Of a stretch of 64,000 nucleotides of DNA, positions 1 to 64,000 are shown one piece after another. Origin of the DNA: Zhaonella formicivorans. Lineage in GTDB: Bacteria; Bacillota; DUOV01; Zhaonellaceae. The translations under genes were made by a program, and so were the position numbers. Under the pieces are notes generated by a model that was not told where the DNA came from, did not search any database, and was given only the letters and a program-made list of their open reading frames with translations. Location of the stretch: the NCBI RefSeq assembly GCF_004353525.1, contig NZ_CP085524.1:1460142-1524141 (forward strand). Reading direction: 5' to 3'. Within the stretch, counting starts at the first letter, position 1, and every line of letters starts with the position of its first letter.

Positions 1-194
1 CCTCCCAGGTCTTGACGGAAAAGTTGAGTGCATAACCCCGCTGCTCCGCCACGCTCAAAATACCCCGCAACATAGGATAAAAGTATGAGCATTCTCCTGT
101 CAGATCGGGGTTATGCTGGCTGTTAAGGATATAAAGGCCGATGGTGTTACTTTTCCCGGTAATCAAATTACGCCCCACCGAACTTTGAACATAA
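1..194 (-). pseudogene. LacI-family regulator, C-terminal fragment (cut by IS, runs off window edge)
   Basis: Reading the minus strand, this stretch encodes the linker and start of the ligand-binding domain of a LacI/GalR-type repressor: the hinge (LNYVQSSVGR), then LITGKSNTIGLYI and the periplasmic-binding-protein-like YFYPMLRGILSVAEQRGY. The frame stays open to base 1, so the rest lies outside the window. Its missing N-terminus is found intact at 1916-2049. Removing the insertion and one copy of the 5-bp duplication joins both parts in frame (SRKLNYVQSS). The gene is therefore a single LacI-type regulator broken by an insertion sequence. It has no start of its own and is very unlikely to make a DNA-binding protein. 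Confidence 0.85.
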
Positions 195-199
195 TTCAA

Positions 200-214
200 T
201 CTGAAATATTCATA
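200..214 (+). repeat. IS terminal inverted repeat, left
   Basis: TCTGAAATATTCATA pairs with 1901-1915 in inverted orientation, with only the outermost base differing. It adjoins the left copy of the TTCAA target duplication at 195-199. Confidence 0.85.
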
Positions 215-420
215 GCCATAATAGGCCATGGAAATTTTGTAACAAAATGGTGTTAAGATATATCTTGCTTTCTCATGTTGGCCCTGTAACCTGTTGTAAA
301 AAACACGCACAAGGCATTGATATGGTATACGATGTAAGAGATGCATAAAACTGGATGATTTGAAGCTATAGCTGCCCCTTGTTCCTTAATTATGGCTTAA
401 AAACTAGTTTTTTTAGTAAT

Positions 421-1742
421 TTATTCATTTACTAAACAAGGCAAACTGCTTATATTTTGCAAGGTTTGTATAAATGAATTTTGGTATATATAAGAGCTGC
501 ATAACTTCCAGGTCCAGTAGCGAGCGGAACGTACCAGTTTCCCTGCAATTTTGATTAATTTCAACCGCAGTGTCTCCATTCGGTTTGGTTTCATTGGTTC
601 AGGCAAGCACAACCTACGAAACCAGTTGTTAAAGTTGTATGCCAACATGGATAACTGCAGTTTTACTGCATTGGATTCAAAGTTAGTGCTGCTAAGTTTG
701 TGACAAGCGAATCCATTTTTGGCTTCCTTAATAAAGTTTTCCATATGTCCACGTTGACAGTAAAAACGAACGATATTACGCGGTTGTAGTTCCATGTTTG
801 TCACGATAAACGTGAATTCAAAGAACAATTGTCCAGCAGGCCGTTCCATTTTGACAACAACGCGGCGGGCACGATCCCAACTAGTAGCTTGATACAGAAA
901 TTCCCGGTAGTGGACTTGCCTTTCATGCAGTCTTTCAGGGTTTAATACTTGGTCCGCCATGGACTGTGCAACAGATTGAAGACGAGCATTGGCTTTTAAG
1001 CGAATTACATATTTATGACCCTTGGTTTCTACTAGTTTAAAGAGTTCTGGAACGGCAAAACCACTATCTGCGCGCAAAACAATTAAAGGATTGCTAACCC
1101 AAGCCTCATACCTTTTAAGGAGTGGACCGACAAATCGCACCACCTGACGAGAAGTATATACGTTGCCAGCACGAAGCTCGGCTTTAAGGCAATCACCTGT
1201 TAGTCCATCAAAACAAAATAGAGGGTGAAACCCCCACTCTTGATAATGAGAATTGAAGTTTGCTCCATATTGATTACCGTAAGCAGTAAAGCCGGAAGAA
1301 TCAAGATCCATAACAAACTGGTCTTGGGGTTTAAGCATATATACTCGCTTTTGTAAGATTTCATTAATATGTTCCAATGATTTTGCAGTTGCAATATTCG
1401 CTTTTTCATTGAACCGGGAGATTGTTGGCTGCGAGGCCAAGCGCTTTTTCCCAGTAAAGCGGTGAGTAGGGGTTCTTCGGCTAACTCATCCGCATGATCA
1501 TCAGCGTGATAACCAGCAAGATGCTGATAAAGCTTTTGGATAACCACATCACTATTAGGATGATCTCGGTGCATAACAGGGTCATCAACTACCAGCATTT
1601 TTTCAACAGTTTCTGAAAGGCCGAGTTTATAATCAAATTCCTTATACAATAACAACCCTGCATCTGAAGTTAGGTCGCCACCATTGAAATTAACTTTTAT
1701 TCGGGAGTTGAAGTTCATGCTATATTCCTGTACACTTTTCAT
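421..1742 (-). pseudogene. IS1380-family transposase, frameshifted
   Basis: Two overlapping frames together give one DDE transposase. The N-terminal part (1742 to about 1450) has the IS1380-type opening NFNGGDLTSDAGLLLYKEFD and ends near TALLGK. The second frame (from about 1440 to 421) continues with ASQPTISRFNEK, the DLDSSGFTAYGNQYGA region with the first acidic residue, VLRADSGF with the second, and HMENFIKEAKNGF with the glutamate. The switch falls at a run of five A (minus strand, about 1450). One more A, or a -1 slip, would restore GKKRLASQ. IS1380 transposases are normally single ORFs of about 430-450 aa, so I read this as an inactivating indel. Programmed slippage cannot be excluded from sequence alone. 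Confidence 0.85.
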
Positions 1743-1900
1743 AAGAAGAGTCCTCCTTTGGTAAAGGTTGGTTTGCCAACACCATTACAATACCAAAGTT
1801 TGGGCTCTTTTTCCATGCTTTCATTTCACTTAATGGGTGATATGCTAAAGGCTTATTAATTCTTATTGCACTAAGGTTTTAAAGCTCAACAGATTTTTTA

Positions 1901-1915
1901 TATGAATATTTCAGG
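1901..1915 (+). repeat. IS terminal inverted repeat, right
   Basis: TATGAATATTTCAGG is the inverted partner of 200-214. The right copy of the target duplication TTCAA follows at 1916-1920. The preceding LacI fragment reads through this end into the element and stops at 1879. Confidence 0.85.
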
Positions 1916-2049
1916 TTCAATTTTCGCGAGGCTTCAAGCACACGTTTTTTTGTTTCCGCGTTTACCCCGTAGCCATTGTTTAGCGCCAGGCTGGCTGTGG
2001 CTATGGATACCCCAGCCAGGGCAGCCACATCCTTTAAAGTGGGTTTCAT
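1916..2049 (-). pseudogene. LacI-family regulator, N-terminal HTH fragment
   Basis: The start ATG at 2049 is followed by a classical LacI helix-turn-helix (TLKDVAALAGVSIATASLAL) and the start of the hinge (VLEASRKLN). After the 5-bp duplication the frame runs into the insertion sequence and stops at 1879 after 56 residues, so at most an isolated HTH without hinge or sensor domain can be made. The start lies 8 bp after the stop of the upstream URO-D-like gene, and the ribosome site GAGGTGT sits inside that gene's last codons. The regulator was therefore the last gene of the transport operon, a usual place for an operon-specific repressor. Loss of function should deregulate the operon; that is inference. 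Confidence 0.88.
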
Positions 2050-2057
2050 GCGTATAA

Positions 2058-3194
2058 TTACACCTCAAAATTGATTGGATAATGTCCAAATTCATACGCC
2101 GTGTCAAAAAGGGCCAGAATGTTTTTCGGCGAACAGTTGGCCTGCAAGTTATGTCCGGAAGAAAAAATATATCCCCCTCCCGGTGCCAGGGCCTTTATCC
2201 GCCTTTTAGCATCGGCCACTACCAGCTCTCTGTCAAGGTGAAAAAGCCCTTGGTTGTCTGTACCACCGTGGAAGACTAACCGGGCACCAAATTCCCGTTT
2301 TATTTTCTCTGAATCATCCATATCCTTGGCAGAAGGTTGCAAGGGGTGAATAATATCAACGCCCATCTCCGCAAAATCCTGAAGAGCCCAGTAAATAGAC
2401 CCGCAGCTGTGATAAGCAATTTTCGCCTTAGTTTTAGACTTAATAAACTCATGGAGCTTGGCAAAACGAGGCTTCACTACCTGGCGGAAATTATCGGGAC
2501 TAATTAACGGGCCGGACTGCTGTCCCCAGTCATCGCCCACCCACAGGTATTCGATATATTCGCCAATAGCCTCCAAATACCCTTCATAAAAAGCCATCCA
2601 CCACTCCAATAACCTGTCCAGGAGATATTCAGCCAGCTTGGGTTCCGCCACCGTATCCAACATAAACTGTTGATAACCCCTTAAATCCCAAGCAGGTGTA
2701 TAAAGGGCAGCAATAGTTCCGCCAACCAACGCGTAATCCGTTTCTTCGTACAATTGACGGGCTTTTTCTTTCAGGCCTTTAAAACGGGCCGGATCCTGGG
2801 GATCAGGGAATTTAAACTGCTTGATCTCATTTAAACTTTTTCCTGCCAGGGGATGGCCAACCGAATCGGCGTAGTATTCCACCCGGCGGAATAATACACC
2901 CCATTCGTTGTACCAGCACCGGTTTTCATCTTCCCGGTACTCCCAACCTTGGGGAGCATTGGCAAAAATATACCTGGTATCAACGTGAAGCCGGTCTAAA
3001 ACGCGGTCGTCAACCACTGCCAAGCGCTGTACCGGATCATAGATTTCAACCTCTAAGTCTAAGCCTAGATATTCCAAGAGATTTTTATATGCCACCTCAT
3101 GCATACCAGAGACAATTCCACCATTGTCAATGGGAACCCGGTCAGCTTCCTGATGAGCAAGTGCCCTACGTACTCTTTCCCGTGGTGTCAGCAT
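2058..3194 (-). CDS. Uroporphyrinogen decarboxylase-fold protein (MtaA/CmuA superfamily), first copy
   Basis: This 378-residue protein begins LTPRERVRRALAHQEADRVP, the usual opening of URO-D-superfamily proteins of the methyltransferase type. It also carries WGQQSGPLISPDNFR and HSCG near residue 260 and a SSGHNLQANCSP segment near the end, typical of this subgroup. True heme-pathway HemE is excluded by context and motifs. Relatives move methyl groups to or from corrinoid proteins and thiols; the substrate here is unknown. The start was set at the ATG at 3194 because GGGAGGAG lies directly before it. A longer frame to 3266 has no ribosome site. It is separated from the ABC binding protein by a hairpin and followed at 8 bp by the broken LacI gene. 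Confidence 0.8.
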   Translation of the reverse strand: MLTPRERVRRALAHQEADRVPIDNGGIVSGMHEVAYKNLLEYLGLDLEVEIYDPVQRLAVVDDRVLDRLHVDTRYIFANAPQGWEYREDENRCWYNEWGVLFRRVEYYADSVGHPLAGKSLNEIKQFKFPDPQDPARFKGLKEKARQLYEETDYALVGGTIAALYTPAWDLRGYQQFMLDTVAEPKLAEYLLDRLLEWWMAFYEGYLEAIGEYIEYLWVGDDWGQQSGPLISPDNFRQVVKPRFAKLHEFIKSKTKAKIAYHSCGSIYWALQDFAEMGVDIIHPLQPSAKDMDDSEKIKREFGARLVFHGGTDNQGLFHLDRELVVADAKRRIKALAPGGGYIFSSGHNLQANCSPKNILALFDTAYEFGHYPINFEV

Positions 3195-3292
3195 CTTTTC
3201 TCCTCCCTCATTTTTGCTAGAGCTCGTAGCATTAGTTGCTATTAGAACATAACTATGCAGTCGCACAATCTATTCTAAAATAGAGCCGATAA

Positions 3293-3322
3293 ATTAAAGG
3301 GCCGGCCTACCACGACCGGCCC
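3293..3322 (-). terminator. Hairpin between binding-protein and URO-D genes
   Basis: A 7-bp GC stem (GGGCCGG / CCGGCCC, 3299-3322) is followed on the minus strand by TTTAATTTAT. It lies just after the binding-protein stop and before the next gene's ribosome site. It probably acts as a partial terminator or mRNA 3'-end stabiliser that raises binding-protein dose relative to downstream genes. Confidence 0.6.
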
Positions 3323-3333
3323 AAAGTAGGCTG

Positions 3334-4323
3334 TTACCAGCTCTTCATTTGTTCTTGGTAAGTATCGATATTGTCTTTGGTAACGAAAATAGTTCCTGAG
3401 TCAATAATCTGCTGTTCGGGCTTTTTGCCGTCCTTGATGTAATCCATCAAAATCTGAGAAGCTTGATAGCCCATGCGGTAGAAGTTTTGGGTTAAAGTAC
3501 CGTAAATTAAATCGTTTTTAATGGCATCCACAGTTTCCTGCATGTCATCAATGGCCACGATAGTTACTTTACCTTTCAGGCCCATTTCGTCAACCACTTT
3601 GGCCGCAGCCGGACCAACTTCGGCAGCTACACCGATAATCACATTAGCCTCTGGATAAGTCTGGAGCAGGTTCTGGAACTTTTGCACCGCAACCATCATA
3701 TCGCTGTTATCCGATTCTTTGGCCAGGATCTCGGTGCCGGGAGCTTTTTGCAATTCTTCAATGTAGGCTTCAATCATCTTATTGGCAACTTTGGCATCCA
3801 TGGTGCTCTGCATAGTGAGTACTTTAGCGGGAGTACCGTTCAACTTCTTAATAATTTCCGTGGCACCGGTAGTGCCCAAGTTCTTTTCGTCTGTTCCTAA
3901 ATAGGCCAGACGAGGTGCATTGGGCGCATCAGAGTTCACAATAACCACAGGAATACCAGCTTTTTCAGCTTTTTCCAGGACAGGCTGGAAAGCCTCAGGG
4001 TTTAGTGCCATGGTTATGATGCCGTCTACCTTTTGAGCGATGGCATTTTCAATTTGCTGGATCATGGCGTTGGCGTCAATGCCTTGGGGACCAACCCAGT
4101 CGCCGCTAAAGCCTAAATCTTTGGCAGCATCATCAAAACCGTTCTTAGCTACCAGCCACACCGGGTGCCCGATCAAAGGAGTCACAAAAACAATCCGCGG
4201 CTGCTCTTTGCTATTTTGGGAACCGCTGTCCCCACTTTGCCCAGTTCCACTCTGGCCACAGCCTGCCACAACCAAGCTTAAAATCACCAAAGCCACAATC
4301 AACCATACAGCTTTTTTACACAT
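3334..4323 (-). CDS. Sugar-type ABC transporter substrate-binding lipoprotein (RbsB-like)
   Basis: The 329-residue protein has a lipoprotein signal peptide ending in LVVAGC (Cys about 22), then a Ser/Gly/Gln linker. The type I periplasmic-binding fold follows, with RIVFVTPLIGHPVWLVAKNG, VDGIITMALNPEAF, GIPVVIVNSDAP and a C-terminal FVTKDNIDTY. This is the Peripla_BP_4 group that binds ribose, xylose, autoinducer-2, inositol and similar polyols. It should be a membrane-anchored receptor that delivers its ligand to the ATPase and permease encoded upstream in the same operon (order: URO-D2, permease, ATPase, this gene). The ligand cannot be read from sequence. The strong ribosome site GAGGAGG before ATG 4323 supports the start. 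Confidence 0.9.
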   Translation of the reverse strand: MCKKAVWLIVALVILSLVVAGCGQSGTGQSGDSGSQNSKEQPRIVFVTPLIGHPVWLVAKNGFDDAAKDLGFSGDWVGPQGIDANAMIQQIENAIAQKVDGIITMALNPEAFQPVLEKAEKAGIPVVIVNSDAPNAPRLAYLGTDEKNLGTTGATEIIKKLNGTPAKVLTMQSTMDAKVANKMIEAYIEELQKAPGTEILAKESDNSDMMVAVQKFQNLLQTYPEANVIIGVAAEVGPAAAKVVDEMGLKGKVTIVAIDDMQETVDAIKNDLIYGTLTQNFYRMGYQASQILMDYIKDGKKPEQQIIDSGTIFVTKDNIDTYQEQMKSW

Positions 4324-4443
4324 CTTGAGACCTCCTCATATTCTTTTTTAGTTTTTAAATACAGAGATACAAAAGACTAGCAGCTTCTTGCGCAGCACCA
4401 CCTCCCTCGAAGGGTGATACTAACTCCTCTTTATTAAAACCTG

Positions 4444-5985
4444 CTAACGGGCATTGGTCCCGTTAACCACCCCTGTAGCAGCCCGCATCACACGTTCCTG
4501 GCTTGCTTCCTGCCTGGAAAACTGGTCGCGGATCTCGCCCCTGGCCAAAACCAGAAAACGGTCGCACATGGAAAGCAGTTCAGGCAGTTCCGATGAGATC
4601 ATGATTATGGCTACTCCCCGTCGGGCCAGGTCGGTCATCAAGTTATAAATTTCGACTTTGGCTCCCACATCAATTCCTCGGGTCGGCTCATCCAGGATCA
4701 GCACTTTGACATCCCGCATCAGCCATTTAGCCAGAACCACCTTTTGCTGATTTCCCCCGCTCAGGGAAAGAATCCCCGATTCGGGCCCCCCGGCCTTAAT
4801 GCGCAGCCGCCGCATCAAGTCTGTCACATGTCCTTTTTCTTTCGCCCTGTCAATAAAACCATTCCGGCTGACCATGGAAAGGCTTGCCAGGGAAATATTC
4901 TCGCGAATATTCATTGGTCCCACAAAACCGGATTTACGCCGGTCTTCAGTTACCAAACCGATACCGTGCCGGATAGCATCCCGGGGTCCGTCGATGATGA
5001 CAGGTTTGCCTTCTAGATAGATTTTGGGCTTACCACGGGTTGGTATAGAACCAAAAAGCGCATTAACCACCTCACTCCGCCCGGAACCCACCAGGCCAGC
5101 TAATCCAAGAATTTCGCCTTTATGGACCTCAAAGCTCACATTGGAGACGATATCTTTGGCCTTGGTTAACGGATGAGGCACTGTCAATCCTTCCACCCTT
5201 AGGACCACTTCCCCCCGGTCCACTTCCACTTTGGGAAACATATTCTCGATCTTGCGTCCAACCATGTCTTCCACCACCCGGTTACTATCAGCGCCAACCC
5301 GATCATAAGTGTTGATGACCTTTCCATCACGCAGAACGGTGATCCGGTTGGCAAGGAAGAAAACCTCGTCCAATTTATGAGAAATATAGATGCAGGAAAG
5401 CTTTTCTTTTCGCTGCAGAGATTTTAAAAGCTGCAGAAGATTTTCCGTTTCTTTATCAGTCAGGGCGGAAGTAGGCTCGTCCAGCACCAGAATGGCCGGT
5501 TTGCGCACCAGCGCCTTGGCAATAGCCACCAACTGCTGCTGGCTTGTGCTAAGACCCCGCAGCCTCTGGTGAACATCCACCTCAAGACCAACCAACTCCA
5601 AAGCTTTTTTTGCTTCACGGTAAACCCTCTGCCAATCTACCAGCCCCAGCAACCCGTGAGGCAACCGCCCGAGAAAAATATTTTCCGCAACTGACAGGTC
5701 GGGGTGTAGATTAACTTCCTGATAGATCATCTCTACCCCTGCCGCTTCCGATTGCTGCTTATTTTGAAAGATGTGTTTTTCCCCGGCTATGATTATTTCT
5801 CCCGAATAGCTGCTTGCAGGATAACTGCCGCTTAAGATTTTCATCAGCGTTGATTTACCCGCCCCATTCTCGCCAACCAGGGCCAGGATCTCCCCCTCGT
5901 ACAGATCGAAGCTGACATTATCCAGAGCGGTAACCCCAAAGAACTTTTTTGTGATGTTTCTCATTTCCAAAATGGTACGTGCCAC
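4444..5985 (-). CDS. Sugar-type ABC transporter, double ATP-binding subunit (RbsA/XylG-like)
   Basis: This is a 513-residue fusion of two ABC ATPase domains. The first half has Walker A GENGAGKSTLMK (about 36-47), the signature LSTSQQQLVAIAKAL and Walker B ILVLDEPTSALT. The second half has a degenerate Walker A (GLVGSGRSEV), signature LSGGNQQKVVLAKWL and Walker B VLILDEPTRGID. A full first site and an altered second Walker A are typical of carbohydrate-uptake CUT2 ATPases. The protein would energise import with the permease (11 bp upstream) and binding lipoprotein next to it. The GTG start at 5985 is preceded by GGGGGTGG. The length matches the family. Confidence 0.93.
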   Translation of the reverse strand: MARTILEMRNITKKFFGVTALDNVSFDLYEGEILALVGENGAGKSTLMKILSGSYPASSYSGEIIIAGEKHIFQNKQQSEAAGVEMIYQEVNLHPDLSVAENIFLGRLPHGLLGLVDWQRVYREAKKALELVGLEVDVHQRLRGLSTSQQQLVAIAKALVRKPAILVLDEPTSALTDKETENLLQLLKSLQRKEKLSCIYISHKLDEVFFLANRITVLRDGKVINTYDRVGADSNRVVEDMVGRKIENMFPKVEVDRGEVVLRVEGLTVPHPLTKAKDIVSNVSFEVHKGEILGLAGLVGSGRSEVVNALFGSIPTRGKPKIYLEGKPVIIDGPRDAIRHGIGLVTEDRRKSGFVGPMNIRENISLASLSMVSRNGFIDRAKEKGHVTDLMRRLRIKAGGPESGILSLSGGNQQKVVLAKWLMRDVKVLILDEPTRGIDVGAKVEIYNLMTDLARRGVAIIMISSELPELLSMCDRFLVLARGEIRDQFSRQEASQERVMRAATGVVNGTNAR

Positions 5986-5996
5986 GGAACCACCCC

Positions 5997-6995
5997 CTAA
6001 TTTAGTCCGGCGTGTCTGCGGCGGAATTGGTCAATACCTACTGCCACCACAATAATGGCCCCGATTACCAAGTCCTGCCAGTAAGCAGAGATGCGCATCA
6101 AGATCATGCCCGTGGCCACTACATTCATAAAAAATGCCCCCAACAGGCTGCCCAAAATACTGCCTGAGCCCCCAAACATGCTGGTACCTCCGATAATTAC
6201 CGCCGCAATAACTTGCAGTTCCCAGCCGGTACCTGCATTGGCCTGGGCGGAAGCAAGCCGGGCAGCCATCAGCATCCCGGTAAACGCGCTGGCCATGCCT
6301 GTAAGCACGTAAACAGATAATTTAATCCGGTTGATATTTATCCCGGAAAGACGCGCCGTCTCCTCATTGCCGCCCAGCGCATATACCGCACGGCCATAAG
6401 TGGTCCTGGTAAGTACAATGTGGGCCAACACAGCCAGTACCGCGGCAATTATCACCACATAAGGGATGCCTGCCAAGTCCCCCTGGCCAATGACATTGAA
6501 TGCCGGCGGCAAGGGGTAAACCGGCGCTCCTTGGGTAAGCACCAGCACAGCTCCCCTGGCTGCATAGAGCATGCCTAAAGTGACAATTAGAGGCGGAATA
6601 TTAAAACGGATGATAGTAAAACCGTTAATCAGCCCTATAATGGCGCCTAAGGCAAGCCCAAGCAAAATACTGAGCGGAATGGGCACACCTGCCTTGAGGG
6701 CCAGACCTGTAACCACACCCCCAAGGGCGATCAAAGAGCCTACAGACAAGTCAAGCCCTGCCGAAATAAGCACAAAAGTCATGGCAATGCCCACAATGAA
6801 AGTAAAAGCCGTGTTGCGCAAAATGTTGATCAAATTTTCAAAACCGAAAAATGTAGGGTTCACTAGTCCAATAATAACTACTAACAATAACAAAGGGATA
6901 ACAAGACCGACCTCAGGAATGTTAAGCAAACGTAACAAACTGCTTTTCTTGGATTTCGAATTTACTGGCTCTGTCACAGTTTTAACTTCACTCAT
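5997..6995 (-). CDS. Sugar-type ABC transporter permease (RbsC-like)
   Basis: The 332-residue protein is strongly hydrophobic, with about eight to ten membrane segments. It carries the CUT2/BPD_transp_2 permease motif ISAGLDLSVGSLIALGGVVTG near residues 80-100 and GGTSMFGGSGSILGSLLGA near 270. One permease gene is present, so the channel is presumably a homodimer served by the double ATPase downstream. A short charged N-terminus rich in lysine precedes the first helix. The start ATG at 6995 has GGAGGAAAAC before it. It lies between the second URO-D-like gene (26 bp upstream) and the ATPase (11 bp downstream), consistent with one transcript. Confidence 0.93.
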   Translation of the reverse strand: MSEVKTVTEPVNSKSKKSSLLRLLNIPEVGLVIPLLLLVVIIGLVNPTFFGFENLINILRNTAFTFIVGIAMTFVLISAGLDLSVGSLIALGGVVTGLALKAGVPIPLSILLGLALGAIIGLINGFTIIRFNIPPLIVTLGMLYAARGAVLVLTQGAPVYPLPPAFNVIGQGDLAGIPYVVIIAAVLAVLAHIVLTRTTYGRAVYALGGNEETARLSGININRIKLSVYVLTGMASAFTGMLMAARLASAQANAGTGWELQVIAAVIIGGTSMFGGSGSILGSLLGAFFMNVVATGMILMRISAYWQDLVIGAIIVVAVGIDQFRRRHAGLN

Positions 6996-7020
6996 CTGTT
7001 TTCCTCCTTGCTAAAGGAAC

Positions 7021-8049
7021 TTAAACCCTATAGACGCCGTATTTCCGGGCGGCACGAATCATAGCCTGCACATTTTCCGCCGGTGTCTCTTCTGCCATGG
7101 CACAACCCGGGCCCAAGATCAAACCGCCCCCTTGACCCGCTACTTCAATGGCCTGACGGGTAAGTTCGGCAATTACATCAGGTGTCTTATAGCGCAAGGC
7201 GGTAGGTGAAACAGGACCAAGCAGGCAGCATTTGCCTTTCGCCAGTTCTTTGGCCTTAGCCAAATCGGCTTTTTCATCTATTTCCAGGATGTGGGCACCG
7301 GTTTCAACCATTTGGTCTAGAATCCTGGTACAGTCACCGCAGATATGCAGGGAAATCACTCCACCTTTGACTTTTACCGCCTCAACTACCCGCTTTTCAT
7401 AGGGGACAGCAAATTCGCCGTACATGGCCGGTGATATTAATCCTGCTAAACTTTCCCCTATTGAAGTGCCATGGGCTCCAGCCTCCAGTTGGGCCAAAGC
7501 AAGGCTGATAACCGCTTCTGTGCAGATCTCAAGGAGCCTTTTCACCAGGTCCTTTTTGGCAGGGTCCATTAAATCCATCATAAAGTTGTCTATACCCCTT
7601 AGCAGTGCAGCCAAAGAAAAAGGCCCCTGGTCTGCTCTTCCCATGATAAAAACATGGTCCCCCAATTCTTTGGACACAATTTCCGTCGCCCGCAGCAGCT
7701 CAGGCAAAGTAGCGGAACTTTGAAGTTCAGGCAAAGATAACTCCTCTACATCTTCTAAACGTTTTAAACGTGGCGCTACCACTTTTGGTACGGCATCATC
7801 AGGGTAGACCACCCCGGCCCCCATGGCTTCAGCCATGGCTGTTGTACCATTCTCAAGCAAAATCACGTCATGCTTAAATTCCCGCCACAGATCCAGCTGG
7901 GATTGCGCCAGAAGTTGTCCATTCTTAAAAACTTCAGACATGGGATGGGCGGACCTGGCAGCCGCCATCATGAAACAATGTAAATCGACCGGAACTTGAT
8001 CGGGTATTTCTAAGTTGATGGTTTTTAGTGTACGTTGTAATGAGTTCAA
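7021..8049 (-). CDS. Uroporphyrinogen decarboxylase-fold methyltransferase-like protein, second copy, first gene of operon
   Basis: The 342-residue product is a TIM-barrel member of the URO-D superfamily in the MtaA/CmuA branch. It contains the zinc-type pattern His235-x-Cys237 (SLHICGDC) and Cys316 (GPGCAMAEETP). This fits the His-x-Cys...Cys zinc site of MtaA-type methylcobamide:thiol methyltransferases, so unlike many relatives it keeps the residues needed to activate a thiol. No corrinoid protein or MtaB-like partner is encoded nearby. It starts at TTG 8049, 10 bp after GGAGG. Being first in an operon with a sugar-type importer, it may act on the imported compound. A methyl-transfer role is inference. 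Confidence 0.82.
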   Translation of the reverse strand: MNSLQRTLKTINLEIPDQVPVDLHCFMMAAARSAHPMSEVFKNGQLLAQSQLDLWREFKHDVILLENGTTAMAEAMGAGVVYPDDAVPKVVAPRLKRLEDVEELSLPELQSSATLPELLRATEIVSKELGDHVFIMGRADQGPFSLAALLRGIDNFMMDLMDPAKKDLVKRLLEICTEAVISLALAQLEAGAHGTSIGESLAGLISPAMYGEFAVPYEKRVVEAVKVKGGVISLHICGDCTRILDQMVETGAHILEIDEKADLAKAKELAKGKCCLLGPVSPTALRYKTPDVIAELTRQAIEVAGQGGGLILGPGCAMAEETPAENVQAMIRAARKYGVYRV

Positions 8050-8078
8050 CTTGCGAAGCCCTCCTAATAATTGAGTTT

Positions 8079-8102
8079 TGAAAACGATTTGAAACGTTTT
8101 AA
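8079..8102 (-). promoter_or_regulatory. Putative LacI-type operator pair upstream of transport operon
   Basis: Two CG-centred sites lie exactly 10 bp apart: TGAAAACGATTTGA (centre 8085/8086) and TTGAAACGTTTTAA (centre 8095/8096; 6 of 7 half-site pairs). Central CG with A/T-rich arms is the usual LacI/GalR operator form. A weaker related site (TGAAACGTCAAA) is near 8122. The disrupted LacI-type regulator at the operon's end is the obvious candidate to bind here; this is inferred. Confidence 0.5.
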
Positions 8103-8236
8103 ATTAAATTCGTTATGAAACGTCAAATTCCTTCAAATGTACATAAAATTGAGACATTTCTTTTAAAATAGATCATGGTAAACCTAACAAATATCACCTA
8201 ATAGCTCATCTTGTGAAATGAAATCACCCTTATAGT

Positions 8237-8281
8237 CATAAAAATAAAAGCGATGAATATGGTAAATATTCACCGCTTCGC
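8237..8281 (-). terminator. Rho-independent terminator after the CBS-GGDEF gene
   Basis: Arms GCGATGAATA (8250-8259) and TATTCACCGC (8267-8276) form a 10-bp stem with one mismatch. On the minus strand it is followed by TTTTATTTTTAT. It lies 160 bp beyond the diguanylate cyclase stop and before the operon promoter. The rest of 8050-8440 shows nothing coding apart from the operator sites. A very similar terminator follows rnpB at 25258-25296. Confidence 0.65.
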
Positions 8282-8440
8282 CTTAATAAGGAATTTACAA
8301 TTCTTTAAAATCCTGGTAAGAATTCGGCCTGTTATACATCTCGAATGCGTTAATCGCTACAGCTGACCACGTTAACAAAAACTGTTATAGCAAATCTTAT
8401 TTCTAATCGGCTATAAAGTTTGAGATACTCTCCTAACTAA

Positions 8441-9307
8441 TCAGTTCCCGGCGATATTTCTGCTTTTCAAAATTTCAGCTGTTGCAATTGTAAGTCCTTT
8501 CTTTTTAGCTCTGGAAGATACTAAGCTGGCTAGATTTATAAGTTCATCTAAATTGGATGCTGCATGTTTTATTCGATTACTCTGCCTGCGTCCCCCAGCA
8601 ATCCCAACAGTTGTAGATATAAAAAAGTCGTATTTTTCAAAAGCTTTTTTAATTAATTCAACCGCTTTATAAGCCCATTTAACAGCCTCCTCCTGTGTTC
8701 TGAGGGATAAGATGACAAACTCGTCCCCACCAAATCTGCATAAATAGTCCTTCCCTCTTTCAGTTACTTGCATAAGCGTATTCGATATAACTTTCAAGCA
8801 TTTATCTCCTAAAACATGACCATATACTTTATTAAATTCGCCAAAATTATCAAGATCAAATAATAGCACAGCTATTTCTTTACAATCCTTAAGCAAATTT
8901 TCTCCAATGTGTCTGATAAACCCTGATGTATATAATCCTGTTAAAGAGTCGATATTTTTTCCAAACTCAAATAACAAGTCTGATTTAGTTAAAATCCCAA
9001 CTGTTTTGTTATTTTCAACTACAGGCAGGTGTTCGATCTTATTATTCTCTAAAATATTTAATGCAGTCCAGAGGGAAATATTTTTATCCACGCTTATAAC
9101 GTTATGAGTCATTACATCCTCAGCGATGCGGTTGGGATGCGCCCTTCTGATGTCGCTTGAGGTAATAATCCCTACGAGTTTATCATCGTCTTCAACCGGC
9201 AAACAGCCTATTTTATGCTTTTGCATAATATCCGCAGCCCTGCTTGCACTTTCAAGAGGTGATATTGTAATAACGGGATACTTCATTATTTTTTCAACCG
9301 TAGTCAT
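8441..9307 (-). CDS. CBS-pair / GGDEF diguanylate cyclase
   Basis: This 288-residue protein consists of two CBS domains (about 8-55 and 70-115; VGIITSSDIRRA and VGILTKSDLLFEF) joined to a GGDEF domain (about 120-285). The active-site loop is intact: CRFGGDEFVIL. Five residues before it is RGKD, a canonical RxxD inhibitory site, so product feedback by cyclic di-GMP is expected. The protein should make c-di-GMP from GTP in response to a nucleotide sensed by the CBS pair. No transmembrane segment is present, so it is cytosolic. Its start overlaps the upstream gene by 4 bp (ATGA), indicating translational coupling. Product call is firm; the sensed ligand is unknown. Confidence 0.93.
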   Translation of the reverse strand: MTTVEKIMKYPVITISPLESASRAADIMQKHKIGCLPVEDDDKLVGIITSSDIRRAHPNRIAEDVMTHNVISVDKNISLWTALNILENNKIEHLPVVENNKTVGILTKSDLLFEFGKNIDSLTGLYTSGFIRHIGENLLKDCKEIAVLLFDLDNFGEFNKVYGHVLGDKCLKVISNTLMQVTERGKDYLCRFGGDEFVILSLRTQEEAVKWAYKAVELIKKAFEKYDFFISTTVGIAGGRRQSNRIKHAASNLDELINLASLVSSRAKKKGLTIATAEILKSRNIAGN

Positions 9308-9660
9308 AGTTCTACCGTCCGCTTAATTAAAATGCTTATTTCCACTTGGGCCTTTATTATACTTGATTCGTCAGCAATTCTTTTACCTTCATCTAAGATT
9401 AGAGGGAGCAGCTTGTCCCTTGGAAGAATATTTAATAAAGATTTCCGAATAACTACAGCTTCAATCGGCCCGTCTTCTACACAGATAATATCATACTGCT
9501 CTGGCGACATAACATCTACCATTCTACGTACTGCATTTGGTCCTACCGGTGCACGACGACCTACCAGTAAAACGTCCTGTATAGGAGGTATTTCAAACTC
9601 CGAAAATCTAAGGGAAATTTCTGCTTTTCTCCCTTGCTCTTCTTCGCAGACAATAGACAT
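9304..9660 (-). CDS. Hypothetical protein coupled to the diguanylate cyclase
   Basis: I do not recognise a family. The 118-residue product has no signal peptide or membrane segment. It contains a central hydrophobic stretch (PIQDVLLVGRRAPVGPNAVR) and a second one (YDIICVEDGPIEAVVIRK), looking like an alternating alpha/beta fold. GGAGGG precedes ATG 9660. Its stop overlaps the start of the CBS-GGDEF gene by 4 bp, so the two proteins are very likely made together and may interact, for example as sensor or modulator of c-di-GMP synthesis. That role is inference from coupling only. Confidence 0.75.
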   Translation of the reverse strand: MSIVCEEEQGRKAEISLRFSEFEIPPIQDVLLVGRRAPVGPNAVRRMVDVMSPEQYDIICVEDGPIEAVVIRKSLLNILPRDKLLPLILDEGKRIADESSIIKAQVEISILIKRTVEL

Positions 9661-10166
9661 TTTGAATTACCCTCCAAATCCCAATTCCCGTTTCCAGAAA
9701 CCCTAAAGAATATTATGCCAAATCTTGTTAAACTTTGTCAATTTAATAAATACCCTAATCCGTGATACAAAAATGCATAAATCTTAGTACCGTTCATTCT
9801 TTTGCATTTATTTATAATTAATCAAAATTAATGAAATTGGGACTTTACTCAGCATATCAGTGCGGGCCCCTGAAGTATCACCTTTTGGGTCTTACATTAT
9901 TATGATAGTAATCAACAATATAAGTATCTATTTTTTGACTTATTTTAAGAAGAATATCTTTGCTCATATTCATTTTAACAGCATTATTCAGGAAATTTCG
10001 TGCTATTTCTATTTTATTTTCCACCTTTGCTCCATACCTCCTAATTTTTCACATACACTATTTTATATTATAAATTGGCTATTTGCAAATAATATAAACA
10101 TGCTTATTGCATATTCAGGGACAGCTTAAATTTCGATAAAGTTCTTAACGTGAGGAGTGAAATAAA
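9661..10166 (+). other. Intergenic region, no recognised feature
   Basis: About 500 A/T-rich bases lie between two divergently oriented genes. I see no convincing gene, tRNA or terminator. An AT-rich imperfect palindrome (GCAAATAATATAAACATGC area, about 10082-10110) upstream of the XRE gene could be its operator, but support is weak. Confidence 0.5.
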
Positions 10167-10559
10167 ATGGAAAATAAAATAAAAATAGATAATAAGGCAG
10201 TGGGACAGCGAATACGGGAAGAAAGGGAAAAATTGGAACTTTCAAGGGAAGAATTTGCAGAAATCATAGGACTGTCTGACTACTATGTCGGCCAATTGGA
10301 GCGGGGAGAAAGACAAATGAGCCTTCCTGTCCTGGTTGGAATTTCCAATTGCTTGCATGTCTCTTTAGACTACCTTATTTTTGGGCAAAATTTCCATAAT
10401 ACTGAAAGCCATATCCTAGAAGCCCATACTGCTTACGAGACATATGACGGTAATAAGAAAAAAGAAATAGGTAGATTGCTTAACAAATGTTCTCCTAAGG
10501 AACTTGAATTAATTAGGAAACTTATAAAAACCATCCTTCCTTATATGAATGGAAACTGA
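10167..10559 (+). CDS. XRE-family transcriptional regulator
   Basis: The 130-residue protein has an N-terminal Cro/C1-type helix-turn-helix (about residues 11-66: GQRIREEREKLELSREEFAE, then YYVGQLERGERQMSLPVL). A C-terminal helical tail of about 60 residues ends in KLIKTILPYMN. GAGGAGTG lies before ATG 10167. It is the only plus-strand gene in this stretch and has no operon partner, so its targets are unknown. Small XRE regulators of this layout often control sporulation, competence or prophage functions. Nothing here decides between these. Confidence 0.88.
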   Translation: MENKIKIDNKAVGQRIREEREKLELSREEFAEIIGLSDYYVGQLERGERQMSLPVLVGISNCLHVSLDYLIFGQNFHNTESHILEAHTAYETYDGNKKKEIGRLLNKCSPKELELIRKLIKTILPYMNGN

Positions 10560-10647
10560 TATTTAACCGCAAAAATTCAAGAATAGTTGTTAAACTATTA
10601 CCACCATGCCTTATTTACAATCAGTTTTCTTTATCCTGCTACACAAT

Positions 10648-11331
10648 TTATGTATGTCCCTGCAATGGTTTGATACATTCCGGGATATCATTCCTAACAT
10701 TTCCCACAACCGATGATACCGGATAAGCTTTCATTTCCTCGGCAGGATAAGGTTTCAACAAAGCCAACACTTCCTCAACCGTCGATTTTTCTCTAGCCAG
10801 CCATTTCCCCTCTTCTTGCTTGTTTAAAATGACGGGCATTCTGTCATGGAACTCCGCGACTAATTGGTTCGGTTTTATGGTAATTATTGTGAACGTATGC
10901 AGCATCTGTCCATTGGCTGAATTGACCCAGGTATCGTATAGCCCTGCCATGCTAAAGATACCGTCATCTTTCATCATAATTCGCATCGGTAACCTTTTGC
11001 CGCTTGCATTTTTCCACTCATAAAATGAATCGGCCGGAATAACGCATCTTTTTTTATAGAGTAAATGCTTAAAAGAGGCTTTCTCCAACAATGTCTCAGC
11101 TTTTGCATTAATCGTTTGGGCCGCTATCCTCTCATCTTTTGCCCATGAAGGGATTAGCCCCCACCGAAGCAGCCCAATACGGTTCTGCCTGCCATCATTA
11201 ACAATTGCAGGAACCATTTGCATAGGAGCGATGTTATATCGGGGGTAGTGATAAAAATTAGTCACTTCAGTAACAGAATACCGAGCAAGCAGTTCCTGAT
11301 GAGACACGGTAAGAGTAAATCGTCCGCACAT
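10648..11331 (-). CDS. SRAP (HMCES/YedK) family DNA-protein crosslink repair protein
   Basis: The 227-residue protein begins MCGRFTL. Cys2 becomes the N-terminal nucleophile after Met removal and forms a thiazolidine link with abasic sites in single-stranded DNA. Other family marks are present: INAKAET (Asn/Glu of the active site), CVIPADSFYEWK (catalytic Glu) and FHDRMPVIL (His). The family shields abasic sites and can also self-reverse. Length is normal for bacterial YedK proteins. No operon partner is evident: the XRE gene converges from the left and a methyltransferase lies upstream in the same direction. Confidence 0.95.
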   Translation of the reverse strand: MCGRFTLTVSHQELLARYSVTEVTNFYHYPRYNIAPMQMVPAIVNDGRQNRIGLLRWGLIPSWAKDERIAAQTINAKAETLLEKASFKHLLYKKRCVIPADSFYEWKNASGKRLPMRIMMKDDGIFSMAGLYDTWVNSANGQMLHTFTIITIKPNQLVAEFHDRMPVILNKQEEGKWLAREKSTVEEVLALLKPYPAEEMKAYPVSSVVGNVRNDIPECIKPLQGHT

Positions 11332-11412
11332 TGCTGAAAGCCCCCTTTAACTATAATGTTGAATAATATATTCCCTGGTACTCATCTTTCCAACCCTCGA
11401 GGCCACATCAGC

Positions 11413-12012
11413 CTATGGTTTAGCTATAATCAATTTTACAATTTTCCCCTGCGCATTTTCCACGCTATTTATATTAAGTCCAGCTCGCTTTGCGTTTTCA
11501 ACCGTTCGACGGTTAATATTAGGGCCAATCAGACTTACTACAATAGGGTTTAAGACATCCATTATTAAACCAATCAAGGGGTTATCACTGCGTACATGTT
11601 CAAGAAGAATTATTTGACCGTCAGGTTTACAGACTCTTTTGATTTCTCGTAATCCTTTAATGGGATCAGGCACTGAACAAAAAACACAGGTGGCTAAAAC
11701 AGTATCAAAGGTATTGTCGGGAAACTGTAACTCTTGAGCGTCCATCTCCATCAATCTTACAGGTACTGGTGCCTTTTCTGCCCTTGGATAAGCTCTTTTT
11801 AACATTTCAGGACTAAAGTCTATTCCAATTACTTCACAGCCCGGTGGATAGAGTGGGAGGTTTTGACCTGTACCAACACCCACCTCCAAGACCCTACCTT
11901 TAGCCAACTGGAATACTTTTATCCGGCTTTCTGTTTTTATCATTCTATCCATTAAGTCATAGAATTTGGCGGTACGGTTATAGATCTTCCTGATACGTTC
12001 CGTTTGATTCAT
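11413..12012 (-). CDS. Class I SAM-dependent methyltransferase (UbiE/MenG-like fold)
   Basis: The 199-residue protein has the SAM-binding motif VLEVGVGTGQNLPLYP (about 45-60), acidic EVIGIDFSPEML, and post-motifs MDAQELQFPDNTFDTVLATC and PDGQIILLEHVRS. These are typical of Methyltransf_11/25 enzymes that methylate quinones, lipids or small metabolites. The start ATG at 12012 follows GGAGGG at 9 bp. The longer frame to 12069 has no such site. The substrate cannot be told. It stands alone between the SRAP gene and the metal island; enzymes of this type near metal genes can act on phospholipids, but that is a guess. Confidence 0.85.
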   Translation of the reverse strand: MNQTERIRKIYNRTAKFYDLMDRMIKTESRIKVFQLAKGRVLEVGVGTGQNLPLYPPGCEVIGIDFSPEMLKRAYPRAEKAPVPVRLMEMDAQELQFPDNTFDTVLATCVFCSVPDPIKGLREIKRVCKPDGQIILLEHVRSDNPLIGLIMDVLNPIVVSLIGPNINRRTVENAKRAGLNINSVENAQGKIVKLIIAKP

Positions 12013-12169
12013 CGAAATTTCCCTCCAAGTGTTTCGCTCGAATTTAAAAGTAGTATCTGCCATAAACATAAAAAGATATTCCAGGGAAAGGAGGCACTAA
12101 CAGAGTTGAGATATTTTTGAAGAGAAGTAGTATACAGATGTTAGCTTTCCGGAGTAAGGCCTCAAAATT

Positions 12170-12976
12170 TTATTCAGCATGTTCAATCTTAATGAAATCT
12201 CCATGCCAGCTATGATACCAGACATTACCGGTATAGCTGTTCACGCTTAACATTCCCGTTATCTTTCCATCTTTCTCTATATGCAAAGTATAGTAGCCGT
12301 CAAATTCAGCCGGGTCTGTGGCTATTGTTCCTTTTTGAACCTGGTCAAGGTATTCTTGGGCCAGTTTTACAGCCTGGTCCTCATCAACAGCTTTGCTTAA
12401 CTCAGTCCTATTGCCGTACCACGCCATCATACCCCTTCTTCCCATATGACCATATGTTTCATTCCACATCATGTTGGGCCCCATTTCCGGATAAACCGCG
12501 CCGCTGTTTTTATTTACTATTAATTCCATGGCATAAATACCCGTACTGTTATCTTTTACAGCGGCATAATACTGGTTGCTGAATTCCATAATTTCCGCTA
12601 TTTCCAGGTTATCATCCTTGTAGGATCGGATGTAATCTACAAACAGTTCTTTAGCTTTTTCCAGAGAGATTTCCTTACCAAGCGGGAAGATAGGATTGTT
12701 AAAACCGGCATTCCAGTTCATCCAACTGCCGCTCATCATACCAAAACTTCTTAAACCGCTGCCGAACTCTCTCCCCAGCATCCCAAAGCCCCTGGAACCG
12801 CCACCCATCATTGAACCAGGAGCCCAGGTACCATGCGGGATCGAATACACTCCCGCGGTAAGATCCGCCAGACGATTACTGCCAGCTAAGGCCACATTTA
12901 AAGTTATACCTAAAGCCATGATTACTCCCAGTGCAGCAACACTAAATACAAATAGTTTGCTTTTTTGCCAATTCAT
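12170..12976 (-). CDS. Exported PepSY-like protein with Gly/Met-rich segment
   Basis: The 268-residue product has an N-terminal membrane anchor or signal peptide (LFVFSVAALGVIMALGI). A Met/Gly/Ser-rich stretch follows (GSMMGGGSRGFGMLG to FGMMSGSWMNW, about 55-90). Two PepSY-type repeats come next (SLEKAKELFVDYI...YYAAVKDNSTGIYAMELIVN and DEDQAVKLAQEYLDQ...GYYTLHIEKDGKITGMLSVN). Such proteins sit outside the membrane, often beside copper or heavy-metal exporters; Met-rich stretches suit Cu(I) contact. Start ATG 12976 has GGAGGAAGGAC in front. It opens the metal-related region transcribed away from the peptidase gene. Function is unproven. Confidence 0.75.
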   Translation of the reverse strand: MNWQKSKLFVFSVAALGVIMALGITLNVALAGSNRLADLTAGVYSIPHGTWAPGSMMGGGSRGFGMLGREFGSGLRSFGMMSGSWMNWNAGFNNPIFPLGKEISLEKAKELFVDYIRSYKDDNLEIAEIMEFSNQYYAAVKDNSTGIYAMELIVNKNSGAVYPEMGPNMMWNETYGHMGRRGMMAWYGNRTELSKAVDEDQAVKLAQEYLDQVQKGTIATDPAEFDGYYTLHIEKDGKITGMLSVNSYTGNVWYHSWHGDFIKIEHAE

Positions 12977-13418
12977 TGTCCTTCCTCCTATCTCATTGCT
13001 ATTGTTTTACAATATTAATTATAGGCGTAATATTGAGCTAGTTTGTGAGTAAAGCAAGTAGTATTATTGAAGAAATTATGAAGAATTGGTATGGGACTGC
13101 TGGGAATGGGATGAATCGTCATAATGTGTGCGTGGGTACATAAAAATCCTTCCTTTCTTATATATTTTATCTGTATCTTGATTTTTTTGTTAATTAGGGC
13201 AATGTTTGGTCTATAAGCATGCACTTTAGTGCAAGGCTATCTATATGCTTTTAAAATACCTGCCAGGAATTTTATCTTAAACCCTGGGTGGGTAGCTTCT
13301 AAACTCTAAAACAAACTGCTGTTTTAGTAATGTTTTAATAAAACCTTCAGTTTTCTTCATAATTTCCACATATTTGATGTGTATAATCTAATGTAACTAA
13401 TTTCACTAACGGGAGGCG

Positions 13419-14630
13419 ATGGCATCGCTCATCAAAAAATTATTATGGCCAATAGTCATTTCGCTTTTCTTTGCTATAGGGCTATATGTTTTATTTAATA
13501 GTTCCGGTTTCAGTCCGGTGACTGCTGAGAGCAATTTAGCCAAACAGCCCAAAGAGGGGGCCGAGAAAGTAGCAGCTGTTGGCATTAGGATCAATGGACA
13601 AGTAAAAGCGGTTGTAAAAGATACGGCTACAGCACAAGAAGTGCTCCAAAAAGTCAAAAAGCTGCTAAGTACATCAGCTGCTCTGCCGGAAAGTTTAAAG
13701 TTCGAAGAAGAAATCAGCTTTTCACCTTTACAAATAAATGCTTTTTCCATCCTTTCTTCAGAAGAAGCCATCAAGTTATTAATTACAGGTGAGCAGCAAA
13801 GCACCCAGCATGTGGTCGAACCTGGCGACAGCTTATGGTCAATCGCGAAAGCTCATGGTTTAACTGTTGAGGAATTGCGCAGGGCTAACCCCCAAATCCA
13901 AGGCGATAAATTAGCCCTGGATGAGATAGTTCGGGTAACAAAACAAGAACCCTTGGTACATGTATTGTCTACAGAAAAAATGCAAGTGCTTGCGGAAATC
14001 CCTTTTCCCGTGCAGACAGCTGTTGATAATAGATTGCTCAAGGGGCAAGTTCAGGTGTTACAAACAGGCAAACCAGGTAAGAGAGAAGAAATATATTTGA
14101 TCACAAAGAGAAATAATCAGATCCAGGAGAAACAGCTGCTAGCGAGCAAAGTCCTCTCAGAGCCTGTTCCTAAAATCGTGAAAAAAGGTACTCGAGCTAT
14201 TCTAAGAAATCAGACGTCACAGCTTGCGTCCCGGAGCGGTTCAGGAAAATTAGGATGGCCGACAGCAAGCAGGAAAATAACCTCAGGTTTTGGCTGGCGG
14301 GACGATCCTTTTGGTAATGGGCGGGATTTTCACCGGGGGATAGATATTGATGGGAATGAAGGCGATCCAATCTATGCGGCAGAAGATGGTTTCGTTACTT
14401 ATGCGGGATGGAGAGGTTCTTACGGACTACAAGTGGAAATAGACCATGGTAATGGTTTGGTAACCCGTTACTCCCACGCTTCGCAATTGAAAGTAAATAA
14501 AGGTGATAAAGTCAAGCGTGGGGAAATTATCGCTTTAATCGGCAGTACAGGCAAAAGTACCGGTTCACATCTGGACCTGGAAGTCCTTATCAACGATACG
14601 CCCCAAAACCCCCTCTTATATCTTAGATAA
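13419..14630 (+). CDS. Membrane-anchored LysM-G5-M23 peptidoglycan endopeptidase-like protein
   Basis: The 403-residue protein has one N-terminal membrane segment (about 8-24), a LysM domain (about 128-172, HVVEPGDSLWSIAKAHGLTV), a G5-type region (about 178-258) and a C-terminal M23 domain (about 285-400). M23 zinc ligands appear as FHRGIDID (His and Asp). The usual HLHFE element reads HLDLEV, so one conserved histidine is aspartate. Whether it still cuts peptide cross-links is open. The ribosome site GGGAGG is only 2 bp from ATG 13419, an unusually short spacing; no better start is in frame. A TATAAT box lies at 13382-13387. A terminator follows the gene. Confidence 0.88.
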   Translation: MASLIKKLLWPIVISLFFAIGLYVLFNSSGFSPVTAESNLAKQPKEGAEKVAAVGIRINGQVKAVVKDTATAQEVLQKVKKLLSTSAALPESLKFEEEISFSPLQINAFSILSSEEAIKLLITGEQQSTQHVVEPGDSLWSIAKAHGLTVEELRRANPQIQGDKLALDEIVRVTKQEPLVHVLSTEKMQVLAEIPFPVQTAVDNRLLKGQVQVLQTGKPGKREEIYLITKRNNQIQEKQLLASKVLSEPVPKIVKKGTRAILRNQTSQLASRSGSGKLGWPTASRKITSGFGWRDDPFGNGRDFHRGIDIDGNEGDPIYAAEDGFVTYAGWRGSYGLQVEIDHGNGLVTRYSHASQLKVNKGDKVKRGEIIALIGSTGKSTGSHLDLEVLINDTPQNPLLYLR

Positions 14631-14660
14631 AAAATTTATTTAGCAAAGGTTTTTTCCAGA

Positions 14661-14688
14661 GGCACCAATTCTTAGGTGCCTTTTATTA
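14661..14688 (+). terminator. Terminator of the M23 gene
   Basis: Stem GGCACC...GGTGCC (14661-14680) is followed by TTTTATT on the plus strand. It sits 30 bp after the peptidase stop. The next 330 bases up to 15014 hold no gene I can support. Confidence 0.8.
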
Positions 14689-15014
14689 CTGTACAATTCA
14701 TTCTTAATTAAAAATATTGAGAACAGGTTCAGAACATGAATATCTTGTAAACTTTTTGTCAAATTGAACCCAACGCAATAGAGTAACATATCCGGTTGAA
14801 ACACTATGTTGACCTTTCCTCCTCTGCACCTTTAATCTTGCTATGGTCATGCTGTTTCTTGCTTTACTTCCAACTAGCTTGGAAAATTGAATTAATGATT
14901 CTCCGTTGCTAGTTCTATAATTCACAAATTCAACAAGATTTCTTCACGGCTTTTTGAAAGAAATTGCTTATACTATCATTAACCAAAGGCGCCTATTCAC
15001 GAAAGGAGGATAAC

Positions 15015-15539
15015 ATGTATAACATTTTTAAAGAACCAAAATTTTCAATTCTCTGGACAGTCTTAAGGGTTTGGCTTGGTTTTCAGTGGATAACCTCAAG
15101 TCTTACAAAAATCGGAAATCCGGTATGGACTGGGGATAAAGCCGGCGTTGCTATTTCAGGTTTTTTGAAAAATGCCCTGACGCTTGCAGGCGGGGAACAT
15201 CCGGCGGTGCAAGGTTGGTATGCTGGTTTTATCAACAGCTTCGCACTACCTAATGCTAAATTATTTAGCTATCTAATTCCTTTCGGTGAATTTGCTGTCG
15301 GACTAGGTCTAATAGTGGGCGGGCTAACCACTTTTGCCCTACTGGGTGGTGCATTTATGAACCTTAACTTTATGTTAGCAGGCACTACAAGTACTAACCC
15401 TATTCTGTACACTGCAGCAATACTACTGTTAGCTGCTGGCTCAAATGCCTCCAGGATAGGAATAGATACTCTAATATCTAAGAAGTTTGTTAAACAAACA
15501 TCTGTAGCAAATAAAGCTAAACTAACGAAAACAGCATAA
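15015..15539 (+). CDS. DoxX/DoxD-family membrane protein
   Basis: The 174-residue protein has four membrane segments and DoxX-family landmarks: LRVWLGFQWITSSLTKIGNP at the start, LIPFGEFAVGLGLIVGGLTT in the middle and a final helix LYTAAILLLAAGSNASRIGID. Relatives include the thiosulfate:quinone oxidoreductase subunit DoxD and redox-linked SodA-associated DoxX proteins. A redox role near quinone is plausible but not shown. ATG 15015 is preceded by AAAGGAGGATAAC, so the longer frame from 14964 is not used. The gene is monocistronic and ends before a long palindromic element and a terminator. Confidence 0.85.
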   Translation: MYNIFKEPKFSILWTVLRVWLGFQWITSSLTKIGNPVWTGDKAGVAISGFLKNALTLAGGEHPAVQGWYAGFINSFALPNAKLFSYLIPFGEFAVGLGLIVGGLTTFALLGGAFMNLNFMLAGTTSTNPILYTAAILLLAAGSNASRIGIDTLISKKFVKQTSVANKAKLTKTA

Positions 15540-15543
15540 AGAA

Positions 15544-15642
15544 AACTTGGCTTGCGCCAAGCCTTAGCGCGTCAGAATTTCTAGCGTTGTATCACATAAT
15601 GCGTAGAAATTCCAATCCTTTAGGACTGGCGGAAGCCAAGTT
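15544..15642 (+). repeat. 99-bp imperfect palindromic element
   Basis: The outer arms AACTTGGCTT (15544-15553) and AAGCCAAGTT (15633-15642) are perfect inverted copies. Inner arms GAATTTCTA (15575-15583) and TAGAAATTC (15604-15612) are also perfect, and GCGTT/AATGC extends the hairpin. The structure centres near 15593 and would fold as one long interrupted hairpin in RNA or single-stranded DNA. It lies in the 3' region of the DoxX transcript before its terminator. No coding content is seen; it could be a miniature mobile element or a structured 3' UTR. Confidence 0.6.
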
Positions 15643-15690
15643 GCCCTTATGCGCCCTGAAATTTATCATTCTGAATAGCTACAATAAGAA

Positions 15691-15734
15691 AATAAAGAAA
15701 TGCCCCGGGGCTCCTGAGCATTTCTTTATTTTTT
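15691..15734 (+). terminator. Bidirectional terminator, 13-bp perfect stem
   Basis: AATAAAGAAATGC (15691-15703) and GCATTTCTTTATT (15718-15730) pair perfectly around a 14-nt loop. T-rich tails lie on both strands (TTTTCTC on plus, TTTTCTTATT on minus). It serves the DoxX gene on plus and the mini zinc-ribbon gene on minus. Confidence 0.85.
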
Positions 15735-15771
15735 CTCTCGCAGCGGCAAGTAGCCCACGCATGTTAAAATC

Positions 15772-15867
15772 CTATCCTTCGTAGCAGTGAGTACAAAGGT
15801 AGTACATCTTGCCATTTTCCATAACAATTAGTACTGCAACAGGCTTGCCACATTTTGAACAAATCAC
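15772..15867 (-). CDS. 31-residue zinc-ribbon mini-protein
   Basis: A short frame starts at GTG 15867 with AAAAGGAGTG just upstream and stops at 15774. The product has two cysteine knuckles: CSKC at residues 3-6 and CTHC at 25-28, separated by a beta-rich segment (VAVLIVMENGKMYYL). This is a complete treble-cleft/zinc-ribbon half with no other domain. The spacing, ribosome site and terminator on its 3' side make it a credible gene despite the size. Zinc or iron binding is likely; its role in the metal island (chaperone or regulator cofactor) is unknown. Confidence 0.7.
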   Translation of the reverse strand: MICSKCGKPVAVLIVMENGKMYYLCTHCYEG

Positions 15868-15910
15868 GGTAAACACTCCTTTTAACTAATTTGCATTATT
15901 TTGCGATAGC

Positions 15911-16093
15911 TTATCTTCTTTCGACTCCTTGGACTAATTCCTTAACTTCCTTAACGAAACCAATATTACCAATCTTTTCCTTATTAGCGCTGGGCAATGT
16001 ATAATACCAAGTTCCTATTACCAGCACAATTATGACTAACGCCTGGATAACGACAAATAACCTTTTTCCTAAGCTTAAATAGGTGTTTGCCAA
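15911..16093 (-). CDS. Small single-pass membrane protein
   Basis: This 60-residue frame starts at TTG 16093 with AAGGGGG upstream. One membrane helix (LFVVIQALVIIVLVIGTWYY, about 12-31) is followed by a charged tail with GFVKEVKELVQGVERR. I do not recognise a family. It lies 44 bp upstream of the mini zinc-ribbon gene on the same strand and may share its transcript. Confidence rests on the ribosome site, the clear helix and codon-like composition. Confidence 0.55.
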   Translation of the reverse strand: MANTYLSLGKRLFVVIQALVIIVLVIGTWYYTLPSANKEKIGNIGFVKEVKELVQGVERR

Positions 16094-16152
16094 GGTGTGA
16101 ACCCCCTTCTTGCTAACTTAAATATGCCAAAACTATATGGACAATCTATGGG

Positions 16153-16170
16153 CGAAATTTAAAAATTTCG
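16153..16170 (+). promoter_or_regulatory. Perfect-arm palindrome in divergent promoter region
   Basis: CGAAATTTAAAAATTTCG is an 18-bp palindrome apart from its central base pair. It lies between the divergent small membrane gene and the Lgt paralogue, as expected for an operator of a dimeric repressor. Further right, near 16248-16262, TATACCCATACCCAGTATA resembles half of a CsoR site. Confidence 0.4.
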
Positions 16171-16279
16171 TGAAATATATACTCAAAACTGGTATTTCCG
16201 TTTTCTGCTATTGTCAGGTATACTTCCTTCATTTATGATAAGTATATACCCATACCCAGTATAAGGAGGTTTGAAGTCC

Positions 16280-17104
16280 ATGAAAGTATTATTTCAAATT
16301 GGCCCGTTTGCTATTTACTTTTTTGGTTTCATGATTATGATAGGTGCAATCGTTGGCATGTTTGTGCTGAAAAGAGAAGCGAAGCGGGCGGGTTACAATT
16401 CAGAGGTTATTTTAGAGGGTGTAGTATACGCTCTCATCAGTGGTATCATTGGTGCCAGGATCTTCTATATAATCTTCTATAACCCTGTCTACTATCTAAA
16501 TAATCCAGCTGAAATTTTCGCAATCCATCAAGGAGGGCTATCTATCCATGGTGGTTTAGTCGGAGGTTTCCTGGCAGCTTTTTGGTTTCTTAAAAAGCAC
16601 AAGCTATCTTTTCTAGCCGTGGCAGACTTGGCCTCTCCCCCATTAATTCTGGCCCAAGCTATCGCGAGAACCGGATGTGACGTCTTTGGCAAACCCATGA
16701 TTACCCCTTTGCCCTGGGGTATCATTAAAGATGGCGTGCTAGTTCACCCGGCACAGGTTTATGAATTTATCCTGAATTACCTGCTCTTTTTCTATCTATG
16801 GTTGAGAAAAGGTAAAATTAAGTACTCCGGGCAACTTTTTGGGGAATATCTGATTGGTTATTCCCTAGCCAGAGGAATAGTGGAATTCTTCAGGATTAAT
16901 CCTGTGATATACCCGCCGTTTTCCATATCACACCTGCTAAGTTTGGGAGGCATTTTGCTTGGTATACTGGTAATTCTGGTTTCAAGAAAATATAAGCCGA
17001 GCTTAAACAACGTAGAGAATAAAAGCTACTGGGGAACTGCCCTTTTGTCTACCATTATCCTCACCACATTATCAATCATAATTTATTACACTGTTCAAGG
17101 ATAA
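16280..17104 (+). CDS. Prolipoprotein diacylglyceryl transferase (Lgt) paralogue
   Basis: The 274-residue protein has seven predicted membrane segments and Lgt landmarks: GGLSIHGGLVGG (catalytic-loop His, about 90-101) and HPAQVYEFIL (about 158-167). Classical Lgt carries R-x-G-N-x-x-N-x-E; here that element reads RTGCDVFGKP, so the Asn and Glu are missing. This altered form suits Lgt-family paralogues found in metal-resistance clusters rather than the housekeeping enzyme, and its substrate may differ. The start is ATG 16280, 10 bp after GGAGG; a TTG at 16271 is too close. A strong terminator follows. Function as a true lipoprotein-modifying enzyme is uncertain. Confidence 0.82.
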   Translation: MKVLFQIGPFAIYFFGFMIMIGAIVGMFVLKREAKRAGYNSEVILEGVVYALISGIIGARIFYIIFYNPVYYLNNPAEIFAIHQGGLSIHGGLVGGFLAAFWFLKKHKLSFLAVADLASPPLILAQAIARTGCDVFGKPMITPLPWGIIKDGVLVHPAQVYEFILNYLLFFYLWLRKGKIKYSGQLFGEYLIGYSLARGIVEFFRINPVIYPPFSISHLLSLGGILLGILVILVSRKYKPSLNNVENKSYWGTALLSTIILTTLSIIIYYTVQG

Positions 17105-17156
17105 AGAAATTTGACCATTAACATTAATCTGGCCAATTCAACAAACAAATTATAAA

Positions 17157-17210
17157 AAATCGCAAGTCATCTGGCTAAAATAGCCTAGAAGACTTGCGAT
17201 TTTACTTTTC
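17157..17210 (+). terminator. Bidirectional terminator between Lgt paralogue and ICMT-like gene
   Basis: AAAATCGCAAGTC (from 17156) pairs with GACTTGCGATTTT (17191-17203), and the inner pair TGGCTA/TAGCC extends the hairpin. T-rich sequence follows on both strands. It separates two convergent genes. Confidence 0.85.
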
Positions 17211-17260
17211 TTTATGTTTTTTTGCGTTCAGTAGCGTTTATAAGTTCCTTGGCTCAAAAT

Positions 17261-17926
17261 CTAGGTTCTCCCCATATAACGGGAAAAAACCGCCTTAAAA
17301 CTAGCAAATGAGGGGAAAAACCTTGGCGTAGTCCTCATGTATTGCCTGTACTGTTCCCCGAATAAATCCAGCAAGTTCTTTTCCTCTCTTACGGCCAGAT
17401 ACTTATATATCCACATCAGTGCTGGTGCCATTGCTAAAGTAATTATTGTAGGCCATTGAATTAGAAAGCTTATAATAATGAGAAAAAATCCCGTGTACTG
17501 AGGGTGGCGAATGAATTTATATATTCCGTCCGTCACCAGTGCTCCCTGTGCGGCATGTATCCTTTTCCATCCAATGGATATGATTATTAGAGCTGTAATC
17601 AATAAAATATCAGTGCCGGGATGAATGATTAAGGAAATAACAGGGGAATCCCCCAAGAAAACTTTTAACAGGTGTCCGTTGTTATGTGAAAAAGGATCTA
17701 CTATCGGGTACTTTTTCCCCAGCCAGGAGGATAGTAGATATATGGTGAAAGGAAAACCGTACATCTCTGTAAACAGAGCAACAAAAAACGCACTTAAAGC
17801 CCCCATACTTTTCCAATCCGTCTTCGTTCGAGGCTTAAATACTGCCATGACAAGAAAACTCATAAATAAAACATTTCCTATAACCACCGGCCAAAGACCA
17901 TATTCGTAAATCTTTCCCTGTTCCAT
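17261..17926 (-). CDS. Isoprenylcysteine/phospholipid methyltransferase-like membrane protein
   Basis: The 221-residue integral membrane protein ends with the ICMT/PEMT signature: GIYKFIRHPQYTGFFLIIIS, then REEKNLLDLFGEQYRQYM and TPRFFP. These residues form the SAM-binding part in the family. Bacterial members methylate unknown lipids or prenylated molecules; they are frequent in heavy-metal islands. At least five membrane segments are visible. ATG 17926 has GGGAGGAGG in front, favouring it over a longer frame to 17968. It converges with the Lgt paralogue and shares its terminator. Confidence 0.82.
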   Translation of the reverse strand: MEQGKIYEYGLWPVVIGNVLFMSFLVMAVFKPRTKTDWKSMGALSAFFVALFTEMYGFPFTIYLLSSWLGKKYPIVDPFSHNNGHLLKVFLGDSPVISLIIHPGTDILLITALIIISIGWKRIHAAQGALVTDGIYKFIRHPQYTGFFLIIISFLIQWPTIITLAMAPALMWIYKYLAVREEKNLLDLFGEQYRQYMRTTPRFFPSFASFKAVFSRYMGRT

Positions 17927-18235
17927 TAAAACCTCCTCCCTGCCCCTACAGAAACTAATCTGCTTCACAACTAAAGGAGCCCTAAAATTTTTTTAACTTT
18001 AAGTCTAACATACCCCTTATAGATATGCCATAATAAGTTGTACCTAATGCCTCTTCATATCGCAAAGGGAAAGAAATCTAAAAAATCTGAAAACCTTGAG
18101 TATTAGATAAGATAGTTTCAAACCGTTAAATTGTCAAAAATGCAACCCCGCACCTACCCCGGAAAAGGGAGTTTGTGCAAAACAACAGAACAAAATTAAG
18201 GTTGGGCAGTTTATGGTCTTGCCCGGGACCAAAAG

Positions 18236-18394
18236 CTAATGCCCACTGTCGCAATGGGCTACCGCCCGCAGCATATACTTTTTCCTCAGCATTACGATGC
18301 CCCCCTTTCCTGTTGGAATCTTGAATTTCAGGCTCACCGCACCGCCAAAGATGCAGGAGCATATTTCAACAGCCTGCCCGGCGTTACATTGCTG
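18236..18394 (-). pseudogene. Unassigned, possibly decayed small Cys-containing ORF
   Basis: An open minus-strand frame of 53 codons ends in KKYMLRAVAHCDSGH and contains EICSCIFGG, but it has no start codon. An in-frame TAA stands directly upstream at 18395-18397. A second frame from an ATG further upstream runs only 13 codons before a stop. The arrangement looks like a short metal-related protein split by frameshift, placed directly behind a leftward promoter with a CsoR-like operator. I do not recognise the family; it could also be chance. Confidence 0.3.
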
Positions 18395-18454
18395 TTACCG
18401 GGAGGTGTTATTTTCTCTTTTTTCGATATACCCCATTTCCGTACTTCTATACTT

Positions 18455-18484
18455 AGCATATTACCCTTGGGGGGTATATGTCAA
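18455..18484 (-). promoter_or_regulatory. Leftward promoter with CsoR-like operator
   Basis: On the minus strand TTGACA (18484-18479), an 18-bp spacer and TATGCT (18460-18455) form a promoter. The spacer holds TACCCCCCAAGGGTA (18462-18476), close to the copA operator. A repressor bound here would block polymerase directly. The only thing downstream is the unassigned fragment at 18236-18394. Confidence 0.55.
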
Positions 18485-18656
18485 GGCGTTCACACAATCT
18501 TCATAAAACTTGATTTCTTACAGAATACCTTGTTGACACCTGGTTTACGATTATCTCTTTAATCGTCAAATGGGTATTAATTTTATTTGGCTAGGTTTGC
18601 TAAACGTATTTTTCTGAATCGCTGTTGAACTTCATAATTTTTTCATTTTTAAACTA

Positions 18657-18712
18657 TTGACATTTACTGTATGCATTGTTAAGATAAAATCGCTTACTAC
18701 CCCCAGGGGGTA
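18657..18712 (+). promoter_or_regulatory. copA promoter and CsoR-type operator
   Basis: TTGACA (18657-18662), a 17-bp spacer and TAAGAT (18680-18685) form a good vegetative promoter. TACCCCCAGGGGGTA (18698-18712) is a perfect inverted repeat around one base and overlaps the expected start of transcription. G-tract/C-tract palindromes flanked by TA are the known operators of CsoR/RcnR-family metal sensors. The site would allow copper-induced expression of the ATPase. No csoR gene is in this window. Confidence 0.8.
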
Positions 18713-18740
18713 TATAACAAGATAAAGGAGTGAGCAAGTT

Positions 18741-21311
18741 ATGTCATCACAAACCGCAGAACGGGTAACTCTACCTGTCGAAGGCATGAGTTGCGCCGCT
18801 TGTGTAGCTAAAGTAGAAAAGGCTTTGAAAAACACCCGCGGCGTACAAGATGCAAAAGTTAATTTAGTGGCTGGAAAAGCTACTATAGATTATCTTAAAG
18901 CAGAGACCTCTATGGAAGAACTGGTTAAAGCCATTACAGGTATAGGTTATACGGTACCCCAAGAAGAAGTATCATTAACCGTGCGGGGCATGTCCTGCGC
19001 AGCCTGTGTAGCGAAGGTAGAAAAAGTTTTACGGGGGCTGCCGGGAGTAACAAATGCTGTGGTCAATCTGGCGGCAGAATCAGCCAAAGTACAGTTTTAT
19101 CCCGGTTCACTAACTAAAGGAGACATCAAAAAAGCAATTAACTCCTTAGGTTATGAGGCCACCGAAAAACTTGAAGGCCATGAAGCCCTGGACCGGGAAC
19201 GGGAAGCCAGGCAGGCAGAAATTAGACGGCAGGCCAGGAACATGTGGATAGCCTGGCCATTGGCAATTGTAGTCATGCTCGGTATGTTCCGGGATATGTG
19301 GATTTTCCCTTATTTCGTACCAGAGTTTTTAGGCAACACTCTTGTCTTATGGGTGCTGACCACTCCGGTAGTATTTATTCCCGGCTGGCAGTTCTTCGTC
19401 CACAGTTTCAATGGTTTAAAACGGGGCACCACCGATATGAACCTCTTATACGCCACCGGTATTGGCGCCGCCTACATCATCGCTACAATTAACACCCTTT
19501 GGCCCGACGCGGGCTTTGGCGGAAAAGGTGCCACCTTTTTTGAGTCTGCCGCCCTTTTAACCGCATTTATCGTCCTTGGCAGATACCTGGAGGCACTCAC
19601 CCGCGGCAGGACCTCCGATGCTATCAGAAAGCTGATGAGCCTGCAGGCTAAAACAGCCCGGGTAATCAGAAACGGCCAGGAACTGGAAATAGCAGCCGCC
19701 GAAGTGGAAATAGGCGATATAGTCATAGTTCGCCCCGGTGAAAGCATCCCTGTGGACGGAAAGGTAATTGAAGGGTATTCCGCCGTGGATGAAGCCATGA
19801 TTACCGGGGAAAGCATCCCTGTAGAGAAAAAACCGGGCGATGAGGTTATAGGCGCCACTATCAACAAGACCGGTTCATTTAAGTTTACAGCTACCAGAGT
19901 AGGCAAAGACACTGCCTTATCCCAGATTATTAAGCTGGTAGAAGATGCCCAGGCTTCCAAGGCTCCTATCCAGAAACTGGCCGACTTTGTGGCAGGGCAC
20001 TTCATAGCAGGAGTGCACGTCCTAGCGCTGATAGTATTTGGGTTCTGGTTCTTCCTTGGCTATAATGCTTTCTTCAGACCCGATTCCAGTTTCATCCTTT
20101 CACCATACAGTTTAGCAGAGGTTGGCGTATTCGGTTTCTCACTGCTCTTAAGCGTTACAACCCTTGTTATTTCCTGTCCGTGCGCTCTGGGACTGGCTAC
20201 CCCCAGCGCCATGATGGCAGGAACCGGTAAAGGCGCGGAAAACGGCATCCTCTTCAAAGGGGCCGATGCTGTAGAAGCTACCTCTAAACTGCAGGCTATC
20301 GTTTTTGATAAAACGGGAACTTTGACCAAAGGAGAACCTTCTTTAACAGATGTAATAGTGAATAATGGATTTAACAGAGAAGAAGTGCTAAAACTTGCGG
20401 CAATTGCCGAAAAAACTTCAGAGCATCCGCTGGGTGAAGCCATTGTAAAGGGAGCAAAAGCGGAAGGCATCATACTCTCCGATGCTGATAGTTTTGAAGC
20501 TATTCCCGGACACGGTATCGAGGCAAGCTTTGCAGGCAGAACCATTTTGGCAGGAAACCGCAGGCTGATGCAGCAGCGGGGAATTGATTTCAGTTCTCTG
20601 TTAAAGCAAGCTGAAGAATTAGAAAAGAACGGTAAAACGGCCATGTTCATCGCCATCGATAGTAAAGCGGCTGGAATAATAGCAGTAGCCGATACCCTGA
20701 AGGAAAATTCAGCCGAAGCAGTGGCCCGGCTAAAGAAATTGGGGATCGAAGTGGCCATGATCACCGGGGATAACCGCAGGACTGCCGAGGCCATTGCTCA
20801 TCAGGTAGGCATTACCCGGGTACTGGCCGAAGTGCTGCCCCAGGATAAAGCCAATGAAGTGAAAAAACTGCAAGAACAAGGTCTACGGGTTGCCATGGTA
20901 GGAGACGGTATCAACGACGCCCCTGCTCTGGCCCAAGCTGATGTGGGCATAGCCATCGGCAGCGGTACTGATGTAGCTAAAGAAACAGGAGACATCATCT
21001 TAATCAAGTCGGATATTCGTGACGTTGTAAGCGCTATCGAAGTGGCCCGGGCCACCATGCGCAAAGTAAAACAGAACCTGGTCTGGTCCTTTATCTACAA
21101 CATTACCGGTATTCCTATCGCCGCAGGTATTCTCTATCCATTTAACGGTTTAATCGTAAGCCCCGAACTGGCCGCTTTCTTCATGGCTATTAGTTCGGTA
21201 TCGGTAACACTGAACACCTTGCTCCTAAAACGCTTTATTCCAAGCATGAAAAGAGAAGAAATAAACCATCACGAAACTGCCAATGCCGCCAGTTTAAAGC
21301 CGGCAGCTTAA
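18741..21311 (+). CDS. copA: Copper-translocating P1B-type ATPase
   Basis: The 856-residue ATPase has two N-terminal heavy-metal-associated domains, each with GMSCAAC (about 15-21 and 84-90). Eight membrane segments follow, with the Cu(I) motif CPC ([13 protein letters not shown]), phosphorylation site [11 protein letters not shown], nucleotide site SEHPLGEAI (His-Pro) and hinge [18 protein letters not shown]. All residues for Cu(I) export are present. GGAG precedes ATG 18741. The CsoR-like operator in front argues for copper control. It is followed at 13 bp by a small membrane-protein gene with which it shares a terminator. Confidence 0.97.
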
Positions 21312-21324
21312 GGGAGGGTTGAAT

Positions 21325-21555
21325 ATGGAAAAACAAATAGCACGGGAAAGCGCTTTAATCTATTCAGCTATATCGTTTGGCCTGGCACTGTTGTTTTTTT
21401 TAGCAACTTTTTTCACCGGGGAACAGTATAACGCCGTGGCACGCTACGGAGGAACCATCTGGGTGTTCATTCTGACCATGATCATTACCATGCCTTTGGT
21501 AATCCCGGCTGTGAAGAAAAAATATGGCGACAATTCCCCTTCATCCCATCACTGA
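21325..21555 (+). CDS. Small two-helix membrane protein behind copA
   Basis: A 76-residue protein with two membrane helices (about 12-32 and 44-66) and a His-ended tail (SSHH). ATG 21325 follows AAGGGAGGG. A TTG two codons earlier is less well placed. The gene follows copA at 13 bp and ends in the same terminator, so it should be copper-regulated. I do not recognise a named family. It may be an accessory subunit or metal chaperone at the membrane; that is inference from position. Confidence 0.78.
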   Translation: MEKQIARESALIYSAISFGLALLFFLATFFTGEQYNAVARYGGTIWVFILTMIITMPLVIPAVKKKYGDNSPSSHH

Positions 21556-21570
21556 TTGTATAACAAGGCC

Positions 21571-21612
21571 AAGGGGCTGACCCAAGTATAATTTGGGCAG
21601 CCCCTTTGTTAT
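21571..21612 (+). terminator. Terminator of the copA transcript
   Basis: AAGGGGCTG (21571-21579) pairs with CAGCCCCTT (from 21599), and the inner CCCAA/TTGGG extends the stem. TTGTTATTTT follows on plus. Confidence 0.85.
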
Positions 21613-21737
21613 TTTACAACGTTTAACGCTGTGCAGAAAACAAGCTTGAAAGTATTCAACCAGAATTTCATGGCTAACCTTGTCAATTTTACCTCTTACG
21701 GTGGCAATTTATGTTCAATAAATACGTTATAATAACC

Positions 21738-21772
21738 AAAAAGCCCACCTGCAAAAGAAAGGTGGGCTTTTT
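21738..21772 (-). terminator. Terminator of the His/Cys-rich membrane gene
   Basis: AAAAAGCCCACCT (21738-21750) pairs perfectly with AGGTGGGCTTTTT (21760-21772). T-runs occur on both strands; it lies 14 bp beyond the stop of the minus-strand gene at 21786. Confidence 0.85.
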
Positions 21773-21785
21773 GCGAAGTGCATTT

Positions 21786-21956
21786 TTAATGCTTATGACC
21801 TGTGTACTCATGCGCATTAGGCTTTCCTGTTTCTTCCTTGCGCTGCTGATGGTGGCCACCTCCGCAGCAGCCGCCACCGCCATGCATCCGCATCATCAAA
21901 AAAAACAGACCGCCGATCAGAAGCCAACTTCCATAATCGTTAAAAAACTGAGCCAT
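21786..21956 (-). CDS. Tiny membrane protein with Cys/His-rich metal-binding tail
   Basis: The 56-residue product has one membrane helix (SWLLIGGLFFLMMRM) followed by HGGGGCCGGGHHQQ and a His-rich end (EYTGHKH). The CC/HH cluster next to the membrane is a likely metal site. GGGAG stands 8 bp before ATG 21956. A promoter with a CsoR-type operator lies about 110 bp upstream, so expression should follow copper (or a related metal) together with copA. Similar tiny proteins accompany metal ATPases in other Firmicutes. Its exact role is unknown. Confidence 0.8.
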   Translation of the reverse strand: MAQFFNDYGSWLLIGGLFFLMMRMHGGGGCCGGGHHQQRKEETGKPNAHEYTGHKH

Positions 21957-22046
21957 ACCATCATCTCCCTTCTTTATTTTTACCATAAAATTTAATATTT
22001 AAGATGTGAAACAGTCTTTAGGTCGATACAAAGGTCTGCCTATTGC

Positions 22047-22097
22047 TACCCCTCAGGGGTATATATATAACTTAACAGCATTGTTTTATGATGTCAA
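22047..22097 (-). promoter_or_regulatory. CsoR-type operator and promoter of the Cys/His-rich gene
   Basis: On the minus strand TTGACA (22097-22092), a 17-bp spacer and TAAGTT (22074-22069) are followed by TACCCCTGAGGGGTA (22061-22047). Layout and operator match the copA promoter closely, which supports a shared regulator. Confidence 0.72.
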
Positions 22098-22330
22098 GTT
22101 ACTTCACATAACCTACACAATTGGAAGAGACGCTCACAATGCCACCCGACTAGGCGCCCCTGAGAAGGTATTATGTGTAACATCGACCAAAGAATGCCGT
22201 CACAGAGACTGCCATCAGAGTTTTATACCACAAGACGCTACGAAAAACTTTCACATTAACTGCTAAGACCGCGTTGATTGATTAGACCACTCCTTCGTCT
22301 GGGAACAAACTAAGATATAATTTTTTAGAC

Positions 22331-23347
22331 TTAACGCCTTTCGAGGTTAAGAAGTTTCCACATACCAAAAGAAAAAGCCCATACTAAGATAAATAAGCTT
22401 ACCATGAGATATCCCATTTCGCTGAACTCCAAGCCCTGTACCCAAGTCCAAAACCAACCCTTAAGCCCTAATTTAGGGGTAATAACCTGAGCAAGCTCTA
22501 TAAAGCCGATGAACAGGGCAGCTACTACGGATAAACCTGTTATAGTCAGGTTATAGTATATCTTTCGAAGAGGGGTGGCAAAAGCCCAGCGGTAGGCATT
22601 AATCATAAACACTCCGTCAGCAGTGTCCATCAAGCTCATCCCGGCCGCAAACAATATGGGCAAAGATAAAATACCGGCTAACGGAACGGTCTGGGCTGCC
22701 GCTCCCGCCGAGATGGCTATAAGCGCTACCTCACTGGCTGTGTCAAAGCCCAGCCCAAAGAGGAACCCTAGAGGATAGATCTGCCAGCTTTTATCTATAA
22801 ACCGGTAGAGACTCCCTGCGAAGCGGGCCAGAAAACCTCTTGAATCAAGCAGATTTTCTAGCTTGTCCTCCTCGTAGTGTTTGCGCCTTACTTTCAAAAA
22901 TATGCGGTACAAATCCAGCCAGATATATAGATTTAGTAAGCCGATGAGCAGCAGGAATCCTCCTGATACCACCGTTCCAATTAATCCCCCGATTTCTTGT
23001 AAGTATGGCAATTTTTCCTGTGACCAGCGCATAGCTATGACAGTAACCAAAGTCATCAGAAAAACCACCGTAGAATGACCCAGTGAAAAGTAAAATCCTA
23101 TACCTGTCGCGTCTTTCTTCTGTTGGATCAGTTTACGGACAGTATTATCAATAGCGGCAATGTGGTCTGCGTCAAAGGCGTGCCTTAAACCTAAAGTGTA
23201 CGCCAGAAACCCCATGCCCAATAATTGCGGATAGTCTTGTCCTTGAAGAAGCAACAAAATTATACCGAATATGTGAATTCCAGCTACTGCCACGCCATAA
23301 CCAAACCAGTTGGGGTATACTAGGGATTTGTTACCTACCCATTTCAT
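22331..23347 (-). CDS. NiCoT-family nickel/cobalt permease
   Basis: The 338-residue protein has eight membrane segments and the family signature HAFDADHIAAIDN (HX4DH) near residue 58. Further NiCoT motifs are LGHSTVVFLMTL and LGFDTASEVALI. It imports Ni(II) and/or Co(II) driven by the membrane potential. Sequence alone does not set the preference. ATG 23347 lies 10 bp after GGAG; a GTG at 23356 is too close. No nickel enzyme is encoded nearby, so the metal may feed hydrogenase, urease, CODH or cobalamin synthesis elsewhere. Confidence 0.95.
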   Translation of the reverse strand: MKWVGNKSLVYPNWFGYGVAVAGIHIFGIILLLLQGQDYPQLLGMGFLAYTLGLRHAFDADHIAAIDNTVRKLIQQKKDATGIGFYFSLGHSTVVFLMTLVTVIAMRWSQEKLPYLQEIGGLIGTVVSGGFLLLIGLLNLYIWLDLYRIFLKVRRKHYEEDKLENLLDSRGFLARFAGSLYRFIDKSWQIYPLGFLFGLGFDTASEVALIAISAGAAAQTVPLAGILSLPILFAAGMSLMDTADGVFMINAYRWAFATPLRKIYYNLTITGLSVVAALFIGFIELAQVITPKLGLKGWFWTWVQGLEFSEMGYLMVSLFILVWAFSFGMWKLLNLERR

Positions 23348-23457
23348 AATTATCACACTCCTGTTTTAAACCTTAATGTCTCTTAACAAATGCGTGCAAT
23401 TGCTCTGTGACCAAGACCTCTATTAGCCCTTGCCGTTAATAGTAGTATTCAAAAAAC

Positions 23458-23559
23458 CTATTTATTCTGGTGACCTTGTAAGATTAAAACTTCGTTTTTA
23501 ATTGGAGAAGTGGCAACTGCTATGGTATTCCATTGAGGTCGACAACTTAAAACAACCAT
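23458..23559 (-). CDS. Possible 33-residue leader ORF before the NiCoT gene
   Basis: A short frame from ATG 23559 with GGAGGGAAGA directly in front ends at TAG 23458. The peptide (SCRPQWNTIAVATSPIKNEV core) has no recognised domain. It lies 110 bp upstream of the permease on the same strand. It could be a small protein, a leader peptide or a chance frame with a good ribosome site. Confidence 0.35.
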   Translation of the reverse strand: MVVLSCRPQWNTIAVATSPIKNEVLILQGHQNK

Positions 23560-23590
23560 TTCTTCCCTCCATTCAAGGTGAAATAACGCG

Positions 23591-23616
23591 AAAAAAATAC
23601 CTCCTGGGGCAGGAGG
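23591..23616 (-). terminator. Terminator after the lipoprotein gene
   Basis: CCTCCT (23600-23605) and AGGAGG (23611-23616) form the stem. On the minus strand TATTTTTTT follows. It ends transcription from the lipoprotein gene before the short ORF and permease. Confidence 0.8.
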
Positions 23617-23644
23617 CAATATGAAAAGGAGTCGGGTAACAAAT

Positions 23645-24223
23645 TCAAGGGATTCGCCAGATCAAGACCCTTTCGGGCACATCACGTAGGTTTTTGACAA
23701 CCAGTTTTAATTCTTTGGTATTTTCACCAAGAACAGGTTCATTATCCAATACTTTAGGAAAAACCACAGTACCTGCGGGATGGTGCGGGTCCGCCTGGTT
23801 TAATTTCCACTCCGACGGCTTGACGGAGCGACCGTCTACCAGCAGTTCCACATTACTCAACACATCGAACTCTTTAAGCAAATCCCCGCCGTGGGTGGTC
23901 AGAAAAATTTCAAATACTAAATTTTTTTCTGCCTGCTTTTTAAGATTTGGGTCGTCAAGTACAGCTGCAGCCAAGTACTCGGGAGTAACCCACAAAGCCT
24001 CAACCGTCACACCACCCTGACCTTGGTCAGATTTCAGGTATTTTTGTTCCAAGTCCGCTTGTTCATCACTTTTTTGTTCACTTTGCCCACTGGCAACATC
24101 CCCGGCGGTCGCCGGCTTTTCATCTGCTTGGCCGTTCGTTCCGGCAGTTTTGGCACAGCCAACTGCAAAAAAGACAAGTAGGACAAATACTGCGGCTAAG
24201 ACTGTTTTGCTTTTGAATATCAT
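23645..24223 (-). CDS. Putative lipoprotein of unknown function
   Basis: The 192-residue protein has a lipoprotein signal peptide (VFVLLVFFAVGC, Cys about 23), a low-complexity linker rich in Gln/Glu/Asp/Lys, and a beta-rich C-terminal domain (about 75-190). That domain contains VTVEALWVTPEYL, FEIFLTTHGGDL and a closing ELKLVVKNLRDVPERVLIWR. It should be anchored on the outer face of the membrane. The neighbours (DUF2933 protein upstream, metal permease downstream) suggest an envelope role in metal handling. I cannot name a family. Confidence 0.75.
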   Translation of the reverse strand: MIFKSKTVLAAVFVLLVFFAVGCAKTAGTNGQADEKPATAGDVASGQSEQKSDEQADLEQKYLKSDQGQGGVTVEALWVTPEYLAAAVLDDPNLKKQAEKNLVFEIFLTTHGGDLLKEFDVLSNVELLVDGRSVKPSEWKLNQADPHHPAGTVVFPKVLDNEPVLGENTKELKLVVKNLRDVPERVLIWRIP

Positions 24224-24259
24224 CTAAGCTACTCCTCTCACTGGATGGTTAAGTTGCAG

Positions 24260-24496
24260 TTATTCTTGCGCAGACTTAGCTTTTTCTGGTGCTTCTTTTT
24301 GATGGTGACAGCTGCCGCCCATAAATTTCATCATCACTATATGCATCAGTGGGCAAGCCAGTAAAAACAGCAGGCTGGCAGAGCTTCCTAGGCCGCTAAA
24401 ATTAAACCTCCCACCGCTGAAGAAATAAAAAATTGCCACCATAGGTATGAGACAACACAGCAGCATTAAAATTCCATGCCAATTAAACTTTTTCAT
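24260..24496 (-). CDS. DUF2933-family small membrane protein
   Basis: The 78-residue protein matches the DUF2933 pattern: WHGILMLLCCLIPMVAIFYF, then LLFLLACPLMHIVMMKFMGG and a CHHQKE tail. Two membrane helices contain CC and CPLMH, and the tail contains CHH, all potential metal ligands. DUF2933 proteins are typical companions of copper and heavy-metal exporters. The gene is 36 bp upstream of the lipoprotein gene and probably co-transcribed. It diverges from the membrane gene at 24653. Confidence 0.82.
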   Translation of the reverse strand: MKKFNWHGILMLLCCLIPMVAIFYFFSGGRFNFSGLGSSASLLFLLACPLMHIVMMKFMGGSCHHQKEAPEKAKSAQE

Positions 24497-24652
24497 TTCC
24501 CTACCCCTATCCGGTATTTTATCGTATCATCATCCTACACCATAGTTTTTAAGAAAATTCAAAGGATTTGTGGAGTATTTGTGAAGATCATTGCCTTAGT
24601 TATCCTGACTCATATACTTAAAAGTAACGGTTTACCAAAGGAGGTAGAGAAC

Positions 24653-25123
24653 ATGTCAAACGGGAAATTAGTGAGCAAAGCAGTTATGCTAGGTATAGCA
24701 GGTGCACTGGGACTGGCGCTGTTTTACCTGGGGCTGGTTTCCCTTTTTTCCAGGTCAATTTCCCATGCTTTCGAACTATTGCAGGTTGACCGCTTCTATG
24801 TTGGCGCTGTTGCTTTGGGGTTCGGCATCCAGCTTGGGATGCATAATTTGCATAAATCCTTGCTCAAGCAATGCAAAGACAAAGCATCAACTGCAGCCAC
24901 GGTGGCAGGAACAGGAACGTCCACTGCTTCCATGGTGGCCTGCTGCGTCCATCACGTGGCCGATTTCGCCCCGCTGATTGCCGGTTCGGGGGTTGCCATT
25001 TTCTTCAACGATTATAAATACCAGCTGATGACTATGGGAATTATTGTTAACTTAATCGGTATTGCTATCTCCGTCAATGCTTTACGCAAGCATTACAAAG
25101 CCCATTTGGCCCCCTCCAGCTAA
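24653..25123 (+). CDS. Membrane protein with CCxHH motif
   Basis: The 156-residue protein has four membrane helices. Between the second and third lies a Thr/Ala-rich stretch ending in MVACCVHHVADFAPLIAGSG. The paired Cys and His (CCVHH) inside a helix resemble the cysteine pairs of MerT/MerF-like metal-uptake proteins. No full match to those families is evident. GGAGGTAGAGAAC precedes ATG 24653. It is divergent from the DUF2933 gene with a shared 155-bp promoter region, so co-regulation is likely. A membrane metal-transfer role is inference. Confidence 0.75.
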   Translation: MSNGKLVSKAVMLGIAGALGLALFYLGLVSLFSRSISHAFELLQVDRFYVGAVALGFGIQLGMHNLHKSLLKQCKDKASTAATVAGTGTSTASMVACCVHHVADFAPLIAGSGVAIFFNDYKYQLMTMGIIVNLIGIAISVNALRKHYKAHLAPSS

Positions 25124-25257
25124 TTGCCCGTTACCAGAGCCCTGTCAGCAAATTTGGCTGGGTAAGTAGTGACTCAAGCCAGGTTCGCCTAACCTTATAA
25201 AGTAAATTCACCGTTCTGCAAATTATAATTGGGGCGGCATTTTGAGCAGGGTAAGAC

Positions 25258-25296
25258 AAAAATAAAAGGCGATGAATTGCATAAATATTCATCACC
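25258..25296 (-). terminator. Terminator of RNase P RNA
   Basis: GGCGATGAAT (25268-25277) pairs with ATTCATCACC (25287-25296). On minus the stem is followed by TTTTATTTTTG. It closely resembles the terminator at 8237-8281. Confidence 0.7.
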
Positions 25297-25314
25297 ATGC
25301 ATAAAGGGCAGTTG

Positions 25315-25672
25315 ACCAAACCTATAAGCCGAGTTTTGTCTTGGATGATCATCTATCTAGGGTGTTAGTTGCCTAACACCTCCAGCGACCTAACCCGGAA
25401 ACGAGACGGGCAGCCTCATTGTTCCCCTATTTGGTCTTGCTCCGGGTGGGGTTTACCCAGCCTGTCAGTCGCCTAACAGCTGGTGAGCTCTTACCTCACC
25501 TTTTCACCATTGCCTGGCGTTTAGTTATGCTAAACACTGGGCCGTTTTTTTCTGTGGCACTTTCCGTCGAGTCGCCTCGCCTGGACGTTATCCAGCACCC
25601 TGCCCTACGGAGCTCGGACTTTCCTCAGAGCGTTAACCCTGCGATCACCCGGTTTACTCAAACTGCCCTTTA
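25315..25672 (-). ncRNA. rnpB: RNase P RNA, bacterial class A
   Basis: The catalytic RNA that trims tRNA 5' ends. On the minus strand the universal core is plain: GAGGAAAGTCCGAGCTC near the 5' end, then GGGCAGGGTGCTGG, GGCGACTCGACGGAAAGTGCC, and the 3' part with AAACTCGGCTTATAGGTTT. Length of about 358 nt and the end pairing fit class A. Ends are given to within a few bases. A terminator follows at 25258-25296. Confidence 0.93.
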
Positions 25673-25833
25673 TAATCATATTGAGAATTTATCATATCAT
25701 GCTTTGCAAAAGAAGTCAAAACAAACCAAGCTGGGAATTAATGTTACCGGCTAAATAATTTCTTACAGCAGTAACCTCTGGCACCAAGATTAATAGTATA
25801 TTAGCAAGCTTGAGCAAAAGAGGTGACCACAAC

Positions 25834-26475
25834 ATGCGCCAAGTTTTTTTAGTTAGCCTTTTTCTGACTGTCCTTATTTTCCCTGCACTTCTCTACATTA
25901 AAAATCCCAGTTATTGGCTGAAACCGGTGATGGCAAAAAACCTTTTCTATGATCTGGCCTTCGGCGGCGGGAAATCCTCCCTATCTAAAACCACTGCGGT
26001 ACTGGGACTGATGACAGCCCTAACGGTTCTGCTGGCCGGCTCAGTTCTTTACCTGCCGGTTGCAGGCTATTTTCTCAGCCATTTTGCTACCTTGTTTGTT
26101 GCCGCAGCAGTTGCTATATCGCTGCGAGGAGGTTTTTTTGTCATCCTGGCATCTTCTTTGCTGCTGTTATCCTTGTTTCCCAAGCAGGCCCCGGTACTCT
26201 TTTTCCTCGACGGACCCCTGGGGTACGTCATCGGCTGGGGCATCGCCACCGCAAAAAGCCGCTGGCAAACGCTGCTCCTGGCCGCTGCCGGCTTATGTGC
26301 GGGAGTAGTTATCCTAAGCTATATAATCGGGATTCCTACTTTTACCGGAGTAACCCGGGGGCTAAGTTTGGAATTGGCCGTTATGGCCATAGCAGCCTAT
26401 GCCTTGATTTATGCTTGGGCTTGGATTACGTTAATCGCTGACTTTTTCCAATTTTTAAAACGCATTTTGACATAG
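25834..26475 (+). CDS. Polytopic membrane protein, unknown function
   Basis: The 213-residue protein has about six membrane segments and very few charged residues between them. The layout recalls substrate-binding S components of ECF transporters, but I see no signature that allows assignment. ATG 25834 is preceded by AGAGGTGA at 7 bp; a longer frame to 25810 lacks one. It is a lone plus-strand gene between rnpB and the AOR operon with its own terminator. Confidence 0.7.
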   Translation: MRQVFLVSLFLTVLIFPALLYIKNPSYWLKPVMAKNLFYDLAFGGGKSSLSKTTAVLGLMTALTVLLAGSVLYLPVAGYFLSHFATLFVAAAVAISLRGGFFVILASSLLLLSLFPKQAPVLFFLDGPLGYVIGWGIATAKSRWQTLLLAAAGLCAGVVILSYIIGIPTFTGVTRGLSLELAVMAIAAYALIYAWAWITLIADFFQFLKRILT

Positions 26476-26478
26476 AAC

Positions 26479-26503
26479 AGCCGGTAAAACCGGTTGTTTT
26501 TGT
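26479..26503 (+). terminator. Terminator of the membrane-protein gene
   Basis: GCCGGT and ACCGG(T) form a short GC stem with an AAA loop (about 26480-26495), followed by TGTTTTTGTTT on plus. It lies between convergent genes. Confidence 0.65.
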
Positions 26504-26512
26504 TTCTGACGA

Positions 26513-28423
26513 TCAACTGAACCGGCCGATTGAATTTTCGGGCAAGTCCTTGATCAATTCCTCCAAACCTAACTCTTTCAGCCTTTCGGCTGTGGGAATT
26601 CCGTCCTTAGTCCAACCACCCAAAGCATAATATTCATCCAGCATGGGATCCAGATTAACTGTCAGGCCGCGGTGAATCAGCTTGGCTTCTGCCGGCTCAA
26701 CTTTTTCAATATCCTCGGGGTTGGCATAAATATCCAGCGGCTCGTGCAGCTTCCTATAGGGTAGAGTATCATCCTTGCGGCTGAAGCCATGGCGGACATT
26801 GTACATCCTCTCCAGGTTGACAATCCGCTGGCCTACCCGCAGGACCTCGTCGTCGCTTATCTCATATCCCAGAGCCCGCAGACCATCTGCCAGATCAGGC
26901 GGCAAGATAGCATAGGTTTCAGTAAAAGCAAATTTACAGATGCCGAGGGCATCGGCCAGTGCGTTGCAAGCCTCTGTAAAGCGAGTCATGTTAGCTTTAT
27001 ATTGTTCCGAAGTTACATCCATCAGTTCCGGCCCGCATTCCGGCAAAACTTTGGCTGCTACTTCCGTATTTCCTGTTAAATCAATGGTAGGCAAGGCGTA
27101 CAAATGGTCTGCGCCCCTGTTGCTGGTGGCGTGGCCCAACGCCATAGCCTTCAGAACCCTTCCTTCCTGGCGGGGTATTTCCACACCTTTAACTTGCATA
27201 GCATATGCTTCGCTGCCTCCCTGCAGGCGCTTGCTTGCCTCTCTCACCCCATCGGCCAGCAGTTCTCCTGTACCGCGGCGGTAAGCAATGTCGTTCAACA
27301 GTCCGATGATTGTATCCGCATCTCCCCATTCCAAGGAATAGTTGGAATCGTTCAGCAGCCCTTTTTCGTGGGCCTCCATGGCAAAGGCAATCAAAACCCC
27401 GGCTGAAATTGTATCCAGCCCCAACTCGTTACAGAGCTTATTAGCGTGAATCAACAGTTCCACATTGCTGTTCCAGACGTTTGGACCTAAGGCGTTGGCC
27501 GTTTCATATTCGGGACCTTCATTGGCAGGCGTTTTAAAAGGTCCGTCCGGTACCTCGGTGATACGGGCACAGCGAATCGGGCAGGCATAGCATCCCTGGT
27601 TTTTAACGGTATATTTGGCCACTGCCTCAGCATTCAGTTTATCTCCCATGGGAAATTGGCCCCACCTATGGTTTTTGCTGGGATTGTCGCCGCTTCTATT
27701 CTTAAAGTTCAGGAGAATAACAGTACCCCATTTGGTATAGTTGATGCTTCCGGGATGATCTTTAATCTGGGGTGTCACCCTGCGGACAACTTCCATAAAT
27801 TCAGGAGGGGTTTTGGCTTTTTGGGTGCCTTTGACGACCACAGCCTTAAGGTTTTTCGAACCCATCACCGCTCCCATGCCGGTACGTGCTGCCGCCCGCC
27901 CGTAATCATTGATCACAGCCGCAATCTTCACCAGGTTTTCCCCGGCAGGGCCAATGGAAGCCACCCGGCTGCCGGGGTAAAGGTCCCGTAAAAACTTTTC
28001 GGTTTCTTCGGTAGTTTTTCCCCACAAAACATCGGCAGGACAAAGTTCCAGCTTGTCGTCTTCGATATAAAGGTAAACAGGCTTAGGTGATTTACCCTTA
28101 AAAATTACCAAATCGTAACCGGCTTTGCGGAGTTCCGGGCCGAAAAAACCCGAGCCGTTGGCATAGCCGTAAGCGCCTGTTGCCGGCGACTTGGCGGTTA
28201 CCGTGTAGCGGGCTGAGGAGGGCCAGGGTGTGCCGGTCAGTAGACCCGTGGAGAAGATCAATAAATTTTCCGGGTCAAAAGGCTGCACTTCAGGGCCCAC
28301 ATGATCATATAGAACTTTGGCCGCCAGTCCCCGGCTTCCTAAATATTTTACTAAGTCCTCTCCAGGAGTAGGTTTAATAGCAACGCTCCCCGTTGTTAAA
28401 TCAACCCATGCCGTATTAGCCAT
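26513..28423 (-). CDS. aor: Tungsten-containing aldehyde:ferredoxin oxidoreductase
   Basis: The 636-residue enzyme oxidises aldehydes to acids (or the reverse) with ferredoxin. N-terminal tungstopterin-binding domain: RGLAAKVLYDHVGPEVQPFD, GRAAARTGMGAVMGSKNLKA. The 4Fe-4S cluster is held by CYACPIRC (C-x2-C-x3-C, about 262-269) and a distal Cys in LGICKF. Length is family-typical. GAGGTGA precedes ATG 28423. It is last in a string with a MoaD-like protein and a molybdopterin hydroxylase pair, so the cofactor pathway is shared. A 7-bp-period repeat lies between it and moaD. Confidence 0.95.
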   Translation of the reverse strand: MANTAWVDLTTGSVAIKPTPGEDLVKYLGSRGLAAKVLYDHVGPEVQPFDPENLLIFSTGLLTGTPWPSSARYTVTAKSPATGAYGYANGSGFFGPELRKAGYDLVIFKGKSPKPVYLYIEDDKLELCPADVLWGKTTEETEKFLRDLYPGSRVASIGPAGENLVKIAAVINDYGRAAARTGMGAVMGSKNLKAVVVKGTQKAKTPPEFMEVVRRVTPQIKDHPGSINYTKWGTVILLNFKNRSGDNPSKNHRWGQFPMGDKLNAEAVAKYTVKNQGCYACPIRCARITEVPDGPFKTPANEGPEYETANALGPNVWNSNVELLIHANKLCNELGLDTISAGVLIAFAMEAHEKGLLNDSNYSLEWGDADTIIGLLNDIAYRRGTGELLADGVREASKRLQGGSEAYAMQVKGVEIPRQEGRVLKAMALGHATSNRGADHLYALPTIDLTGNTEVAAKVLPECGPELMDVTSEQYKANMTRFTEACNALADALGICKFAFTETYAILPPDLADGLRALGYEISDDEVLRVGQRIVNLERMYNVRHGFSRKDDTLPYRKLHEPLDIYANPEDIEKVEPAEAKLIHRGLTVNLDPMLDEYYALGGWTKDGIPTAERLKELGLEELIKDLPENSIGRFS

Positions 28424-28479
28424 GATAAATCACCTCTGCTATTTTTTAGTAGTCACAGGCATTTTATTGCAGCTGCGTC

Positions 28480-28562
28480 GTTAGTCGTTAGTTCAAATAT
28501 CCTACAAATATAAAAAGCAGTAATAGAATTCCTAAAACTGGAGACTGATGACCAATGACTGC
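28480..28562 (+). repeat. Heptad-repeat inverted element, site 1
   Basis: The left arm contains GTCGTTA repeated at 7-bp steps (about 28480-28494). The right arm CTGATGACCAATGAC (about 28545-28559) is a degenerate inverted copy. It fills the gap between the AOR and MoaD-like genes. Confidence 0.6.
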
Positions 28563-28563
28563 A

Positions 28564-28827
28564 TCAGCCTCCCGCCATCAGAGTAAAAAATTCCACCCGG
28601 TCACCATCCTGCAGGTAAGTGGTGGACCATTCTTCCCGTGATAATTTCCTGTTATTTAGGCTGATGGCTGCTATGACAGCTACGTCTTTAGAGCGAAACT
28701 GGGGATAATGCTCCTCCAGATGCCGCCACAAATCTTCCACTTTGGCCGGCGCATTTAAATTGATATCCAGCTGCAGCACACCAAGCAGCAATTGAAAGAA
28801 GCCGTAAAAACGCGCCTCTATGCGCAC
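28564..28827 (-). CDS. MoaD/ThiS-like sulfur carrier for pterin cofactor
   Basis: The 87-residue ubiquitin-like protein ends in LMAGG; the terminal GG is the site of activation and thiocarboxylate formation. Typical inner motifs are present: AAISLNNRKL and LQDGDRVEFFTL. It should donate sulfur for the dithiolene of molybdopterin or tungstopterin. The GTG start at 28827 follows GGGGGAGGG; the longer upstream frame (to 28902) reads implausible residues. Its position directly upstream of AOR is common, and a dedicated role in W-cofactor synthesis is plausible. Confidence 0.88.
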   Translation of the reverse strand: MRIEARFYGFFQLLLGVLQLDINLNAPAKVEDLWRHLEEHYPQFRSKDVAVIAAISLNNRKLSREEWSTTYLQDGDRVEFFTLMAGG

Positions 28828-28916
28828 CCAACCCTCCCCCCTTAAACTGAGATCTAAAATAGCGAAGCGGAAAATCCAGCCCCCTGTATTTGGGGCCGGC
28901 ACAGATTATAGTGACG

Positions 28917-31166
28917 TTATTTCCCCAGTGCTTGCAGTATTTTCTCGGGCTTAACCGGCAGATCCTTAAATTCTACGCCCAATGCGTTGCTGACCGCATT
29001 TACCACTGCCGGCGCCGAAGGCACCACGGAACACTCGCCGATGCTTTTAGCCCCGAACGGACCAGGGTCTTCCCCCTCTTCTACCAGAATAACCTTGGTT
29101 TGGGGCATTTCACTGGCAGTAAGCAGGTGGTATTTCTTCAAGGAATTGTTGATGGTCTTTCCGCCGGCATCAAATTCTAAACCTTCCGTCAAGGCGTAAC
29201 CGATGCCCATTTGGATGGCTCCTTCGATCTGTCCTTCAGTAGCCAAGGGGTTAATGGCTCTACCCACATCATGGGCTGCCACGTATCTCAGCACTTTCAC
29301 CCTGCCGGTTTCCGTATCCACTTCCACCTCCGCAAAATGGGCTCCGTAAGAAGCGGGTCCAGCAATGGAAGCATAAGTTTCCGCGCCGATAATTTCCCTC
29401 TGACTTACCTTTTGGGCATTGACAAGCACCTCACAAAGGGTTGCTTTCTGCTCCGGATTTTTTACCGAGTAGACAAAACCATCTTTTAAATCCAGCTCTT
29501 CCGCCGGGACCTGTAAAAGGAGGGAAGCTTCCCTTAAAATTTGTTCCTTCACGTTTTCCGCCACCTTCTGGGCAGCTTTGCCTGAAACAAAAACCCCCCT
29601 GCTGGCATAATCGCCCAAATTCCATGGCACAGCCTCCGTATCCGCTTCCACGCACTCGATGTTTTCGGGATCGATGCCCAAAATTTCGCCGATTATCTGG
29701 GTTTGGACGGTTACCGATCCGTTCCCCATGTCATGGGTACCAGTAAACAGGGTTGCTGTCCCATCCTCATTCATTTTCAGGATTAAAGCCGTTACATCCC
29801 TGTGAGCGCCGAAGCAGCCGTTTCCATGGGAACCTACGGCCATGCCAATGCCCCGCTTGAAACGCCCGTTGTCTTCGCTTAGTTTATAGCCCTCCCATTT
29901 AAAGGCAGCAGCCCCTTTCAACACGCAGTCAATCGGACGCGGGTTGCCGATGGGCTTGCCAAAACGCTGGTCAATGCCGTCGGGTTCTACCAGGTTTTTT
30001 AATTGCAGCTCAACCATGTCCATTTTTAAAGCTTTGGCAATTTTGTTCAGTTGCACCTGCTGGGCGAAAAAGGCCTGAGGCGAACCATAGCCTCGCATAG
30101 CGCCGGCAATGGGTGTATTGGTATAGACCGGAATCCCGGTAAAACGCAGATGCTTGGTCTTGTACACTTTAAATACTTTATGGCTCATGGCCGCTGTAAC
30201 ATTAAGGGCGCTGGTTGCATAAGCACCGGTGTTGATAATAACCTTGAAATCCTGGGCTACTATGGTCCCGTCTTTCTTGACGCCGGTCTTGAGGTAAACC
30301 ACCGCTCCGTGCCTGGTCCTGGTGGAGACCATGGATTCCCTGCGGTTTAACTCCAGCTTTACAGGGCGACCGGTCATTTTAGCAAGCAAAGCCACCACCG
30401 GTTCTATCGTGGCTTCCAGTTTGCCGCCGAAACCTCCGCCAATGGCAGGCCTGATAACCCTCACTTTGTTCATGGGCATTTCCAGGATTTTAGAAAGGAT
30501 AATCCTAAAAGCAAAGGTATTTTGGTTAGGGCTCCAGACAGTTAACTTGCCCCGCCGGTCATAATCTGCAATAGCCACGTGGGTCTCAATGGCGCCATGA
30601 TGGATAGCCGGCACAGTATATCTATCTTCAAAAATCAAATCTGCTTCAGCAAAACCTTCCTCCACATTGCCCGCTTCCGCCTTGATTTCAGCGACCTTAT
30701 TGCCGCCGGGATGAATTTGCGGTGCATCGGCCTGTAACGCTTCCTCCGGATCAAAAACGGCAGGCAGCTCTCCATACTCAACTTCAATTAACCGGATGGC
30801 TTTTTCTGCGGTTTCCAAATCCTCAGCCGCTACTGCCGCCACCCTGTCGCCTACAAAGCGCACCGTATCATCGAAAACATATTCCACTTCCGGAATTTTG
30901 TGCTCGTAAAAACGCATAGCGCTGTTGTAGGGAATACGCGGCGAATTTTTATAAGTAAGCACTGCCTTCACGCCAGGCAAAGCTTCCGCCTTGGAGGTGT
31001 CGATATGCTTGATTTTAGCATGGGCTAACGGGCTGAACAGCAGCTTAGCATACAGCATATGTGGTAATTTCATGTCCGCAGTATATTTCAACTGTCCGGT
31101 TACCTTCAAAGCTGCATCTCTGATGGGACGACCTGCACCTACATAAGTCAATTTTTCCTTACCCAT
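28917..31166 (-). CDS. Xanthine dehydrogenase-family molybdopterin-binding subunit
   Basis: The 749-residue large subunit starts GRPIRDAALKVTGQLKYTAD, the usual opening of this family. It has GGGFGGKLE (cofactor loop), AMRGYGSP (xanthine/aldehyde-oxidoreductase type, not the CoxL AYRCSFR loop) and GAKSIGECS with the catalytic glutamate near the end. It hydroxylates a heterocycle or aldehyde; the substrate is unknown. It overlaps the 2Fe-2S subunit gene by one base (TAATG), so a complex is expected. No FAD subunit gene is present, so electrons presumably leave through the iron-sulfur subunit to a separate partner. Confidence 0.93.
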   Translation of the reverse strand: MGKEKLTYVGAGRPIRDAALKVTGQLKYTADMKLPHMLYAKLLFSPLAHAKIKHIDTSKAEALPGVKAVLTYKNSPRIPYNSAMRFYEHKIPEVEYVFDDTVRFVGDRVAAVAAEDLETAEKAIRLIEVEYGELPAVFDPEEALQADAPQIHPGGNKVAEIKAEAGNVEEGFAEADLIFEDRYTVPAIHHGAIETHVAIADYDRRGKLTVWSPNQNTFAFRIILSKILEMPMNKVRVIRPAIGGGFGGKLEATIEPVVALLAKMTGRPVKLELNRRESMVSTRTRHGAVVYLKTGVKKDGTIVAQDFKVIINTGAYATSALNVTAAMSHKVFKVYKTKHLRFTGIPVYTNTPIAGAMRGYGSPQAFFAQQVQLNKIAKALKMDMVELQLKNLVEPDGIDQRFGKPIGNPRPIDCVLKGAAAFKWEGYKLSEDNGRFKRGIGMAVGSHGNGCFGAHRDVTALILKMNEDGTATLFTGTHDMGNGSVTVQTQIIGEILGIDPENIECVEADTEAVPWNLGDYASRGVFVSGKAAQKVAENVKEQILREASLLLQVPAEELDLKDGFVYSVKNPEQKATLCEVLVNAQKVSQREIIGAETYASIAGPASYGAHFAEVEVDTETGRVKVLRYVAAHDVGRAINPLATEGQIEGAIQMGIGYALTEGLEFDAGGKTINNSLKKYHLLTASEMPQTKVILVEEGEDPGPFGAKSIGECSVVPSAPAVVNAVSNALGVEFKDLPVKPEKILQALGK

Positions 31167-31639
31167 TATGCTTCACCTCTCATCCTGCGGGCTGCCAGTT
31201 CAATGGCATCCATGATTTTGATATAGCCTGTACAGCGGCAAAGATTGTTGTCCAGTGCTTCTGCAATTTCCTGCCTGGTGGGGTTGGGGTTTTTGTCCAG
31301 CAGCGCTTTGGCAGTAATAATCATGCCGGGAGTACAAAAACCGCACTGAACGGCACCTGCTTCCACAAAGGCCTCTTGAATAGGGTGAAGACTTGTCCCT
31401 TGGGCTATCCCTTCTATGGTAACGATTTCTTTCTCTTCAGCCTTGATGGCCAATACCGTACAGGAATTGACCGCCTCCCCGTCTATTAAAACTTTGCATG
31501 CGCCACAATCGCCGGTATTGCAGCCACACTTGCTTCCGGTCAGGTTAAGCACCTCTCTTATTACATAGAGCAGTGTCCAGTTTTTCTTAACTGCCACATC
31601 GTAAATCTTAGCGTTGATTTTAAGCTTTATTTGTTGCAT
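31166..31639 (-). CDS. 2Fe-2S subunit of molybdenum hydroxylase
   Basis: The 157-residue protein has a plant-ferredoxin-type cluster site (SKCGCNTGDCGACKV with a distal Cys in VNSC, about 39-61) and a C-terminal four-helix cluster site (CGFCTPGM and LCRCTGY, about 98-141). This two-cluster layout matches the small subunit of CoxS/XdhC type. It would pass electrons from the large subunit encoded immediately downstream. GGAGGGGCAAGG precedes ATG 31639. It is the first gene of the string 31639 to 26513. Confidence 0.95.
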   Translation of the reverse strand: MQQIKLKINAKIYDVAVKKNWTLLYVIREVLNLTGSKCGCNTGDCGACKVLIDGEAVNSCTVLAIKAEEKEIVTIEGIAQGTSLHPIQEAFVEAGAVQCGFCTPGMIITAKALLDKNPNPTRQEIAEALDNNLCRCTGYIKIMDAIELAARRMRGEA

Positions 31640-31819
31640 CCTTGCCCCTCCTTTGACCTTAACGCCTGCAAGCCTTGCAATAAAAAAATAGGAATACTGC
31701 GAGTAGAATTGCTACCTTAATTCTACCACAGATACTCCTACTTTTGTTGAAAATATGCAAAATTTGTCTTGAATTTTTAACAATGCTAAAAAAATTGTAA
31801 CGACAGATACATAATGCTC

Positions 31820-32164
31820 TTAATCGTACTTTAAAACGCACAAATCACCGGGTTCGGTGCCTGTAGCTTCAATGCTGCCGGCAGGCAATTCTGCAACGCA
31901 GTAAGCTTCTTTGACGACGGGACTCCTTTTAAAGCTTTTTAGCCCGGCAATGGTATACTTAACGCCCCCTGTTTTATCTAAAAACAATACATCGATGGGA
32001 AAGCGCATAAAACAAGTATGGATGGCATTGCATGGTTTAAGCAGCAGGCAGTAACCTTTGGCCAACTCCCTTTTTCCCATCAACCCCAGCAACCTCTTAT
32101 GAAAAGTATCAGCTATTATTACCCGGTCGGCTATGACAGCATTTTTAGAAATATTGAGCAGCAA
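31820..32164 (-). CDS. DUF192 family protein
   Basis: The 114-residue product matches the DUF192 fold: ADTFHKRLLGLMGKREL, then NAIHTCFMRFPIDVLFLDK and a closing ELPAGSIEATGTEPGD. These small beta-barrel proteins have no firmly known function. The start is TTG 32164 at 8 bp from GGGGGGAG, because the frame has a stop just upstream. It follows tadC by 3 bp and is probably transcribed with the Tad locus; whether it takes part in pilus assembly is not known. Confidence 0.85.
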   Translation of the reverse strand: MLLNISKNAVIADRVIIADTFHKRLLGLMGKRELAKGYCLLLKPCNAIHTCFMRFPIDVLFLDKTGGVKYTIAGLKSFKRSPVVKEAYCVAELPAGSIEATGTEPGDLCVLKYD

Positions 32165-32167
32165 GCA

Positions 32168-33085
32168 TTATCTCCCCCCCATTGCGGCAATGAATTGCAA
32201 TACTGCGGGGCCTAAAAGCACTATAAAGATGCAGGGAAAAATAAACAACACCAAAGGCAAGAGCATCTTGACCGGGGCCTTCATGGCCTGTTCTTCAATG
32301 CGCTGGCGGCGCTTTTGCCTGATAGACTGGGACTGCAGCCGCAACATATTGCACATGCTGACTCCCAACTGATCAGCCTGGACTACGGCGCCGATAAAAT
32401 TTGACAAGTCATCTACCTCCAGCCTTTTGGCCAGATCCTTGAGTGCCTCCCTCCGGGGCTTGCCGATCTTAATTTCCTGCAGCACCCTTTTAAATTCTCC
32501 CGCCAGAGTCGTAGAGCTTTTTTCCACTACCTTGGCCAGAGCCGCGTCAAACCCAAGGCCTGCTTCCACGCACACTGTCAACAGGTCCAATACCTCGGGC
32601 AACTCTTTTTCAATAACGCTGCTGCGGGTGACAATTATTTTGCGCAGATAGAGTTTTGGCAAGTAAAAGCCGGCCAAGCCACAGCTAATAGGCAGAATAA
32701 TGTTGGCCCTCATCCCGCTCAAAACTGCCAGCAAATATCCTGCAGCCATGAAACCAAAAGCAATGCATACCTGCAGACCTACAAACTCCTGGACCGTGAA
32801 ATTGCCCGGTTGTCCCGCCAACACCAACTGCCGCTCCAACCCTGACTGCCTAAAAGGCATGAGCCGCGCAATCTTTTGGGCCAGTTGCCCAAACAAAGGG
32901 CGAAGGATCCGCTGGCTGAAGGGAACACTCAGTTCAGCGCTGATGGCATCTTGTGGCTCACCGACTGTTGTTAAATTGCGGAGACGCTCTTTAATATAAA
33001 GCTTCCGCTGGTTTGCAAACTGGTAGAATAAGATGGTAACAACGAAGGTCAAACATGCGCTGGAAACAATGATTATATAAAACAT
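32168..33085 (-). CDS. tadC: Tad pilus inner-membrane platform protein TadC
   Basis: The 305-residue protein has four membrane segments and the T2SS-F domain (about 170-290): LPEVLDLLTVCVEAGLGFDAAL, then FKRVLQEIKIGKPRREALKDLA. It forms, with TadB, the membrane platform on which the ATPase builds the pilus. ATG 33085 follows AAGGTGA; a GTG at 33094 overlaps the ribosome site. It stands 32 bp after tadB in the same direction and closes the Tad gene order. Confidence 0.92.
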   Translation of the reverse strand: MFYIIIVSSACLTFVVTILFYQFANQRKLYIKERLRNLTTVGEPQDAISAELSVPFSQRILRPLFGQLAQKIARLMPFRQSGLERQLVLAGQPGNFTVQEFVGLQVCIAFGFMAAGYLLAVLSGMRANIILPISCGLAGFYLPKLYLRKIIVTRSSVIEKELPEVLDLLTVCVEAGLGFDAALAKVVEKSSTTLAGEFKRVLQEIKIGKPRREALKDLAKRLEVDDLSNFIGAVVQADQLGVSMCNMLRLQSQSIRQKRRQRIEEQAMKAPVKMLLPLVLFIFPCIFIVLLGPAVLQFIAAMGGR

Positions 33086-33117
33086 ACCATTCACCTTAAA
33101 CTTTAAACTTTAATAAT

Positions 33118-34071
33118 TTAAACTTCAATATTGACAATTTTTCTAATCAATGAAAACCCTATTGCTTGGGACAATATTCCGCCGCCCATAAGCACTAACC
33201 CCAGGGGATTAGTAAACAGCACCAAAACGTAATCACGGTTGAGCAAAAACAAAACAAACAGTAAAAATACCGGCAGCAGCCCAATAACTACACCCGATAT
33301 TTTCCCTTGTGCGGTAAGGGTTTTTATTTCCCCCTTGATTCTAATCCTTTCCCGAATGGTATGTGAAATATTGTCCAGCACCTCAGCCAGGTTGCCCCCT
33401 ACTTGCCGCTGGATCAAAACTGCGGTGACAACCAAATCCAGGTCTTCACTGCCTACCCGCTCAGCCATAGACAAAAGCGCTGCATCCACTGCGGAACCCA
33501 GTTGAATTTCCCGTAAGGTTCTGCTGAACTCAGCAGCGATTGGCGCCGGCATTTCCTTGCTCACCAAGTCCATGGCCTGTAGAAACCCGAAACCGGCCCT
33601 TAAAGAATTGGCCATAATGAGCAGTGCGTCCCCCAGCTGGTAATTCAACTGCTTAATGCGTTTGGCTTTGAGACTCCCCAGCATCAGCTTAGGCCAAAAG
33701 AGACCTACAGCGGCAAAAAGCAGGCTGACTACCGGATCGCCCGTAAATATAAAGCCAGCGATGGCAAGAAGTGAAATTACTAAAACAACAGCTGTAAAAA
33801 ATTCCTCCCCACGCATCATTACTCCCGCTTTCAGCAGTTCTTGACTTATTCTGGACAAATAAGTTTTTGGAGCAAAAAGATGTCCAAACAGGCCAAAGAC
33901 TGCTTTCCAGCTCAATACCGCTTTTCGTTGCGGCCTTTCGTCGAGGTTTTTAAGGTAATTTTGCAGTCGCTCAGCCACTACACGTTGTTCCCGACTAAAG
34001 TATTGTTGCAAAAGAAAGATAAGACATAACGTCCAGCAAAAAACCAACGCGACGACAACCAGTTTGCTCAC
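33118..34071 (-). CDS. tadB: Tad pilus inner-membrane platform protein TadB
   Basis: The 317-residue protein contains N- and C-terminal membrane segments and a T2SS-F domain (about 140-270) with YQLGDALLIMANSLRAGFGF and REIQLGSAVDAALLSMAERV. It is the usual partner of TadC. The GTG start at 34071 overlaps the stop of tadA by 4 bp (GTGA), implying translational coupling with the ATPase. GGAGG precedes it inside tadA. Confidence 0.93.
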   Translation of the reverse strand: MSKLVVVALVFCWTLCLIFLLQQYFSREQRVVAERLQNYLKNLDERPQRKAVLSWKAVFGLFGHLFAPKTYLSRISQELLKAGVMMRGEEFFTAVVLVISLLAIAGFIFTGDPVVSLLFAAVGLFWPKLMLGSLKAKRIKQLNYQLGDALLIMANSLRAGFGFLQAMDLVSKEMPAPIAAEFSRTLREIQLGSAVDAALLSMAERVGSEDLDLVVTAVLIQRQVGGNLAEVLDNISHTIRERIRIKGEIKTLTAQGKISGVVIGLLPVFLLFVLFLLNRDYVLVLFTNPLGLVLMGGGILSQAIGFSLIRKIVNIEV

Positions 34072-35456
34072 AAGTTCTTGCCTCCAAACCGGGGGTTGGC
34101 GCTTCCAAAGCCCATAAAGGGGGAGAAGATATTTTCAGGAAGCACTACACCCGCTCCTTTAAGTTGATCGCTGAATTTTGGCCGTATTCCGGTAGCCCTA
34201 TGTACTCCTTTTACCCTGCCGTAATCATCCACTCCCTCCTGCTCATAGACAAAAATATCCTGGGTAACAATAGTGTCCCCCTCTAACCCCAGCACCTCTG
34301 TTAAGTGAGTAACCTTTCGGCTGCCATCCCGCATCCTGCTTTGCTGTACGATGAGGTCAATAGCGCCGGCTATTTGCTCCCTAATAGCGCGAACCGGCAA
34401 ATCCATTCCCGCCATTAGGACCATGGTCTCCAACCTGGCCAGCATATCCCGGGGTGAGTTGGCATGGCCGGTGGTAAGAGAGCCGTCATGTCCTGTATTC
34501 ATGGCCTGCAGCATATCAAGTGCTTCTCCGCCCCGCACTTCCCCCACAATAATCCGGTTGGGACGCATCCGCAGGGAGTTACGCACCAGGTCGCGGATGG
34601 AAATAGCTCCTCTGCCTTCAATATTGGGAGGCCTGGTCTCCAAGGAAACAACGTGGGGCTGGCGAAGCTGCAGTTCAGCAGCATCCTCAATGGTTATAAT
34701 TCGTTCATCAGGGGGAATAAAGGAGGAAAGACAATTGAGAAAGGTGGTTTTTCCCGAACCTGTACCCCCGGAGACCACAATATTCAAACGCGCTTTAACA
34801 CACGCTTCCAGGAATTTGGCCATTTCCACCGACAGGCTGCCAAAGCGGATTAAATCCTCAATGGTAAAAGGATCCTGTGAAAATTTCCGAATAGTAATGG
34901 TTGGCCCGTTCAAGGCTACCGGAGGAATGATGGCGTTAACCCTCGACCCGTCAGGCAGGCGGGCATCTACCATGGGCATGCTTTCATCAATCCTGCGGCC
35001 TAAAGGGGCAACTATTTTTTCAATAATATGGAGCACATGCTCGTCATCCCGAAAGCGGATAGCGGTCTTCTCCAGCCGGCCATTTTTCTCCACATACACC
35101 TGATCGGCACCGTTAACCATAATTTCAGAAACTTGCGGATCCCGGAGCAGCGCGGTAATTGGTCCCAAGCCCACAACCTCATCATAAAGCTCAGCAGCCA
35201 GTCGTACTTTTTCCATCCGGGAAATGGCAGGCGTTTCCCGCTCCAGAATTTGGTTAATCATGCTGCGGATTTTTTCCTGGTCTTCTGCCCGAGTGGCCTC
35301 AATTTTATTTTCTTCCGGAAGCTTTTCGATTTCTTCGATCAGTTTCTGGTGCAGCCTGATTTTTATATCCCAGTAGGGATCTTTTTTGCTTTTCCCCGCT
35401 TCCTTTTCTTCCGCCTCTACAGCTTCATGCTGCTTCAGTCTTTCTAAAAGGGACAT
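34068..35456 (-). CDS. tadA: Tad/CpaF-type pilus assembly ATPase
   Basis: The 462-residue secretion ATPase contains an N-terminal helical region, GPITALLRDPQVSEIMVNGAD, Walker A VSGGTGSGKTTFLN (about 230-243), Asp box IITIEDAAELQL and Walker B RMRPNRIIVGEVRGGEALD. It powers pilin polymerisation as a cytoplasmic hexamer. ATG 35456 is 8 bp behind GGAG; a GTG three codons earlier is less suitable. Upstream sits a heptad-repeat element that separates it from tadZ. Confidence 0.95.
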   Translation of the reverse strand: MSLLERLKQHEAVEAEEKEAGKSKKDPYWDIKIRLHQKLIEEIEKLPEENKIEATRAEDQEKIRSMINQILERETPAISRMEKVRLAAELYDEVVGLGPITALLRDPQVSEIMVNGADQVYVEKNGRLEKTAIRFRDDEHVLHIIEKIVAPLGRRIDESMPMVDARLPDGSRVNAIIPPVALNGPTITIRKFSQDPFTIEDLIRFGSLSVEMAKFLEACVKARLNIVVSGGTGSGKTTFLNCLSSFIPPDERIITIEDAAELQLRQPHVVSLETRPPNIEGRGAISIRDLVRNSLRMRPNRIIVGEVRGGEALDMLQAMNTGHDGSLTTGHANSPRDMLARLETMVLMAGMDLPVRAIREQIAGAIDLIVQQSRMRDGSRKVTHLTEVLGLEGDTIVTQDIFVYEQEGVDDYGRVKGVHRATGIRPKFSDQLKGAGVVLPENIFSPFMGFGSANPRFGGKNL

Positions 35457-35536
35457 GGTTCTCACTCCTAGACGCCAATTATAAATCTATTAACGTTTAA
35501 CTTCCTTTGATTTACAATTCTCGATCAGGGTTGCTG

Positions 35537-35633
35537 GTTATTGGTTGTTAGTTGTTAGTTATTAGTTATAAAATAACCAAAAGCTTGGGCCAAAACTGTT
35601 AGCCAACAACCATCAACTAACAACTGACAACTG
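35537..35633 (+). repeat. Heptad-repeat inverted element, site 2
   Basis: Left arm (35537-35571): five 7-bp units of the form RGTTRTT. Right arm (35601-35633): inverted units of the same family, reading AGTTGTY on the minus strand. The arms can form a long hairpin. It fills the tadA-tadZ gap. Confidence 0.75.
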
Positions 35634-35635
35634 CT

Positions 35636-36838
35636 CTACAGGCTGAACATACTGGCCAAAAGTCCCGGCTTTTTATTTTGGGCAGCTGCTGTCTTTGCTT
35701 TCTTTACCACCATTCTGGCCAGCTGTTCGATGTTTTCCGATATTTTGGCAGTCGGGTTAGTTACCACAAAAGGCGTGCCCCGGTTTACCGCGGTAATCAC
35801 CACTTTATCGCTGGGAGGCAGCTGGCATAAGATTGGCAGTCCCAAGGTCCGTTCCACATCCTCCGCCCGCAAACCGTAATCTGAGCATGAGTTGTTTAAT
35901 ATAATGCGCACCTTCTCTTTAAGCCCCAGCCCCTCCAGCACTTCCAGGCACAGCTTGGCATTTTTGATTGCCGGTAAATCCATGGTCAGGACCAGGTGGA
36001 TCTGGCTTGCCAGGTCCAGAGCTGACAAAACGTTTTCGTCAAAGGCAGCGGGGGTATCTATTACCACGTACTCATAAGTTTTTTGCAGAGCTTTAATTAT
36101 TTGTTCCACATGCCGATTGTCAATTAAATCAGCATACTGGGGCCTGGCCGGCGCCGACAGCACGCTTAGGCCCGTAGCAGGGTGAGGCAAAACGTAGCTT
36201 TGTACCAAGTCGGCATCTATCAGTTCATTTTCCTGGACAAGTTGGGCCAACGTCTGCTTGGGAAAGATATTGAGCATGGCCGATACATCCCCGAACTGCA
36301 GGTCCAAATCCAGGAGGACAACTTTTTTCCCGCTGACCTGATGCAAACTGACCGCTAAATTGGTTGCAACCGTGGTCTTGCCTACGCCGCCTTTTGTTCC
36401 GAATACTACTACAGTCTGAGGCTGGCTCTTTGTCCCATGATGCTCGTCCGAGACGTTTTTCTTCCGGTATTCCAGCTGATAGATTTTTTTTACGCTGTTT
36501 AAAAGATCTTCGCTGGAAAAGGGCTTGCAAATATAATCCCTGGCGCCTGCAGTCATGGCCCTTTTTATGTACTCAAATTCGCCTTGCACAGTCATCATAA
36601 TGACGCTTACATCGGGATATTGGGTAGAGATTTGTTCTGTTGCGCTAAGGCCATCCAGCACCGGCATATTTATGTCCATCAGGATGATATGAGGTTTAAT
36701 TTTGTCTACCTTATTAAGGGCTTCTTCGCCGTTTTCCGCTTCACCGACTACTACTATTTCCTCATCCAATGCCAACAACCGGCGGACGTTATCCCTGGTT
36801 TCCTTGATATCGTCAACAATCATCACCTTGATTGGCAT
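35636..36838 (-). CDS. tadZ: TadZ/CpaE-like receiver-ParA ATPase
   Basis: The 400-residue protein joins a response-regulator receiver (about 1-120; VMIVDDIKETRD, LMDINMPVLDG with the phospho-acceptor Asp, K in YICKPF) to a MinD/ParA-type ATPase (about 140-385; deviant Walker A KGGVGKTTVATNLA, then LLDLDLQFGDVSAMLN). TadZ/CpaE proteins place the pilus apparatus at a site in the cell. Here the receiver keeps its aspartate, so it may respond to a kinase, whereas many CpaE proteins have lost it. It follows cpaB by 4 bp. Confidence 0.93.
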   Translation of the reverse strand: MPIKVMIVDDIKETRDNVRRLLALDEEIVVVGEAENGEEALNKVDKIKPHIILMDINMPVLDGLSATEQISTQYPDVSVIMMTVQGEFEYIKRAMTAGARDYICKPFSSEDLLNSVKKIYQLEYRKKNVSDEHHGTKSQPQTVVVFGTKGGVGKTTVATNLAVSLHQVSGKKVVLLDLDLQFGDVSAMLNIFPKQTLAQLVQENELIDADLVQSYVLPHPATGLSVLSAPARPQYADLIDNRHVEQIIKALQKTYEYVVIDTPAAFDENVLSALDLASQIHLVLTMDLPAIKNAKLCLEVLEGLGLKEKVRIILNNSCSDYGLRAEDVERTLGLPILCQLPPSDKVVITAVNRGTPFVVTNPTAKISENIEQLARMVVKKAKTAAAQNKKPGLLASMFSL

Positions 36839-36842
36839 AATT

Positions 36843-37547
36843 CTACCTTCTTTCTAACAAATCTTCCACGCGCATGGCAGGAATTGATTCCCTTTTTTCG
36901 TCTACCGGTGACCTTAAAAGCAGCCTGATGCTTCCCCGCTCCGAGGCCAACACCAAAGGCCGGGCTTCCAAGGGCCCCACTGCCAATGTAACAGTTTTAA
37001 TGTCCTTTTCACTGCTGCCGCTTTTCTCCAGGTTGCGCCCCAAAGCCAATACTTGAATGTTCTGCAAAATAATGCTGGTTTGGGTTATTTCTTGCCCTCC
37101 CACCTTAAAGTCCATGGTGGCCAACACATCGACTTTGTCTCCCGGGCGGAGATTATAGCCAACCCCTGATACTTCATTGACCTGAACGGCTACCGCACGG
37201 TAACCGACAGGTACCCGGTAGGATAAGCCTCCCCTGTTACTGTCTGTTCCCACCAGTCTGGATTTAAGCACCTGTTCCCCTTTATAAATGGGTACCTCAG
37301 TAATTTTTCCTATGACTACGCTGGTGTCCTCCACTGCTTCCTCGTGCCTGTATTCGCTGGGCAGCCTTTTCTTTTCCAGCATGCTTAACGTAACCCGCGT
37401 ATTGGCCGGGATATTTTCCTTAGCAACTACTACTTCTTTGTAAACCCTCGGGTCCAAAGTCTTCTGCAAATGATCCAGGTAGAGATAAACGCTTCCGGCG
37501 ACTAGGATACTTAAAATAACTGCTAGGACAAATAACTTTTTGCTCAC
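36843..37547 (-). CDS. cpaB: Flp pilus assembly protein CpaB (RcpC-like)
   Basis: The 234-residue protein has an N-terminal membrane anchor (KLFVLAVILSILVAGSVYLYL), an SAF domain (about 42-105; ANTRVTLSMLEKKRLP) and the RcpC/CpaB domain with GYRAVAVQVNEVSGVGYNLR and PGDKVDVLATM. In Gram-positive bacteria it probably acts at the cell wall. The GTG start at 37547 follows CGGAGGAG; the longer frame reads through a heptad-repeat element and is rejected. Next gene: tadZ. Confidence 0.9.
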   Translation of the reverse strand: MSKKLFVLAVILSILVAGSVYLYLDHLQKTLDPRVYKEVVVAKENIPANTRVTLSMLEKKRLPSEYRHEEAVEDTSVVIGKITEVPIYKGEQVLKSRLVGTDSNRGGLSYRVPVGYRAVAVQVNEVSGVGYNLRPGDKVDVLATMDFKVGGQEITQTSIILQNIQVLALGRNLEKSGSSEKDIKTVTLAVGPLEARPLVLASERGSIRLLLRSPVDEKRESIPAMRVEDLLERR

Positions 37548-37578
37548 AAATTTTCTCCTCCGATTTACATAGCAAACT

Positions 37579-37657
37579 GGTTGATAGTTGTTGGTTGTTA
37601 GTTGTAGCAACTAACAACCAATGGCTAGAGCTTACGCTGACGGCCGATAGCTAACAA
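37579..37657 (+). repeat. Heptad-repeat inverted element, site 3
   Basis: Units GGTTGAT, AGTTGTT and GGTTGTT step at 7 bp from 37579. The inverted arm CAACTAACAACC begins near 37607. The rest up to 37657 has degenerate units (GATAGCTAACAACTA). It lies between tadG and cpaB. Confidence 0.7.
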
Positions 37658-38566
37658 CTACCGGATGAGTCGCACTCCGTTTAAACCGAAATAGGCCTGA
37701 TCCGGCGAACTGTCGCCAACAGTAGTTGACTCCACAAAATAACCTTTCACATAAGAATCGTTTCCAACTCCCGTTTCGTCCTGTAAAAAGAAGGCAGCAA
37801 AACCCATAATCTTGACTCTTTTTATCTGGTTTTTAGAGTCAACACTGGCCGGCTCGTAAACAGGCACTATTACCAGCCGAGGGGATCCGCGCTCGAAATC
37901 GTTGATTGAACTGGACGGATCCTGATTAATCCGGTATTTGATGGCCCTGAAAGTAGGCCCTGACATGTTTCCCGTTTCAGTGTCAACCACGTCACCAACT
38001 TTAAGTACTCCCTGATACCCTTCCCGCAAATTCTTTTCATACCTGCTTGCGCCATTTCCTCCCAGGGAAAGAGCTCCGAACTCACCTGAGCCTATCGTAG
38101 GAGGAGCTCCGGTCTTTAATGTGTACAGCCGGCCAAATTCAAAATCGGCATTTTCCACCGCCAGGGGTATTACTCCCTTGACGCTGCTAATCGCTTGAGA
38201 TTGGGCTGTTGCCGAGGCTGTGACTTTCACTTGTTCATGACCTAAAAACCTGGCAAAAGTGAGCTGTGTTTTCCGGCTAACTGTAACCCGCACCGTATTC
38301 AAAACTGTGTCTACTTCTACAGCCACCTCGTCCGGCAAGGCCCCGTTGAGAGTTGCATACTCCAGCGTTACTTCTTCCGCCAGTTCGTCATGGTAGGGCA
38401 ATTCCTGCGCTCCCGCCAGCGCCGCAGCATCAGCCAAATTGGCAAGTCGGAGCCGGGTAGTGTAGAGCATTCCTGCATCCACAACCAAAGCAGCAAATCC
38501 AAAGAATACGGTCAGGCCAATAGCCACTATTATTAAAGTGCTGCCTTTTTCCCCCTGCCAAAACAT
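37658..38566 (-). CDS. TadG-like putative pseudopilin/envelope protein
   Basis: The 302-residue protein starts with a pilin-like helix (GSTLIIVAIGLTVFFGFAAL) and the TadG landmark VVDAGMLYTTRLRLANLADA, followed by AALAGAQEL. A beta-rich extracellular domain follows. No von Willebrand domain is evident, unlike long TadG forms. It should be exported, with its N-terminus in the membrane. GGAGGAAATAATTT precedes ATG 38566. It sits between tadE and cpaB, its normal neighbourhood. Confidence 0.85.
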   Translation of the reverse strand: MFWQGEKGSTLIIVAIGLTVFFGFAALVVDAGMLYTTRLRLANLADAAALAGAQELPYHDELAEEVTLEYATLNGALPDEVAVEVDTVLNTVRVTVSRKTQLTFARFLGHEQVKVTASATAQSQAISSVKGVIPLAVENADFEFGRLYTLKTGAPPTIGSGEFGALSLGGNGASRYEKNLREGYQGVLKVGDVVDTETGNMSGPTFRAIKYRINQDPSSSINDFERGSPRLVIVPVYEPASVDSKNQIKRVKIMGFAAFFLQDETGVGNDSYVKGYFVESTTVGDSSPDQAYFGLNGVRLIR

Positions 38567-38579
38567 AAATTATTTCCTC

Positions 38580-38969
38580 CTACTCGACCCGCATTACAAC
38601 TTCGCCCTCTACAGTAAGGGGATTGGGCAATATTTGTTTAATAAAAGGTGCGTACAGTTCCACCGGGTAAGATACTCTAACTCTTACCTCTTCCCCCCTG
38701 ACCCTGGTGCTTGGAGCGATAGTAATTTTCACATTTTCCGCTGCTAAACTGGAAGAAGCATTCAAGACAACCTCTTCGGTATCGATATCGTTGAAACCTA
38801 CTGCCGCAGCCCGTGCCCCTTCCCTGGCCGCATGGTTTACTGTCAAATATGCGCCGTATACCCGGCCAAACTCCACAATTCCAAAAACCAGGAGCAACAG
38901 GACCGGTAAAATCAAAGCCAATTCTACAAGAGCCTGGCCTTTTTCCTCTTTTAGAAACAATCTTCTCAC
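38580..38969 (-). CDS. tadE: TadE-like pseudopilin
   Basis: The 129-residue protein has the TadE signature near its N-terminus: EEKGQALVELALILPVLLLL, with the conserved Glu inside the pilin-like helix, then NHAAREGARAAAVGF. It should be cleaved by the prepilin peptidase encoded just upstream. The GTG start at 38969 overlaps that gene's stop (GTGA), a coupled arrangement. TTG 38960 is an alternative start with GAGGTGA in front. A longer frame back into tadV is rejected. Confidence 0.88.
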   Translation of the reverse strand: MRRLFLKEEKGQALVELALILPVLLLLVFGIVEFGRVYGAYLTVNHAAREGARAAAVGFNDIDTEEVVLNASSSLAAENVKITIAPSTRVRGEEVRVRVSYPVELYAPFIKQILPNPLTVEGEVVMRVE

Positions 38970-39475
38970 CTCACCAACAAAGTGAGCACCGTACCGGCAA
39001 AAATAGCTGTGCCGTAAGGAACGACTGTGGTCATCCCCTCTCTTATAGGTGGCAGCCATCCGTACCTCTGCTTGCCTCCCGTTATAGCTACCAGCTTCAA
39101 GACCTGCCAAAGGCGTTTAGTGGTTTCACCCAGCTTACCCTTTTGCAACAAATAAATAAATATATAGATACCCCCAAAAATTGCGGCAAAAAGAGCCGTT
39201 TGCAGCACAAACTCAGCACCTTTTAATGCACCTATAGCTGCTAAAAGTTTCACATCCCCCGCGCTTATCCCGTTTAACAGGAAAGGAATAAATAAAATAC
39301 CCAATCCCGTAAGCAATCCCCCAAAAGAAGTTTTAAGACCACTCATTCCGTTATCTATAAAATGCAGCGTCAAACCCAGAGACATGGCACTCAATGTAAC
39401 CCAGTTATAAATCTTTCTGCGGGTAACGTCCGTAAAAAAGCTGATTCCAACTGCCAGCAATACAATTACATCCAT
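38966..39475 (-). CDS. tadV: Prepilin peptidase TadV/CpaA (A24 family)
   Basis: This 169-residue membrane aspartic peptidase has both catalytic aspartates: FFTDVTRRKIYNW (about 15-27) and NGISAGDVKLLAAIG (GxGD-like, about 67-82). It lacks the N-terminal methylase domain, as usual for the Tad type. It would cut the leader of the Flp pilin encoded upstream and of TadE. AGGTGAT precedes ATG 39475. A terminator-like hairpin separates it from the pilin gene, probably lowering its expression relative to pilin. Confidence 0.92.
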   Translation of the reverse strand: MDVIVLLAVGISFFTDVTRRKIYNWVTLSAMSLGLTLHFIDNGMSGLKTSFGGLLTGLGILFIPFLLNGISAGDVKLLAAIGALKGAEFVLQTALFAAIFGGIYIFIYLLQKGKLGETTKRLWQVLKLVAITGGKQRYGWLPPIREGMTTVVPYGTAIFAGTVLTLLVR

Positions 39476-39582
39476 CTACTTAATCACCTGCCTAAAGAAA
39501 CATGGCTTGTTCTAGGTTATAATTCGGCTGAATCTTTATTTTCAACTAATTGATCTACGTGCCCTATTATCCCAAGCTAAAA

Positions 39583-39606
39583 GTTGACCCTACTTAAAAG
39601 TAGGGT
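39583..39606 (-). terminator. Attenuating hairpin after the Flp pilin gene
   Basis: GACCCTACTT and AAGTAGGGTC form a 10-bp stem with a tetraloop-like centre. On minus it is followed by AACTTTTAG. Its place just behind the abundant pilin gene suits partial termination. Confidence 0.65.
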
Positions 39607-39619
39607 CAAGGGTTGCACC

Positions 39620-39799
39620 TTAAGGCGTCGATGCTTGTGTAAGACTCGCAGTTATTGAATCATAAATTGCCACTAACTGCGGTCTCATTAGGAACAGAGC
39701 TGCTATTACGGCTATTGCAATAACTCCCAAAATCAGTCCGTACTCTGTCATAGCTTGTCCTTCTTCTTCCTTCCAAAGTCTTTTTAGCAAATTCAACAT
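39620..39799 (-). CDS. flp: Flp/Fap-type pilin
   Basis: The 59-residue prepilin has a short basic leader, then EEEGQAMTEYGLILGVIAIA, the Flp signature, with the conserved Glu and Tyr in the helix. Cleavage by TadV would fall just before or within the GQAMTEY region. It is the structural subunit of the pilus. ATG 39799 is preceded by GGAGGTG. It is the first Tad gene and follows a DegS/DegU-like pair. Confidence 0.93.
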   Translation of the reverse strand: MLNLLKRLWKEEEGQAMTEYGLILGVIAIAVIAALFLMRPQLVAIYDSITASLTQASTP

Positions 39800-39942
39800 T
39801 GTCTGCACCTCCGGGTTTTTTAATTTACCTAACTCTTGCAACTGTTTCTGTTTTGGTAATTTAATTGTATCTGCCTATGAACAAAAAAATAATGAGCCGA
39901 AAGTAGGGTATTGGTCCTGTCTGAGTCCCAAAAAAAATAGGA

Positions 39943-40587
39943 CTAAAGCAGCCTCATGGTCATAGCTTTGACCACTGCTTCCGTCCTATCATTAACCTCC
40001 AGCTTTTGGAACAAATGGGTCAGGTGGTTTTTCACCGTTTTTTCGCTGATATATAACTCCCGGGCAATTTCTTTGTTTGAGGACCCCCGGGCCACGAGTC
40101 TAAGCACCTCTGTCTCTCTTTCAGTCAGAACAGGTCTAGCCGTGCTCTCCATAATCTGGGACAAGCGGTTAAATTCATGTAAAACCTTCCCCGTAACTTT
40201 AGGGTGCAGCAAAGATTTGCCTTTGGCCACATCGATAATTGCCTGGATCAACACATCGGGCCCTACATCTTTTAAGAGGTACCCTGAAGCCCCGGCCTTG
40301 ATCATTTCAAATACATAACTCTCTTCCTCATAGATAGTCAGCGCTATAACATTAATTTCGGGATGAGTGGACTTTATTCTCCTGCATGCTTCAACGCCAT
40401 TCATCCCAGGCATATTCAAATCCATCAAGATTACCCGGGGAGCTAATTCCATGGCCATGCTGAGAGCTTCTTCACCGCTGGAGGCTGCTCCCAGCACCTT
40501 GATCCTGGGTTCAAGGCTCAAGATTTTGGCTATCCCTTCCCGCAGCAGGGCATGATCGTCCACTATTAATACCCCAATCGTCTCCAA
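39943..40587 (-). CDS. NarL/FixJ (DegU-like) response regulator
   Basis: The 214-residue regulator has a receiver domain (VLIVDDHALLREG, phospho-acceptor Asp in VILMDLNMPGMNG, Lys in YLLKDVG) and a LuxR-type DNA-binding domain (TEREVLRLVARGSSNKEIAR, SEKTVKNHLTHLFQKL). The TTG start at 40587 lies 8 bp after AGAGGAG; the longer upstream frame overlaps the kinase gene and is rejected. It should be phosphorylated by the kinase 5 bp upstream and probably controls the Tad locus next to it. Confidence 0.93.
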   Translation of the reverse strand: METIGVLIVDDHALLREGIAKILSLEPRIKVLGAASSGEEALSMAMELAPRVILMDLNMPGMNGVEACRRIKSTHPEINVIALTIYEEESYVFEMIKAGASGYLLKDVGPDVLIQAIIDVAKGKSLLHPKVTGKVLHEFNRLSQIMESTARPVLTERETEVLRLVARGSSNKEIARELYISEKTVKNHLTHLFQKLEVNDRTEAVVKAMTMRLL

Positions 40588-40592
40588 AGATA

Positions 40593-41720
40593 TCACTCCT
40601 CTTGCACCGGGATTTTCACTGCCACAGTTGTCCCTTTCCCGGGAGCAGTCACAATCTGCAGATTGCCTTGCAGAATACTGGCCCATTCGTGCATTCCCCT
40701 CAGACCAAAATGACCTACCTCCAACCCTTCCCGCAGCTCAAAACCGCAACCGTCATCTTTGATCACTGCCGATAATGACAAAGGGTTAGTCTCCATAACG
40801 ATTCTGATTGCAGTAGCGCCTGAATGCTTTCTGGCGTTGTTTAAGGCCTCCTGAATAATTCTAAACACTGTAACTTCTATGGCCTGAAGATATCTTCTGG
40901 CCTGTCCGACATTAACCACTTCCACCTTAATTTTATATTTTTCCTGGAAGTCCGCCGCGTACCGCTTAACTGCAGGTACCAATCCCAGATCATCCAAATC
41001 CATGGGCCTCAGGTCAAAAATAATCTTACGAACATCTTCTAATGTTTCCCGCGCATATTCTTTCAGTGAACGCAATTCTTCCTGCAAAAGCTCCGGTTTT
41101 TTTTCATACAGCTTTTCACAGTATTCAGCTCTCAAAACGATATTGGCTATGGATTGGGCAGGACCGTCATGCATGCCCCGCGCCACCCTGCGCCTCTCTT
41201 CTTCCTGGGCTTTGATTACCGCTACGCCGAACTGTTTTTGCTGCTGTAATTTATCTAATTCTCCCCAGATATTCTGCAGGTTGGAGGTCAGGTAGCTCAT
41301 GGCAACCCCTACCTGGGAAACCAACTGTTCAGCCCGTTCTGCAGTTTTAAGCAGGTTACGGTAGCTGAATTCCAGTTCGTCCCGTTTGGACCTGAGCTGT
41401 TTTTCTTTTTCCCGGAGCATTATTACCTTGATTTGGAGATCCTTGGCATCTTCATAGGCCTTTTTGATATCTTCTTCGCCGTATTTATTGAAATTGCGGC
41501 TGACATGCATGAGCCGCTTCCTGGCCTTTTTTTCCTCTGCTTCCCAGCGGTCCACTTCATTGATTACCAAAGCTATGGCATCTTTAAGTTGTGTTAATTC
41601 CTGTTCCACCCGTTTGCATTCCTGCCGGGCATTTTCGGCTATTTCAAAAATCTGCTCTTTGCTTCTTTCTATTACATCTATGGTCTCCCTGAGAATCTTA
41701 TCAAGCAGCGAGGTATTCAT
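40593..41720 (-). CDS. DegS-like sensor histidine kinase
   Basis: The 375-residue cytosolic kinase has a long coiled-coil sensor region (about 1-165), the HisKA_3 box EEERRRVARGMHDGPAQS with the phosphorylated His (about 187), and an ATPase domain with NARKHSGATAI, DDGCGF and GHFGLRGM. No membrane segment is seen, as in DegS of Bacillus. It forms a pair with the downstream response regulator. GGGGAATGAC precedes ATG 41720. The sensed signal is unknown. Confidence 0.92.
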   Translation of the reverse strand: MNTSLLDKILRETIDVIERSKEQIFEIAENARQECKRVEQELTQLKDAIALVINEVDRWEAEEKKARKRLMHVSRNFNKYGEEDIKKAYEDAKDLQIKVIMLREKEKQLRSKRDELEFSYRNLLKTAERAEQLVSQVGVAMSYLTSNLQNIWGELDKLQQQKQFGVAVIKAQEEERRRVARGMHDGPAQSIANIVLRAEYCEKLYEKKPELLQEELRSLKEYARETLEDVRKIIFDLRPMDLDDLGLVPAVKRYAADFQEKYKIKVEVVNVGQARRYLQAIEVTVFRIIQEALNNARKHSGATAIRIVMETNPLSLSAVIKDDGCGFELREGLEVGHFGLRGMHEWASILQGNLQIVTAPGKGTTVAVKIPVQEE

Positions 41721-41756
41721 GTCATTCCCCTCTAACCTGTAACTTTTATCCCTAAA

Positions 41757-42164
41757 TCACATTTTGGGGCCAGAGTCAATCGCCAAATTGGCGAGCTTGT
41801 CCGCTTCTTTGTTAAATTCCCTCCGGATATGAATTACTTTGCCGGAGGTAAACTGGCCCAGCAGTTGTTTGGCTTCATGGTACAAAGGTATCAGCCCTTG
41901 GTTTTTAACTTTGTATGCACCGTTAATCTGTCGGGCCATCAGTTCACTGTCGGTATATACTTCCACCTCGGTAGCCCCCGCTCTTTTTGCTTCCTGCAGG
42001 CCCCTGATTAATGCCTTATACTCGGCCACATTATTAGTTGTCTTGCCAAGATACTCGCTGATTTCCCCTATTTTTTGACCGTCCGCACCGGAAATGACCA
42101 CGCCCAGACCGGCATCTCCAGGGTTTCCCCGGGAAGCGCCATCGGTATAAATAATGACTTTCAT
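41757..42164 (-). CDS. RNase HI-like protein
   Basis: The 135-residue protein has the RNase H fold with catalytic acids: IIYTDGASRGNPGDAG (Asp), NNVAEYKALI (Glu), YTDSELMARQI (Asp) and a late Asp in NKEADKLANLA. It would cleave RNA in RNA-DNA hybrids. ATG 42164 follows GGAGGAATATGC, so the longer frame is rejected. Genes upstream are a zinc-ribbon protein and Nif3, a common Clostridia order. Confidence 0.92.
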   Translation of the reverse strand: MKVIIYTDGASRGNPGDAGLGVVISGADGQKIGEISEYLGKTTNNVAEYKALIRGLQEAKRAGATEVEVYTDSELMARQINGAYKVKNQGLIPLYHEAKQLLGQFTSGKVIHIRREFNKEADKLANLAIDSGPKM

Positions 42165-42186
42165 GCATATTCCTCCAAATATAAAA

Positions 42187-42891
42187 TCACTCCCAGTATA
42201 AAATTCTACCACAATTTTCACACTTAACCAAACCCTGCCCAAGCCTAACTTCTTTCAGCAGCACAGCAGGTATTCCGATGTGGCACTGACTGCAGGTTTT
42301 GTTGCTTACCAGGCTTAGAACGGCAAAACCATATTCATTGGTATTTTGCCGGTAAAGCTCCAGAAGCTCCGGTTCAATTTCAGCGCATAACGCAGCAATC
42401 TTGTCTTGAAGTAAAGCAATTTCACCTTCAACTTCCTTTTTCTGCTGTAAATAATGCTCTACCTCCGCTTTAAAAGCCTTTTTTTGGAGATTCAATTCTT
42501 TTTGTGCCATGGCTAAGGTTTGCCGTCCTGTCTCCAGCTGATCGGCTTTCCGTAGCACTTCTTCCTCGGCAGCAACAAGATCCTTTTGCATTTGCAGCAG
42601 TTGGCTCTGAATGTTTGACAGTTCTTTGGGATTGTTTATTTGGCCGCTATATAAAAATTCCTTGGCAGCTTTTTGCTTTTGCCACAGCGTTTCATATTCA
42701 CTTTCTTTTTGTTTTAAAAGCAGTTCTTCACTTTTTAACTGTTTCGCCCTTTGCTGCAAGTTCTCTTGCCGCTTTAAAATTATTTCCTTTTCCTTTTTCA
42801 GCTTGACCCCTTCTCCTGCAGACAACTGCCGCTTCAATTTTTGCTGCTGCAAGTAAAGACTCTGCAGCCGCCAAAGCTTTGCTAAAGACAT
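42187..42891 (-). CDS. Coiled-coil protein with C-terminal zinc ribbon
   Basis: The 234-residue protein consists of a long coiled coil (about 8-170, rich in Lys, Glu, Gln and Leu) and a C4 zinc ribbon at the end: CSQCHIGI and CENCGRIL. This is the CT398/YbgI-associated type usually found next to Nif3. ATG 42891 follows GGAGGTG. The coding function is unknown; family members are thought to act in RNA or secretion processes. A terminator separates it from nif3. Confidence 0.88.
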   Translation of the reverse strand: MSLAKLWRLQSLYLQQQKLKRQLSAGEGVKLKKEKEIILKRQENLQQRAKQLKSEELLLKQKESEYETLWQKQKAAKEFLYSGQINNPKELSNIQSQLLQMQKDLVAAEEEVLRKADQLETGRQTLAMAQKELNLQKKAFKAEVEHYLQQKKEVEGEIALLQDKIAALCAEIEPELLELYRQNTNEYGFAVLSLVSNKTCSQCHIGIPAVLLKEVRLGQGLVKCENCGRILYWE

Positions 42892-42921
42892 TCTAACACC
42901 TCCAGTTAATGCGTAAAAAGA

Positions 42922-42954
42922 ATAAAAAAGAATAGGCATAATTTTTGCCTATTC
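42922..42954 (-). terminator. Terminator overlapping the Nif3 stop
   Basis: GAATAGGCA (42930-42938) and TGCCTATTC (42946-42954) form a perfect 9-bp stem. On minus TTTTTTATTC follows. It should end part of the TrmK-Nif3 transcript. Confidence 0.75.
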
Positions 42955-44072
42955 TATACTATTTGCCATGGATCTTTTTCCGTGACAGCCATAGCAACAA
43001 AAATATTATTCTGCTGAGCATCCAAAGCTCTTTCCAAATAAGCAGCCAGAAAAGGAAGGCTGACAATTTCCGTGCCAAAATGTCCTGCATCAACCAGGGC
43101 CAAATTTAAATCCCGCGCTACTTGAGCCTCGTGATGTCCTAATTCGCCCGTAACCAATGCGTCAGCCCCCGCTGAAGCGGCAGCTGCGATCAGGTGTTTT
43201 CCTGAACCGCCGCATACGGCCACGGTAGCAATTATTTGTTCAGGATTGCCCGCTAGGCGCACGGCAGGAAGAGCAAGTCTTTTTTTAACCTGTTCGGCAA
43301 ACCGGGCGAGACTCACGGGTTCAGGGAGTCTGCCAATTCTGCCTAAACCATGCTCTTTAATTTGATTGGCCAGCGGATATAAGTCGTAGGCTACCTCCTC
43401 ATAAGGGTGGGCAGCAAGCATAGCATCAAGCACTTTTCCCAGCCTGCTTTCCGGAACAATAGTTTCCAAACGGAATTCTTCTACTTCCTCCATCCTGCCT
43501 TTAGCTCCTATAAAGGGGTTAGTGCCTTCCAATGGCAAGAAAGTTCCCGTACCAGAGACCCGGAAAGTGCAATGGGAATAATTGCCGATGTGGCCCGCGC
43601 CCGCATCACCAATGGCCTGCCGTACCGCCGATTCGTGCTCTCTTGGTACGAAGACAGTTAATTTATACAATGTTTCCCGGTATTTAGGCTGGAGAACTTT
43701 TACGTCCACCAAGCCCAGCTTTTTAGCCAATTGGGCGCTGACTCCTTCCCCGGCATGGTCAAAATTGGTATGCAGGGCTATAACTTGTAATTCCTCTTTA
43801 ATAATCTTTTGCAGCAGTTGCCCCAGGGGCGAATCAAAGCGCAAAGTCTTTAGCGGTTTAAAAAGAAAGGGGTGATGGCTGATTACCAGGTTTGCACCTT
43901 TTTCCAAGGCTTCTTCCAGCACAGAAACACTCATATCCAAACAGAGCATTATTCCCTCTACTTCTGCAGAGGGGTCACCAATCAAGAGCCCCGTGTTATC
44001 CCATTCTTCAGACAGCTGGCTGGGAGCTAACTGTTCCAAAACCTTGAGCACCTGTCGGCAAATTACCGGCAT
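42954..44072 (-). CDS. Nif3-like dinuclear metal centre protein (YqfO type)
   Basis: The 372-residue protein has metal-binding Nif3 motifs at both ends: WDNTGLLIGD, NLVISHHPFLF and HTNFDHAGEG in the N-terminal half, and GELGHHEAQVA and DAGHFGTEI near the end. A YqfO/CutA1-like domain is inserted (about 135-235). The function is still debated; GTP cyclohydrolase activity has been proposed for relatives. Its start overlaps trmK by 10 bp, an order conserved in many Firmicutes. Confidence 0.93.
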   Translation of the reverse strand: MPVICRQVLKVLEQLAPSQLSEEWDNTGLLIGDPSAEVEGIMLCLDMSVSVLEEALEKGANLVISHHPFLFKPLKTLRFDSPLGQLLQKIIKEELQVIALHTNFDHAGEGVSAQLAKKLGLVDVKVLQPKYRETLYKLTVFVPREHESAVRQAIGDAGAGHIGNYSHCTFRVSGTGTFLPLEGTNPFIGAKGRMEEVEEFRLETIVPESRLGKVLDAMLAAHPYEEVAYDLYPLANQIKEHGLGRIGRLPEPVSLARFAEQVKKRLALPAVRLAGNPEQIIATVAVCGGSGKHLIAAAASAGADALVTGELGHHEAQVARDLNLALVDAGHFGTEIVSLPFLAAYLERALDAQQNNIFVAMAVTEKDPWQIV

Positions 44073-44755
44073 GCTAATACACCCTCCAAGAGCTTAATTT
44101 TTTCCTGCAGCTCAATTTTTCTTTGCCGGACTTCCAGGCTTTCAGCCTGTTCCAACGAAGAGACTATTTTACACATGTCCTCCAGCATTTTTTCCGCATA
44201 GGGCACCAGCAAGGGGGGACGGTTATTCAGAATAACAGGACCTAGTTCCAACGCAAGCCAGTCGGTTATAGACTGCCTGCCTTGAACCGCTGAGATTATT
44301 ACATAGATGATCCCATCATCTGCAACCAATTCCTCAGCAGCTATACGCCAATTATGCTCCGTTAACCAGCGTCGCACATTTGCCGCACCTACCATGGGCT
44401 GCAGCACCAGCTGCTGCAGCCTGCTTACTACTTGCGGGCTGCGCTCCAGAATACCTTGGATCGTGCTGCTGCCCATACCGGCTAAAACCGCGACCTGTGC
44501 TTCCCCCGGACTTACAGGCTCCAAGCCGTCGCCCAAGCGGACGGCTATTTTTTCCGCTAAATTACGGGCCTTAACTTGGGCCAGAGCGCTTTCATAAGGT
44601 CCGCGGTGAACATCAACTGCTATAGCCCGCGGCGTGATGCCCTGTTCAACCAAATAAATGGGCAAATAGGCATGATCCGTCCCTATATCTGCTAACGCCG
44701 CTCCCGGTTGTACCAAGGCGGCTATGGCTTGAAGACGCGGGGATAATTTTATTAT
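44063..44755 (-). CDS. trmK: tRNA (adenine(22)-N1)-methyltransferase TrmK, probable AUA start
   Basis: The enzyme methylates A22 of tRNAs. Motifs: ALADIGTDHAYLPIYLV (SAM site), VRLGDGLEPVSPGEAQ, VAVLAGMGSSTIQGIL. The first ATG/GTG/TTG in frame is TTG 44716, without ribosome site. The frame upstream encodes KLSPRLQAIAALVQPG, the family-typical N-terminus, back to two ATA codons (44755-44750) placed 7 bp after GGGAGAG; an in-frame stop lies beyond. I therefore place the start at ATA 44755 (230 aa). The alternative is a 1-base indel in the CCCC run that would otherwise link ATG to this frame. Upstream of rpoD in many relatives. Confidence 0.85.
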   Translation of the reverse strand: MIKLSPRLQAIAALVQPGAALADIGTDHAYLPIYLVEQGITPRAIAVDVHRGPYESALAQVKARNLAEKIAVRLGDGLEPVSPGEAQVAVLAGMGSSTIQGILERSPQVVSRLQQLVLQPMVGAANVRRWLTEHNWRIAAEELVADDGIIYVIISAVQGRQSITDWLALELGPVILNNRPPLLVPYAEKMLEDMCKIVSSLEQAESLEVRQRKIELQEKIKLLEGVLACR

Positions 44756-44773
44756 GGGGCATCTCTCCCTTGC

Positions 44774-45060
44774 TTAGCTGTCAGCTATCAGCCTTCAGCC
44801 AACAGCTTACAGCTATCAGCTAGCTATCAGATACCCTTGCCCTTGCCAAAGGAACTTCTTAGTCCTAATCTCTCAGTCCCTAGTCCCGAGAATCGGCTTA
44901 AAGCCGCGTCCTTAGTCCTTGGTTGCTACTCCTTCACTGCGGCTTACGCCGAGTCATTACTTATTACGATAACCAACGGGTAATTGCTGACAGCTGATGG
45001 CTGACAGCTGATAGCTGATAGCTGATAGCTGATAGCTAACATGCATACTACATGCATGTC
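44774..45060 (+). repeat. Heptad-repeat inverted element, site 4 (largest)
   Basis: Left arm (44774-44840) has 7-bp units like GCTATCA and GCCTTCA. Right arm (44984-45036) has seven or more units of the type TGATAGC, then TAACATGCAT. The arms are reverse complements and could pair over about 50 bases. Between them lies TAGTCCY-type sequence and a small GC hairpin (CGGCTTAAAGCCG). No gene is seen in this gap of over 300 bp. Confidence 0.8.
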
Positions 45061-45085
45061 TATTATACCAAAAAATGCAAAATAA

Positions 45086-45118
45086 CAAACCCCGCCTGCA
45101 TCGTGCAAACGGGGTTTG
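45086..45118 (-). terminator. Terminator of the tRNA cluster
   Basis: CAAACCCCG (45086-45094) and CGGGGTTTG (45110-45118) form a perfect 9-bp stem directly behind the tRNA-Val CCA end. TTATTTTG follows on minus. Confidence 0.88.
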
Positions 45119-45119
45119 C

Positions 45120-45195
<76 letters not shown>

Positions 45196-45200
45196 TTATC

Positions 45201-45276
45201 TGGTGACCCGTAGGGGATTCGAACCCCTGTTACCGCCGTGAAAGGGCGGTGTCTTAGACCACTTGACCAACGGGCC
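45201..45276 (-). tRNA. tRNA-Glu (TTC)
   Basis: Acceptor GGCCCGT, anticodon loop CTTTCAC between CCGCC and GGCGG (TTC), T loop GTTCGAAT, CCA encoded. It lies 5 bp from tRNA-Val. Confidence 0.95.
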
Positions 45277-45289
45277 GGATACGAAGCTC

Positions 45290-45361
45290 GAGGTTCGAAG
45301 CACGAGGTTCGACAGTAAATCCAACCTCTAACCTCTAACCTCTCACCTCTGGCCTCTCAAT
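45290..45361 (+). repeat. Heptad-repeat inverted element, site 5, inside the tRNA cluster
   Basis: Left arm: GAGGTTC/GAAGCAC units at 7-bp steps (45290-45312). Right arm: AACCTCT repeated three times, then CACCTCT and GGCCTCT (45324-45358). GAGGTT and AACCTC are reverse complements. It separates tRNA-Glu from the CAT tRNA. Confidence 0.75.
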
Positions 45362-45436
45362 TGGTGGGCCCACCTGGGATCGAACCAGGGACCAACCGGT
45401 TATGAGCCGGTAGCTCTACCGCTGAGCTATAGGCCC
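45362..45436 (-). tRNA. tRNA-Met (CAT), Ile2 not excluded
   Basis: Acceptor GGGCCTA, anticodon loop CTCATAA (CAT), CCA encoded. The sequence alone does not show whether C34 is modified to lysidine (Ile2). It lacks the initiator-type unpaired first base, so it is not tRNA-fMet. Confidence 0.9.
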
Positions 45437-45444
45437 AAAAAAAT

Positions 45445-45519
45445 TGGCTCCCCGAGTAGGACTCGAACCTACAACCACTCGGTTAACAGCCGAGTGCTCT
45501 ACCATTGAGCTATCGAGGA
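45445..45519 (-). tRNA. tRNA-Asn (GTT)
   Basis: Acceptor TCCTCGA (one G-T pair), anticodon loop CTGTTAA between CTCGG and CCGAG (GTT), T loop GTTCGAGT, CCA encoded. First of the cluster in transcription order, about 90 bp downstream of rpoD. Confidence 0.95.
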
Positions 45520-45608
45520 ACGCCTCAGTGACGTTATTCATTATACGATTGATTTAAAATAATGTCAAGAAGACTTAGTAGAAAAAAGCTGCCAGCTAAG
45601 AAAATTTC

Positions 45609-46742
45609 TTACTCCAGGTAATCCTTTAATTTCTTGCTGCGGCTGGGATGGCGCAGCTTCCTGAGCGCTTTGGCTTCAATTTGGCGAATGCGCTCCCTGG
45701 TTACTCCAAATTCCTGTCCCACTTCCTCCAATGTCCTGGAACGACCGTCATCTAGACCGAACCTGAGGCGAAGTACTTTTTCCTCCCTAGGCGTTAAAGT
45801 ATCAAGCACTTCTTCCAACTGCTCTTTGAGCAACATAAAGGAAGCGGCCTCTGCCGGAGCAGGAGCATCTTCATCCTCAATAAAATCGCCAAGATGGCTG
45901 TCTTCTTCTTCGCCGATGGGAGTTTCCAAGGAAACAGGTTCCTGGGCAATTTTTAAAATTTCCCTTACTCGCTCTACAGAAATATCCATTTCTTTTGCCG
46001 TTTCCTCCGGGGTTGGCTCCCGGCCCAGTTCCTGCAACAACTGCCTCTGAACCCTGATCAGCTTGTTGATGGTTTCCACCATATGAACAGGTATTCTGAT
46101 TGTCCTGGCCTGGTCGGCAATAGCTCTGGTAATAGCTTGTCTAATCCACCACGTGGCATAGGTACTGAATTTATAGCCCTTGGTATAGTCAAATTTTTCT
46201 ACGGCTTTGATGAGACCCAAGTTACCTTCCTGAATTAAGTCCAGGAACAGCATCCCGCGACCAACATACCTTTTGGCAATGCTCACCACTAAGCGCAGGT
46301 TGGCCTCAGCCAGCCTTCTTCTAGCCTCCTCATCGCCTTGCTCCATTCGCTTAGCAAGCTCAATTTCTTCCTCTGCCGTTAAAAGAGGTACGCGGCCTAT
46401 TTCCTTGAGGTACATGCGAACGGGGTCATCAATACCAACACCTTCGGGGATAGAAAGATCCAGGTCTAATTCTTCGACGCGCTCTTTATCCAGATGCTCA
46501 GTATCCGCTGGATCCAAACCACTTTCCAAATCAGCGGTTCCTTCTAAATCATTGGCATCGGGAATTACTTCAATACCCATACTGCCAAGCTGCTCGTAAA
46601 TATCATCGATCTGGTCAGCATTTAACTCTATTCCTTGTAGCGCATCCATTACTTCGCGGTAAGTCAAAACTCCACGTTTTTTGCCCTTTTCCATCAGCTG
46701 CTTGACTGTTTCTATTTTTTGTTTATCATCCTGCAATTTCAA
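45609..46742 (-). CDS. rpoD: Primary RNA polymerase sigma factor
   Basis: The 377-residue sigma factor has region 1.1-like N-terminus, region 1.2 [11 protein letters not shown], region 2 ([40 protein letters not shown]), region 3 and region 4 ([20 protein letters not shown]). This is the housekeeping factor (SigA) that reads TTGACA/TATAAT promoters. A TTG start at 46742 stands directly behind GGGGGG; the third codon, also TTG, has better spacing. It follows dnaG at 40 bp, the standard Firmicutes order. Confidence 0.97.
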
Positions 46743-46782
46743 TCCCCCCTTCCTGCGGAAATCCCCAAGGAAGTCTAATCTT

Positions 46783-48597
46783 TTATTTTAAACTCTGGAT
46801 TCTCTTTTGTAAATCTATTAATAATAAAGTTAATTCGCGAACTCTATCCAAATTTCCTTCTTTTTCGGCTTGAGATATTTGTAAACGTTTCTCAGATTCC
46901 AATTGTTTTAACTTCATCAATTTTATGGCTTTAATACTATCCTCTATAATCCTGTCATTTACAGGCAGCGGATCGCTTGAACTTAAAGCAAGCAACAACT
47001 GCTTTTCCTCCTCTGCAACTAAAGCTTCCAGTATTTTGACTACATCAGGAGCCTGGGAAGATGCCAAAAGCAGTTGTTTTATAGTTTCAAAAATCCTTGT
47101 TACCCGAATGTCTGTAAAGCCGGCAAAACCGATTTCTTTTTCTATGAGCAGCACTAGTTCCGGTTGTTCCAGCACCAATTTCAGCAAATCATGTTCTGGC
47201 CGACAAATGCTTTCCTTCACACGCCGAGAACTTCCTTCGATATTATGCCTGAAATTTACTTTTTTATCCTCAGCAGTGCCATTTTTTTGCAACTTATATT
47301 CCTGTTTTAACTCCTGATAAATGGCCTCTTCGGAGATATTTAATTTTCTGGCAATGAGCTTGATATATTCTTGCCTCGCTATGCTGCTCTTGAGTTTGGC
47401 TAAGTCGGGAAGAAGCCCCTTTACTATCTCTACTTTACCTTGTACAGTAGTGGCATCATGCTGTTTCAAGCTCAAGTTTAGCTTGTATTCAAAAGCTGTG
47501 GGGGCTTGATTAATAAGTTCCCCGAATGCCTCACCGCCTTTATTTTTCAGGTATTCATCCGGATCCTTGCCCTCCGGAATCTCCAGCACTTTCAACCGGA
47601 CATCCAAACCATCAAAAATGCTGATACAGCGGAGTGCGGCCTGAATCCCAGCATTATCGCTGTCGTAAGCGATAATGATTTCCTGGGCATAACGGGATAA
47701 CAAGCGAGCTTGTTCCCTGGTAAAAGCTGTACCTAAAGAAGCTACTGCGTTGGTGTGTCCATGCTGGTGGGCCGAAATGACATCCATATAGCCCTCCATA
47801 ATTAGCGCTTTACCTGTCCTGCGGATCTCCGGCAAAGCAAGTTTTAAACCGTAGAGAGTATATTTTTTTTGAAAAATGGCTGTTTCCGGGCTATTAAGGT
47901 ATTTAGGCTCTCCTCCGTCGATGACCCTACCGCCAAAGGCGATAAACCGACCGCGCTGGTCCTGGATAGGGAACATCACCCGGTTCCTAAAGCGATCATA
48001 ATATCCGGTCCCACCTTCTTTGGCAATTGCCAGCCCTGCCTGGACAATTTCTTTGGGGTTAAAACCCTGCGTTTCCAGGTATTTCAGCAAGCTATCCCAA
48101 GCCTCAAAAGCATAGCCCAAAGCAAACTTTTTCCTGATTTCAGGGGTGATTCCCCTTGTAACCAAATAGGCGGCTGCATTTTTCCCCTGCTTGGCAGTCA
48201 AAGCCCGGTAAAAAAAGCGCGCTGCCAAGAGGTTCAGCTGATATAGTCTGTTAAGTTGCTCTGTTTTTGCTTGTTCTCCAGGTTCCCGGTTTTGTTCCAA
48301 CCTGATACCCGTTTTTTCAGCCAAAAACTGTACCGCCTCGGGAAATTCCATGTGTTCATGCTGCATTAAAAAGGTGAAAACATCGCCCCCTGCACCGCAG
48401 CCAAAACAATAAAAAATTTGTTTTTCTGGATTAACAGAAAACGAAGGAGTCTTCTCGCTGTGGAACGGGCACAAGCCCACAAAATTTCTGCCACGCTGTT
48501 TTAAAACAACATATTCACTAATCAGGTCAACTATGTCGGCAGCATCCCTGATTTGCTCCAAAATTTCAGAAGATATATATGGCACAAGCACCACCAC
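46783..48597 (-). CDS. dnaG: DNA primase
   Basis: The 604-residue primase has an N-terminal CHC2 zinc-binding domain ([30 protein letters not shown]), the TOPRIM domain ([11 protein letters not shown] with Glu; [11 protein letters not shown] with DxD-like acids) and a helicase-binding C-terminal domain. It makes RNA primers at the fork. Several GTG codons are clustered at the start (48597-48583); GTG 48585 gives [12 protein letters not shown], close to family N-termini. No clear GGAGG is present. It is followed by rpoD. Confidence 0.96.
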
Positions 48598-48663
48598 TTA
48601 ACTTAGAAAACCTATCAATACATATGCCACATTCGCCAAGCACTCCAGCAAATCCTCTTTTCC

Positions 48664-49116
48664 TTAGCACCCGCTTTCGCTGCACAGCAGAGCGCAAAAA
48701 TTAGCTTTAAATCTTTCCAGATCTTCTTTACTCAGTTTAGCGGGTCCCCTATGCCTGCCACCACTTTTTCTAACCTTGGCCAGAATATGCCTTTGCAATA
48801 ACAGCTCGGGCAGCTTATCCGCTGTATACAGTTTTCCCCGGTGGGAAATGGCTCTGGCACCCTTGCCTAGCACCAGGGCCGCCAGTCCGTAATCGCCTGT
48901 AACCACTATATCCCCTGGATTAACCCGGTTTGCAATGGCTAGATCGACTGCCTGCGGATGCCTATCCACATAAATCATCTGGGCATGTTCCTCCCGCCTG
49001 CTAAAATGGGCATTGCTGCAGATAAAAAGGGGCTGCAGGCCAATTTTTACAGTTTCAGCTTTAACCACAGCCTTAACTGCACCAGGGCAGGCATCAGCAT
49101 CAACCAGAATTTGCAT
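48664..49116 (-). CDS. YaiI/YqxD family (DUF188) protein
   Basis: The 150-residue protein begins ILVDADACPGAVK, the hallmark of the YaiI/YqxD family, with further acidic sites IYVDRHPQAVDLAI and GDIVVTGDYGLAALVL. The fold is PIN-like with conserved aspartates, suggesting nuclease activity, though none is proven. GGAGGTAGCC precedes ATG 49116. It lies upstream of dnaG, a usual place in Firmicutes (yqxD-dnaG-sigA). Confidence 0.93.
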   Translation of the reverse strand: MQILVDADACPGAVKAVVKAETVKIGLQPLFICSNAHFSRREEHAQMIYVDRHPQAVDLAIANRVNPGDIVVTGDYGLAALVLGKGARAISHRGKLYTADKLPELLLQRHILAKVRKSGGRHRGPAKLSKEDLERFKANFCALLCSESGC

Positions 49117-49242
49117 GGCTACCTCCAGAGGGTCAGAACGTACATACTATTCGCTATGTTTAAGCTTTTTCCTGCTAAATGCAGTTAGCAATGATAATAT
49201 TATTGAAGCTTTTTAGTAAAACTAAAACAGGAGGTGTCTGCT

Positions 49243-49368
49243 TTGAGTAAAATATTAGCCGTTATCCTGCTGGTACTTCTTGGCGGCGTTACACTCTACG
49301 TTCTTTACCAGGGTATCATTTACCCCCTGTTCTTACAGTCTTTGTTAAAGAAAAAGCAATTGCAGTAG
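49243..49368 (+). CDS. 41-residue single-pass membrane protein
   Basis: The short frame starts at TTG 49243 with AGGAGGTGTC just upstream and stops at TAG 49368. Nearly the whole product is one membrane helix (ILAVILLVLLGGVTLYVLYQ), followed by a short linker and a basic tail (LLKKKQ). Strong ribosome site, helix and a downstream terminator make it a likely gene. I do not recognise a family. Confidence 0.6.
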   Translation: MSKILAVILLVLLGGVTLYVLYQGIIYPLFLQSLLKKKQLQ

Positions 49369-49490
49369 AGATGTGATACTGGCAATACTTACACATGACT
49401 TAGTATATATAATTTGATATACTTTTATTAGAAGATAAAATATATCTTCTTCATTACTTTTAAATTTCCTTTAAAACTAATCTTTTGGCA

Positions 49491-49516
49491 GTGCCGGCAA
49501 CGGCACTTTTTTTTTT
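49491..49516 (+). terminator. Terminator of the small membrane-protein gene
   Basis: GTGCCG (49491-49496) and CGGCAC (49501-49506) with a GCAA tetraloop are followed by ten T on plus. Textbook form. Confidence 0.88.
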
Positions 49517-49521
49517 GTTCC

Positions 49522-49656
49522 TTGACATGTATAGAAGGACATGTATAGAAGCTGCGAAACCGGTTAAAATAGTAACAAAGGACAAGGTTCCTGTCAGGCA
49601 TCCAGTCAATGCCTGAATAGCCTGACTAGCGAAGAGAACCTTGTCCCTTTTTTTTT
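49522..49656 (+). ncRNA. Candidate small structured RNA with own promoter and terminator
   Basis: TTGACA (49522-49527) begins a promoter-like stretch that carries a perfect 14-bp tandem repeat (GACATGTATAGAAG twice, 49524-49551). Downstream GGACAAGGTTC (49580-49590) pairs with GAACCTTGTCC (49636-49646), enclosing the inner pairs GTCAGG/CCTGAC and AGGCAT/ATGCCT. Nine T follow. The whole looks like a branched RNA ending in a terminator, convergent with the dGTPase gene whose stop it overlaps. Alternatively it is only a terminator for read-through. Confidence 0.45.
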
Positions 49657-50653
49657 ACAAAACTTTAAACCCCCGCGGGATAAATAGTTTAGTATATTGG
49701 GCCGTGGCGTAATTATCCGTCATCCCGGCAATATAATCACATACCAGGCGTTCCAGACCGGCATCCTCTTTAGTCCGGTATTCTTCCGGTAAACTCTCGG
49801 GATGGTTGCAATAAAAGTGAAAAAGATCCTGTACCAACCTCTTGGCCTTGGCTTCCTCTGCCTTGGCCAGGGAACCGATGTAAACATGCTCAAAGAGGTA
49901 GGAGCGCAGTTTATCTGTTGCTTCTTTCACTTCCGGGCTCATCGTGATGATAGCTTTACCCTGGCTGCTGGCAATCAAATCATTGACCATAGTATTAATT
50001 CTATCCCGGTGCCTATATCCCAATATCTCCAGACAATCCCTCGGCAAATCACCTTCGGTGATTATTCCGCCTCGCAAGGCATCATCAATATCATGATTGA
50101 TATAAGCAACCCGGTCCGCTATTTTTACAATTTGTCCTTCCAAGGTTGCAGGCAAATCAGGACCGGTATGGTTTAGAATACCATCTCTAACTTCCCATGT
50201 AAGGTTTAAGCCTTTACTTTGCTCTAACTTTTCCACAACCCTCAGGCTTTGAACATTATGTTTAAAACCTTCCGAAAAAACCTTATTTAACGCCTCTTCT
50301 CCGGCATGACCAAAAGGAGTATGTCCTAAGTCGTGGCCCAGGGCAATTGCTTCCGTTAGGTCCTCATTCAACCTTAAGGCCCTGGCCACAGTCCGGGAGA
50401 TCTGGGCTACTTCCAGGGTATGAGTCAAACGGGTGCGAAAATGGTCCCCTTCGGGGGCAAGAAAAACCTGGGTCTTGTGTTTCAGTCGTCGGAAAGCCTT
50501 ACAGTGAATAATCCGGTCCCGGTCCCGCTGGTACTCGGTGCGGATGGCACAGGGCGGCTCGGGGCATTTTCTTCCCTTGGTAGCACTGCTTAAAGCTGCG
50601 TAAGGCGAAAGAATTAATCTTTCCGTTTCTTCCCATTTTTCCCGGATGGACAT
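49655..50653 (-). CDS. dgt: dGTPase-like HD-domain nucleotide triphosphohydrolase
   Basis: The 332-residue enzyme belongs to the Dgt family, which splits dNTPs into nucleoside and triphosphate. HD motifs are complete: RLTHTLEVAQISR (His), ALGHDLGHTPFGHAGE (HD) and a late Asp in RVAYINHDIDD. ATG 50653 follows GGGGAGGCGTTT. Length fits the short Clostridia form. It is downstream of the tautomerase and ppdK region and upstream of the DUF188-dnaG-rpoD block. Confidence 0.92.
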   Translation of the reverse strand: MSIREKWEETERLILSPYAALSSATKGRKCPEPPCAIRTEYQRDRDRIIHCKAFRRLKHKTQVFLAPEGDHFRTRLTHTLEVAQISRTVARALRLNEDLTEAIALGHDLGHTPFGHAGEEALNKVFSEGFKHNVQSLRVVEKLEQSKGLNLTWEVRDGILNHTGPDLPATLEGQIVKIADRVAYINHDIDDALRGGIITEGDLPRDCLEILGYRHRDRINTMVNDLIASSQGKAIITMSPEVKEATDKLRSYLFEHVYIGSLAKAEEAKAKRLVQDLFHFYCNHPESLPEEYRTKEDAGLERLVCDYIAGMTDNYATAQYTKLFIPRGFKVL

Positions 50654-50667
50654 AAACGCCTCCCCTA

Positions 50668-50740
50668 AATGCATATTAGATGCATGTTAGCCGCCAGCTG
50701 TCAGCCATCAGCCAATAGTTATAAGCCAATAGCATAATTT
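50668..50740 (+). repeat. Heptad-repeat element, site 6 (single arm)
   Basis: ATGCAT occurs twice (50668-50690), then GTTAGC and 7-bp units GCTGTCA, GCCATCA, GCCAATA follow up to about 50730. No second arm is seen. It lies upstream of dgt. Confidence 0.65.
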
Positions 50741-51008
50741 TGGGCAATGACCCAAAAGAATTATCCGCCTGTCTTTCACTCTTTTTGCGGACTGTCATTT
50801 ACGCACAATTAAACATAATAACCGCTGGAGTCATTAGGCTTTTATATAGCAAAATGGTATATACGTTTAATATATACGCTAAGCCTTGGGCTTCTTCCTG
50901 CAAGTTAACAGATTTTTCATAAATTATTAACCACACTTTTGCGGCAGGCTTAACACACCAACCCCTGCGCTCAGGAGGCGTTAACAAAATTTATAAAACC
51001 GGGCGCAC

Positions 51009-51038
51009 CAAAAAAGAGAGCCCTGATTTGAGCTCTCT
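51009..51038 (-). terminator. Terminator after the tautomerase gene
   Basis: AGAGAGC (51015-51021) and GCTCTCT (51032-51038) form the stem, followed on minus by TTTTTTGG. It ends the ppdK-tautomerase transcript before dgt. Confidence 0.85.
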
Positions 51039-51052
51039 TTGTTAAGGCTATT

Positions 51053-51241
51053 CTATTTGGGATCGCTGCCCAGTTTGCCTGCCTTAGCAATATTTGTTTT
51101 TGGAAGATCATGGATGATGATGGTAACTGCGCTGGCATCGCAGTTGCAAATACGGCAGATGTCTTCAGTTAAAACTTTAGCCAATTCTCTTTTCTGCTCC
51201 ACACTCCTGCCTTCAAACATGTCGATAGTTACAATCGGCAC
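51053..51241 (-). CDS. 4-oxalocrotonate tautomerase family enzyme
   Basis: The 62-residue protein begins (M)PIVTIDMFEGRSVEQKREL, with the catalytic Pro1 exposed after Met removal, and has the usual KTNIAKAG end. Such enzymes are small hexamers that tautomerise keto/enol compounds; many Firmicutes copies have no known substrate. Its GTG start 51241 is behind GGAGG in the 15-bp gap after ppdK, so the two are co-transcribed. Confidence 0.92.
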   Translation of the reverse strand: MPIVTIDMFEGRSVEQKRELAKVLTEDICRICNCDASAVTIIIHDLPKTNIAKAGKLGSDPK

Positions 51242-51256
51242 AGTAGTTCGCCTCCA

Positions 51257-53917
51257 TTAAGCAGTAGTAGCGACAGCGGACTGTTCTTGCTGCTTTTCTC
51301 TGACAGCAGCCTGAGCAGCAGCTAGTCTAGCGATAGGCACCCGGAAAGGTGAGCAGCTTACGTAGCTTAAGCCAACCCGGTGACAGAATTCCACAGAGGA
51401 GGGGTCACCGCCGTGTTCGCCGCAAATTCCCAGCTTAATGTCAGGCCGCACAGCTTTTCCTTTTTGCACTGCCATATCCACCAGCATACCTACGCCGGTC
51501 TGATCCAGTTTAGCAAAAGGATCAAATTCATAGATCTTTCTCTCATAGTAATCGTCCAGGAATTTGCCGGCATCGTCCCTGGAGAAACCGAAAGTAAGCT
51601 GGGTCAAGTCATTAGTGCCAAAGGAGAAGAACTGGGCTTCCTTGGCAATTTCATCGGCAACCAAGCAGGCTCTGGGCACTTCGATCATGGTGCCGACCAG
51701 GTATTCCAGCTCAACACCTGATTCTTTGATTATCTCATCTGCAACCTTCACGATAATATCTCTGACAAAATTATACTCCCGGACTTCGCCAACCAGCGGA
51801 ATCATAATTTCGGGGACCACATTTAAACCTTTTTCTTTCTTAACCTGGATCGCCGCTTCAATAATAGCCCTGGTTTGCATTTCGGCAATTTCAGGATAGG
51901 TGACTACCAAGCGGCAGCCTCTGTGGCCCATCATGGGGTTAAATTCTTTCAGGGATTCAACTTTGGCTTTCAAATCCTCCGCGCTTATGCCCATGTCTTT
52001 GGCCAATTCGGCTATAGCCTCTTCTTCATGGGGCAGGAATTCATGGAGCGGGGGATCTAACAGCCTGATGGTTACGGGCCTTTCTCCCATTTCTTCGAAA
52101 ATGCCTACAAAGTCGCTTTTTTGCATGGGCAACAGTTCATCTAATGCAGCTCTTCTTTCTGTTTCTCCCTCCGCCAGGATCATTTTCCGCACTTTTGGAA
52201 TACGTCCTTCTTCAAAGAACATGTGCTCTGTACGGGTTAAGCCAATTCCTTCTGCGCCGAAGTTGACGGCGTTTCTGGCATCAGTGGGTGTGTCGGCATT
52301 GGCCCGGACTTTTAGCCTTCTGATATTATCTGCCCAGGACATGAATTTAGCAAAATCGCCGGTAATTTCAGGTTCAACTGTGGGCAGATCTTCACCATAG
52401 ACGTTTCCTGTTGAACCGTCTAAAGAAATATAATCTCCTTCTTTAAAGATTTTACCGCCAACTGTAAAATATTTTTCTTCTTCGTTGATCTTGATCTCGC
52501 CACAGCCCGCTACACAGCAGGTTCCCATACCCCTTGCCACTACTGCAGCGTGGGAGGTCATTCCACCCCTGGCCGTCAGGATACCTTTGGCGGCTGCCAT
52601 GCCCTCGATATCTTCAGGCGAAGTTTCTAGCCGGACCAGGATTACTCTTTCTCCTCTTTGGCCTGCCTCTTTGGCATCTTCAGCAGTGAAATAAACTTTA
52701 CCAGCCGCTGCTCCGGGCGAGGCCGGGAGTCCCTTGGCAATGGGTTTTGCTGCCTTCAGTGCATTGGCATCAAAGGTTGGGTGCAGCAGTTGATCAAGCT
52801 GCTTGGGATCCACTTTCATCACTGCTTCTTCTTCTGTAATCATGCCTTCGTTTACCAGGTCCACTGCGATTTTGAGTGCGGCCTGGGCTGTTCTCTTGCC
52901 GTTACGGGTTTGTAAGAAGTACAGTTTTCTATTTTCAATGGTGAATTCCATATCCTGCATGTCTTTGTAATGATTCTCCAGCTTCTGGGCAATTTCCAGG
53001 AACTGCTGGTAGACTTCAGGCATATCCTGTTCCAGGGTACTGATAGGCTTTGGTGTCCTGATGCCTGCCACCACGTCTTCGCCCTGGGCGTTGATGAGGT
53101 ATTCGCCGAAGATGGCTTTTTCTCCGGTAGCTGGGTTGCGTGTAAAAGCCACACCTGTGCCGGAAGTTTCTCCCATGTTGCCGAAGACCATCATCTGAAC
53201 GTTAACCGCTGTCCCCCAACTGCTGGGAATGTCGTTCATCCGTCGATAAACTATGGCCCTCGGGTTATCCCAGGAACGGAATACAGCCTTGACTGCTTCC
53301 ATCAGCTGTTCCTTCGGGTCTTGGGGAAATTCTGCACCTTTTTCCTTCCTGTAAAGATCTTTAAATCTGGCAATAACTTCTTTCAGATCTTCTGCATTGA
53401 GATCCGTGTCAACTTTGGCGCCTTTCGCTTCTTTAACCTCATCCAGGATTCTTTCAAATTTTGCTTTGGAAATATCCATTACTACGTCTGAAAACATCTG
53501 AATAAACCTGCGATAAGAATCGTAAGCAAATCTAGGGTTATCGGTAGCAGCGGCCAAGCCTTCTACAGCCACGTCATTTAAACCCAAGTTAAGAATGGTA
53601 TCCATCATGCCTGGCATTGATGCTCTTGCCCCTGAACGGACTGATACCAGCAAGGGGTTTTGTGGATCACCAAATTTTTTCCCCGCGATGCCTTCTAGTT
53701 TTGCCAAAGCTACTTCAATTTGTTTTACTACCTCGGGGGAAATTGTCTTATTATTGGCGTAGTAATCATTGCAGGCCTCCGTTGTTACGGTAAAGCCCTG
53801 AGGGATTGGCAGCCCTAACCTTGTCATCTCAGCCAGGTTTGCGCCCTTTCCACCCAGCAAATTGCGCATGGATGCATCGCCTTCGCTAAACATGTACACA
53901 TACTTTTTACTTTCCAT
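51257..53917 (-). CDS. ppdK: Pyruvate, phosphate dikinase
   Basis: This 886-residue enzyme interconverts pyruvate + ATP + Pi and PEP + AMP + PPi. Domains: N-terminal ATP-grasp (LLGGKGANLAEMTRLGLPIP), the swinging-His domain with GGMTSHAAVVARGMG (catalytic His and regulatory Thr two residues before it), and a C-terminal PEP/pyruvate barrel (LTRTEHMFFE, GTNDLTQLTFGFSRDDAG). The Thr is the target of the PDRP encoded upstream. GGGAGGAGCATT precedes ATG 53917. An IS110 element now lies between PDRP and this gene, so it must have its own promoter or use one from the element. Confidence 0.97.
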   Translation of the reverse strand: MESKKYVYMFSEGDASMRNLLGGKGANLAEMTRLGLPIPQGFTVTTEACNDYYANNKTISPEVVKQIEVALAKLEGIAGKKFGDPQNPLLVSVRSGARASMPGMMDTILNLGLNDVAVEGLAAATDNPRFAYDSYRRFIQMFSDVVMDISKAKFERILDEVKEAKGAKVDTDLNAEDLKEVIARFKDLYRKEKGAEFPQDPKEQLMEAVKAVFRSWDNPRAIVYRRMNDIPSSWGTAVNVQMMVFGNMGETSGTGVAFTRNPATGEKAIFGEYLINAQGEDVVAGIRTPKPISTLEQDMPEVYQQFLEIAQKLENHYKDMQDMEFTIENRKLYFLQTRNGKRTAQAALKIAVDLVNEGMITEEEAVMKVDPKQLDQLLHPTFDANALKAAKPIAKGLPASPGAAAGKVYFTAEDAKEAGQRGERVILVRLETSPEDIEGMAAAKGILTARGGMTSHAAVVARGMGTCCVAGCGEIKINEEEKYFTVGGKIFKEGDYISLDGSTGNVYGEDLPTVEPEITGDFAKFMSWADNIRRLKVRANADTPTDARNAVNFGAEGIGLTRTEHMFFEEGRIPKVRKMILAEGETERRAALDELLPMQKSDFVGIFEEMGERPVTIRLLDPPLHEFLPHEEEAIAELAKDMGISAEDLKAKVESLKEFNPMMGHRGCRLVVTYPEIAEMQTRAIIEAAIQVKKEKGLNVVPEIMIPLVGEVREYNFVRDIIVKVADEIIKESGVELEYLVGTMIEVPRACLVADEIAKEAQFFSFGTNDLTQLTFGFSRDDAGKFLDDYYERKIYEFDPFAKLDQTGVGMLVDMAVQKGKAVRPDIKLGICGEHGGDPSSVEFCHRVGLSYVSCSPFRVPIARLAAAQAAVREKQQEQSAVATTA

Positions 53918-53989
53918 AATGCTCCTCCCTCTATAATCTTTAATTTTCTTTGAAAATCTCGCTTAATCTTAGATTTTCATTTGTACAAA

Positions 53990-54421
53990 GTCAATCCTCT
54001 TGGACAATATGCCTATTTTTGTATATATCTGGATTAACAAGTGTATACCGACAGAATATGCGTCTTTTAAACGTATTTCGGCCATGTAATCCACTTGTTC
54101 TCCGGTGGCAAACCTCCCATGTCTCACAGGGTCTGTGCCCCTAAATTCCTTCGTACTGCCTGCCCATGAGGTGGATGTCAGCCTTGCTCCTTTGCTGGGT
54201 CAAATGCCCTTATGGATAAATTTCAACCTGACTATTCCGGCTCGCTTTGTCAATGAACGTAATCTTTAATTAAGCAAGGTTTTTTTACATTTCCAGCACC
54301 GCTTGATTGCTTGTTACATTGCAGGAGTTTGACTGTCAAGGGGCCGCGATAGCGGCGACGCAGTCTTTACCCTTGACTGGCAAACGGATGAAATGTAACA
54401 TTGTCAGTTGCGGTGCGCTTT
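53990..54421 (-). ncRNA. Candidate IS110-type guide (bridge/seek) RNA region
   Basis: About 430 non-coding bases follow the IS110 transposase on the minus strand. Local hairpins are visible (CACAG-ACC-CTGTG near 54124-54136; AGTCAAGGG/CCCTTGACA with a GCCGC/GCGGC inner stem near 54333-54385). IS110/IS1111 elements encode a structured RNA in a long non-coding end that guides donor and target choice; in the IS1111 group it is downstream of the gene, as here. The role is inferred from element type; exact ends and loops are not determined. Confidence 0.4.
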
Positions 54422-55705
54422 TTAGGCGGCTTCCTGTAATTCTTGCCTTCTTATATCACTCATCATTTTTTGTGGGTCATAAGCTACGCCTTTTCTCAGT
54501 AAGGTGTAAAATATCCTTATGAGCTTACAGCATAAGAGTACTAGCGACTGTTTCTTTTTGAGCGGGTTCTGTGGCCTTGTTGTGTAGTACTGGTGTAGTT
54601 CTTTAAATTCGTTGTTCTTAGCCACTATGGGCATAATCCCTTGAAATAACAACGATCTTAGCCTTTTTCGCCCTCGTTTGCTAATAGTTGTTTGGCCCTT
54701 ATGCTTTCCTGAGCTATTTTCTTTCAGGCTTAGTCCCGCCAGCTTCTGTACCTGCTTTGGATGTTCAAACCTTGTAATATCCCCTACTTCAGCTATAAAC
54801 CCTGCTGCTGCTATGAGGCCTACTCCCTTGATTTTTAGCATTTCTTCAATACCGGGAATCTGCATGGCTAATTCTTCTATTAGAGCCATTGTCCTTTCAT
54901 ATTGCCTCTGCAGCATTTCATATTCTTCTAGTAGTGTGGCAAGTTCATTTTGAGCTGCTCTTAATCCTTCTCGTACTCCTACTGATATCTTTGCTGCCTC
55001 AACTAGTTGGCTGGCTCGTCTAACTCCAACAGCTCTGCTGATTTCTTTTCTCCAGCTGGCAACTATGCCTTCGACGCCTTTTTCAAGTACTTTATGCCGT
55101 GTTGGAAACTCTTTTAGCGTTACTATTGCTGCTTTGCCTTCCCAATCCCCAAAGACTCTGTTGAACTCCGGGAAATATATGCTTATCCAGCGTTTAACTC
55201 TGTTTCGGATGCTGTTAAGCTGCTTCACTAATCTTAAGCGGGTTTCCATTGCATTTCGTAAATCGCTGTAAATTCCTTCGGGAATGTACGGTTCCATGTA
55301 TCGACCGTCTTTTACCAGCATGGCAATGGTTTTTGGGTCCTTTCGGTCATTTTTGGTCGGATTATTATCATCCAATTCTTTGCTTCGCTTTACGTGAAAC
55401 GGATTCACTAGTACTATTTTCAGCTGGTGATCCTTAAGATGCTGGGCAAAGGTAAACCAATAGTGTCCCGTAGGCTCCATCCCAACCATTACCTGCTGCT
55501 TCTGCTGTTGTTTTGCCACACTTTTTACCCACTCAGAAAATGTCTTGAAGCCGTTGTTGTCATTATTGAATTTTAGTAGCTTAGCTAGTTCTACGCCTCT
55601 GTAATCGAAAGCTCTGGCGTAATTTGTCTCGCTAGCTACATCTACACCAATGATTAAAGTCTTTTCTGTTATTTGCAAAATTCTTGAGTTCTGGTTATAC
55701 TTCAT
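54422..55705 (-). CDS. IS110-family transposase (DEDD type)
   Basis: The 427-residue enzyme has an N-terminal RuvC-like DEDD domain (IIGVDVASETNYA, VGMEPTGHYW, NDRKDPKTIAML) and a C-terminal Transposase_20 domain (IPGIEEMLKIKGVGLIAAAG, FIAEVGDITRFEHPKQVQKLAGLS with the conserved Ser, KRGRKRLRSLLFQG). It is complete and apparently functional. GAGGAGGTACTCAAT precedes ATG 55705, and this ribosome site can pair with an inverted repeat upstream. Confidence 0.96.
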   Translation of the reverse strand: MKYNQNSRILQITEKTLIIGVDVASETNYARAFDYRGVELAKLLKFNNDNNGFKTFSEWVKSVAKQQQKQQVMVGMEPTGHYWFTFAQHLKDHQLKIVLVNPFHVKRSKELDDNNPTKNDRKDPKTIAMLVKDGRYMEPYIPEGIYSDLRNAMETRLRLVKQLNSIRNRVKRWISIYFPEFNRVFGDWEGKAAIVTLKEFPTRHKVLEKGVEGIVASWRKEISRAVGVRRASQLVEAAKISVGVREGLRAAQNELATLLEEYEMLQRQYERTMALIEELAMQIPGIEEMLKIKGVGLIAAAGFIAEVGDITRFEHPKQVQKLAGLSLKENSSGKHKGQTTISKRGRKRLRSLLFQGIMPIVAKNNEFKELHQYYTTRPQNPLKKKQSLVLLCCKLIRIFYTLLRKGVAYDPQKMMSDIRRQELQEAA

Positions 55706-55709
55706 ATTG

Positions 55710-55782
55710 AGTACCTCCTCTGTTATTTAAGGGTCGCTAGTTAATCGACACCTCGACACCTCGTATGTTAACAGGAGGTACT
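55710..55782 (-). promoter_or_regulatory. Hairpin that can mask the transposase ribosome site
   Basis: AGTACCTCCT-CTGTTA (55710-55725) pairs with TAACAGGAGGTACT (55769-55782) across about 43 bases. On the minus strand the 3' arm contains the transposase Shine-Dalgarno GAGGAGGT. RNA entering from PDRP would fold and hide it, whereas initiation inside the loop would leave it free. On plus the stem is followed by TCTTTTTT. Confidence 0.6.
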
Positions 55783-55796
55783 TCTTTTTTCAAAGC

Positions 55797-56624
55797 TCAT
55801 TTTAATTCATTACAGGAATGCTCCTTATAGTAAATATCCATAACCTTAGCTGCGGTTTCTTCCACAGCACGGTTGGTTACATCGATGACATGGCACCCTA
55901 ACTTCTCCATAATATCTTTTGCATATTCCAATTCTTTATGAATTCTTTCCATATTGGCATAATCGGCATTTTCCTTTAAACCTAAACTTTTCAGGCGCTC
56001 CGTCCTAATTTGATAAAGCAGTTCCGGATTGATAGTGAGCCCGAATATTTTTCCCGGGGGAAGCTTAAATAGCTCCTCAGGCGGTGCTACCTCCGGCACT
56101 AAAGGTATATTGGCCGCCCTAATTCTCTTGTGGGCTAAATACATGCTGAGCGGTGTTTTCGATGTTCTGGATACTCCAATAATAACCAGGTCAGCATAAA
56201 TGATGCCTCTAGAGTCTTTTCCGTCATCATATTTTACGGCAAAATCAACAGCATCTACCTTGCGGAAATACTGTTCATCCAATTTGCGGATTAACCCCGG
56301 TTCCATTTTCGGGGGCGAATTGCTGATTTTTGCTATAGTTGAGATCATTGGGCCTAAAATATCAACTGTGGGGATGTTCCTTTCAGCAGCCAGTTCTTTT
56401 AAATGCTCTGCCAATTCTCTTACTACCAGCGTATAGGCAATAACACTGTTAAAGCCGCTGGCCTCCTCAATTATCTCAGCTAAATGCTCCTTATCAGCCA
56501 CATAAGGAAAACGCCTGATTTGCATTTCGCCTTCATTGAACTGGCTGATGGCAGCTCGAGCTACTAGTTCCCCGGTCTCTCCCAAGGCATCGGAAATAAT
56601 GTAGATCACAGGTTTGTCGGATAT
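55797..56624 (-). CDS. Pyruvate phosphate dikinase regulatory protein (PDRP), probable AUA start
   Basis: A bifunctional kinase/phosphorylase that inactivates PPDK by ADP-dependent phosphorylation of a Thr next to its catalytic His, and reverses it. Motifs: [14 protein letters not shown] at the start, P-loop [15 protein letters not shown], and [13 protein letters not shown]. The first standard start, GTG 56609, lies more than 20 bp after the ribosome site GGGAGGGG. ATA 56624 lies 6 bp after it and adds SDKP, matching family N-termini (KPVIYVISD). I place the start there. Next to the CcpN-like regulator, as in Bacillus (ccpN-yqfL). Confidence 0.9.
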
Positions 56625-56639
56625 AGATAACCCCTCCCT

Positions 56640-56785
56640 TCGGTGTATGCATGTGCTAAAGCTGTCAGCTATCAGTTATCAGCCAACAGCTGATGTACTG
56701 CTGCATTATTTAGCTCTTAATAACTTTTTAGAAGCTCTTCTCTAATAGCTGAAAGCTGATGGCTAACATGCATGAGCCATGCATG
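56640..56785 (+). repeat. Heptad-repeat inverted element, site 7
   Basis: Left arm: TGCATG, then units GCTGTCA, GCTATCA, GTTATCA, GCCAACA (about 56662-56692). Right arm: TAATAGC, TGAAAGC, TGATGGC, then TAACATGCAT and a second ATGCAT (56743-56782). It fills the gap between PDRP and the CcpN-like gene. Confidence 0.78.
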
Positions 56786-57427
56786 TTAGATGCCTTCACT
56801 CAGTTCAACAAAAAGCTTGGTGATATTGGTTTTAGTAAAACGGCCAACCACCTCCAGCTTATCTTTTCCGTCGGGTTTGCCGGTCTTTTTCACCACAGGT
56901 AATCCATCCACTTCATGTTCTATTATTTTCCTTGCAGCTTCATACGCTGTTTCGTGGGGTTCAACCGTAACAATATTGGGCATCCTTGTCATGATTACGC
57001 TGACCGGCATTTTATGCAGATCCCCTTGGCCAAGGGATTGGCGCAGCAAATCCTTCCGCGAAACTACTCCCGTCAAACCTCCTTCCACATCGACCACATA
57101 AAGGGAGCCAACATCTTCGATAAACATGGTCACTATGGCATCATATACAGAAGTGCTTTCCTTGATCACGATAGGCATGGATTTTATCTCGTCAACTTTA
57201 ATCCTCTTCAGTTCATCAGCAATCAAAGCCTGGGAGGATTTTCCGGAATAATAATAACCTACCCTGGGGCGTGCATCCAAAATTCCTGACATAGTAAGGA
57301 TCGCCAGATCCGGCCTTAACGTAGCCCTGGTTAAATCCAGTTTGCTTGCTATCTCTTCGCCGGTTATTGGCCCATGTTTTTTTACAATCTCCACAATCCG
57401 CATTTGGCGTGATGTCAGTTGGATAAT
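56786..57427 (-). CDS. CcpN-like HTH-CBS transcriptional regulator, probable AUU start
   Basis: The protein has a winged HTH (GPITGEEIASKLDLTRATLR, then GILDARPRVGYYY) and two CBS domains (MPIVIKESTSVYDAIVTMF; MPNIVTVEPHETAYEAARKI). In Bacillus, CcpN represses gluconeogenic genes and binds ATP/ADP with its CBS pair. The first ATG (57403) has no ribosome site; upstream the frame encodes IQLTSRQ, matching the family N-terminus, back to ATT 57427 next to GGGGGTGAT. No ATG/GTG/TTG exists before the in-frame stop. It lies directly upstream of PDRP and likely controls PEP/pyruvate flux together with it. Confidence 0.9.
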   Translation of the reverse strand: MIQLTSRQMRIVEIVKKHGPITGEEIASKLDLTRATLRPDLAILTMSGILDARPRVGYYYSGKSSQALIADELKRIKVDEIKSMPIVIKESTSVYDAIVTMFIEDVGSLYVVDVEGGLTGVVSRKDLLRQSLGQGDLHKMPVSVIMTRMPNIVTVEPHETAYEAARKIIEHEVDGLPVVKKTGKPDGKDKLEVVGRFTKTNITKLFVELSEGI

Positions 57428-57437
57428 ATCACCCCCG

Positions 57438-57500
57438 GTTAAGAGTTAAGAGTTAAGAGTTAAGAGTTAAAAGTTAAGAGTTTTGAGTTTTGAGTTGGGG
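57438..57500 (+). repeat. Heptad-repeat element, site 8 (direct only)
   Basis: GTTAAGA is repeated exactly four times, then degenerates to GTTAAAA, GTTAAGA and GAGTTTT units, all at 7-bp steps. No inverted arm is visible. It lies between glyS and the CcpN-like gene. Confidence 0.85.
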
Positions 57501-57640
57501 TTGAGATATTCTGATGACTATCAGACACGTTAATATATGTTGCCAACAAAGTAATGCCAATGAAAATTATACTGTTATAATATGCCCAAATCCTGATTAA
57601 ATAACATAATGTTTTTCGGGAAAGTATAACACAATAAAAG

Positions 57641-57667
57641 CATAGGCAGCGCTATTGCACTGCCTAT
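57641..57667 (-). terminator. Terminator at the glyS 3' end
   Basis: ATAGGCAG and CTGCCTAT pair around about ten bases, partly inside the last glyS codons. TGCTTTTATTG follows on minus. Confidence 0.7.
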
Positions 57668-59742
57668 TTCACAGCCAGTTTGGAAAGATCGGCAATCCGG
57701 CAAGTGAGTCTAACTACCATTTGTAAAAGACCTAAACGGTTTTCTTTGATCCTCTCATCATCAACCATAACCATAACCTCACTAAAGAAGTCGTCTACAG
57801 GTTCCTGCAGGCTGCTTAAAATTTCCAATGCCTTCATGTAGTTGGCTTTTCCTGTCTGCTCTTCCACTACCTGCCTGACCCTTTGTACTGCATTGAATAA
57901 TTTTTTTTCTACATCTTCGATGAAAAAACCTTCCTGCACAGTAAAATTTTTCGCATATTTTGTTAAGTTAGCGGCCCTGGTAAAAGCCGTTACCAGCTTT
58001 ACGAACTCCGCCCTATTTCCAAAGTCCTGCAAGGCTTCAGCCCTTTTGACTGTATCGGCCAAATCGTCATGGCCTACCGCTAAGACCGCATCAATAACGT
58101 CGTAGCGTATACCACGCTCTTCGAGGATATTCTGCACCCGCTGACGGAAGAACTGCTGCATGAGCTCATTTACCTTTTGGGCATCAATGCCGGCCAGAAT
58201 CTGTTCGTATAACCGGCACGCTTGAGCTGTAAGCTTGTTGAGGGAGAGTCTCAAGTTGTGCTGAATAATTATGTGACAGATCCCCAGCGCCTGGCGGCGC
58301 AGTGCATAGGGGTCCTGGGAACCGGTAGGAACCAGTCCTATGCCAAAACAGCCAACAATTGTATCCAGTTTATCGGCAATCCCGACAGCCAACCCCACCG
58401 CGCTTTGAGGAACCTCATCCCCAGCAAACCTGGGCTGGTAATGTTCCCTGATTCCCTGGGCCACCCTGGTATCGTAGCCTTCCAGCCGTGCATAATAGTC
58501 GCCCATGATGCCTTGCAACTCAGGAAATTCGTAAACCATGTTTGTAACCAAATCAGCTTTGCAAAGTCCAGCGCACTCTTGTACCAAAGCTTTGACATCG
58601 TCTGCCCAATTCAATTCTTCAGCAATATAAACCGCCAAAGCTTTAATGCGCTGCACCTTCTCATAAACCGTGCCTAGGGATTCCTGGAAAACAACCTTTT
58701 GCAATTGTTCAATCCTGTCTTTTAAAGGGACCCTCCGGTCTTCCTGGTAGAAGAATTGGGCATCGGCCAAACGGGCCAGCAGCACTTTCTCGTTGCCGGC
58801 AATTACATTTTCCAAGTAAACTTCGGAGCCGTTGCGTACAGTGATGAATTTTGGCAGCAGCTTTTTGTCTTCCTTGGACCAGACCGGGAAATATCTCTGG
58901 TGCTCCTTCATAGGAGTGATTAAAACTTCTTGGGGCAATTCCAGGTATTTTTCCGCAAAAGAGCCGCACAGAGCAGTAGGGTATTCCACCAGGAAAGTCA
59001 CTTCTTCCAACAGTTCTTCATCCTGCTCAACGCTTCCGCCAATTTTTGCCGCTTCGGCTTCGATCTGCTGCCAGATCAACCGGCGGCGGCGGTCCTGATC
59101 AGCTATGACAAATCCCGCTTCCAGCTTACCCAGGTATTCCTGCGGATTATCCAAAGCAATGGAACCTTTGCTCAAAAAACGATGCCCCCGGGTCTCACGG
59201 CCCGCTTTAACTCCTGCCAGTTCCAGTTCCACCACCTGGTTGCCATAAAGAGCTACCAGCCAGCGGATAGGCCGGGCAAAACGCAGATCCTCTGTACCCC
59301 AGCGCATCGGCTTAGGGAAGCTTAAAGAAGTGACCAGTTTGCTCAATATTTCCGGAAGTATTTCGCTCGTGGCCTTTCCTTCCTCTTTCACATATGCATA
59401 GAGGTATTCTCCCCCATTTATTTCCTTGACCAGCAGTTCCTCCACGGCTACGCCCTGGCTTCTGGCAAAGCCCTGAGCGGCCTTGGTTGGATTACCTTCC
59501 GCATCAAAAGCAGTCTTTTTAGCCGGCCCCTTTACCTCTTTAACTAAATCGGGCTGCCTCTCGGCCAAGTGCTCAACCAGCAGGGCCAAACGGCGGGGGG
59601 TGCCATAGGTTGTAAGCCCGGTATAGAGAAGTCTCTTTTCTGTGAAAAAGCTTTCTGCTAACTCAGCAAGCTGTTTGATAGCGCCCGCCATAAAACGAGC
59701 CGGAATTTCTTCTGTCCCAATTTCAAATAACAGCGCAGGCAT
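57664..59742 (-). CDS. glyS: Glycyl-tRNA synthetase, beta subunit
   Basis: The 692-residue subunit begins LLFEIGTEEIPARFM, the family hallmark, and has FPKPMRWG and FARPIRWLVALYG in the core and a C-terminal anticodon-binding helical region. It binds tRNA-Gly in the alpha2beta2 enzyme. AGGAGGCCTAATT precedes ATG 59742. It follows glyQ by 2 bp and shares its T-box control. Confidence 0.97.
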   Translation of the reverse strand: MPALLFEIGTEEIPARFMAGAIKQLAELAESFFTEKRLLYTGLTTYGTPRRLALLVEHLAERQPDLVKEVKGPAKKTAFDAEGNPTKAAQGFARSQGVAVEELLVKEINGGEYLYAYVKEEGKATSEILPEILSKLVTSLSFPKPMRWGTEDLRFARPIRWLVALYGNQVVELELAGVKAGRETRGHRFLSKGSIALDNPQEYLGKLEAGFVIADQDRRRRLIWQQIEAEAAKIGGSVEQDEELLEEVTFLVEYPTALCGSFAEKYLELPQEVLITPMKEHQRYFPVWSKEDKKLLPKFITVRNGSEVYLENVIAGNEKVLLARLADAQFFYQEDRRVPLKDRIEQLQKVVFQESLGTVYEKVQRIKALAVYIAEELNWADDVKALVQECAGLCKADLVTNMVYEFPELQGIMGDYYARLEGYDTRVAQGIREHYQPRFAGDEVPQSAVGLAVGIADKLDTIVGCFGIGLVPTGSQDPYALRRQALGICHIIIQHNLRLSLNKLTAQACRLYEQILAGIDAQKVNELMQQFFRQRVQNILEERGIRYDVIDAVLAVGHDDLADTVKRAEALQDFGNRAEFVKLVTAFTRAANLTKYAKNFTVQEGFFIEDVEKKLFNAVQRVRQVVEEQTGKANYMKALEILSSLQEPVDDFFSEVMVMVDDERIKENRLGLLQMVVRLTCRIADLSKLAVK

Positions 59743-59744
59743 AA

Positions 59745-60725
59745 TTAGGCCTCCTTTACGTCAAAAGCATCTTTGGTGGAATTAATAATTCCTGCGGTTT
59801 CCCCTACAGCCTCGGTCGGCTTAAAGCCATCCAGACCTAACCTACAGCGTTCTTCCCGGTCTTTTAAAAGCGGAAAGCCCAGCTTTTCCCTTTGGGCTAT
59901 AAAGGCTTGGGCACAAAGCCTGGCCAAATTCCTGACTCTGCCAATATAACCGGTACGCTCAGTTACACTGATAGCCCCGCGGGCATCCAGCAAGTTAAAG
60001 GTGTGAGAACATTTCAGGGTATAGTCATAGGCGGGCTGAACCAGTCCGGCTTCTACAACCCTGGCAGCTTCTTTTTCATACATTTCAAAGGCTTTAAACA
60101 GCATTTCCGTATCAGCAGTTTCAAAATTGTAATGAGAATAATCAACTTCCGTCTGGTGATGAATATCCCCGTAGGTAAGATCACCAACCCAGTTAATGTC
60201 GAAAACACTATTTACCTTTTGAATAAACATGGCCAACCTTTCAATTCCGTATGTGATCTCAGCGCTTACCGGGCGGCAATCAATGCCTCCGCACTGCTGA
60301 AAGTAAGTAAATTGAGTGATCTCCATGCCGTCCAGCCAGACTTCCCAGCCTAAGCCCCAGGCCCCCAATGTAGGGGATTCCCAGTTGTCCTCCACAAAAC
60401 GAATGTCATGCTTCAGCGGGTCAATCCCGATGGCCTGCAGACTGCCTAAATAGAGCTCCTGAACGTTATCGGGAGAAGGCTTCAAAATCACCTGGTACTG
60501 GTAGTAATGCTGCAAGCGGTTGGGGTTTTCGCCGTACCGCCCGTCCGTAGGGCGACGGGAAGGTTCAACATAGGCGGCGTTCCATGGTTCCGGACCCAAC
60601 GCTTTAAGGAAAGTAGCCGGGTTCATGGTACCTGCACCTTTCTCCACATCATAAGGCTGTAAAATTATACAACCGTGACTTGCCCAGTATTGGTTTAAAG
60701 CCATAATCAGATCTTGAAAATTCAT
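59745..60725 (-). CDS. glyQ: Glycyl-tRNA synthetase, alpha subunit
   Basis: The 326-residue catalytic subunit has class II motifs with [20 protein letters not shown] at the start, [17 protein letters not shown] and [12 protein letters not shown]. It activates glycine. The C-terminal tail is some 25 residues longer than in many bacteria ([18 protein letters not shown]). CGGAGGGATGTAA precedes ATG 60725. The T-box leader is upstream, and a heptad-repeat element lies between. Confidence 0.97.
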
Positions 60726-60746
60726 TTACATCCCTCCGATAAAATT

Positions 60747-60843
60747 AGTTTTGAGTTTTGAGTGTTGAGTGTTGAGTTGCATATTATAGCAAGTGCCAAA
60801 GTCTTTTAACTTAAAACTCAACACTCTTAACTCTTCACTCAAA
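60747..60843 (+). repeat. Heptad-repeat inverted element, site 9
   Basis: Left arm (60747-60781): AGTTTTG twice, AGTGTTG twice, all at 7-bp steps. Right arm (about 60810-60843): AAAACTC, AACACTC, TTAACTC, TTCACTC, the inverted family. It lies between the T-box terminator and glyQ, so it is part of the leader transcript. Confidence 0.82.
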
Positions 60844-60844
60844 A

Positions 60845-61050
60845 CAAAAACCCTCGTCCTATAGCCTCTGCAGCTACAGGGACGAGAGTCTTTCCCGCGG
60901 TTCCACCCTGATTGCCCCCCGTATTGGGGGAGCCACTCTTTGAGCATAAACTCAGGACGCCCTTCCTTTGCCGATTTTACCGGTTTCCACCTGCCACCGG
61001 CTCTCTGTGAAAAATCGAGCAAACTACTCCTTCCCTCATCGTTTCCGTAT
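60845..61050 (-). promoter_or_regulatory. Glycine T-box riboswitch with terminator
   Basis: On minus the conserved T-box sequence GGGTGGAACCGCGG lies at 60908-60895, followed by the terminator CTCGTCCC...GGACGAG plus TTTTTGTTTT (60887-60845). Stem I with GAGCC/GGCTC-type elements occupies the 5' part. Uncharged tRNA-Gly would pair with the specifier and with TGGA to favour the antiterminator, allowing glyQS synthesis. The 5' end is approximate. Glycine is inferred from the genes controlled. Confidence 0.92.
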
Positions 61051-61125
61051 GAATTTATTTCCAAAATAGCAAAACTAATGCCACTTGTCAAGGGTCTAAA
61101 TCTGCAGCAACGGTTAGCTCATCGC

Positions 61126-61539
61126 CTAGAGCTCGATGTCCTCTTCTTCAGTTTCACCATTGGCTTTTTCTATCTCCAGCCTGTATTTATTCATCATGGC
61201 CGCCACAGTCCCAATACCGGCTATGACTGTCAAAGGAGTGCTTGCTAAAACACCCAGAAGGCCTATGGCTCCCACTGAAGCCGGAATCTCTAAAACCGTC
61301 TCATCGCCCTTTTTAACTTTCACCTTGGTAACGTTGCCCTGCTGAATTATTTCCTTTACACGGGTTACCAATTTACCGCCTTCTTGCTGCAACTTTTCTT
61401 CCCAATTGGCTTTCTTTTGTTCCTGAGTGATAAGAGCCTGAATTAAATCACCGCCGGCAGCATCTAAAGCATCTTTTGCCTCTTTGTAACTCAAACCTAA
61501 ACGTTCCCGCAGTATATCGATTTTCTCTAATTCCGTCAT
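61126..61539 (-). CDS. DUF4342 protein with UBA-like domain
   Basis: The 137-residue protein has an N-terminal UBA/TS-N-like helical domain (ILRERLGLSYKEAKDALDAA, GGDLIQALI). A DUF4342-type region follows: VKEIIQQGNVTKVKVKKGDE, VLEIPASVGAIGLLGVLAS, and one membrane helix. It is probably anchored at the membrane inner face. AAAGGGGAAGAG precedes ATG 61539. The function is unknown; the gene stands between recO and the glyQ T-box. Confidence 0.85.
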   Translation of the reverse strand: MTELEKIDILRERLGLSYKEAKDALDAAGGDLIQALITQEQKKANWEEKLQQEGGKLVTRVKEIIQQGNVTKVKVKKGDETVLEIPASVGAIGLLGVLASTPLTVIAGIGTVAAMMNKYRLEIEKANGETEEEDIEL

Positions 61540-61723
61540 AAACTCTTCCCCTTTCGGTTAGCTATTAACAGACGAACTGTCTTGTAAAGAAACTTTATGA
61601 TCTAGCATATCCTGTTGTGCCAATTTTATGCATTTTACCATTAGAACAAAGAGACAAGCAGCGGAAAAAGGTGCTGTCTTTTCCACGCTTCCGCTCTTGC
61701 CTCGCGACCTGCGTCCTTTGGTT

Positions 61724-62527
61724 TTAACCGGCATCATCAGTTGGAGTCAGCCGCTTTAGCCCTTTCACGAAATCCATGGTTTTAACCCTACGTTCCAAAA
61801 TATTTTCAATGTAACAATGGATAATTGCTTCCAACTGCGCCCTTTCTTGCGCTCCCAGCCTTAGTCTGTTTAAATTACGCAGGTTGATTTTAGTTAAGTA
61901 TTTCCAGATGGCTATAGTCCCACGCCCGATAAGGGGCGCCTGCAAATCGTTTGACTTGCAGCCGGAACATAAAATACCGCCCAAGCCAGGGGAAAATCTG
62001 AGCTCTCCTTCATGCAATGCATTATTACAAAAAACACAGTTTTCCAGTTGGGGCTGATAGCCTGTGAGACTCAGCAAGCGGACCTCAAACTGTCTGGCAA
62101 TCAGTTCTATGTCCCCGCTACCGGGTGAATCTGAAGCAGAAAGCGCTCTCGAATGGGCAAGTAAATGGAAAGTAGTTAAAAGCAGCACGTAGATTTCTTC
62201 GTTTCTTTCCCGCTCCGGCAGCATCAAATCGGTCAATTCCGCCAGATAACCAGCATAGGCAAGGAGGTCTAAATCATTTCTCAGGCCCGGAAAGCCCTCC
62301 AGCAAGTCACACTGGGTAACGGTATCCAGATTTTTGCCTTTGTACAACATGATACTGCTGCGGGAAAAAGGTTGTACGGATCCCCGGTTTTTGCTCTTGA
62401 TTTTACGCACACCTCTGGCAACAGCTTCCACTTTGCCATGCTCCCTGGTAAACAATGTCAAAATTTTATCGGCTTCTCCAAAATTACGGGCTTTAAGTAT
62501 TATAGCCTCTACCCTATAGAGAGACAT
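61724..62527 (-). CDS. recO: DNA repair protein RecO
   Basis: The 267-residue protein has an N-terminal OB fold (YRVEAIILKARNFGEADKIL, FTREHGKVEAVARGVRKIKS), a helical middle and a zinc site (CVFCN and CSGC, about 150-180). It anneals ssDNA coated with SSB and loads RecA with RecR. ATG 62527 follows AAAGGAGAAGC; a longer frame is rejected because it overlaps yqzL. It is downstream of era and yqzL, the usual Firmicutes order. Confidence 0.95.
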   Translation of the reverse strand: MSLYRVEAIILKARNFGEADKILTLFTREHGKVEAVARGVRKIKSKNRGSVQPFSRSSIMLYKGKNLDTVTQCDLLEGFPGLRNDLDLLAYAGYLAELTDLMLPERERNEEIYVLLLTTFHLLAHSRALSASDSPGSGDIELIARQFEVRLLSLTGYQPQLENCVFCNNALHEGELRFSPGLGGILCSGCKSNDLQAPLIGRGTIAIWKYLTKINLRNLNRLRLGAQERAQLEAIIHCYIENILERRVKTMDFVKGLKRLTPTDDAG

Positions 62528-62540
62528 GCTTCTCCTTTCC

Positions 62541-62669
62541 TCACAAAATCTCAGCAGTAGGTTGATCCGACTGCTCACTTTCAGCAGCGAGCAAGTCTTT
62601 GTAATATAAATAGGCATCAATGTAACCGGTAACACTAAAAATTTTCCACATTACATTACTATCCTTCAT
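62541..62669 (-). CDS. yqzL: YqzL family small protein
   Basis: The 42-residue product reads MWKIFSVTGYIDAYLYYKDL in its first part, the conserved pattern of YqzL (W-K-x-F-x-x-T-G-x-I-x-x-Y-L). GAAAGGATTTGAACCC precedes ATG 62669. It stops 13 bp before recO, as in Bacillus (era-yqzL-recO). The function is unknown. Confidence 0.88.
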   Translation of the reverse strand: MKDSNVMWKIFSVTGYIDAYLYYKDLLAAESEQSDQPTAEIL

Positions 62670-62801
62670 GGGTTCAAATCCTTTCTGCTTATCGATTTTG
62701 TCAGTATTAGATTGAGCTTATTCGGGAACCCGTATCCGTTACATACGCTGGAAAATAATTAATGACTTACAATCCTTATCCTGTTGGCCGGTTATACTAA
62801 A

Positions 62802-62828
62802 ATAGCCTTCAGCTACCCTGAAGGCTAT
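62802..62828 (-). terminator. Terminator-like hairpin after era
   Basis: ATAGCCTTCAG (62802-62812) and CTGAAGGCTAT (62818-62828) pair perfectly (11 bp), followed on minus by TTTAGT. The short T tract suggests partial termination before yqzL-recO. Confidence 0.65.
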
Positions 62829-62882
62829 ACACTCTTTACTTTTAATCTAACAATATTTTATCTCTATGTCAACTACAACAGG

Positions 62883-63782
62883 TTATTCCTGGGGCGTATA
62901 ACCAAAATTGCGCAAATCTGCTTCCCTTCTGCGCCAGTCCGGCCTGACCTTGACCCAAAGTTCCAAATAGGTTTTGCTGCCCAACAAAGCCTCGATGTCC
63001 TCCCTGGCCAGCTGCCCTATACTTTTTAGCATTTGGCCCTTTTTACCGATTATTATTCCCTTTTGGGAATCCCTTTCCACATAGATTACTGCCCCCACGT
63101 AAATGCCCCCGGTGCCCCGCTGCTCAATAGTCTCAATCTGTACTGCCACGGAATGAGGCACTTCCTCTCTGGTCAGGTGTAAAACTTTTTCCCTGATGAG
63201 TTCGGCAATCACCAGCCGTTCAGGTTGATCCGTCACCATCTCCGGCGGATAATATTGGGGCCCTTCCGGCAAATATTGCGCTAAAACTTGCAGCAGGCGC
63301 TCCACATTTTCTCCGCTGGCTGCGGAAACCGGTACAATTGCGGCAAAGTCAAAACGATGGCTGTACTCGGCTATAAGGGCCAAAAGTTTGTTTTTATCCA
63401 ATAAATCAATCTTGTTCAAAGCCAGAATAACCGGAGTGTCAACCTGGGATAAAGCTTTTAAAACATACTCTTCTCCCGCCCCGTATTCAGCGGTAACATC
63501 AACCACATATAAGACAGCATCCACTTCCCGCAAGGTGTGGAGAGCAGTCTCTACCATGTACTCCCCCAGTTTGTGCTTGGGTTTATGGATGCCGGGGGTA
63601 TCGAGAAAGACAATCTGTACATTTTCCGCTGTGTATACACCCCGAATCTTATTGCGGGTGGTTTGGGGCTTATCAGACATTATGGCCACTTTTTGCCCCA
63701 ACACCCGGTTTAAGAGTGTTGACTTGCCCACATTGGGGCGACCGATTATGGCCACGAACCCAGAGCGAAAATTTTCGGTCAC
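62883..63782 (-). CDS. era: GTPase Era
   Basis: The 299-residue GTPase has G1 GRPNVGKSTLLNR, G2 KPQTTRNKI, G3 DTPGIHKPKH, G4 NKID and a C-terminal KH domain (VERDSQKGIIIGKKGQMLKS). It helps 16S rRNA maturation and 30S assembly. The GTG start at 63782 follows GGGAGGAGGC; a longer frame to 63824 reads across that site. It heads the era-yqzL-recO group. Confidence 0.97.
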   Translation of the reverse strand: MTENFRSGFVAIIGRPNVGKSTLLNRVLGQKVAIMSDKPQTTRNKIRGVYTAENVQIVFLDTPGIHKPKHKLGEYMVETALHTLREVDAVLYVVDVTAEYGAGEEYVLKALSQVDTPVILALNKIDLLDKNKLLALIAEYSHRFDFAAIVPVSAASGENVERLLQVLAQYLPEGPQYYPPEMVTDQPERLVIAELIREKVLHLTREEVPHSVAVQIETIEQRGTGGIYVGAVIYVERDSQKGIIIGKKGQMLKSIGQLAREDIEALLGSKTYLELWVKVRPDWRRREADLRNFGYTPQE

Positions 63783-63835
63783 TTCTATGCCTCCTCCCTT
63801 ATCGGCCTTTGGCCGAGTCCTCAATCCTCAGCAGG

Positions 63836-64000
63836 CTAACGCCGTCGTTAGTCATTAGCTATCAGCCATCAGCTAGCAGCTGGCAGCTTTCAGCCTTCAG
63901 CTATCACCTGGCGGCCATAATTGCTGATGACTAGTAACTAATGGTTCCACAAGTCTACGGAAAAATACATGCAACCAAGGACTAACGACTAAGGACTAAG
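63836..64000 (+). repeat. Heptad-repeat inverted element, site 10 (to window end)
   Basis: It begins GTCGTTAGTCATTAG and continues with units GCTATCA, GCCATCA, GCTAGCA, GCTGGCA, GCCTTCA at 7-bp steps (63850-63907). The end (63975-64000) has AACCAAGGACTAACGACTAA, the inverted form of the beginning. No gene is seen in these bases. Confidence 0.72.

What the first reader, a model, noticed from the sequence alone, without database searches (positions are those of the whole stretch)
28480..64000. Ten intergenic sites with tandem repeats of exactly 7 bp but different heptamers, mostly as inverted arms
Seen directly: arrays with a strict 7-bp step occur at 28480, 35537, 37579, 44774, 45290, 50690, 56662, 57438, 60747 and 63850. 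The heptamer differs by site (AGTTGTT, TGATAGC, AACCTCT, TTAAGAG, AGTGTTG, GTCGTTA). In at least eight sites a second array of the reverse-complement family lies 10-150 bp away, so the RNA or single strand could fold into long hairpins. All are intergenic, in the 28-64 kb core part; I saw none in 1-28 kb. Constant period with changing sequence suggests a copying process that works on length (slippage, a reverse-transcribing or terminal-type activity, or a replicating hairpin) rather than spread of one sequence. Cyanobacterial STRR heptamers are a distant parallel.
Basis: partly seen in the sequence, partly recalled or inferred. Interest (0 to 1): 0.78.

Follow-up and report, generated by a model that had tools for sequence, protein, structure and literature searches.

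The report
Seven-base repeat hairpins between genes
This bacterium's gaps between genes hold hairpin-forming arrays built from seven-base units; the seven-base step is strict, most units share a three-base core, and many arrays begin at the end of a gene, so they look like a little-described form of repeat that multiplies inside bacterial genomes.

Summary
In 464 kb sampled from this genome, 28 period-7 arrays were found against 0-1 at each other period from 2 to 13 and none in shuffled DNA. They are genome-wide, not limited to 28-64 kb. Seven of the ten listed sites carry inverted arms (six strong hairpins, one marginal); 57438 is single-armed, and 28480 and 50690 are weak.

The heptamers are not unrelated. 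Most share an in-register core, AGY+4 variable bases, with the middle variable base changing most. Neighbouring arms always point toward each other (14 of 14). Sites 44774 and 63850 belong to a modular composite element with about 40 loci genome-wide, whose copies differ by 7, 14 and 21 bp. At gene ends the arrays start within a few bases of the stop codon, and a TAG stop is usually in register with the AGY units (15 of 20, six genomes). Relatives lack the arrays or carry a different heptamer hairpin at the same place.

Best reading: REP/STRR-like selfish intergenic hairpin repeats that spread by copying and change by 7-nt slippage, enzyme unknown. HutP and a RAYT transposase were tested and not supported. 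New variant of a known kind.

The parts
28477..28492 (+). fragment GTCGTTAGTCGTTAG (2.3 units); resembles the end of the composite element (GCGTCGTTAGTCGTTAGT)
35529..35633 (.). hairpin: (RGTTNTT)n arm, loop, (AACAACT)n arm; the second arm ends about 2 nt from the TAG stop of the gene 35636-36838(-)
   Evidence: (z -3.1)
37578..37650 (.). hairpin with a 13-bp perfect stem GGTTGTTAGTTG/CAACTAACAACC
   Evidence: (z -4.3)
44774..45060 (-). copy of the composite element (reverse): AGCTATC arms, palindrome CGGCTTTAAGCCG, CTAAGGA and GGGACTA units; flank ATGCATGTTAGC; downstream of the tRNA cluster
   Evidence: (L172)
45282..45359 (.). hairpin of AGAGGTT/AACCTCT units between tRNA-Glu and tRNA-Met; a relative has another 7-mer hairpin at the same place
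   Evidence: (z -4.9)
50665..50730 (+). degenerate AGC(NNTC) arm with flank ATGCATGTTAGC, upstream of dgt
   Evidence: no significant hairpin
56650..56775 (.). hairpin of AGCTATC/GCTGATA units with flank CATGCATGTTAGC; absent from two relatives
   Evidence: z -3.3
57438..57496 (+). single arm (GTTAAGA)n then (GTTTTGA)n directly upstream of the ccpN ribosome-binding site; absent from relatives
60747..60860 (.). hairpin of AGTTTTG/AGTGTTG units between the T-box terminator and glyQ; G001 has another array-bearing insert at the same point, G002 none
   Evidence: z -4.4
60875..61048 (-). T-box leader upstream of glyQ (landmark)
63840..64000 (+). copy of the composite element, continuing past the window end: GGCTAACGCC, GTCGTTAGTCATT, AGC(NNTC)n, ATACATGCAACCAAGGACTAACGACTAAGGACT
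   Evidence: L173/L168; z -4.5

Best explanation
The sites are members and remnants of a class of selfish intergenic hairpin repeats. The unit is a heptamer, usually AGY followed by four variable bases; two arrays in opposite orientation with their AGY strands pointing inward form one hairpin. Shown: strict period, AGY core, inward polarity, composite copies dispersed over the genome, 7-bp copy-number steps between copies, absence or replacement in relatives, start at gene ends with TAG stops in register. Inferred: arrays gain and lose units by strand slippage in 7-nt steps; composite units move to new gaps by transposition-like or recombinational copying using an enzyme not identified; the AGY core persists because it is needed for propagation (as a slippage anchor or a recognition site), not because each copy serves its neighbouring gene; the preferred landing or nucleation point is the end of a gene, often TAG. 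The transcribed hairpins may then act as ordinary 3'-end or spacer RNA hairpins.
For: Period 7 only. Composite family: 57 matches at about 40 loci with shared non-heptamer interior and palindromes. Indels between copies: 145 of 7 bp against 40 and 15 of 6 and 8; 41 of 14 against 12 and 3 of 13 and 15; 13 of 21 against 4 of 20 and none of 22. Core: adjacent units differ at AGYNNNN positions .03 .02 .06 .30 .58 .24 .13; a test that does not choose AGY gives 6 mismatches in the quietest 3-base window against 25.7 expected, minimum 15 of 2000. Among 91 distinct heptamers AGT is the most enriched triplet, 2.3x. Polarity 14 of 14 inward. The palindrome module covaries: 12 double-change cells against 4.5 shuffled, 0/500. 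Arms of one locus resemble each other more than other loci's arms, p 0.022. Relatives: empty at ccpN-PpsR and glyS-ccpN in both, and at glyQ in G002. Stop-codon start: AGY-oriented arrays within 12 nt 10:0, 12:3, 4:1, 4:0; TAG in register 15 of 20; the genes tested are full length.
Against: No mobilising enzyme found: the only Y1 transposase hit is one IS200-like N-terminus joined to an integrase, with no arrays within 1.5 kb. No fixed element end or target duplication was established. Arrays inside a 98-99% identical segmental duplication show the same matched units in both copies, so turnover is not fast. The AGY core is not universal: filamentous cyanobacterium ESFC-1 shows more control-pattern than AGY matches, and the Selenomonadaceae locus L089 has GGGAAAA-type arrays. 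Inward polarity is mixed in G001 and absent in G289. Site 45290 has no dispersed copy in the sequence examined.
Confidence: 0.55

Rival explanations
1. Plain replication slippage: each array arose independently from local sequence, 7 nt being favoured by the polymerase, and neither core nor arms have meaning.
For: Heptamers are the commonest long simple repeats in many bacterial genomes and a polymerase-footprint explanation was proposed (Mrazek 2007, as cited in PMC4679880 and PMC4692102). 7-bp indel steps. Different heptamers at orthologous sites.
Against: Composite copies with a shared non-repeat interior are dispersed; the core is conserved at three positions only; fixed inward polarity; TAG-in-register start.
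Confidence: 0.15
2. RNA regulatory sites: a protein binds the YAG-N4-YAG motif in transcripts and controls hairpin formation, as HutP does with NAG triplets spaced by four bases.
For: The unit fits NAG-N4 (HutP motif recalled from memory, not tested here). HutP is present in this genome. Hairpins are significant and the T-box to glyQ position is transcribed.
Against: HutP shows no association: 12 of 19 array-rich genomes have it against 196 of 300 overall; seven array-rich genomes lack it and G002 has it without arrays. Neighbouring genes share no obvious function. The arrays are lineage-specific at essential genes.
Confidence: 0.12
3. Miniature elements mobilised by a transposase acting on hairpin single strands (REPIN/RAYT type) or on inverted repeats (MITE type).
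For: Dispersed, intergenic, palindromic modules plus inverted arms; similar layout to REP dimers (PMC3116915, PMC3733652).
Against: No RAYT gene flanked by the repeats; no fixed ends or target duplication found.
Confidence: 0.13
4. Translation stop cassettes: 7 is 1 mod 3, so a stop codon in each unit gives stops in all frames, and arrays are kept as guards at gene ends.
For: 61 of 85 distinct heptamers hold a stop on either strand against 47.6 shuffled; arrays start at gene ends.
Against: Once the AGY core is held fixed the excess is small (52 against 44, maximum 53). Does not explain dispersal or the AGY core.
Confidence: 0.05

Closest known systems
Cyanobacterial short tandemly repeated repetitive (STRR) heptamers
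   Same: Degenerate 7-bp intergenic arrays; CCCCAGT (recalled from memory) is the AGTCCCC unit seen here, in another rotation. Calothrix PCC 7103 shows the AGY pattern 342 against 65 control.
   Different: Here in a Bacillota genome, as inward-pointing pairs inside composite elements with other modules.
TAACTGA direct repeats of Beggiatoaceae, some cyanobacteria and Bacteroidetes (PMC4679880)
   Same: Intergenic heptamers; the reverse complement is a rotation of AGTTATC, which fits AGYNNNN; strain differences mostly in 7-nt steps.
   Different: One dominant heptamer, mostly upstream of start codons and proposed as translational sites; here many heptamers, often starting at stop codons.
GGGAATC / (GGGANTN)n repeats of Xanthomonas and GGGGA(C/T)T of Nostoc (PMC4692102)
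   Same: Heterogeneous heptamers with some positions fixed and others free; occasional inverted pairs; length varies between species.
   Different: G-rich, studied as G-quadruplexes; the units here are mostly not G-tracts.
Geobacter metallireducens tandem heptanucleotide elements and paired sites (PMC2700814)
   Same: Multicopy elements of four to five heptamers, and paired arrays on opposite strands at variable distance.
   Different: Presented as predicted regulator sites; no AGY core, 7-bp indels or stop-codon register reported in the passages read.
REP / BIME / REPIN elements and CGTC- or GTAG-tagged palindromes (PMC3116915, PMC3733652)
   Same: Dispersed extragenic palindromes in opposite-orientation pairs, mainly downstream of genes.
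   Different: No RAYT found, and the arms are heptamer arrays rather than single tagged palindromes.

Membership tests
Heptameric simple sequence repeats (STRR/LSSR kind) | tandem units of exactly 7 bp, intergenic, above chance | tested here: met
Heptameric simple sequence repeats (STRR/LSSR kind) | copy number varies in 7-bp steps | tested here: met
   indel peaks at 7, 14, 21 between dispersed copies; not tested between strains
REPIN with RAYT | single-copy REP-associated Y1 transposase flanked by the repeats | tested here: not met
   one PF01797 hit, IS200-like, joined to an integrase, no arrays in its 3.3 kb locus
REPIN with RAYT | two inverted palindromic units forming one dispersed hairpin | tested here: met
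REP tagged by GTAG or CGTC | stem of set length (CGTC class 8-9 bp) with an unpaired tetranucleotide tag | tested here: inconclusive
   palindromes often lie next to CGTC (CGGCTTAAAGCCG-CGTC), but the stems are 5-6 bp with 3-nt loops (definition from PMC3733652)
MITE (inverted-repeat miniature transposon) | fixed terminal inverted repeats and target-site duplication | tested here: inconclusive
   arms are inverted but of variable length, ends differ between copies, and no duplication was established
HutP-type RNA antitermination sites | occurrence tied to a HutP protein | tested here: not met
   no association over 300 genomes
HutP-type RNA antitermination sites | protein binds NAG-N4-NAG RNA | not testable with these tools
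   motif recalled from memory; no binding data

The most novel reading that the evidence does not exclude
A single, phylum-crossing kind of self-propagating element whose chemistry works in 7-nt steps anchored on an AGY core and which nucleates or inserts at TAG stop codons; the known heptamer repeats of cyanobacteria, Beggiatoaceae and others would be partial views of it, and an undescribed enzyme or replication event would make it.
Probability: 0.2. Interest if true: 0.88.

Novelty: new variant of a known kind. Interest (0 to 1): 0.6.

Why it matters
Why heptamers dominate long simple repeats in bacteria has stayed open since it was noticed. These data add rules that a mechanism must satisfy: a three-base core kept while the middle of the unit changes freely, arms that point inward, composite copies that differ by 7-bp steps, and a start in register with TAG stop codons, seen in unrelated lineages. 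Together they turn a vague 'slippage' explanation into something testable in one culturable strain, and they suggest that several separately named repeat families may share an origin.

Tried and rejected
HutP as binding partner and driver: no association with array-rich genomes. RAYT/REPIN mobilisation: no suitable gene. Known RNA families: only T-box, RNase P and tRNAs in the window at Rfam gathering thresholds. Stop-cassette function: small excess once AGY is fixed. Gene truncation as the cause of stop-adjacent arrays: PaaK, MetK, ThrS, YtvI and LepA match their family models to within about 1-6 residues of the stop. Recent copy-number change in a segmental duplication: none seen. Genus, order and class searches gave only 1-3 genomes. 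Stretches of G059 drawn blindly held no arrays. The paper on very small mobile repeats in cyanobacteria (Elhai 2008) is not held. The DnaG primase start-site idea (YAG on the primer strand) was considered and left as speculation, because GAG/AAG units are common in G001 and G161.
Full report
Setting. The window is G000:C1:1460142-1524141 of a 3.31 Mb single-contig genome. Its family, order and class each hold three genomes here, one per genus. The nearest glyQ relatives are Clostridia and Peptococcaceae, so this is a Bacillota lineage with few sequenced members. The 28-64 kb part holds core genes: tad pilus, degS/degU, rpoD, dnaG, dgt, ppdK, PpsR, ccpN, glyS/glyQ, recO, era. Genes were taken as long open reading frames, so intergenic borders are approximate.

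Observation. With one scoring rule applied to every period, period 7 gave 28 arrays (26 intergenic); all other periods from 2 to 13 gave 0 or 1, and dinucleotide shuffles gave none. A stricter rule gave 17 against none at periods 2-6 and 8-13. The ten listed places are real to different degrees. 28480 is 2.3 units; 50690 is degenerate; 57438 is a single arm. Hairpins with z of -3.1 or lower are found at 35520, 37570, 45280, 56650, 60735 and 63845; 44770 is marginal at -2.35. Arrays occur across the genome, so 28-64 kb is a dense stretch and not a special core.

Grammar. Cut in the AGY register, 183 units in 41 arrays differ between neighbours at rates .03.02.06.30.58.24.13 over the seven positions. 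Because that register was chosen by AGY, I repeated the test without choosing a motif: the quietest three neighbouring positions hold 6 of 170 mismatches, against 25.7 expected and never below 15 in 2000 randomisations. Position 5 is also the most variable in G001 (another genus of the family), G090 (another family) and a Selenomonadaceae MAG, while in G161 position 6 is. Among 91 distinct consensus heptamers collected without regard to AGY, AGT is enriched 2.3-fold and AGC 1.6-fold over letter shuffles. Families switch within one array without losing register, for example AGTCATT to AGCTATC at 63850 and AGTCATC to AGTTAAG in G001. The AGY rule is not absolute: AACCTCT in this window, GGGAAAA-type arrays in L089 and cyanobacterium ESFC-1 (180 AGY against 412 control) depart from it.

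Arms. Of 14 adjacent array pairs with assigned orientation, all 14 are inward-pointing (AGY on the plus strand first, its complement second). G161 has 4 of 4 and G090 3 against 0, while G001 is mixed (9 inward, 1 outward, 22 same-direction) and G289 shows none (4 against 5). Arms of the same locus resemble each other more than arms of other loci (5.28 against 4.81 of 7, p 0.022).

Dispersal. A self-comparison showed that several arrays share a non-repeat interior. One such copy matches 57 places, about 40 loci, across the genome, including window 44875-45019 (reverse) and 63840 onward. Aligning 28 copies gives a modular order: AGTCNCC units, a short palindrome, GTCGTTA units, AGC-NNTC units, a centre (TTAGCCGTTGGCTTTTTCCGCAAAAGCCATACATGCAA), CTAAGGA/CTAACGA units, a second palindrome (CGGCTTTTAGCCG and variants), GGGGACT units. 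Gaps between copies peak at 7, 14 and 21 bp. The second palindrome changes on both sides together more often than shuffles allow (12 cells against 4.5, 0 of 500); this can mean selection for pairing or correction by template switching, and relatedness of the copies inflates it.

Orthologous sites. In two relatives with the same gene order, the ccpN-PpsR and glyS-ccpN gaps have no arrays. At glyQ, G002 has none, whereas G001 carries an insert with different heptamers at the same point, right after the T-box terminator run TTTTTGTTTT. Between tRNA-Met and tRNA-Glu, G002 has a hairpin (z -5.3) whose arms I read as 7-base blocks of other sequence (AGTCAGA TGTCTGA AATCGGA); the array scan itself did not flag it. 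So geometry can outlast sequence, or the same spots are hit repeatedly.

Gene ends. Read in the direction of transcription, arrays that begin within 12 nt of the upstream stop codon are AGY-oriented: 10:0 in G000, 12:3 in G001, 4:1 in G090, 4:0 in G161. Over six genomes TAG is the stop in 20 of 35 such cases against about 29% of all reading frames, and in 15 of those 20 the AG of TAG is in register with the AGY units, where 1 in 7 is expected. The genes are complete: PaaK, MetK, ThrS, YtvI and LepA match their models to within about 1-6 residues of the stop. This is shown but unexplained; insertion at TAG, nucleation from TAG, or replacement of the original stop by the first unit are all possible. 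Short ancestral gaps explain closeness to the stop but not the register. The set is small and reading frames were called simply.

Distribution. In 300 genomes of the phylum the five-unit AGY pattern is patchy: 544 matches in G161, 465 in G000, 431 in G090, 321 in G289 and none in most, including G002 of the same family. It is also well above its control in a Selenomonadaceae MAG (216 against 1), a Nitrospiria MAG (81 against 4) and Calothrix PCC 7103 (342 against 65). Expansion therefore happened repeatedly.

Mechanism. Best supported: selfish intergenic hairpin repeats that change by 7-nt slippage and spread as composite copies; the enzyme is unknown. HutP was the most specific partner I could think of, since its RNA motif (from memory) is NAG spaced by four bases, but its presence does not track the arrays. 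The only Y1 transposase is not a RAYT.

Known work. Heptamers as the commonest long bacterial simple repeats, and a polymerase-footprint idea, go back to Mrazek 2007 (as cited in PMC4679880 and PMC4692102). STRRs, TAACTGA repeats, Xanthomonas GGGAATC repeats and Geobacter heptanucleotide elements (PMC2700814) are the same kind of thing. I did not find the AGY core, inward polarity, 7-bp differences between dispersed composites or TAG register described in the papers read; the library is partial, and the key cyanobacterial paper (Elhai 2008) was not held.

Noticed in passing
window 53915-55826: IS110-family element between PpsR and ppdK, 99.6% identical to L003:5017-6926; in G001 and G002 those two genes lie about 8 bp apart, so this is a recent insertion.
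   Followed up: partly
L012:1319-2600 and 6147-6712; L005:10185-13315: CRISPR-like arrays; the L012 repeat is GTTTCAATTCCTCATAGGTAGGCTATAAAC.
   Followed up: no
L012:16472, L020:312, L010:5145, L008:5024, L017:17674: Another dispersed family of about 140 bp with ends CCCGCATGTATTAT / ATAATACATGCGGGC (inverted), unrelated to the heptamer arrays.
   Followed up: no
L011:6681, L019:9936, L010:19059, L002:14048: A further dispersed intergenic family of about 230 bp (TTGTGTCCGCTGCTCCGGGATGACTTCGCC...).
   Followed up: no
L182:976-1839: Reading frame that starts as an IS200-like TnpA and continues as a phage-type integrase C-terminus; apparently an IS200 piece joined to an integrase gene.
   Followed up: partly
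window 45060, 50669-50690, 56765-56780: The motif ATGCATGTTAGC, often doubled as ATGCATG, borders several AGC-type arrays and may mark an element end.
   Followed up: partly
L183:13912-14776: Cluster of seven arrays within 900 bp, lying between the two copies of a 97-99% identical segmental duplication.
   Followed up: no
L089:799-868 and 7864-7943: Selenomonadaceae MAG with GGGAAAA-type and AGTTAGG-type heptamer hairpins beside gene ends (the GGGAAAA array overlaps a TAA stop): similar geometry, other core.
   Followed up: partly
window 25309-25660: RNase P RNA gene (class A) on the minus strand, in the part of the window without arrays.
   Followed up: no

Follow-up and report, generated by a model that had tools for sequence, protein, structure and literature searches.

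The trmK gene of Zhaonella formicivorans, encoding a tRNA m1A22 methyltransferase, probably starts at an AUA codon (44755-44753, minus strand), a low-efficiency start to which the ribosome would be guided by a Shine-Dalgarno (SD) sequence. The window is the whole stretch of DNA analysed (64,000 nucleotides; contig NZ_CP085524.1, positions 1,460,142 to 1,524,141 of the forward strand), and all positions are given within it. In the proposed mechanism, ordinary initiation with fMet-tRNA would take place at AUA 44755-44753; we infer that the initiation rate would be low and the first residue fMet. A search of the class of this bacterium gave three species in all, the window's own (G000) included, the others being G001 (locus L010) and G002 (locus L011, whose trmK 5' sequence is the same as that of L039, DUOV01000186.1). 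In this class, trmK carries an AUH codon (H being U, C or A; here AUU or AUA) at the place of the usual AUG, 8 nt downstream of the SD. The relevant features are as follows:

44063..44755, minus strand: trmK, read from ATA 44755 (Pfam PF04816, Methyltransf_18)
44765..44771, minus strand: SD AAGGGAG, seven contiguous pairs with the 16S 3' end, one of them G-U
44760..44762, minus strand: out-of-frame ATG, SD spacing 1
44756..44759, minus strand: CCCC run between the out-of-frame ATG and the trmK frame
44753..44755, minus strand: ATA, proposed trmK start (residue 1), aligned SD spacing 8; ATT at that place in G001 and G002
44750..44752, minus strand: second ATA, less likely trmK start, SD spacing 11 by arithmetic
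44735..44737, minus strand: CGT, Arg7, aligned with the SAM-binding Arg7 of Staphylococcus aureus TrmK (alignment to 7o4m)
44714..44716, minus strand: first TTG in frame, without SD; initiation at this codon would drop Arg7
42954..44072, minus strand: nif3 (DUF34/NIF3), control gene; its ATG overlaps the trmK end by 10 nt
45084..45120, minus strand: terminator-like hairpin of 17 pairs, 3' of the Asn-Met-Glu-Val tRNA cluster and upstream of trmK

Read from ATA 44755, the trmK product matches PF04816 (TrmK) with 184.2 bits against a cut-off of 27, and Methyltransf_18 with 185.1 bits (Pfam profile search); a search of the NCBIfam profiles returned no match. On the minus strand, the frame runs from TAA (44776-44774) through GCA AGG GAG AGA TGC CCC to ATA (44755-44753) and ATA (44752-44750), and continues with AAA TTA TCC CCG CGT CTT CAA GCC ATA GCC GCC until TTG (44716-44714). 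Between the stop and this TTG there is no ATG, GTG or TTG, nor any CTG, ATT or ATC. The original prediction had named the two tandem ATA codons as the only plausible starts before the stop, 7 nt from GGGAGAG, and its codon reading, coordinates and distance are all correct. The 13 codons ahead of TTG 44716 encode IIKLSPRLQAIAA, and this stretch reads as genuine TrmK protein, since its codon changes with respect to the other two species of the class are mostly synonymous (8 of the 10 codon differences from G001 and 9 of the 11 from G002 over the first 13 codons). Furthermore, the alignments of six homologous PDB sequences begin at query residue 2, 3 or 4, and the CGT codon falls on Arg7 of S. 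aureus TrmK, once the additional N-terminal Gly of the 7o4m chain is allowed for in the numbering; this Arg7 has been described as forming a salt bridge to SAM (PMC9190014). The earlier claim that the conserved N-terminus lies upstream of the first ATG/GTG/TTG is confirmed. A protein of 217 aa starting at TTG 44716 would have in its favor the first canonical codon in frame, but is very improbable: this TTG has no SD (dG +0.3), the codons upstream of it differ from those of the relatives mostly synonymously, and the conserved LSPRL would be lost together with the SAM-binding Arg, which is present only with a start further upstream. Reading of AUA as Met in this organism was provisionally set aside as well; the ATA at trmK residue 11 corresponds to ATA (Ile) in G001 and to GTT (Val) in G002. 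Upstream of the gene, a scan found no promoter-like match between the terminator-like hairpin and trmK. An interspersed repeat of the gctgatagctgac type lies at about 44773-45060, ending a few bases from the trmK SD, and has many partial copies elsewhere in the genome; a 1601-base query spanning this region gave 84 genome matches, tRNA genes among them.

The 3' end of the 16S rRNA of this genome reads GGATCACCTCCTTTCT. With G-U pairs allowed, as in the scorer used here, trmK has an SD of 7 bp at spacing 8 from the first ATA; an earlier scorer restricted to exact Watson-Crick pairs had given 4 bp at spacing 9, and was superseded. As a reference, 220 sampled ORFs with ATG as best-SD start were taken from 464 kb of the genome; their commonest spacings are 7 (n = 51), 8 (n = 32) and 9 (n = 31), and spacings of 1, 2 and 11 are uncommon (5, 6 and 8 ORFs, respectively). 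ATA 44755 is preferred over ATG 44762 and TTG 44716 because the SD is placed for the former and not for the others. The strength of the SD is moderate: its energy of -9.3 kcal/mol (sampled-ORF median -11.7, weaker quartile -10.2) makes it weaker than those of three quarters of the sampled ORFs, despite its seven contiguous pairs. Compared with shuffled sequences, the three start regions show no gain in RNA fold stability (z of -0.55, -0.07 and +0.27), and for this reason no structural switch is proposed.

Two further readings concern codons next to the proposed start. Initiation at the second ATA (44752) would place the start in a column where many homologues carry ATG, GTG or TTG (alignment residue 2), and which the class members fill with ATA, ATT and ATC; it is nonetheless unlikely, as its SD spacing would be 11 (8/220 ORFs) compared with 8 for the first ATA, and in some homologues (L016, L065, L104) the ATG stands at residue 1 instead. 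On the other hand, translation might begin at ATG 44762, whose own frame closes after 38 codons, and pass into trmK by a frameshift switch at the CCC-C of codon 2. Sites of this kind, with CCC-C immediately following the start codon, are known to favor +1 shifts, and a +1 shift there would enter the trmK frame exactly; we nevertheless hold this to be extremely improbable, given an ATG badly placed for the SD (spacing 1) and the absence of CCC-C at that place in G001 and G002, so that neither the usable upstream start nor the conserved slippery site of a programmed +1 frameshift is found at trmK. The 38-codon frame was also considered as a leader peptide and rejected, the SD spacing giving no support to it.

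The initiation at the first ATA favored here can be compared with the relatives from the aligned trmK 5' ends, which read AAGGGAGAGATGCCCC followed by ATA ATA AAA in the window, AAAGGAAGAGATGAAA followed by ATT ATT AAA in G001, and AAAGGAGCAAAAGACG followed by ATT ATC AAG in G002. All three genomes have a 7-bp SD at an aligned spacing of 8 to the first AUH codon, and the distance from the SD start to this codon is 16 nt, ungapped, in 3/3; the pairing, its spacing and the recurrence of the arrangement are directly observed, in a set of three species only. Two of them additionally possess a badly placed in-frame ATG: in G001 it lies two codons upstream of the AUH codon at SD spacing 2, and in G002 it lies upstream of the SD, with a best SD energy of its own of -1.3. 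A canonical in-frame option ahead of the N-terminus is absent only in the window's genome among the three. Besides trmK, infC, the classical example of such a start, also appears to begin at ATT in the three class genomes (L119, L120, L121); the SD of L121 contains an in-frame GTG.

What speaks most against conservation of the AUH start is the AGAGATG shared by the window and G001. In G001, AGAGATG AAA ATT ATT AAA is in frame, whereas in the window the same motif is followed by CCCC ATA ATA AAA. An extra C, arising from a sequencing error or a recent mutation, could have cut the true ATG (44762) off trmK, the real start being this ATG plus three bases; sequencing errors often take the form of indels in base runs, and an ancestral trmK ATG, later displaced out of frame by one base, is possible. 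The original prediction had left AUA initiation and a 1-base insertion in the CCCC run as alternatives, the latter to be recognized by relatives having an in-frame ATG with one C fewer. G001 partly matches that description, having its ATG in frame, though just 2 nt away from the SD. The same difficulty affects the window, with its ATG at 1 nt, and these spacings occur in just 6 and 5 of the 220 ORFs, respectively; G002 has no ATG at that place, the 16-nt distance from SD to AUH is kept ungapped in all three genomes, the genome is a single contig, and the trmK reading frame is otherwise uninterrupted. The SD spacing favors the AUA start, and the extra C retains a small probability. The AUH codons at residues 1-2 could also have been kept because isoleucine is wanted there.

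The need for an unusual start was compared between trmK and its neighbor nif3 by searching for ATG, GTG or TTG from -15 to +5 relative to the conserved N-terminus. Such a codon is missing in 9/130 trmK loci and in 0/121 nif3 loci, and since nif3 gives none, the missing canonical starts of trmK exceed chance; left out of these counts, being duplicated or truncated, were L001, L011, L025, L099, L029, L030 and L091, together with a further locus with an unaligned N-terminus, while some duplicates between collections stay in. The nine loci comprise the window's gene, L063 (ATG at -26, 4-base SD match), L168 (only a TTG at -20, no SD) and six from one other order, that of G023 (L145-L150), which are all six full trmK matches found there among eight genomes searched, one genome giving no match and another only a weak one. 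Thirteen further loci of the 130, those of G001 and G002 included, have a canonical codon without SD. In the loci of the G023 order (L145-L150), the rpoD stop is followed by an inverted repeat (GGCAGG...CCTGCC) that overlaps the trmK SD and has a CTG within its second arm; termination, initiation at CUG and re-initiation downstream of rpoD are possible readings of it. Among 80 additional trmK loci, none needs a non-canonical start: 68 have an SD-linked canonical start, 10 a canonical codon without SD, and the remaining 2 nothing in range but an SD-linked start at -21. Outside the class, trmK thus appears to start mostly at ATG/GTG/TTG, and AUH-type starts were not seen there, the order of G023 being a possible exception. 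The share of GTG and TTG among SD-linked starts is 74/176 in trmK and 18/116 in nif3.

A blind tally, in which the codon at a spacing of 7-9 is forced from the single best SD and identical stretches are removed, is noisy; it gave 54 canonical, 0 AUH, 54 other codons and 10 without SD for nif3 (n = 118), and 72 canonical, 9 AUH, 74 other and 49 without SD for trmK (n = 204). The nine AUH rows of trmK are the three class members, L145, L146 and L148 from the G023 order, and L065, L104 and L221; an ATG stands at residue 1 in L065 and L104, and at residue 2 in L221.

An account restricted to trmK was dropped, as two other genes of the window show a like pattern:

56786..57424, minus strand: ccpN, proposed start ATC 57422-57424 (NCBIfam NF053704; nine-pair SD, spacing 7)
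55797..56624, minus strand: ppsR/yqfL-type PPDK/PEP synthase regulator, proposed start ATA 56622-56624 (NCBIfam NF003742; nine-pair SD, spacing 8)

The gene order on the minus strand is glyS, ccpN, ppsR, an IS-like ORF, ..., dnaG-like, rpoD, tRNAs, trmK and nif3 (the dnaG-like and IS-like ORFs are named by resemblance only), so that ccpN lies in the rpoD neighborhood, about 12 kb from trmK. Read from ATC, ccpN matches the CcpN profile NF053704 with 332.1 bits (cut-off 260), residue 1 falling on profile position 1; its 5' end reads GGGGGTGATATT ATC CAA CTG (ATC at 57424), and the next canonical codon, ATG 57403, has no SD. Read from ATA, ppsR matches NF003742 with 323.8 bits against a cut-off of 225 (profile positions 5-267 aligned with residues 4-269) and PF03618 with 341.8 bits; its 5' end reads GGGAGGGGTTATCT ATA TCC GAC (ATA at 56624), and the next canonical codon, GTG 56609, likewise has no SD. 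Both genes seem to use weak starts, AUC and AUA, respectively. In a scan of 338 sampled ORFs (464 kb), 43 had no SD-linked canonical start; AUH made up 77/1113 of the codons scanned in these 43 and 5/22 of those following a strong SD at a spacing of 6-9. The five were those of trmK, ccpN and ppsR, plus two sitting two codons ahead of an ATG or TTG.

The pattern of ccpN and ppsR extends to other genomes. For each gene, 10 and 199 genomes were searched, and the best matches (up to 30 per search) were deduplicated to 47 distinct loci, which therefore do not sample the phylum evenly. AUH is the sole well-placed start in 35/47 of these best-matching ccpN loci, the rest being 2 with both types and the AUH stronger, 9 canonical and 1 unclear; in several ccpN loci the SD itself contains an in-frame GTG, a codon that was not scored as SD-linked. 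For ppsR, the corresponding figure is 29/47 (both types in 4, canonical in 14), with some doubtful rows kept in the 29: L182, with an ATG just ahead of the AUH codon, and L310, L311, L312 and L319, with AUC at residue 4. The cruder blind tally, with 47 loci for each gene, agrees in direction (7 canonical, 19 AUH, 17 other and 4 without SD for ccpN; 4, 28, 15 and 0 for ppsR).

Bacteria rarely use AUH start codons, and the usual gene callers ignore them; therefore, genes starting at them are annotated short or missed. A weak start would probably hold the TrmK enzyme at a low level, and might be sensitive to IF3; regulation of this start through IF3 or formylation is a conjecture. Translation of trmK may also affect nif3 through coupling, because the two genes overlap by 10 nt. 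More broadly, we suggest tentatively, with somewhat less than an even chance of being right, that the rpoD region of Bacillota carries a set of genes whose AUU/AUC/AUA starts are weak by design, ccpN and ppsR in many genomes and trmK within this class, and that these genes together with infC would respond to IF3 or to the fMet supply. If so, carbon metabolism and tRNA modification would be coupled through these starts to how translation initiation is faring. This wider pattern around rpoD is a more interesting lead than trmK itself, and the sign of ccpN and ppsR in many genomes provides a group in which control by IF3 or fMet can be tested. A tRNA methyltransferase with an AUH start would join infC, pcnB and ccpN. 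In E. coli, pcnB encodes an RNA-acting enzyme limited by its weak start codon.

Several weak-start systems are available for comparison. In S. aureus, Ribo-Ret has mapped the starts of infC and ccpN to AUA and that of cvfC1 to AUU (Kohl et al. 2026, PMC13009471); in the same work, reporters of ccpN, cvfC1 and citZ reached about 10% of the AUG activity in poor medium, the ccpN reporter rising to as much as 30% when the medium was rich, and the non-canonical start of ccpN is stated to be conserved in B. subtilis. The main text of that paper does not mention trmK or yqfL, and no report of an AUH start for trmK or ppsR was found among the matches listed in the open-licence literature, as judged from titles and abstract beginnings; an S. 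epidermidis operon with neighboring genes has been described, in passages that name no unusual start (PMC2824700). Like S. aureus ccpN (yqzB), with its AUA start, trmK has an AUH codon after a well-spaced SD in a member of Bacillota; unlike this repressor gene, whose start was mapped and measured, the trmK codon is known from sequence and in this class only, and its SD is moderate, whereas the S. aureus non-canonical starts are reported with extended SDs (PMC13009471). The gene for IF3, infC (AUU-type start; AUA in S. aureus and ATT in the three class genomes), likewise has an AUH codon after an SD, although the autoregulation of E. coli infC by its own product (cited in PMC13009471) has no demonstrated counterpart in trmK. 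An AUU start is also on record for E. coli pcnB (a title cited in PMC13009471). Like trmK, pcnB pairs an RNA-acting enzyme with a weak start codon, in a different enzyme and a different phylum. Streptomyces sigR, whose GTC start is repressed by IF3 (PMC5472188), resembles trmK in using a weak start codon as translational brake and differs from it in codon, function (a sigma factor) and phylum. With a well-spaced SD and no better-placed AUG, GUG or UUG, trmK is best read as a further gene that would join the known class of weak AUH starts.
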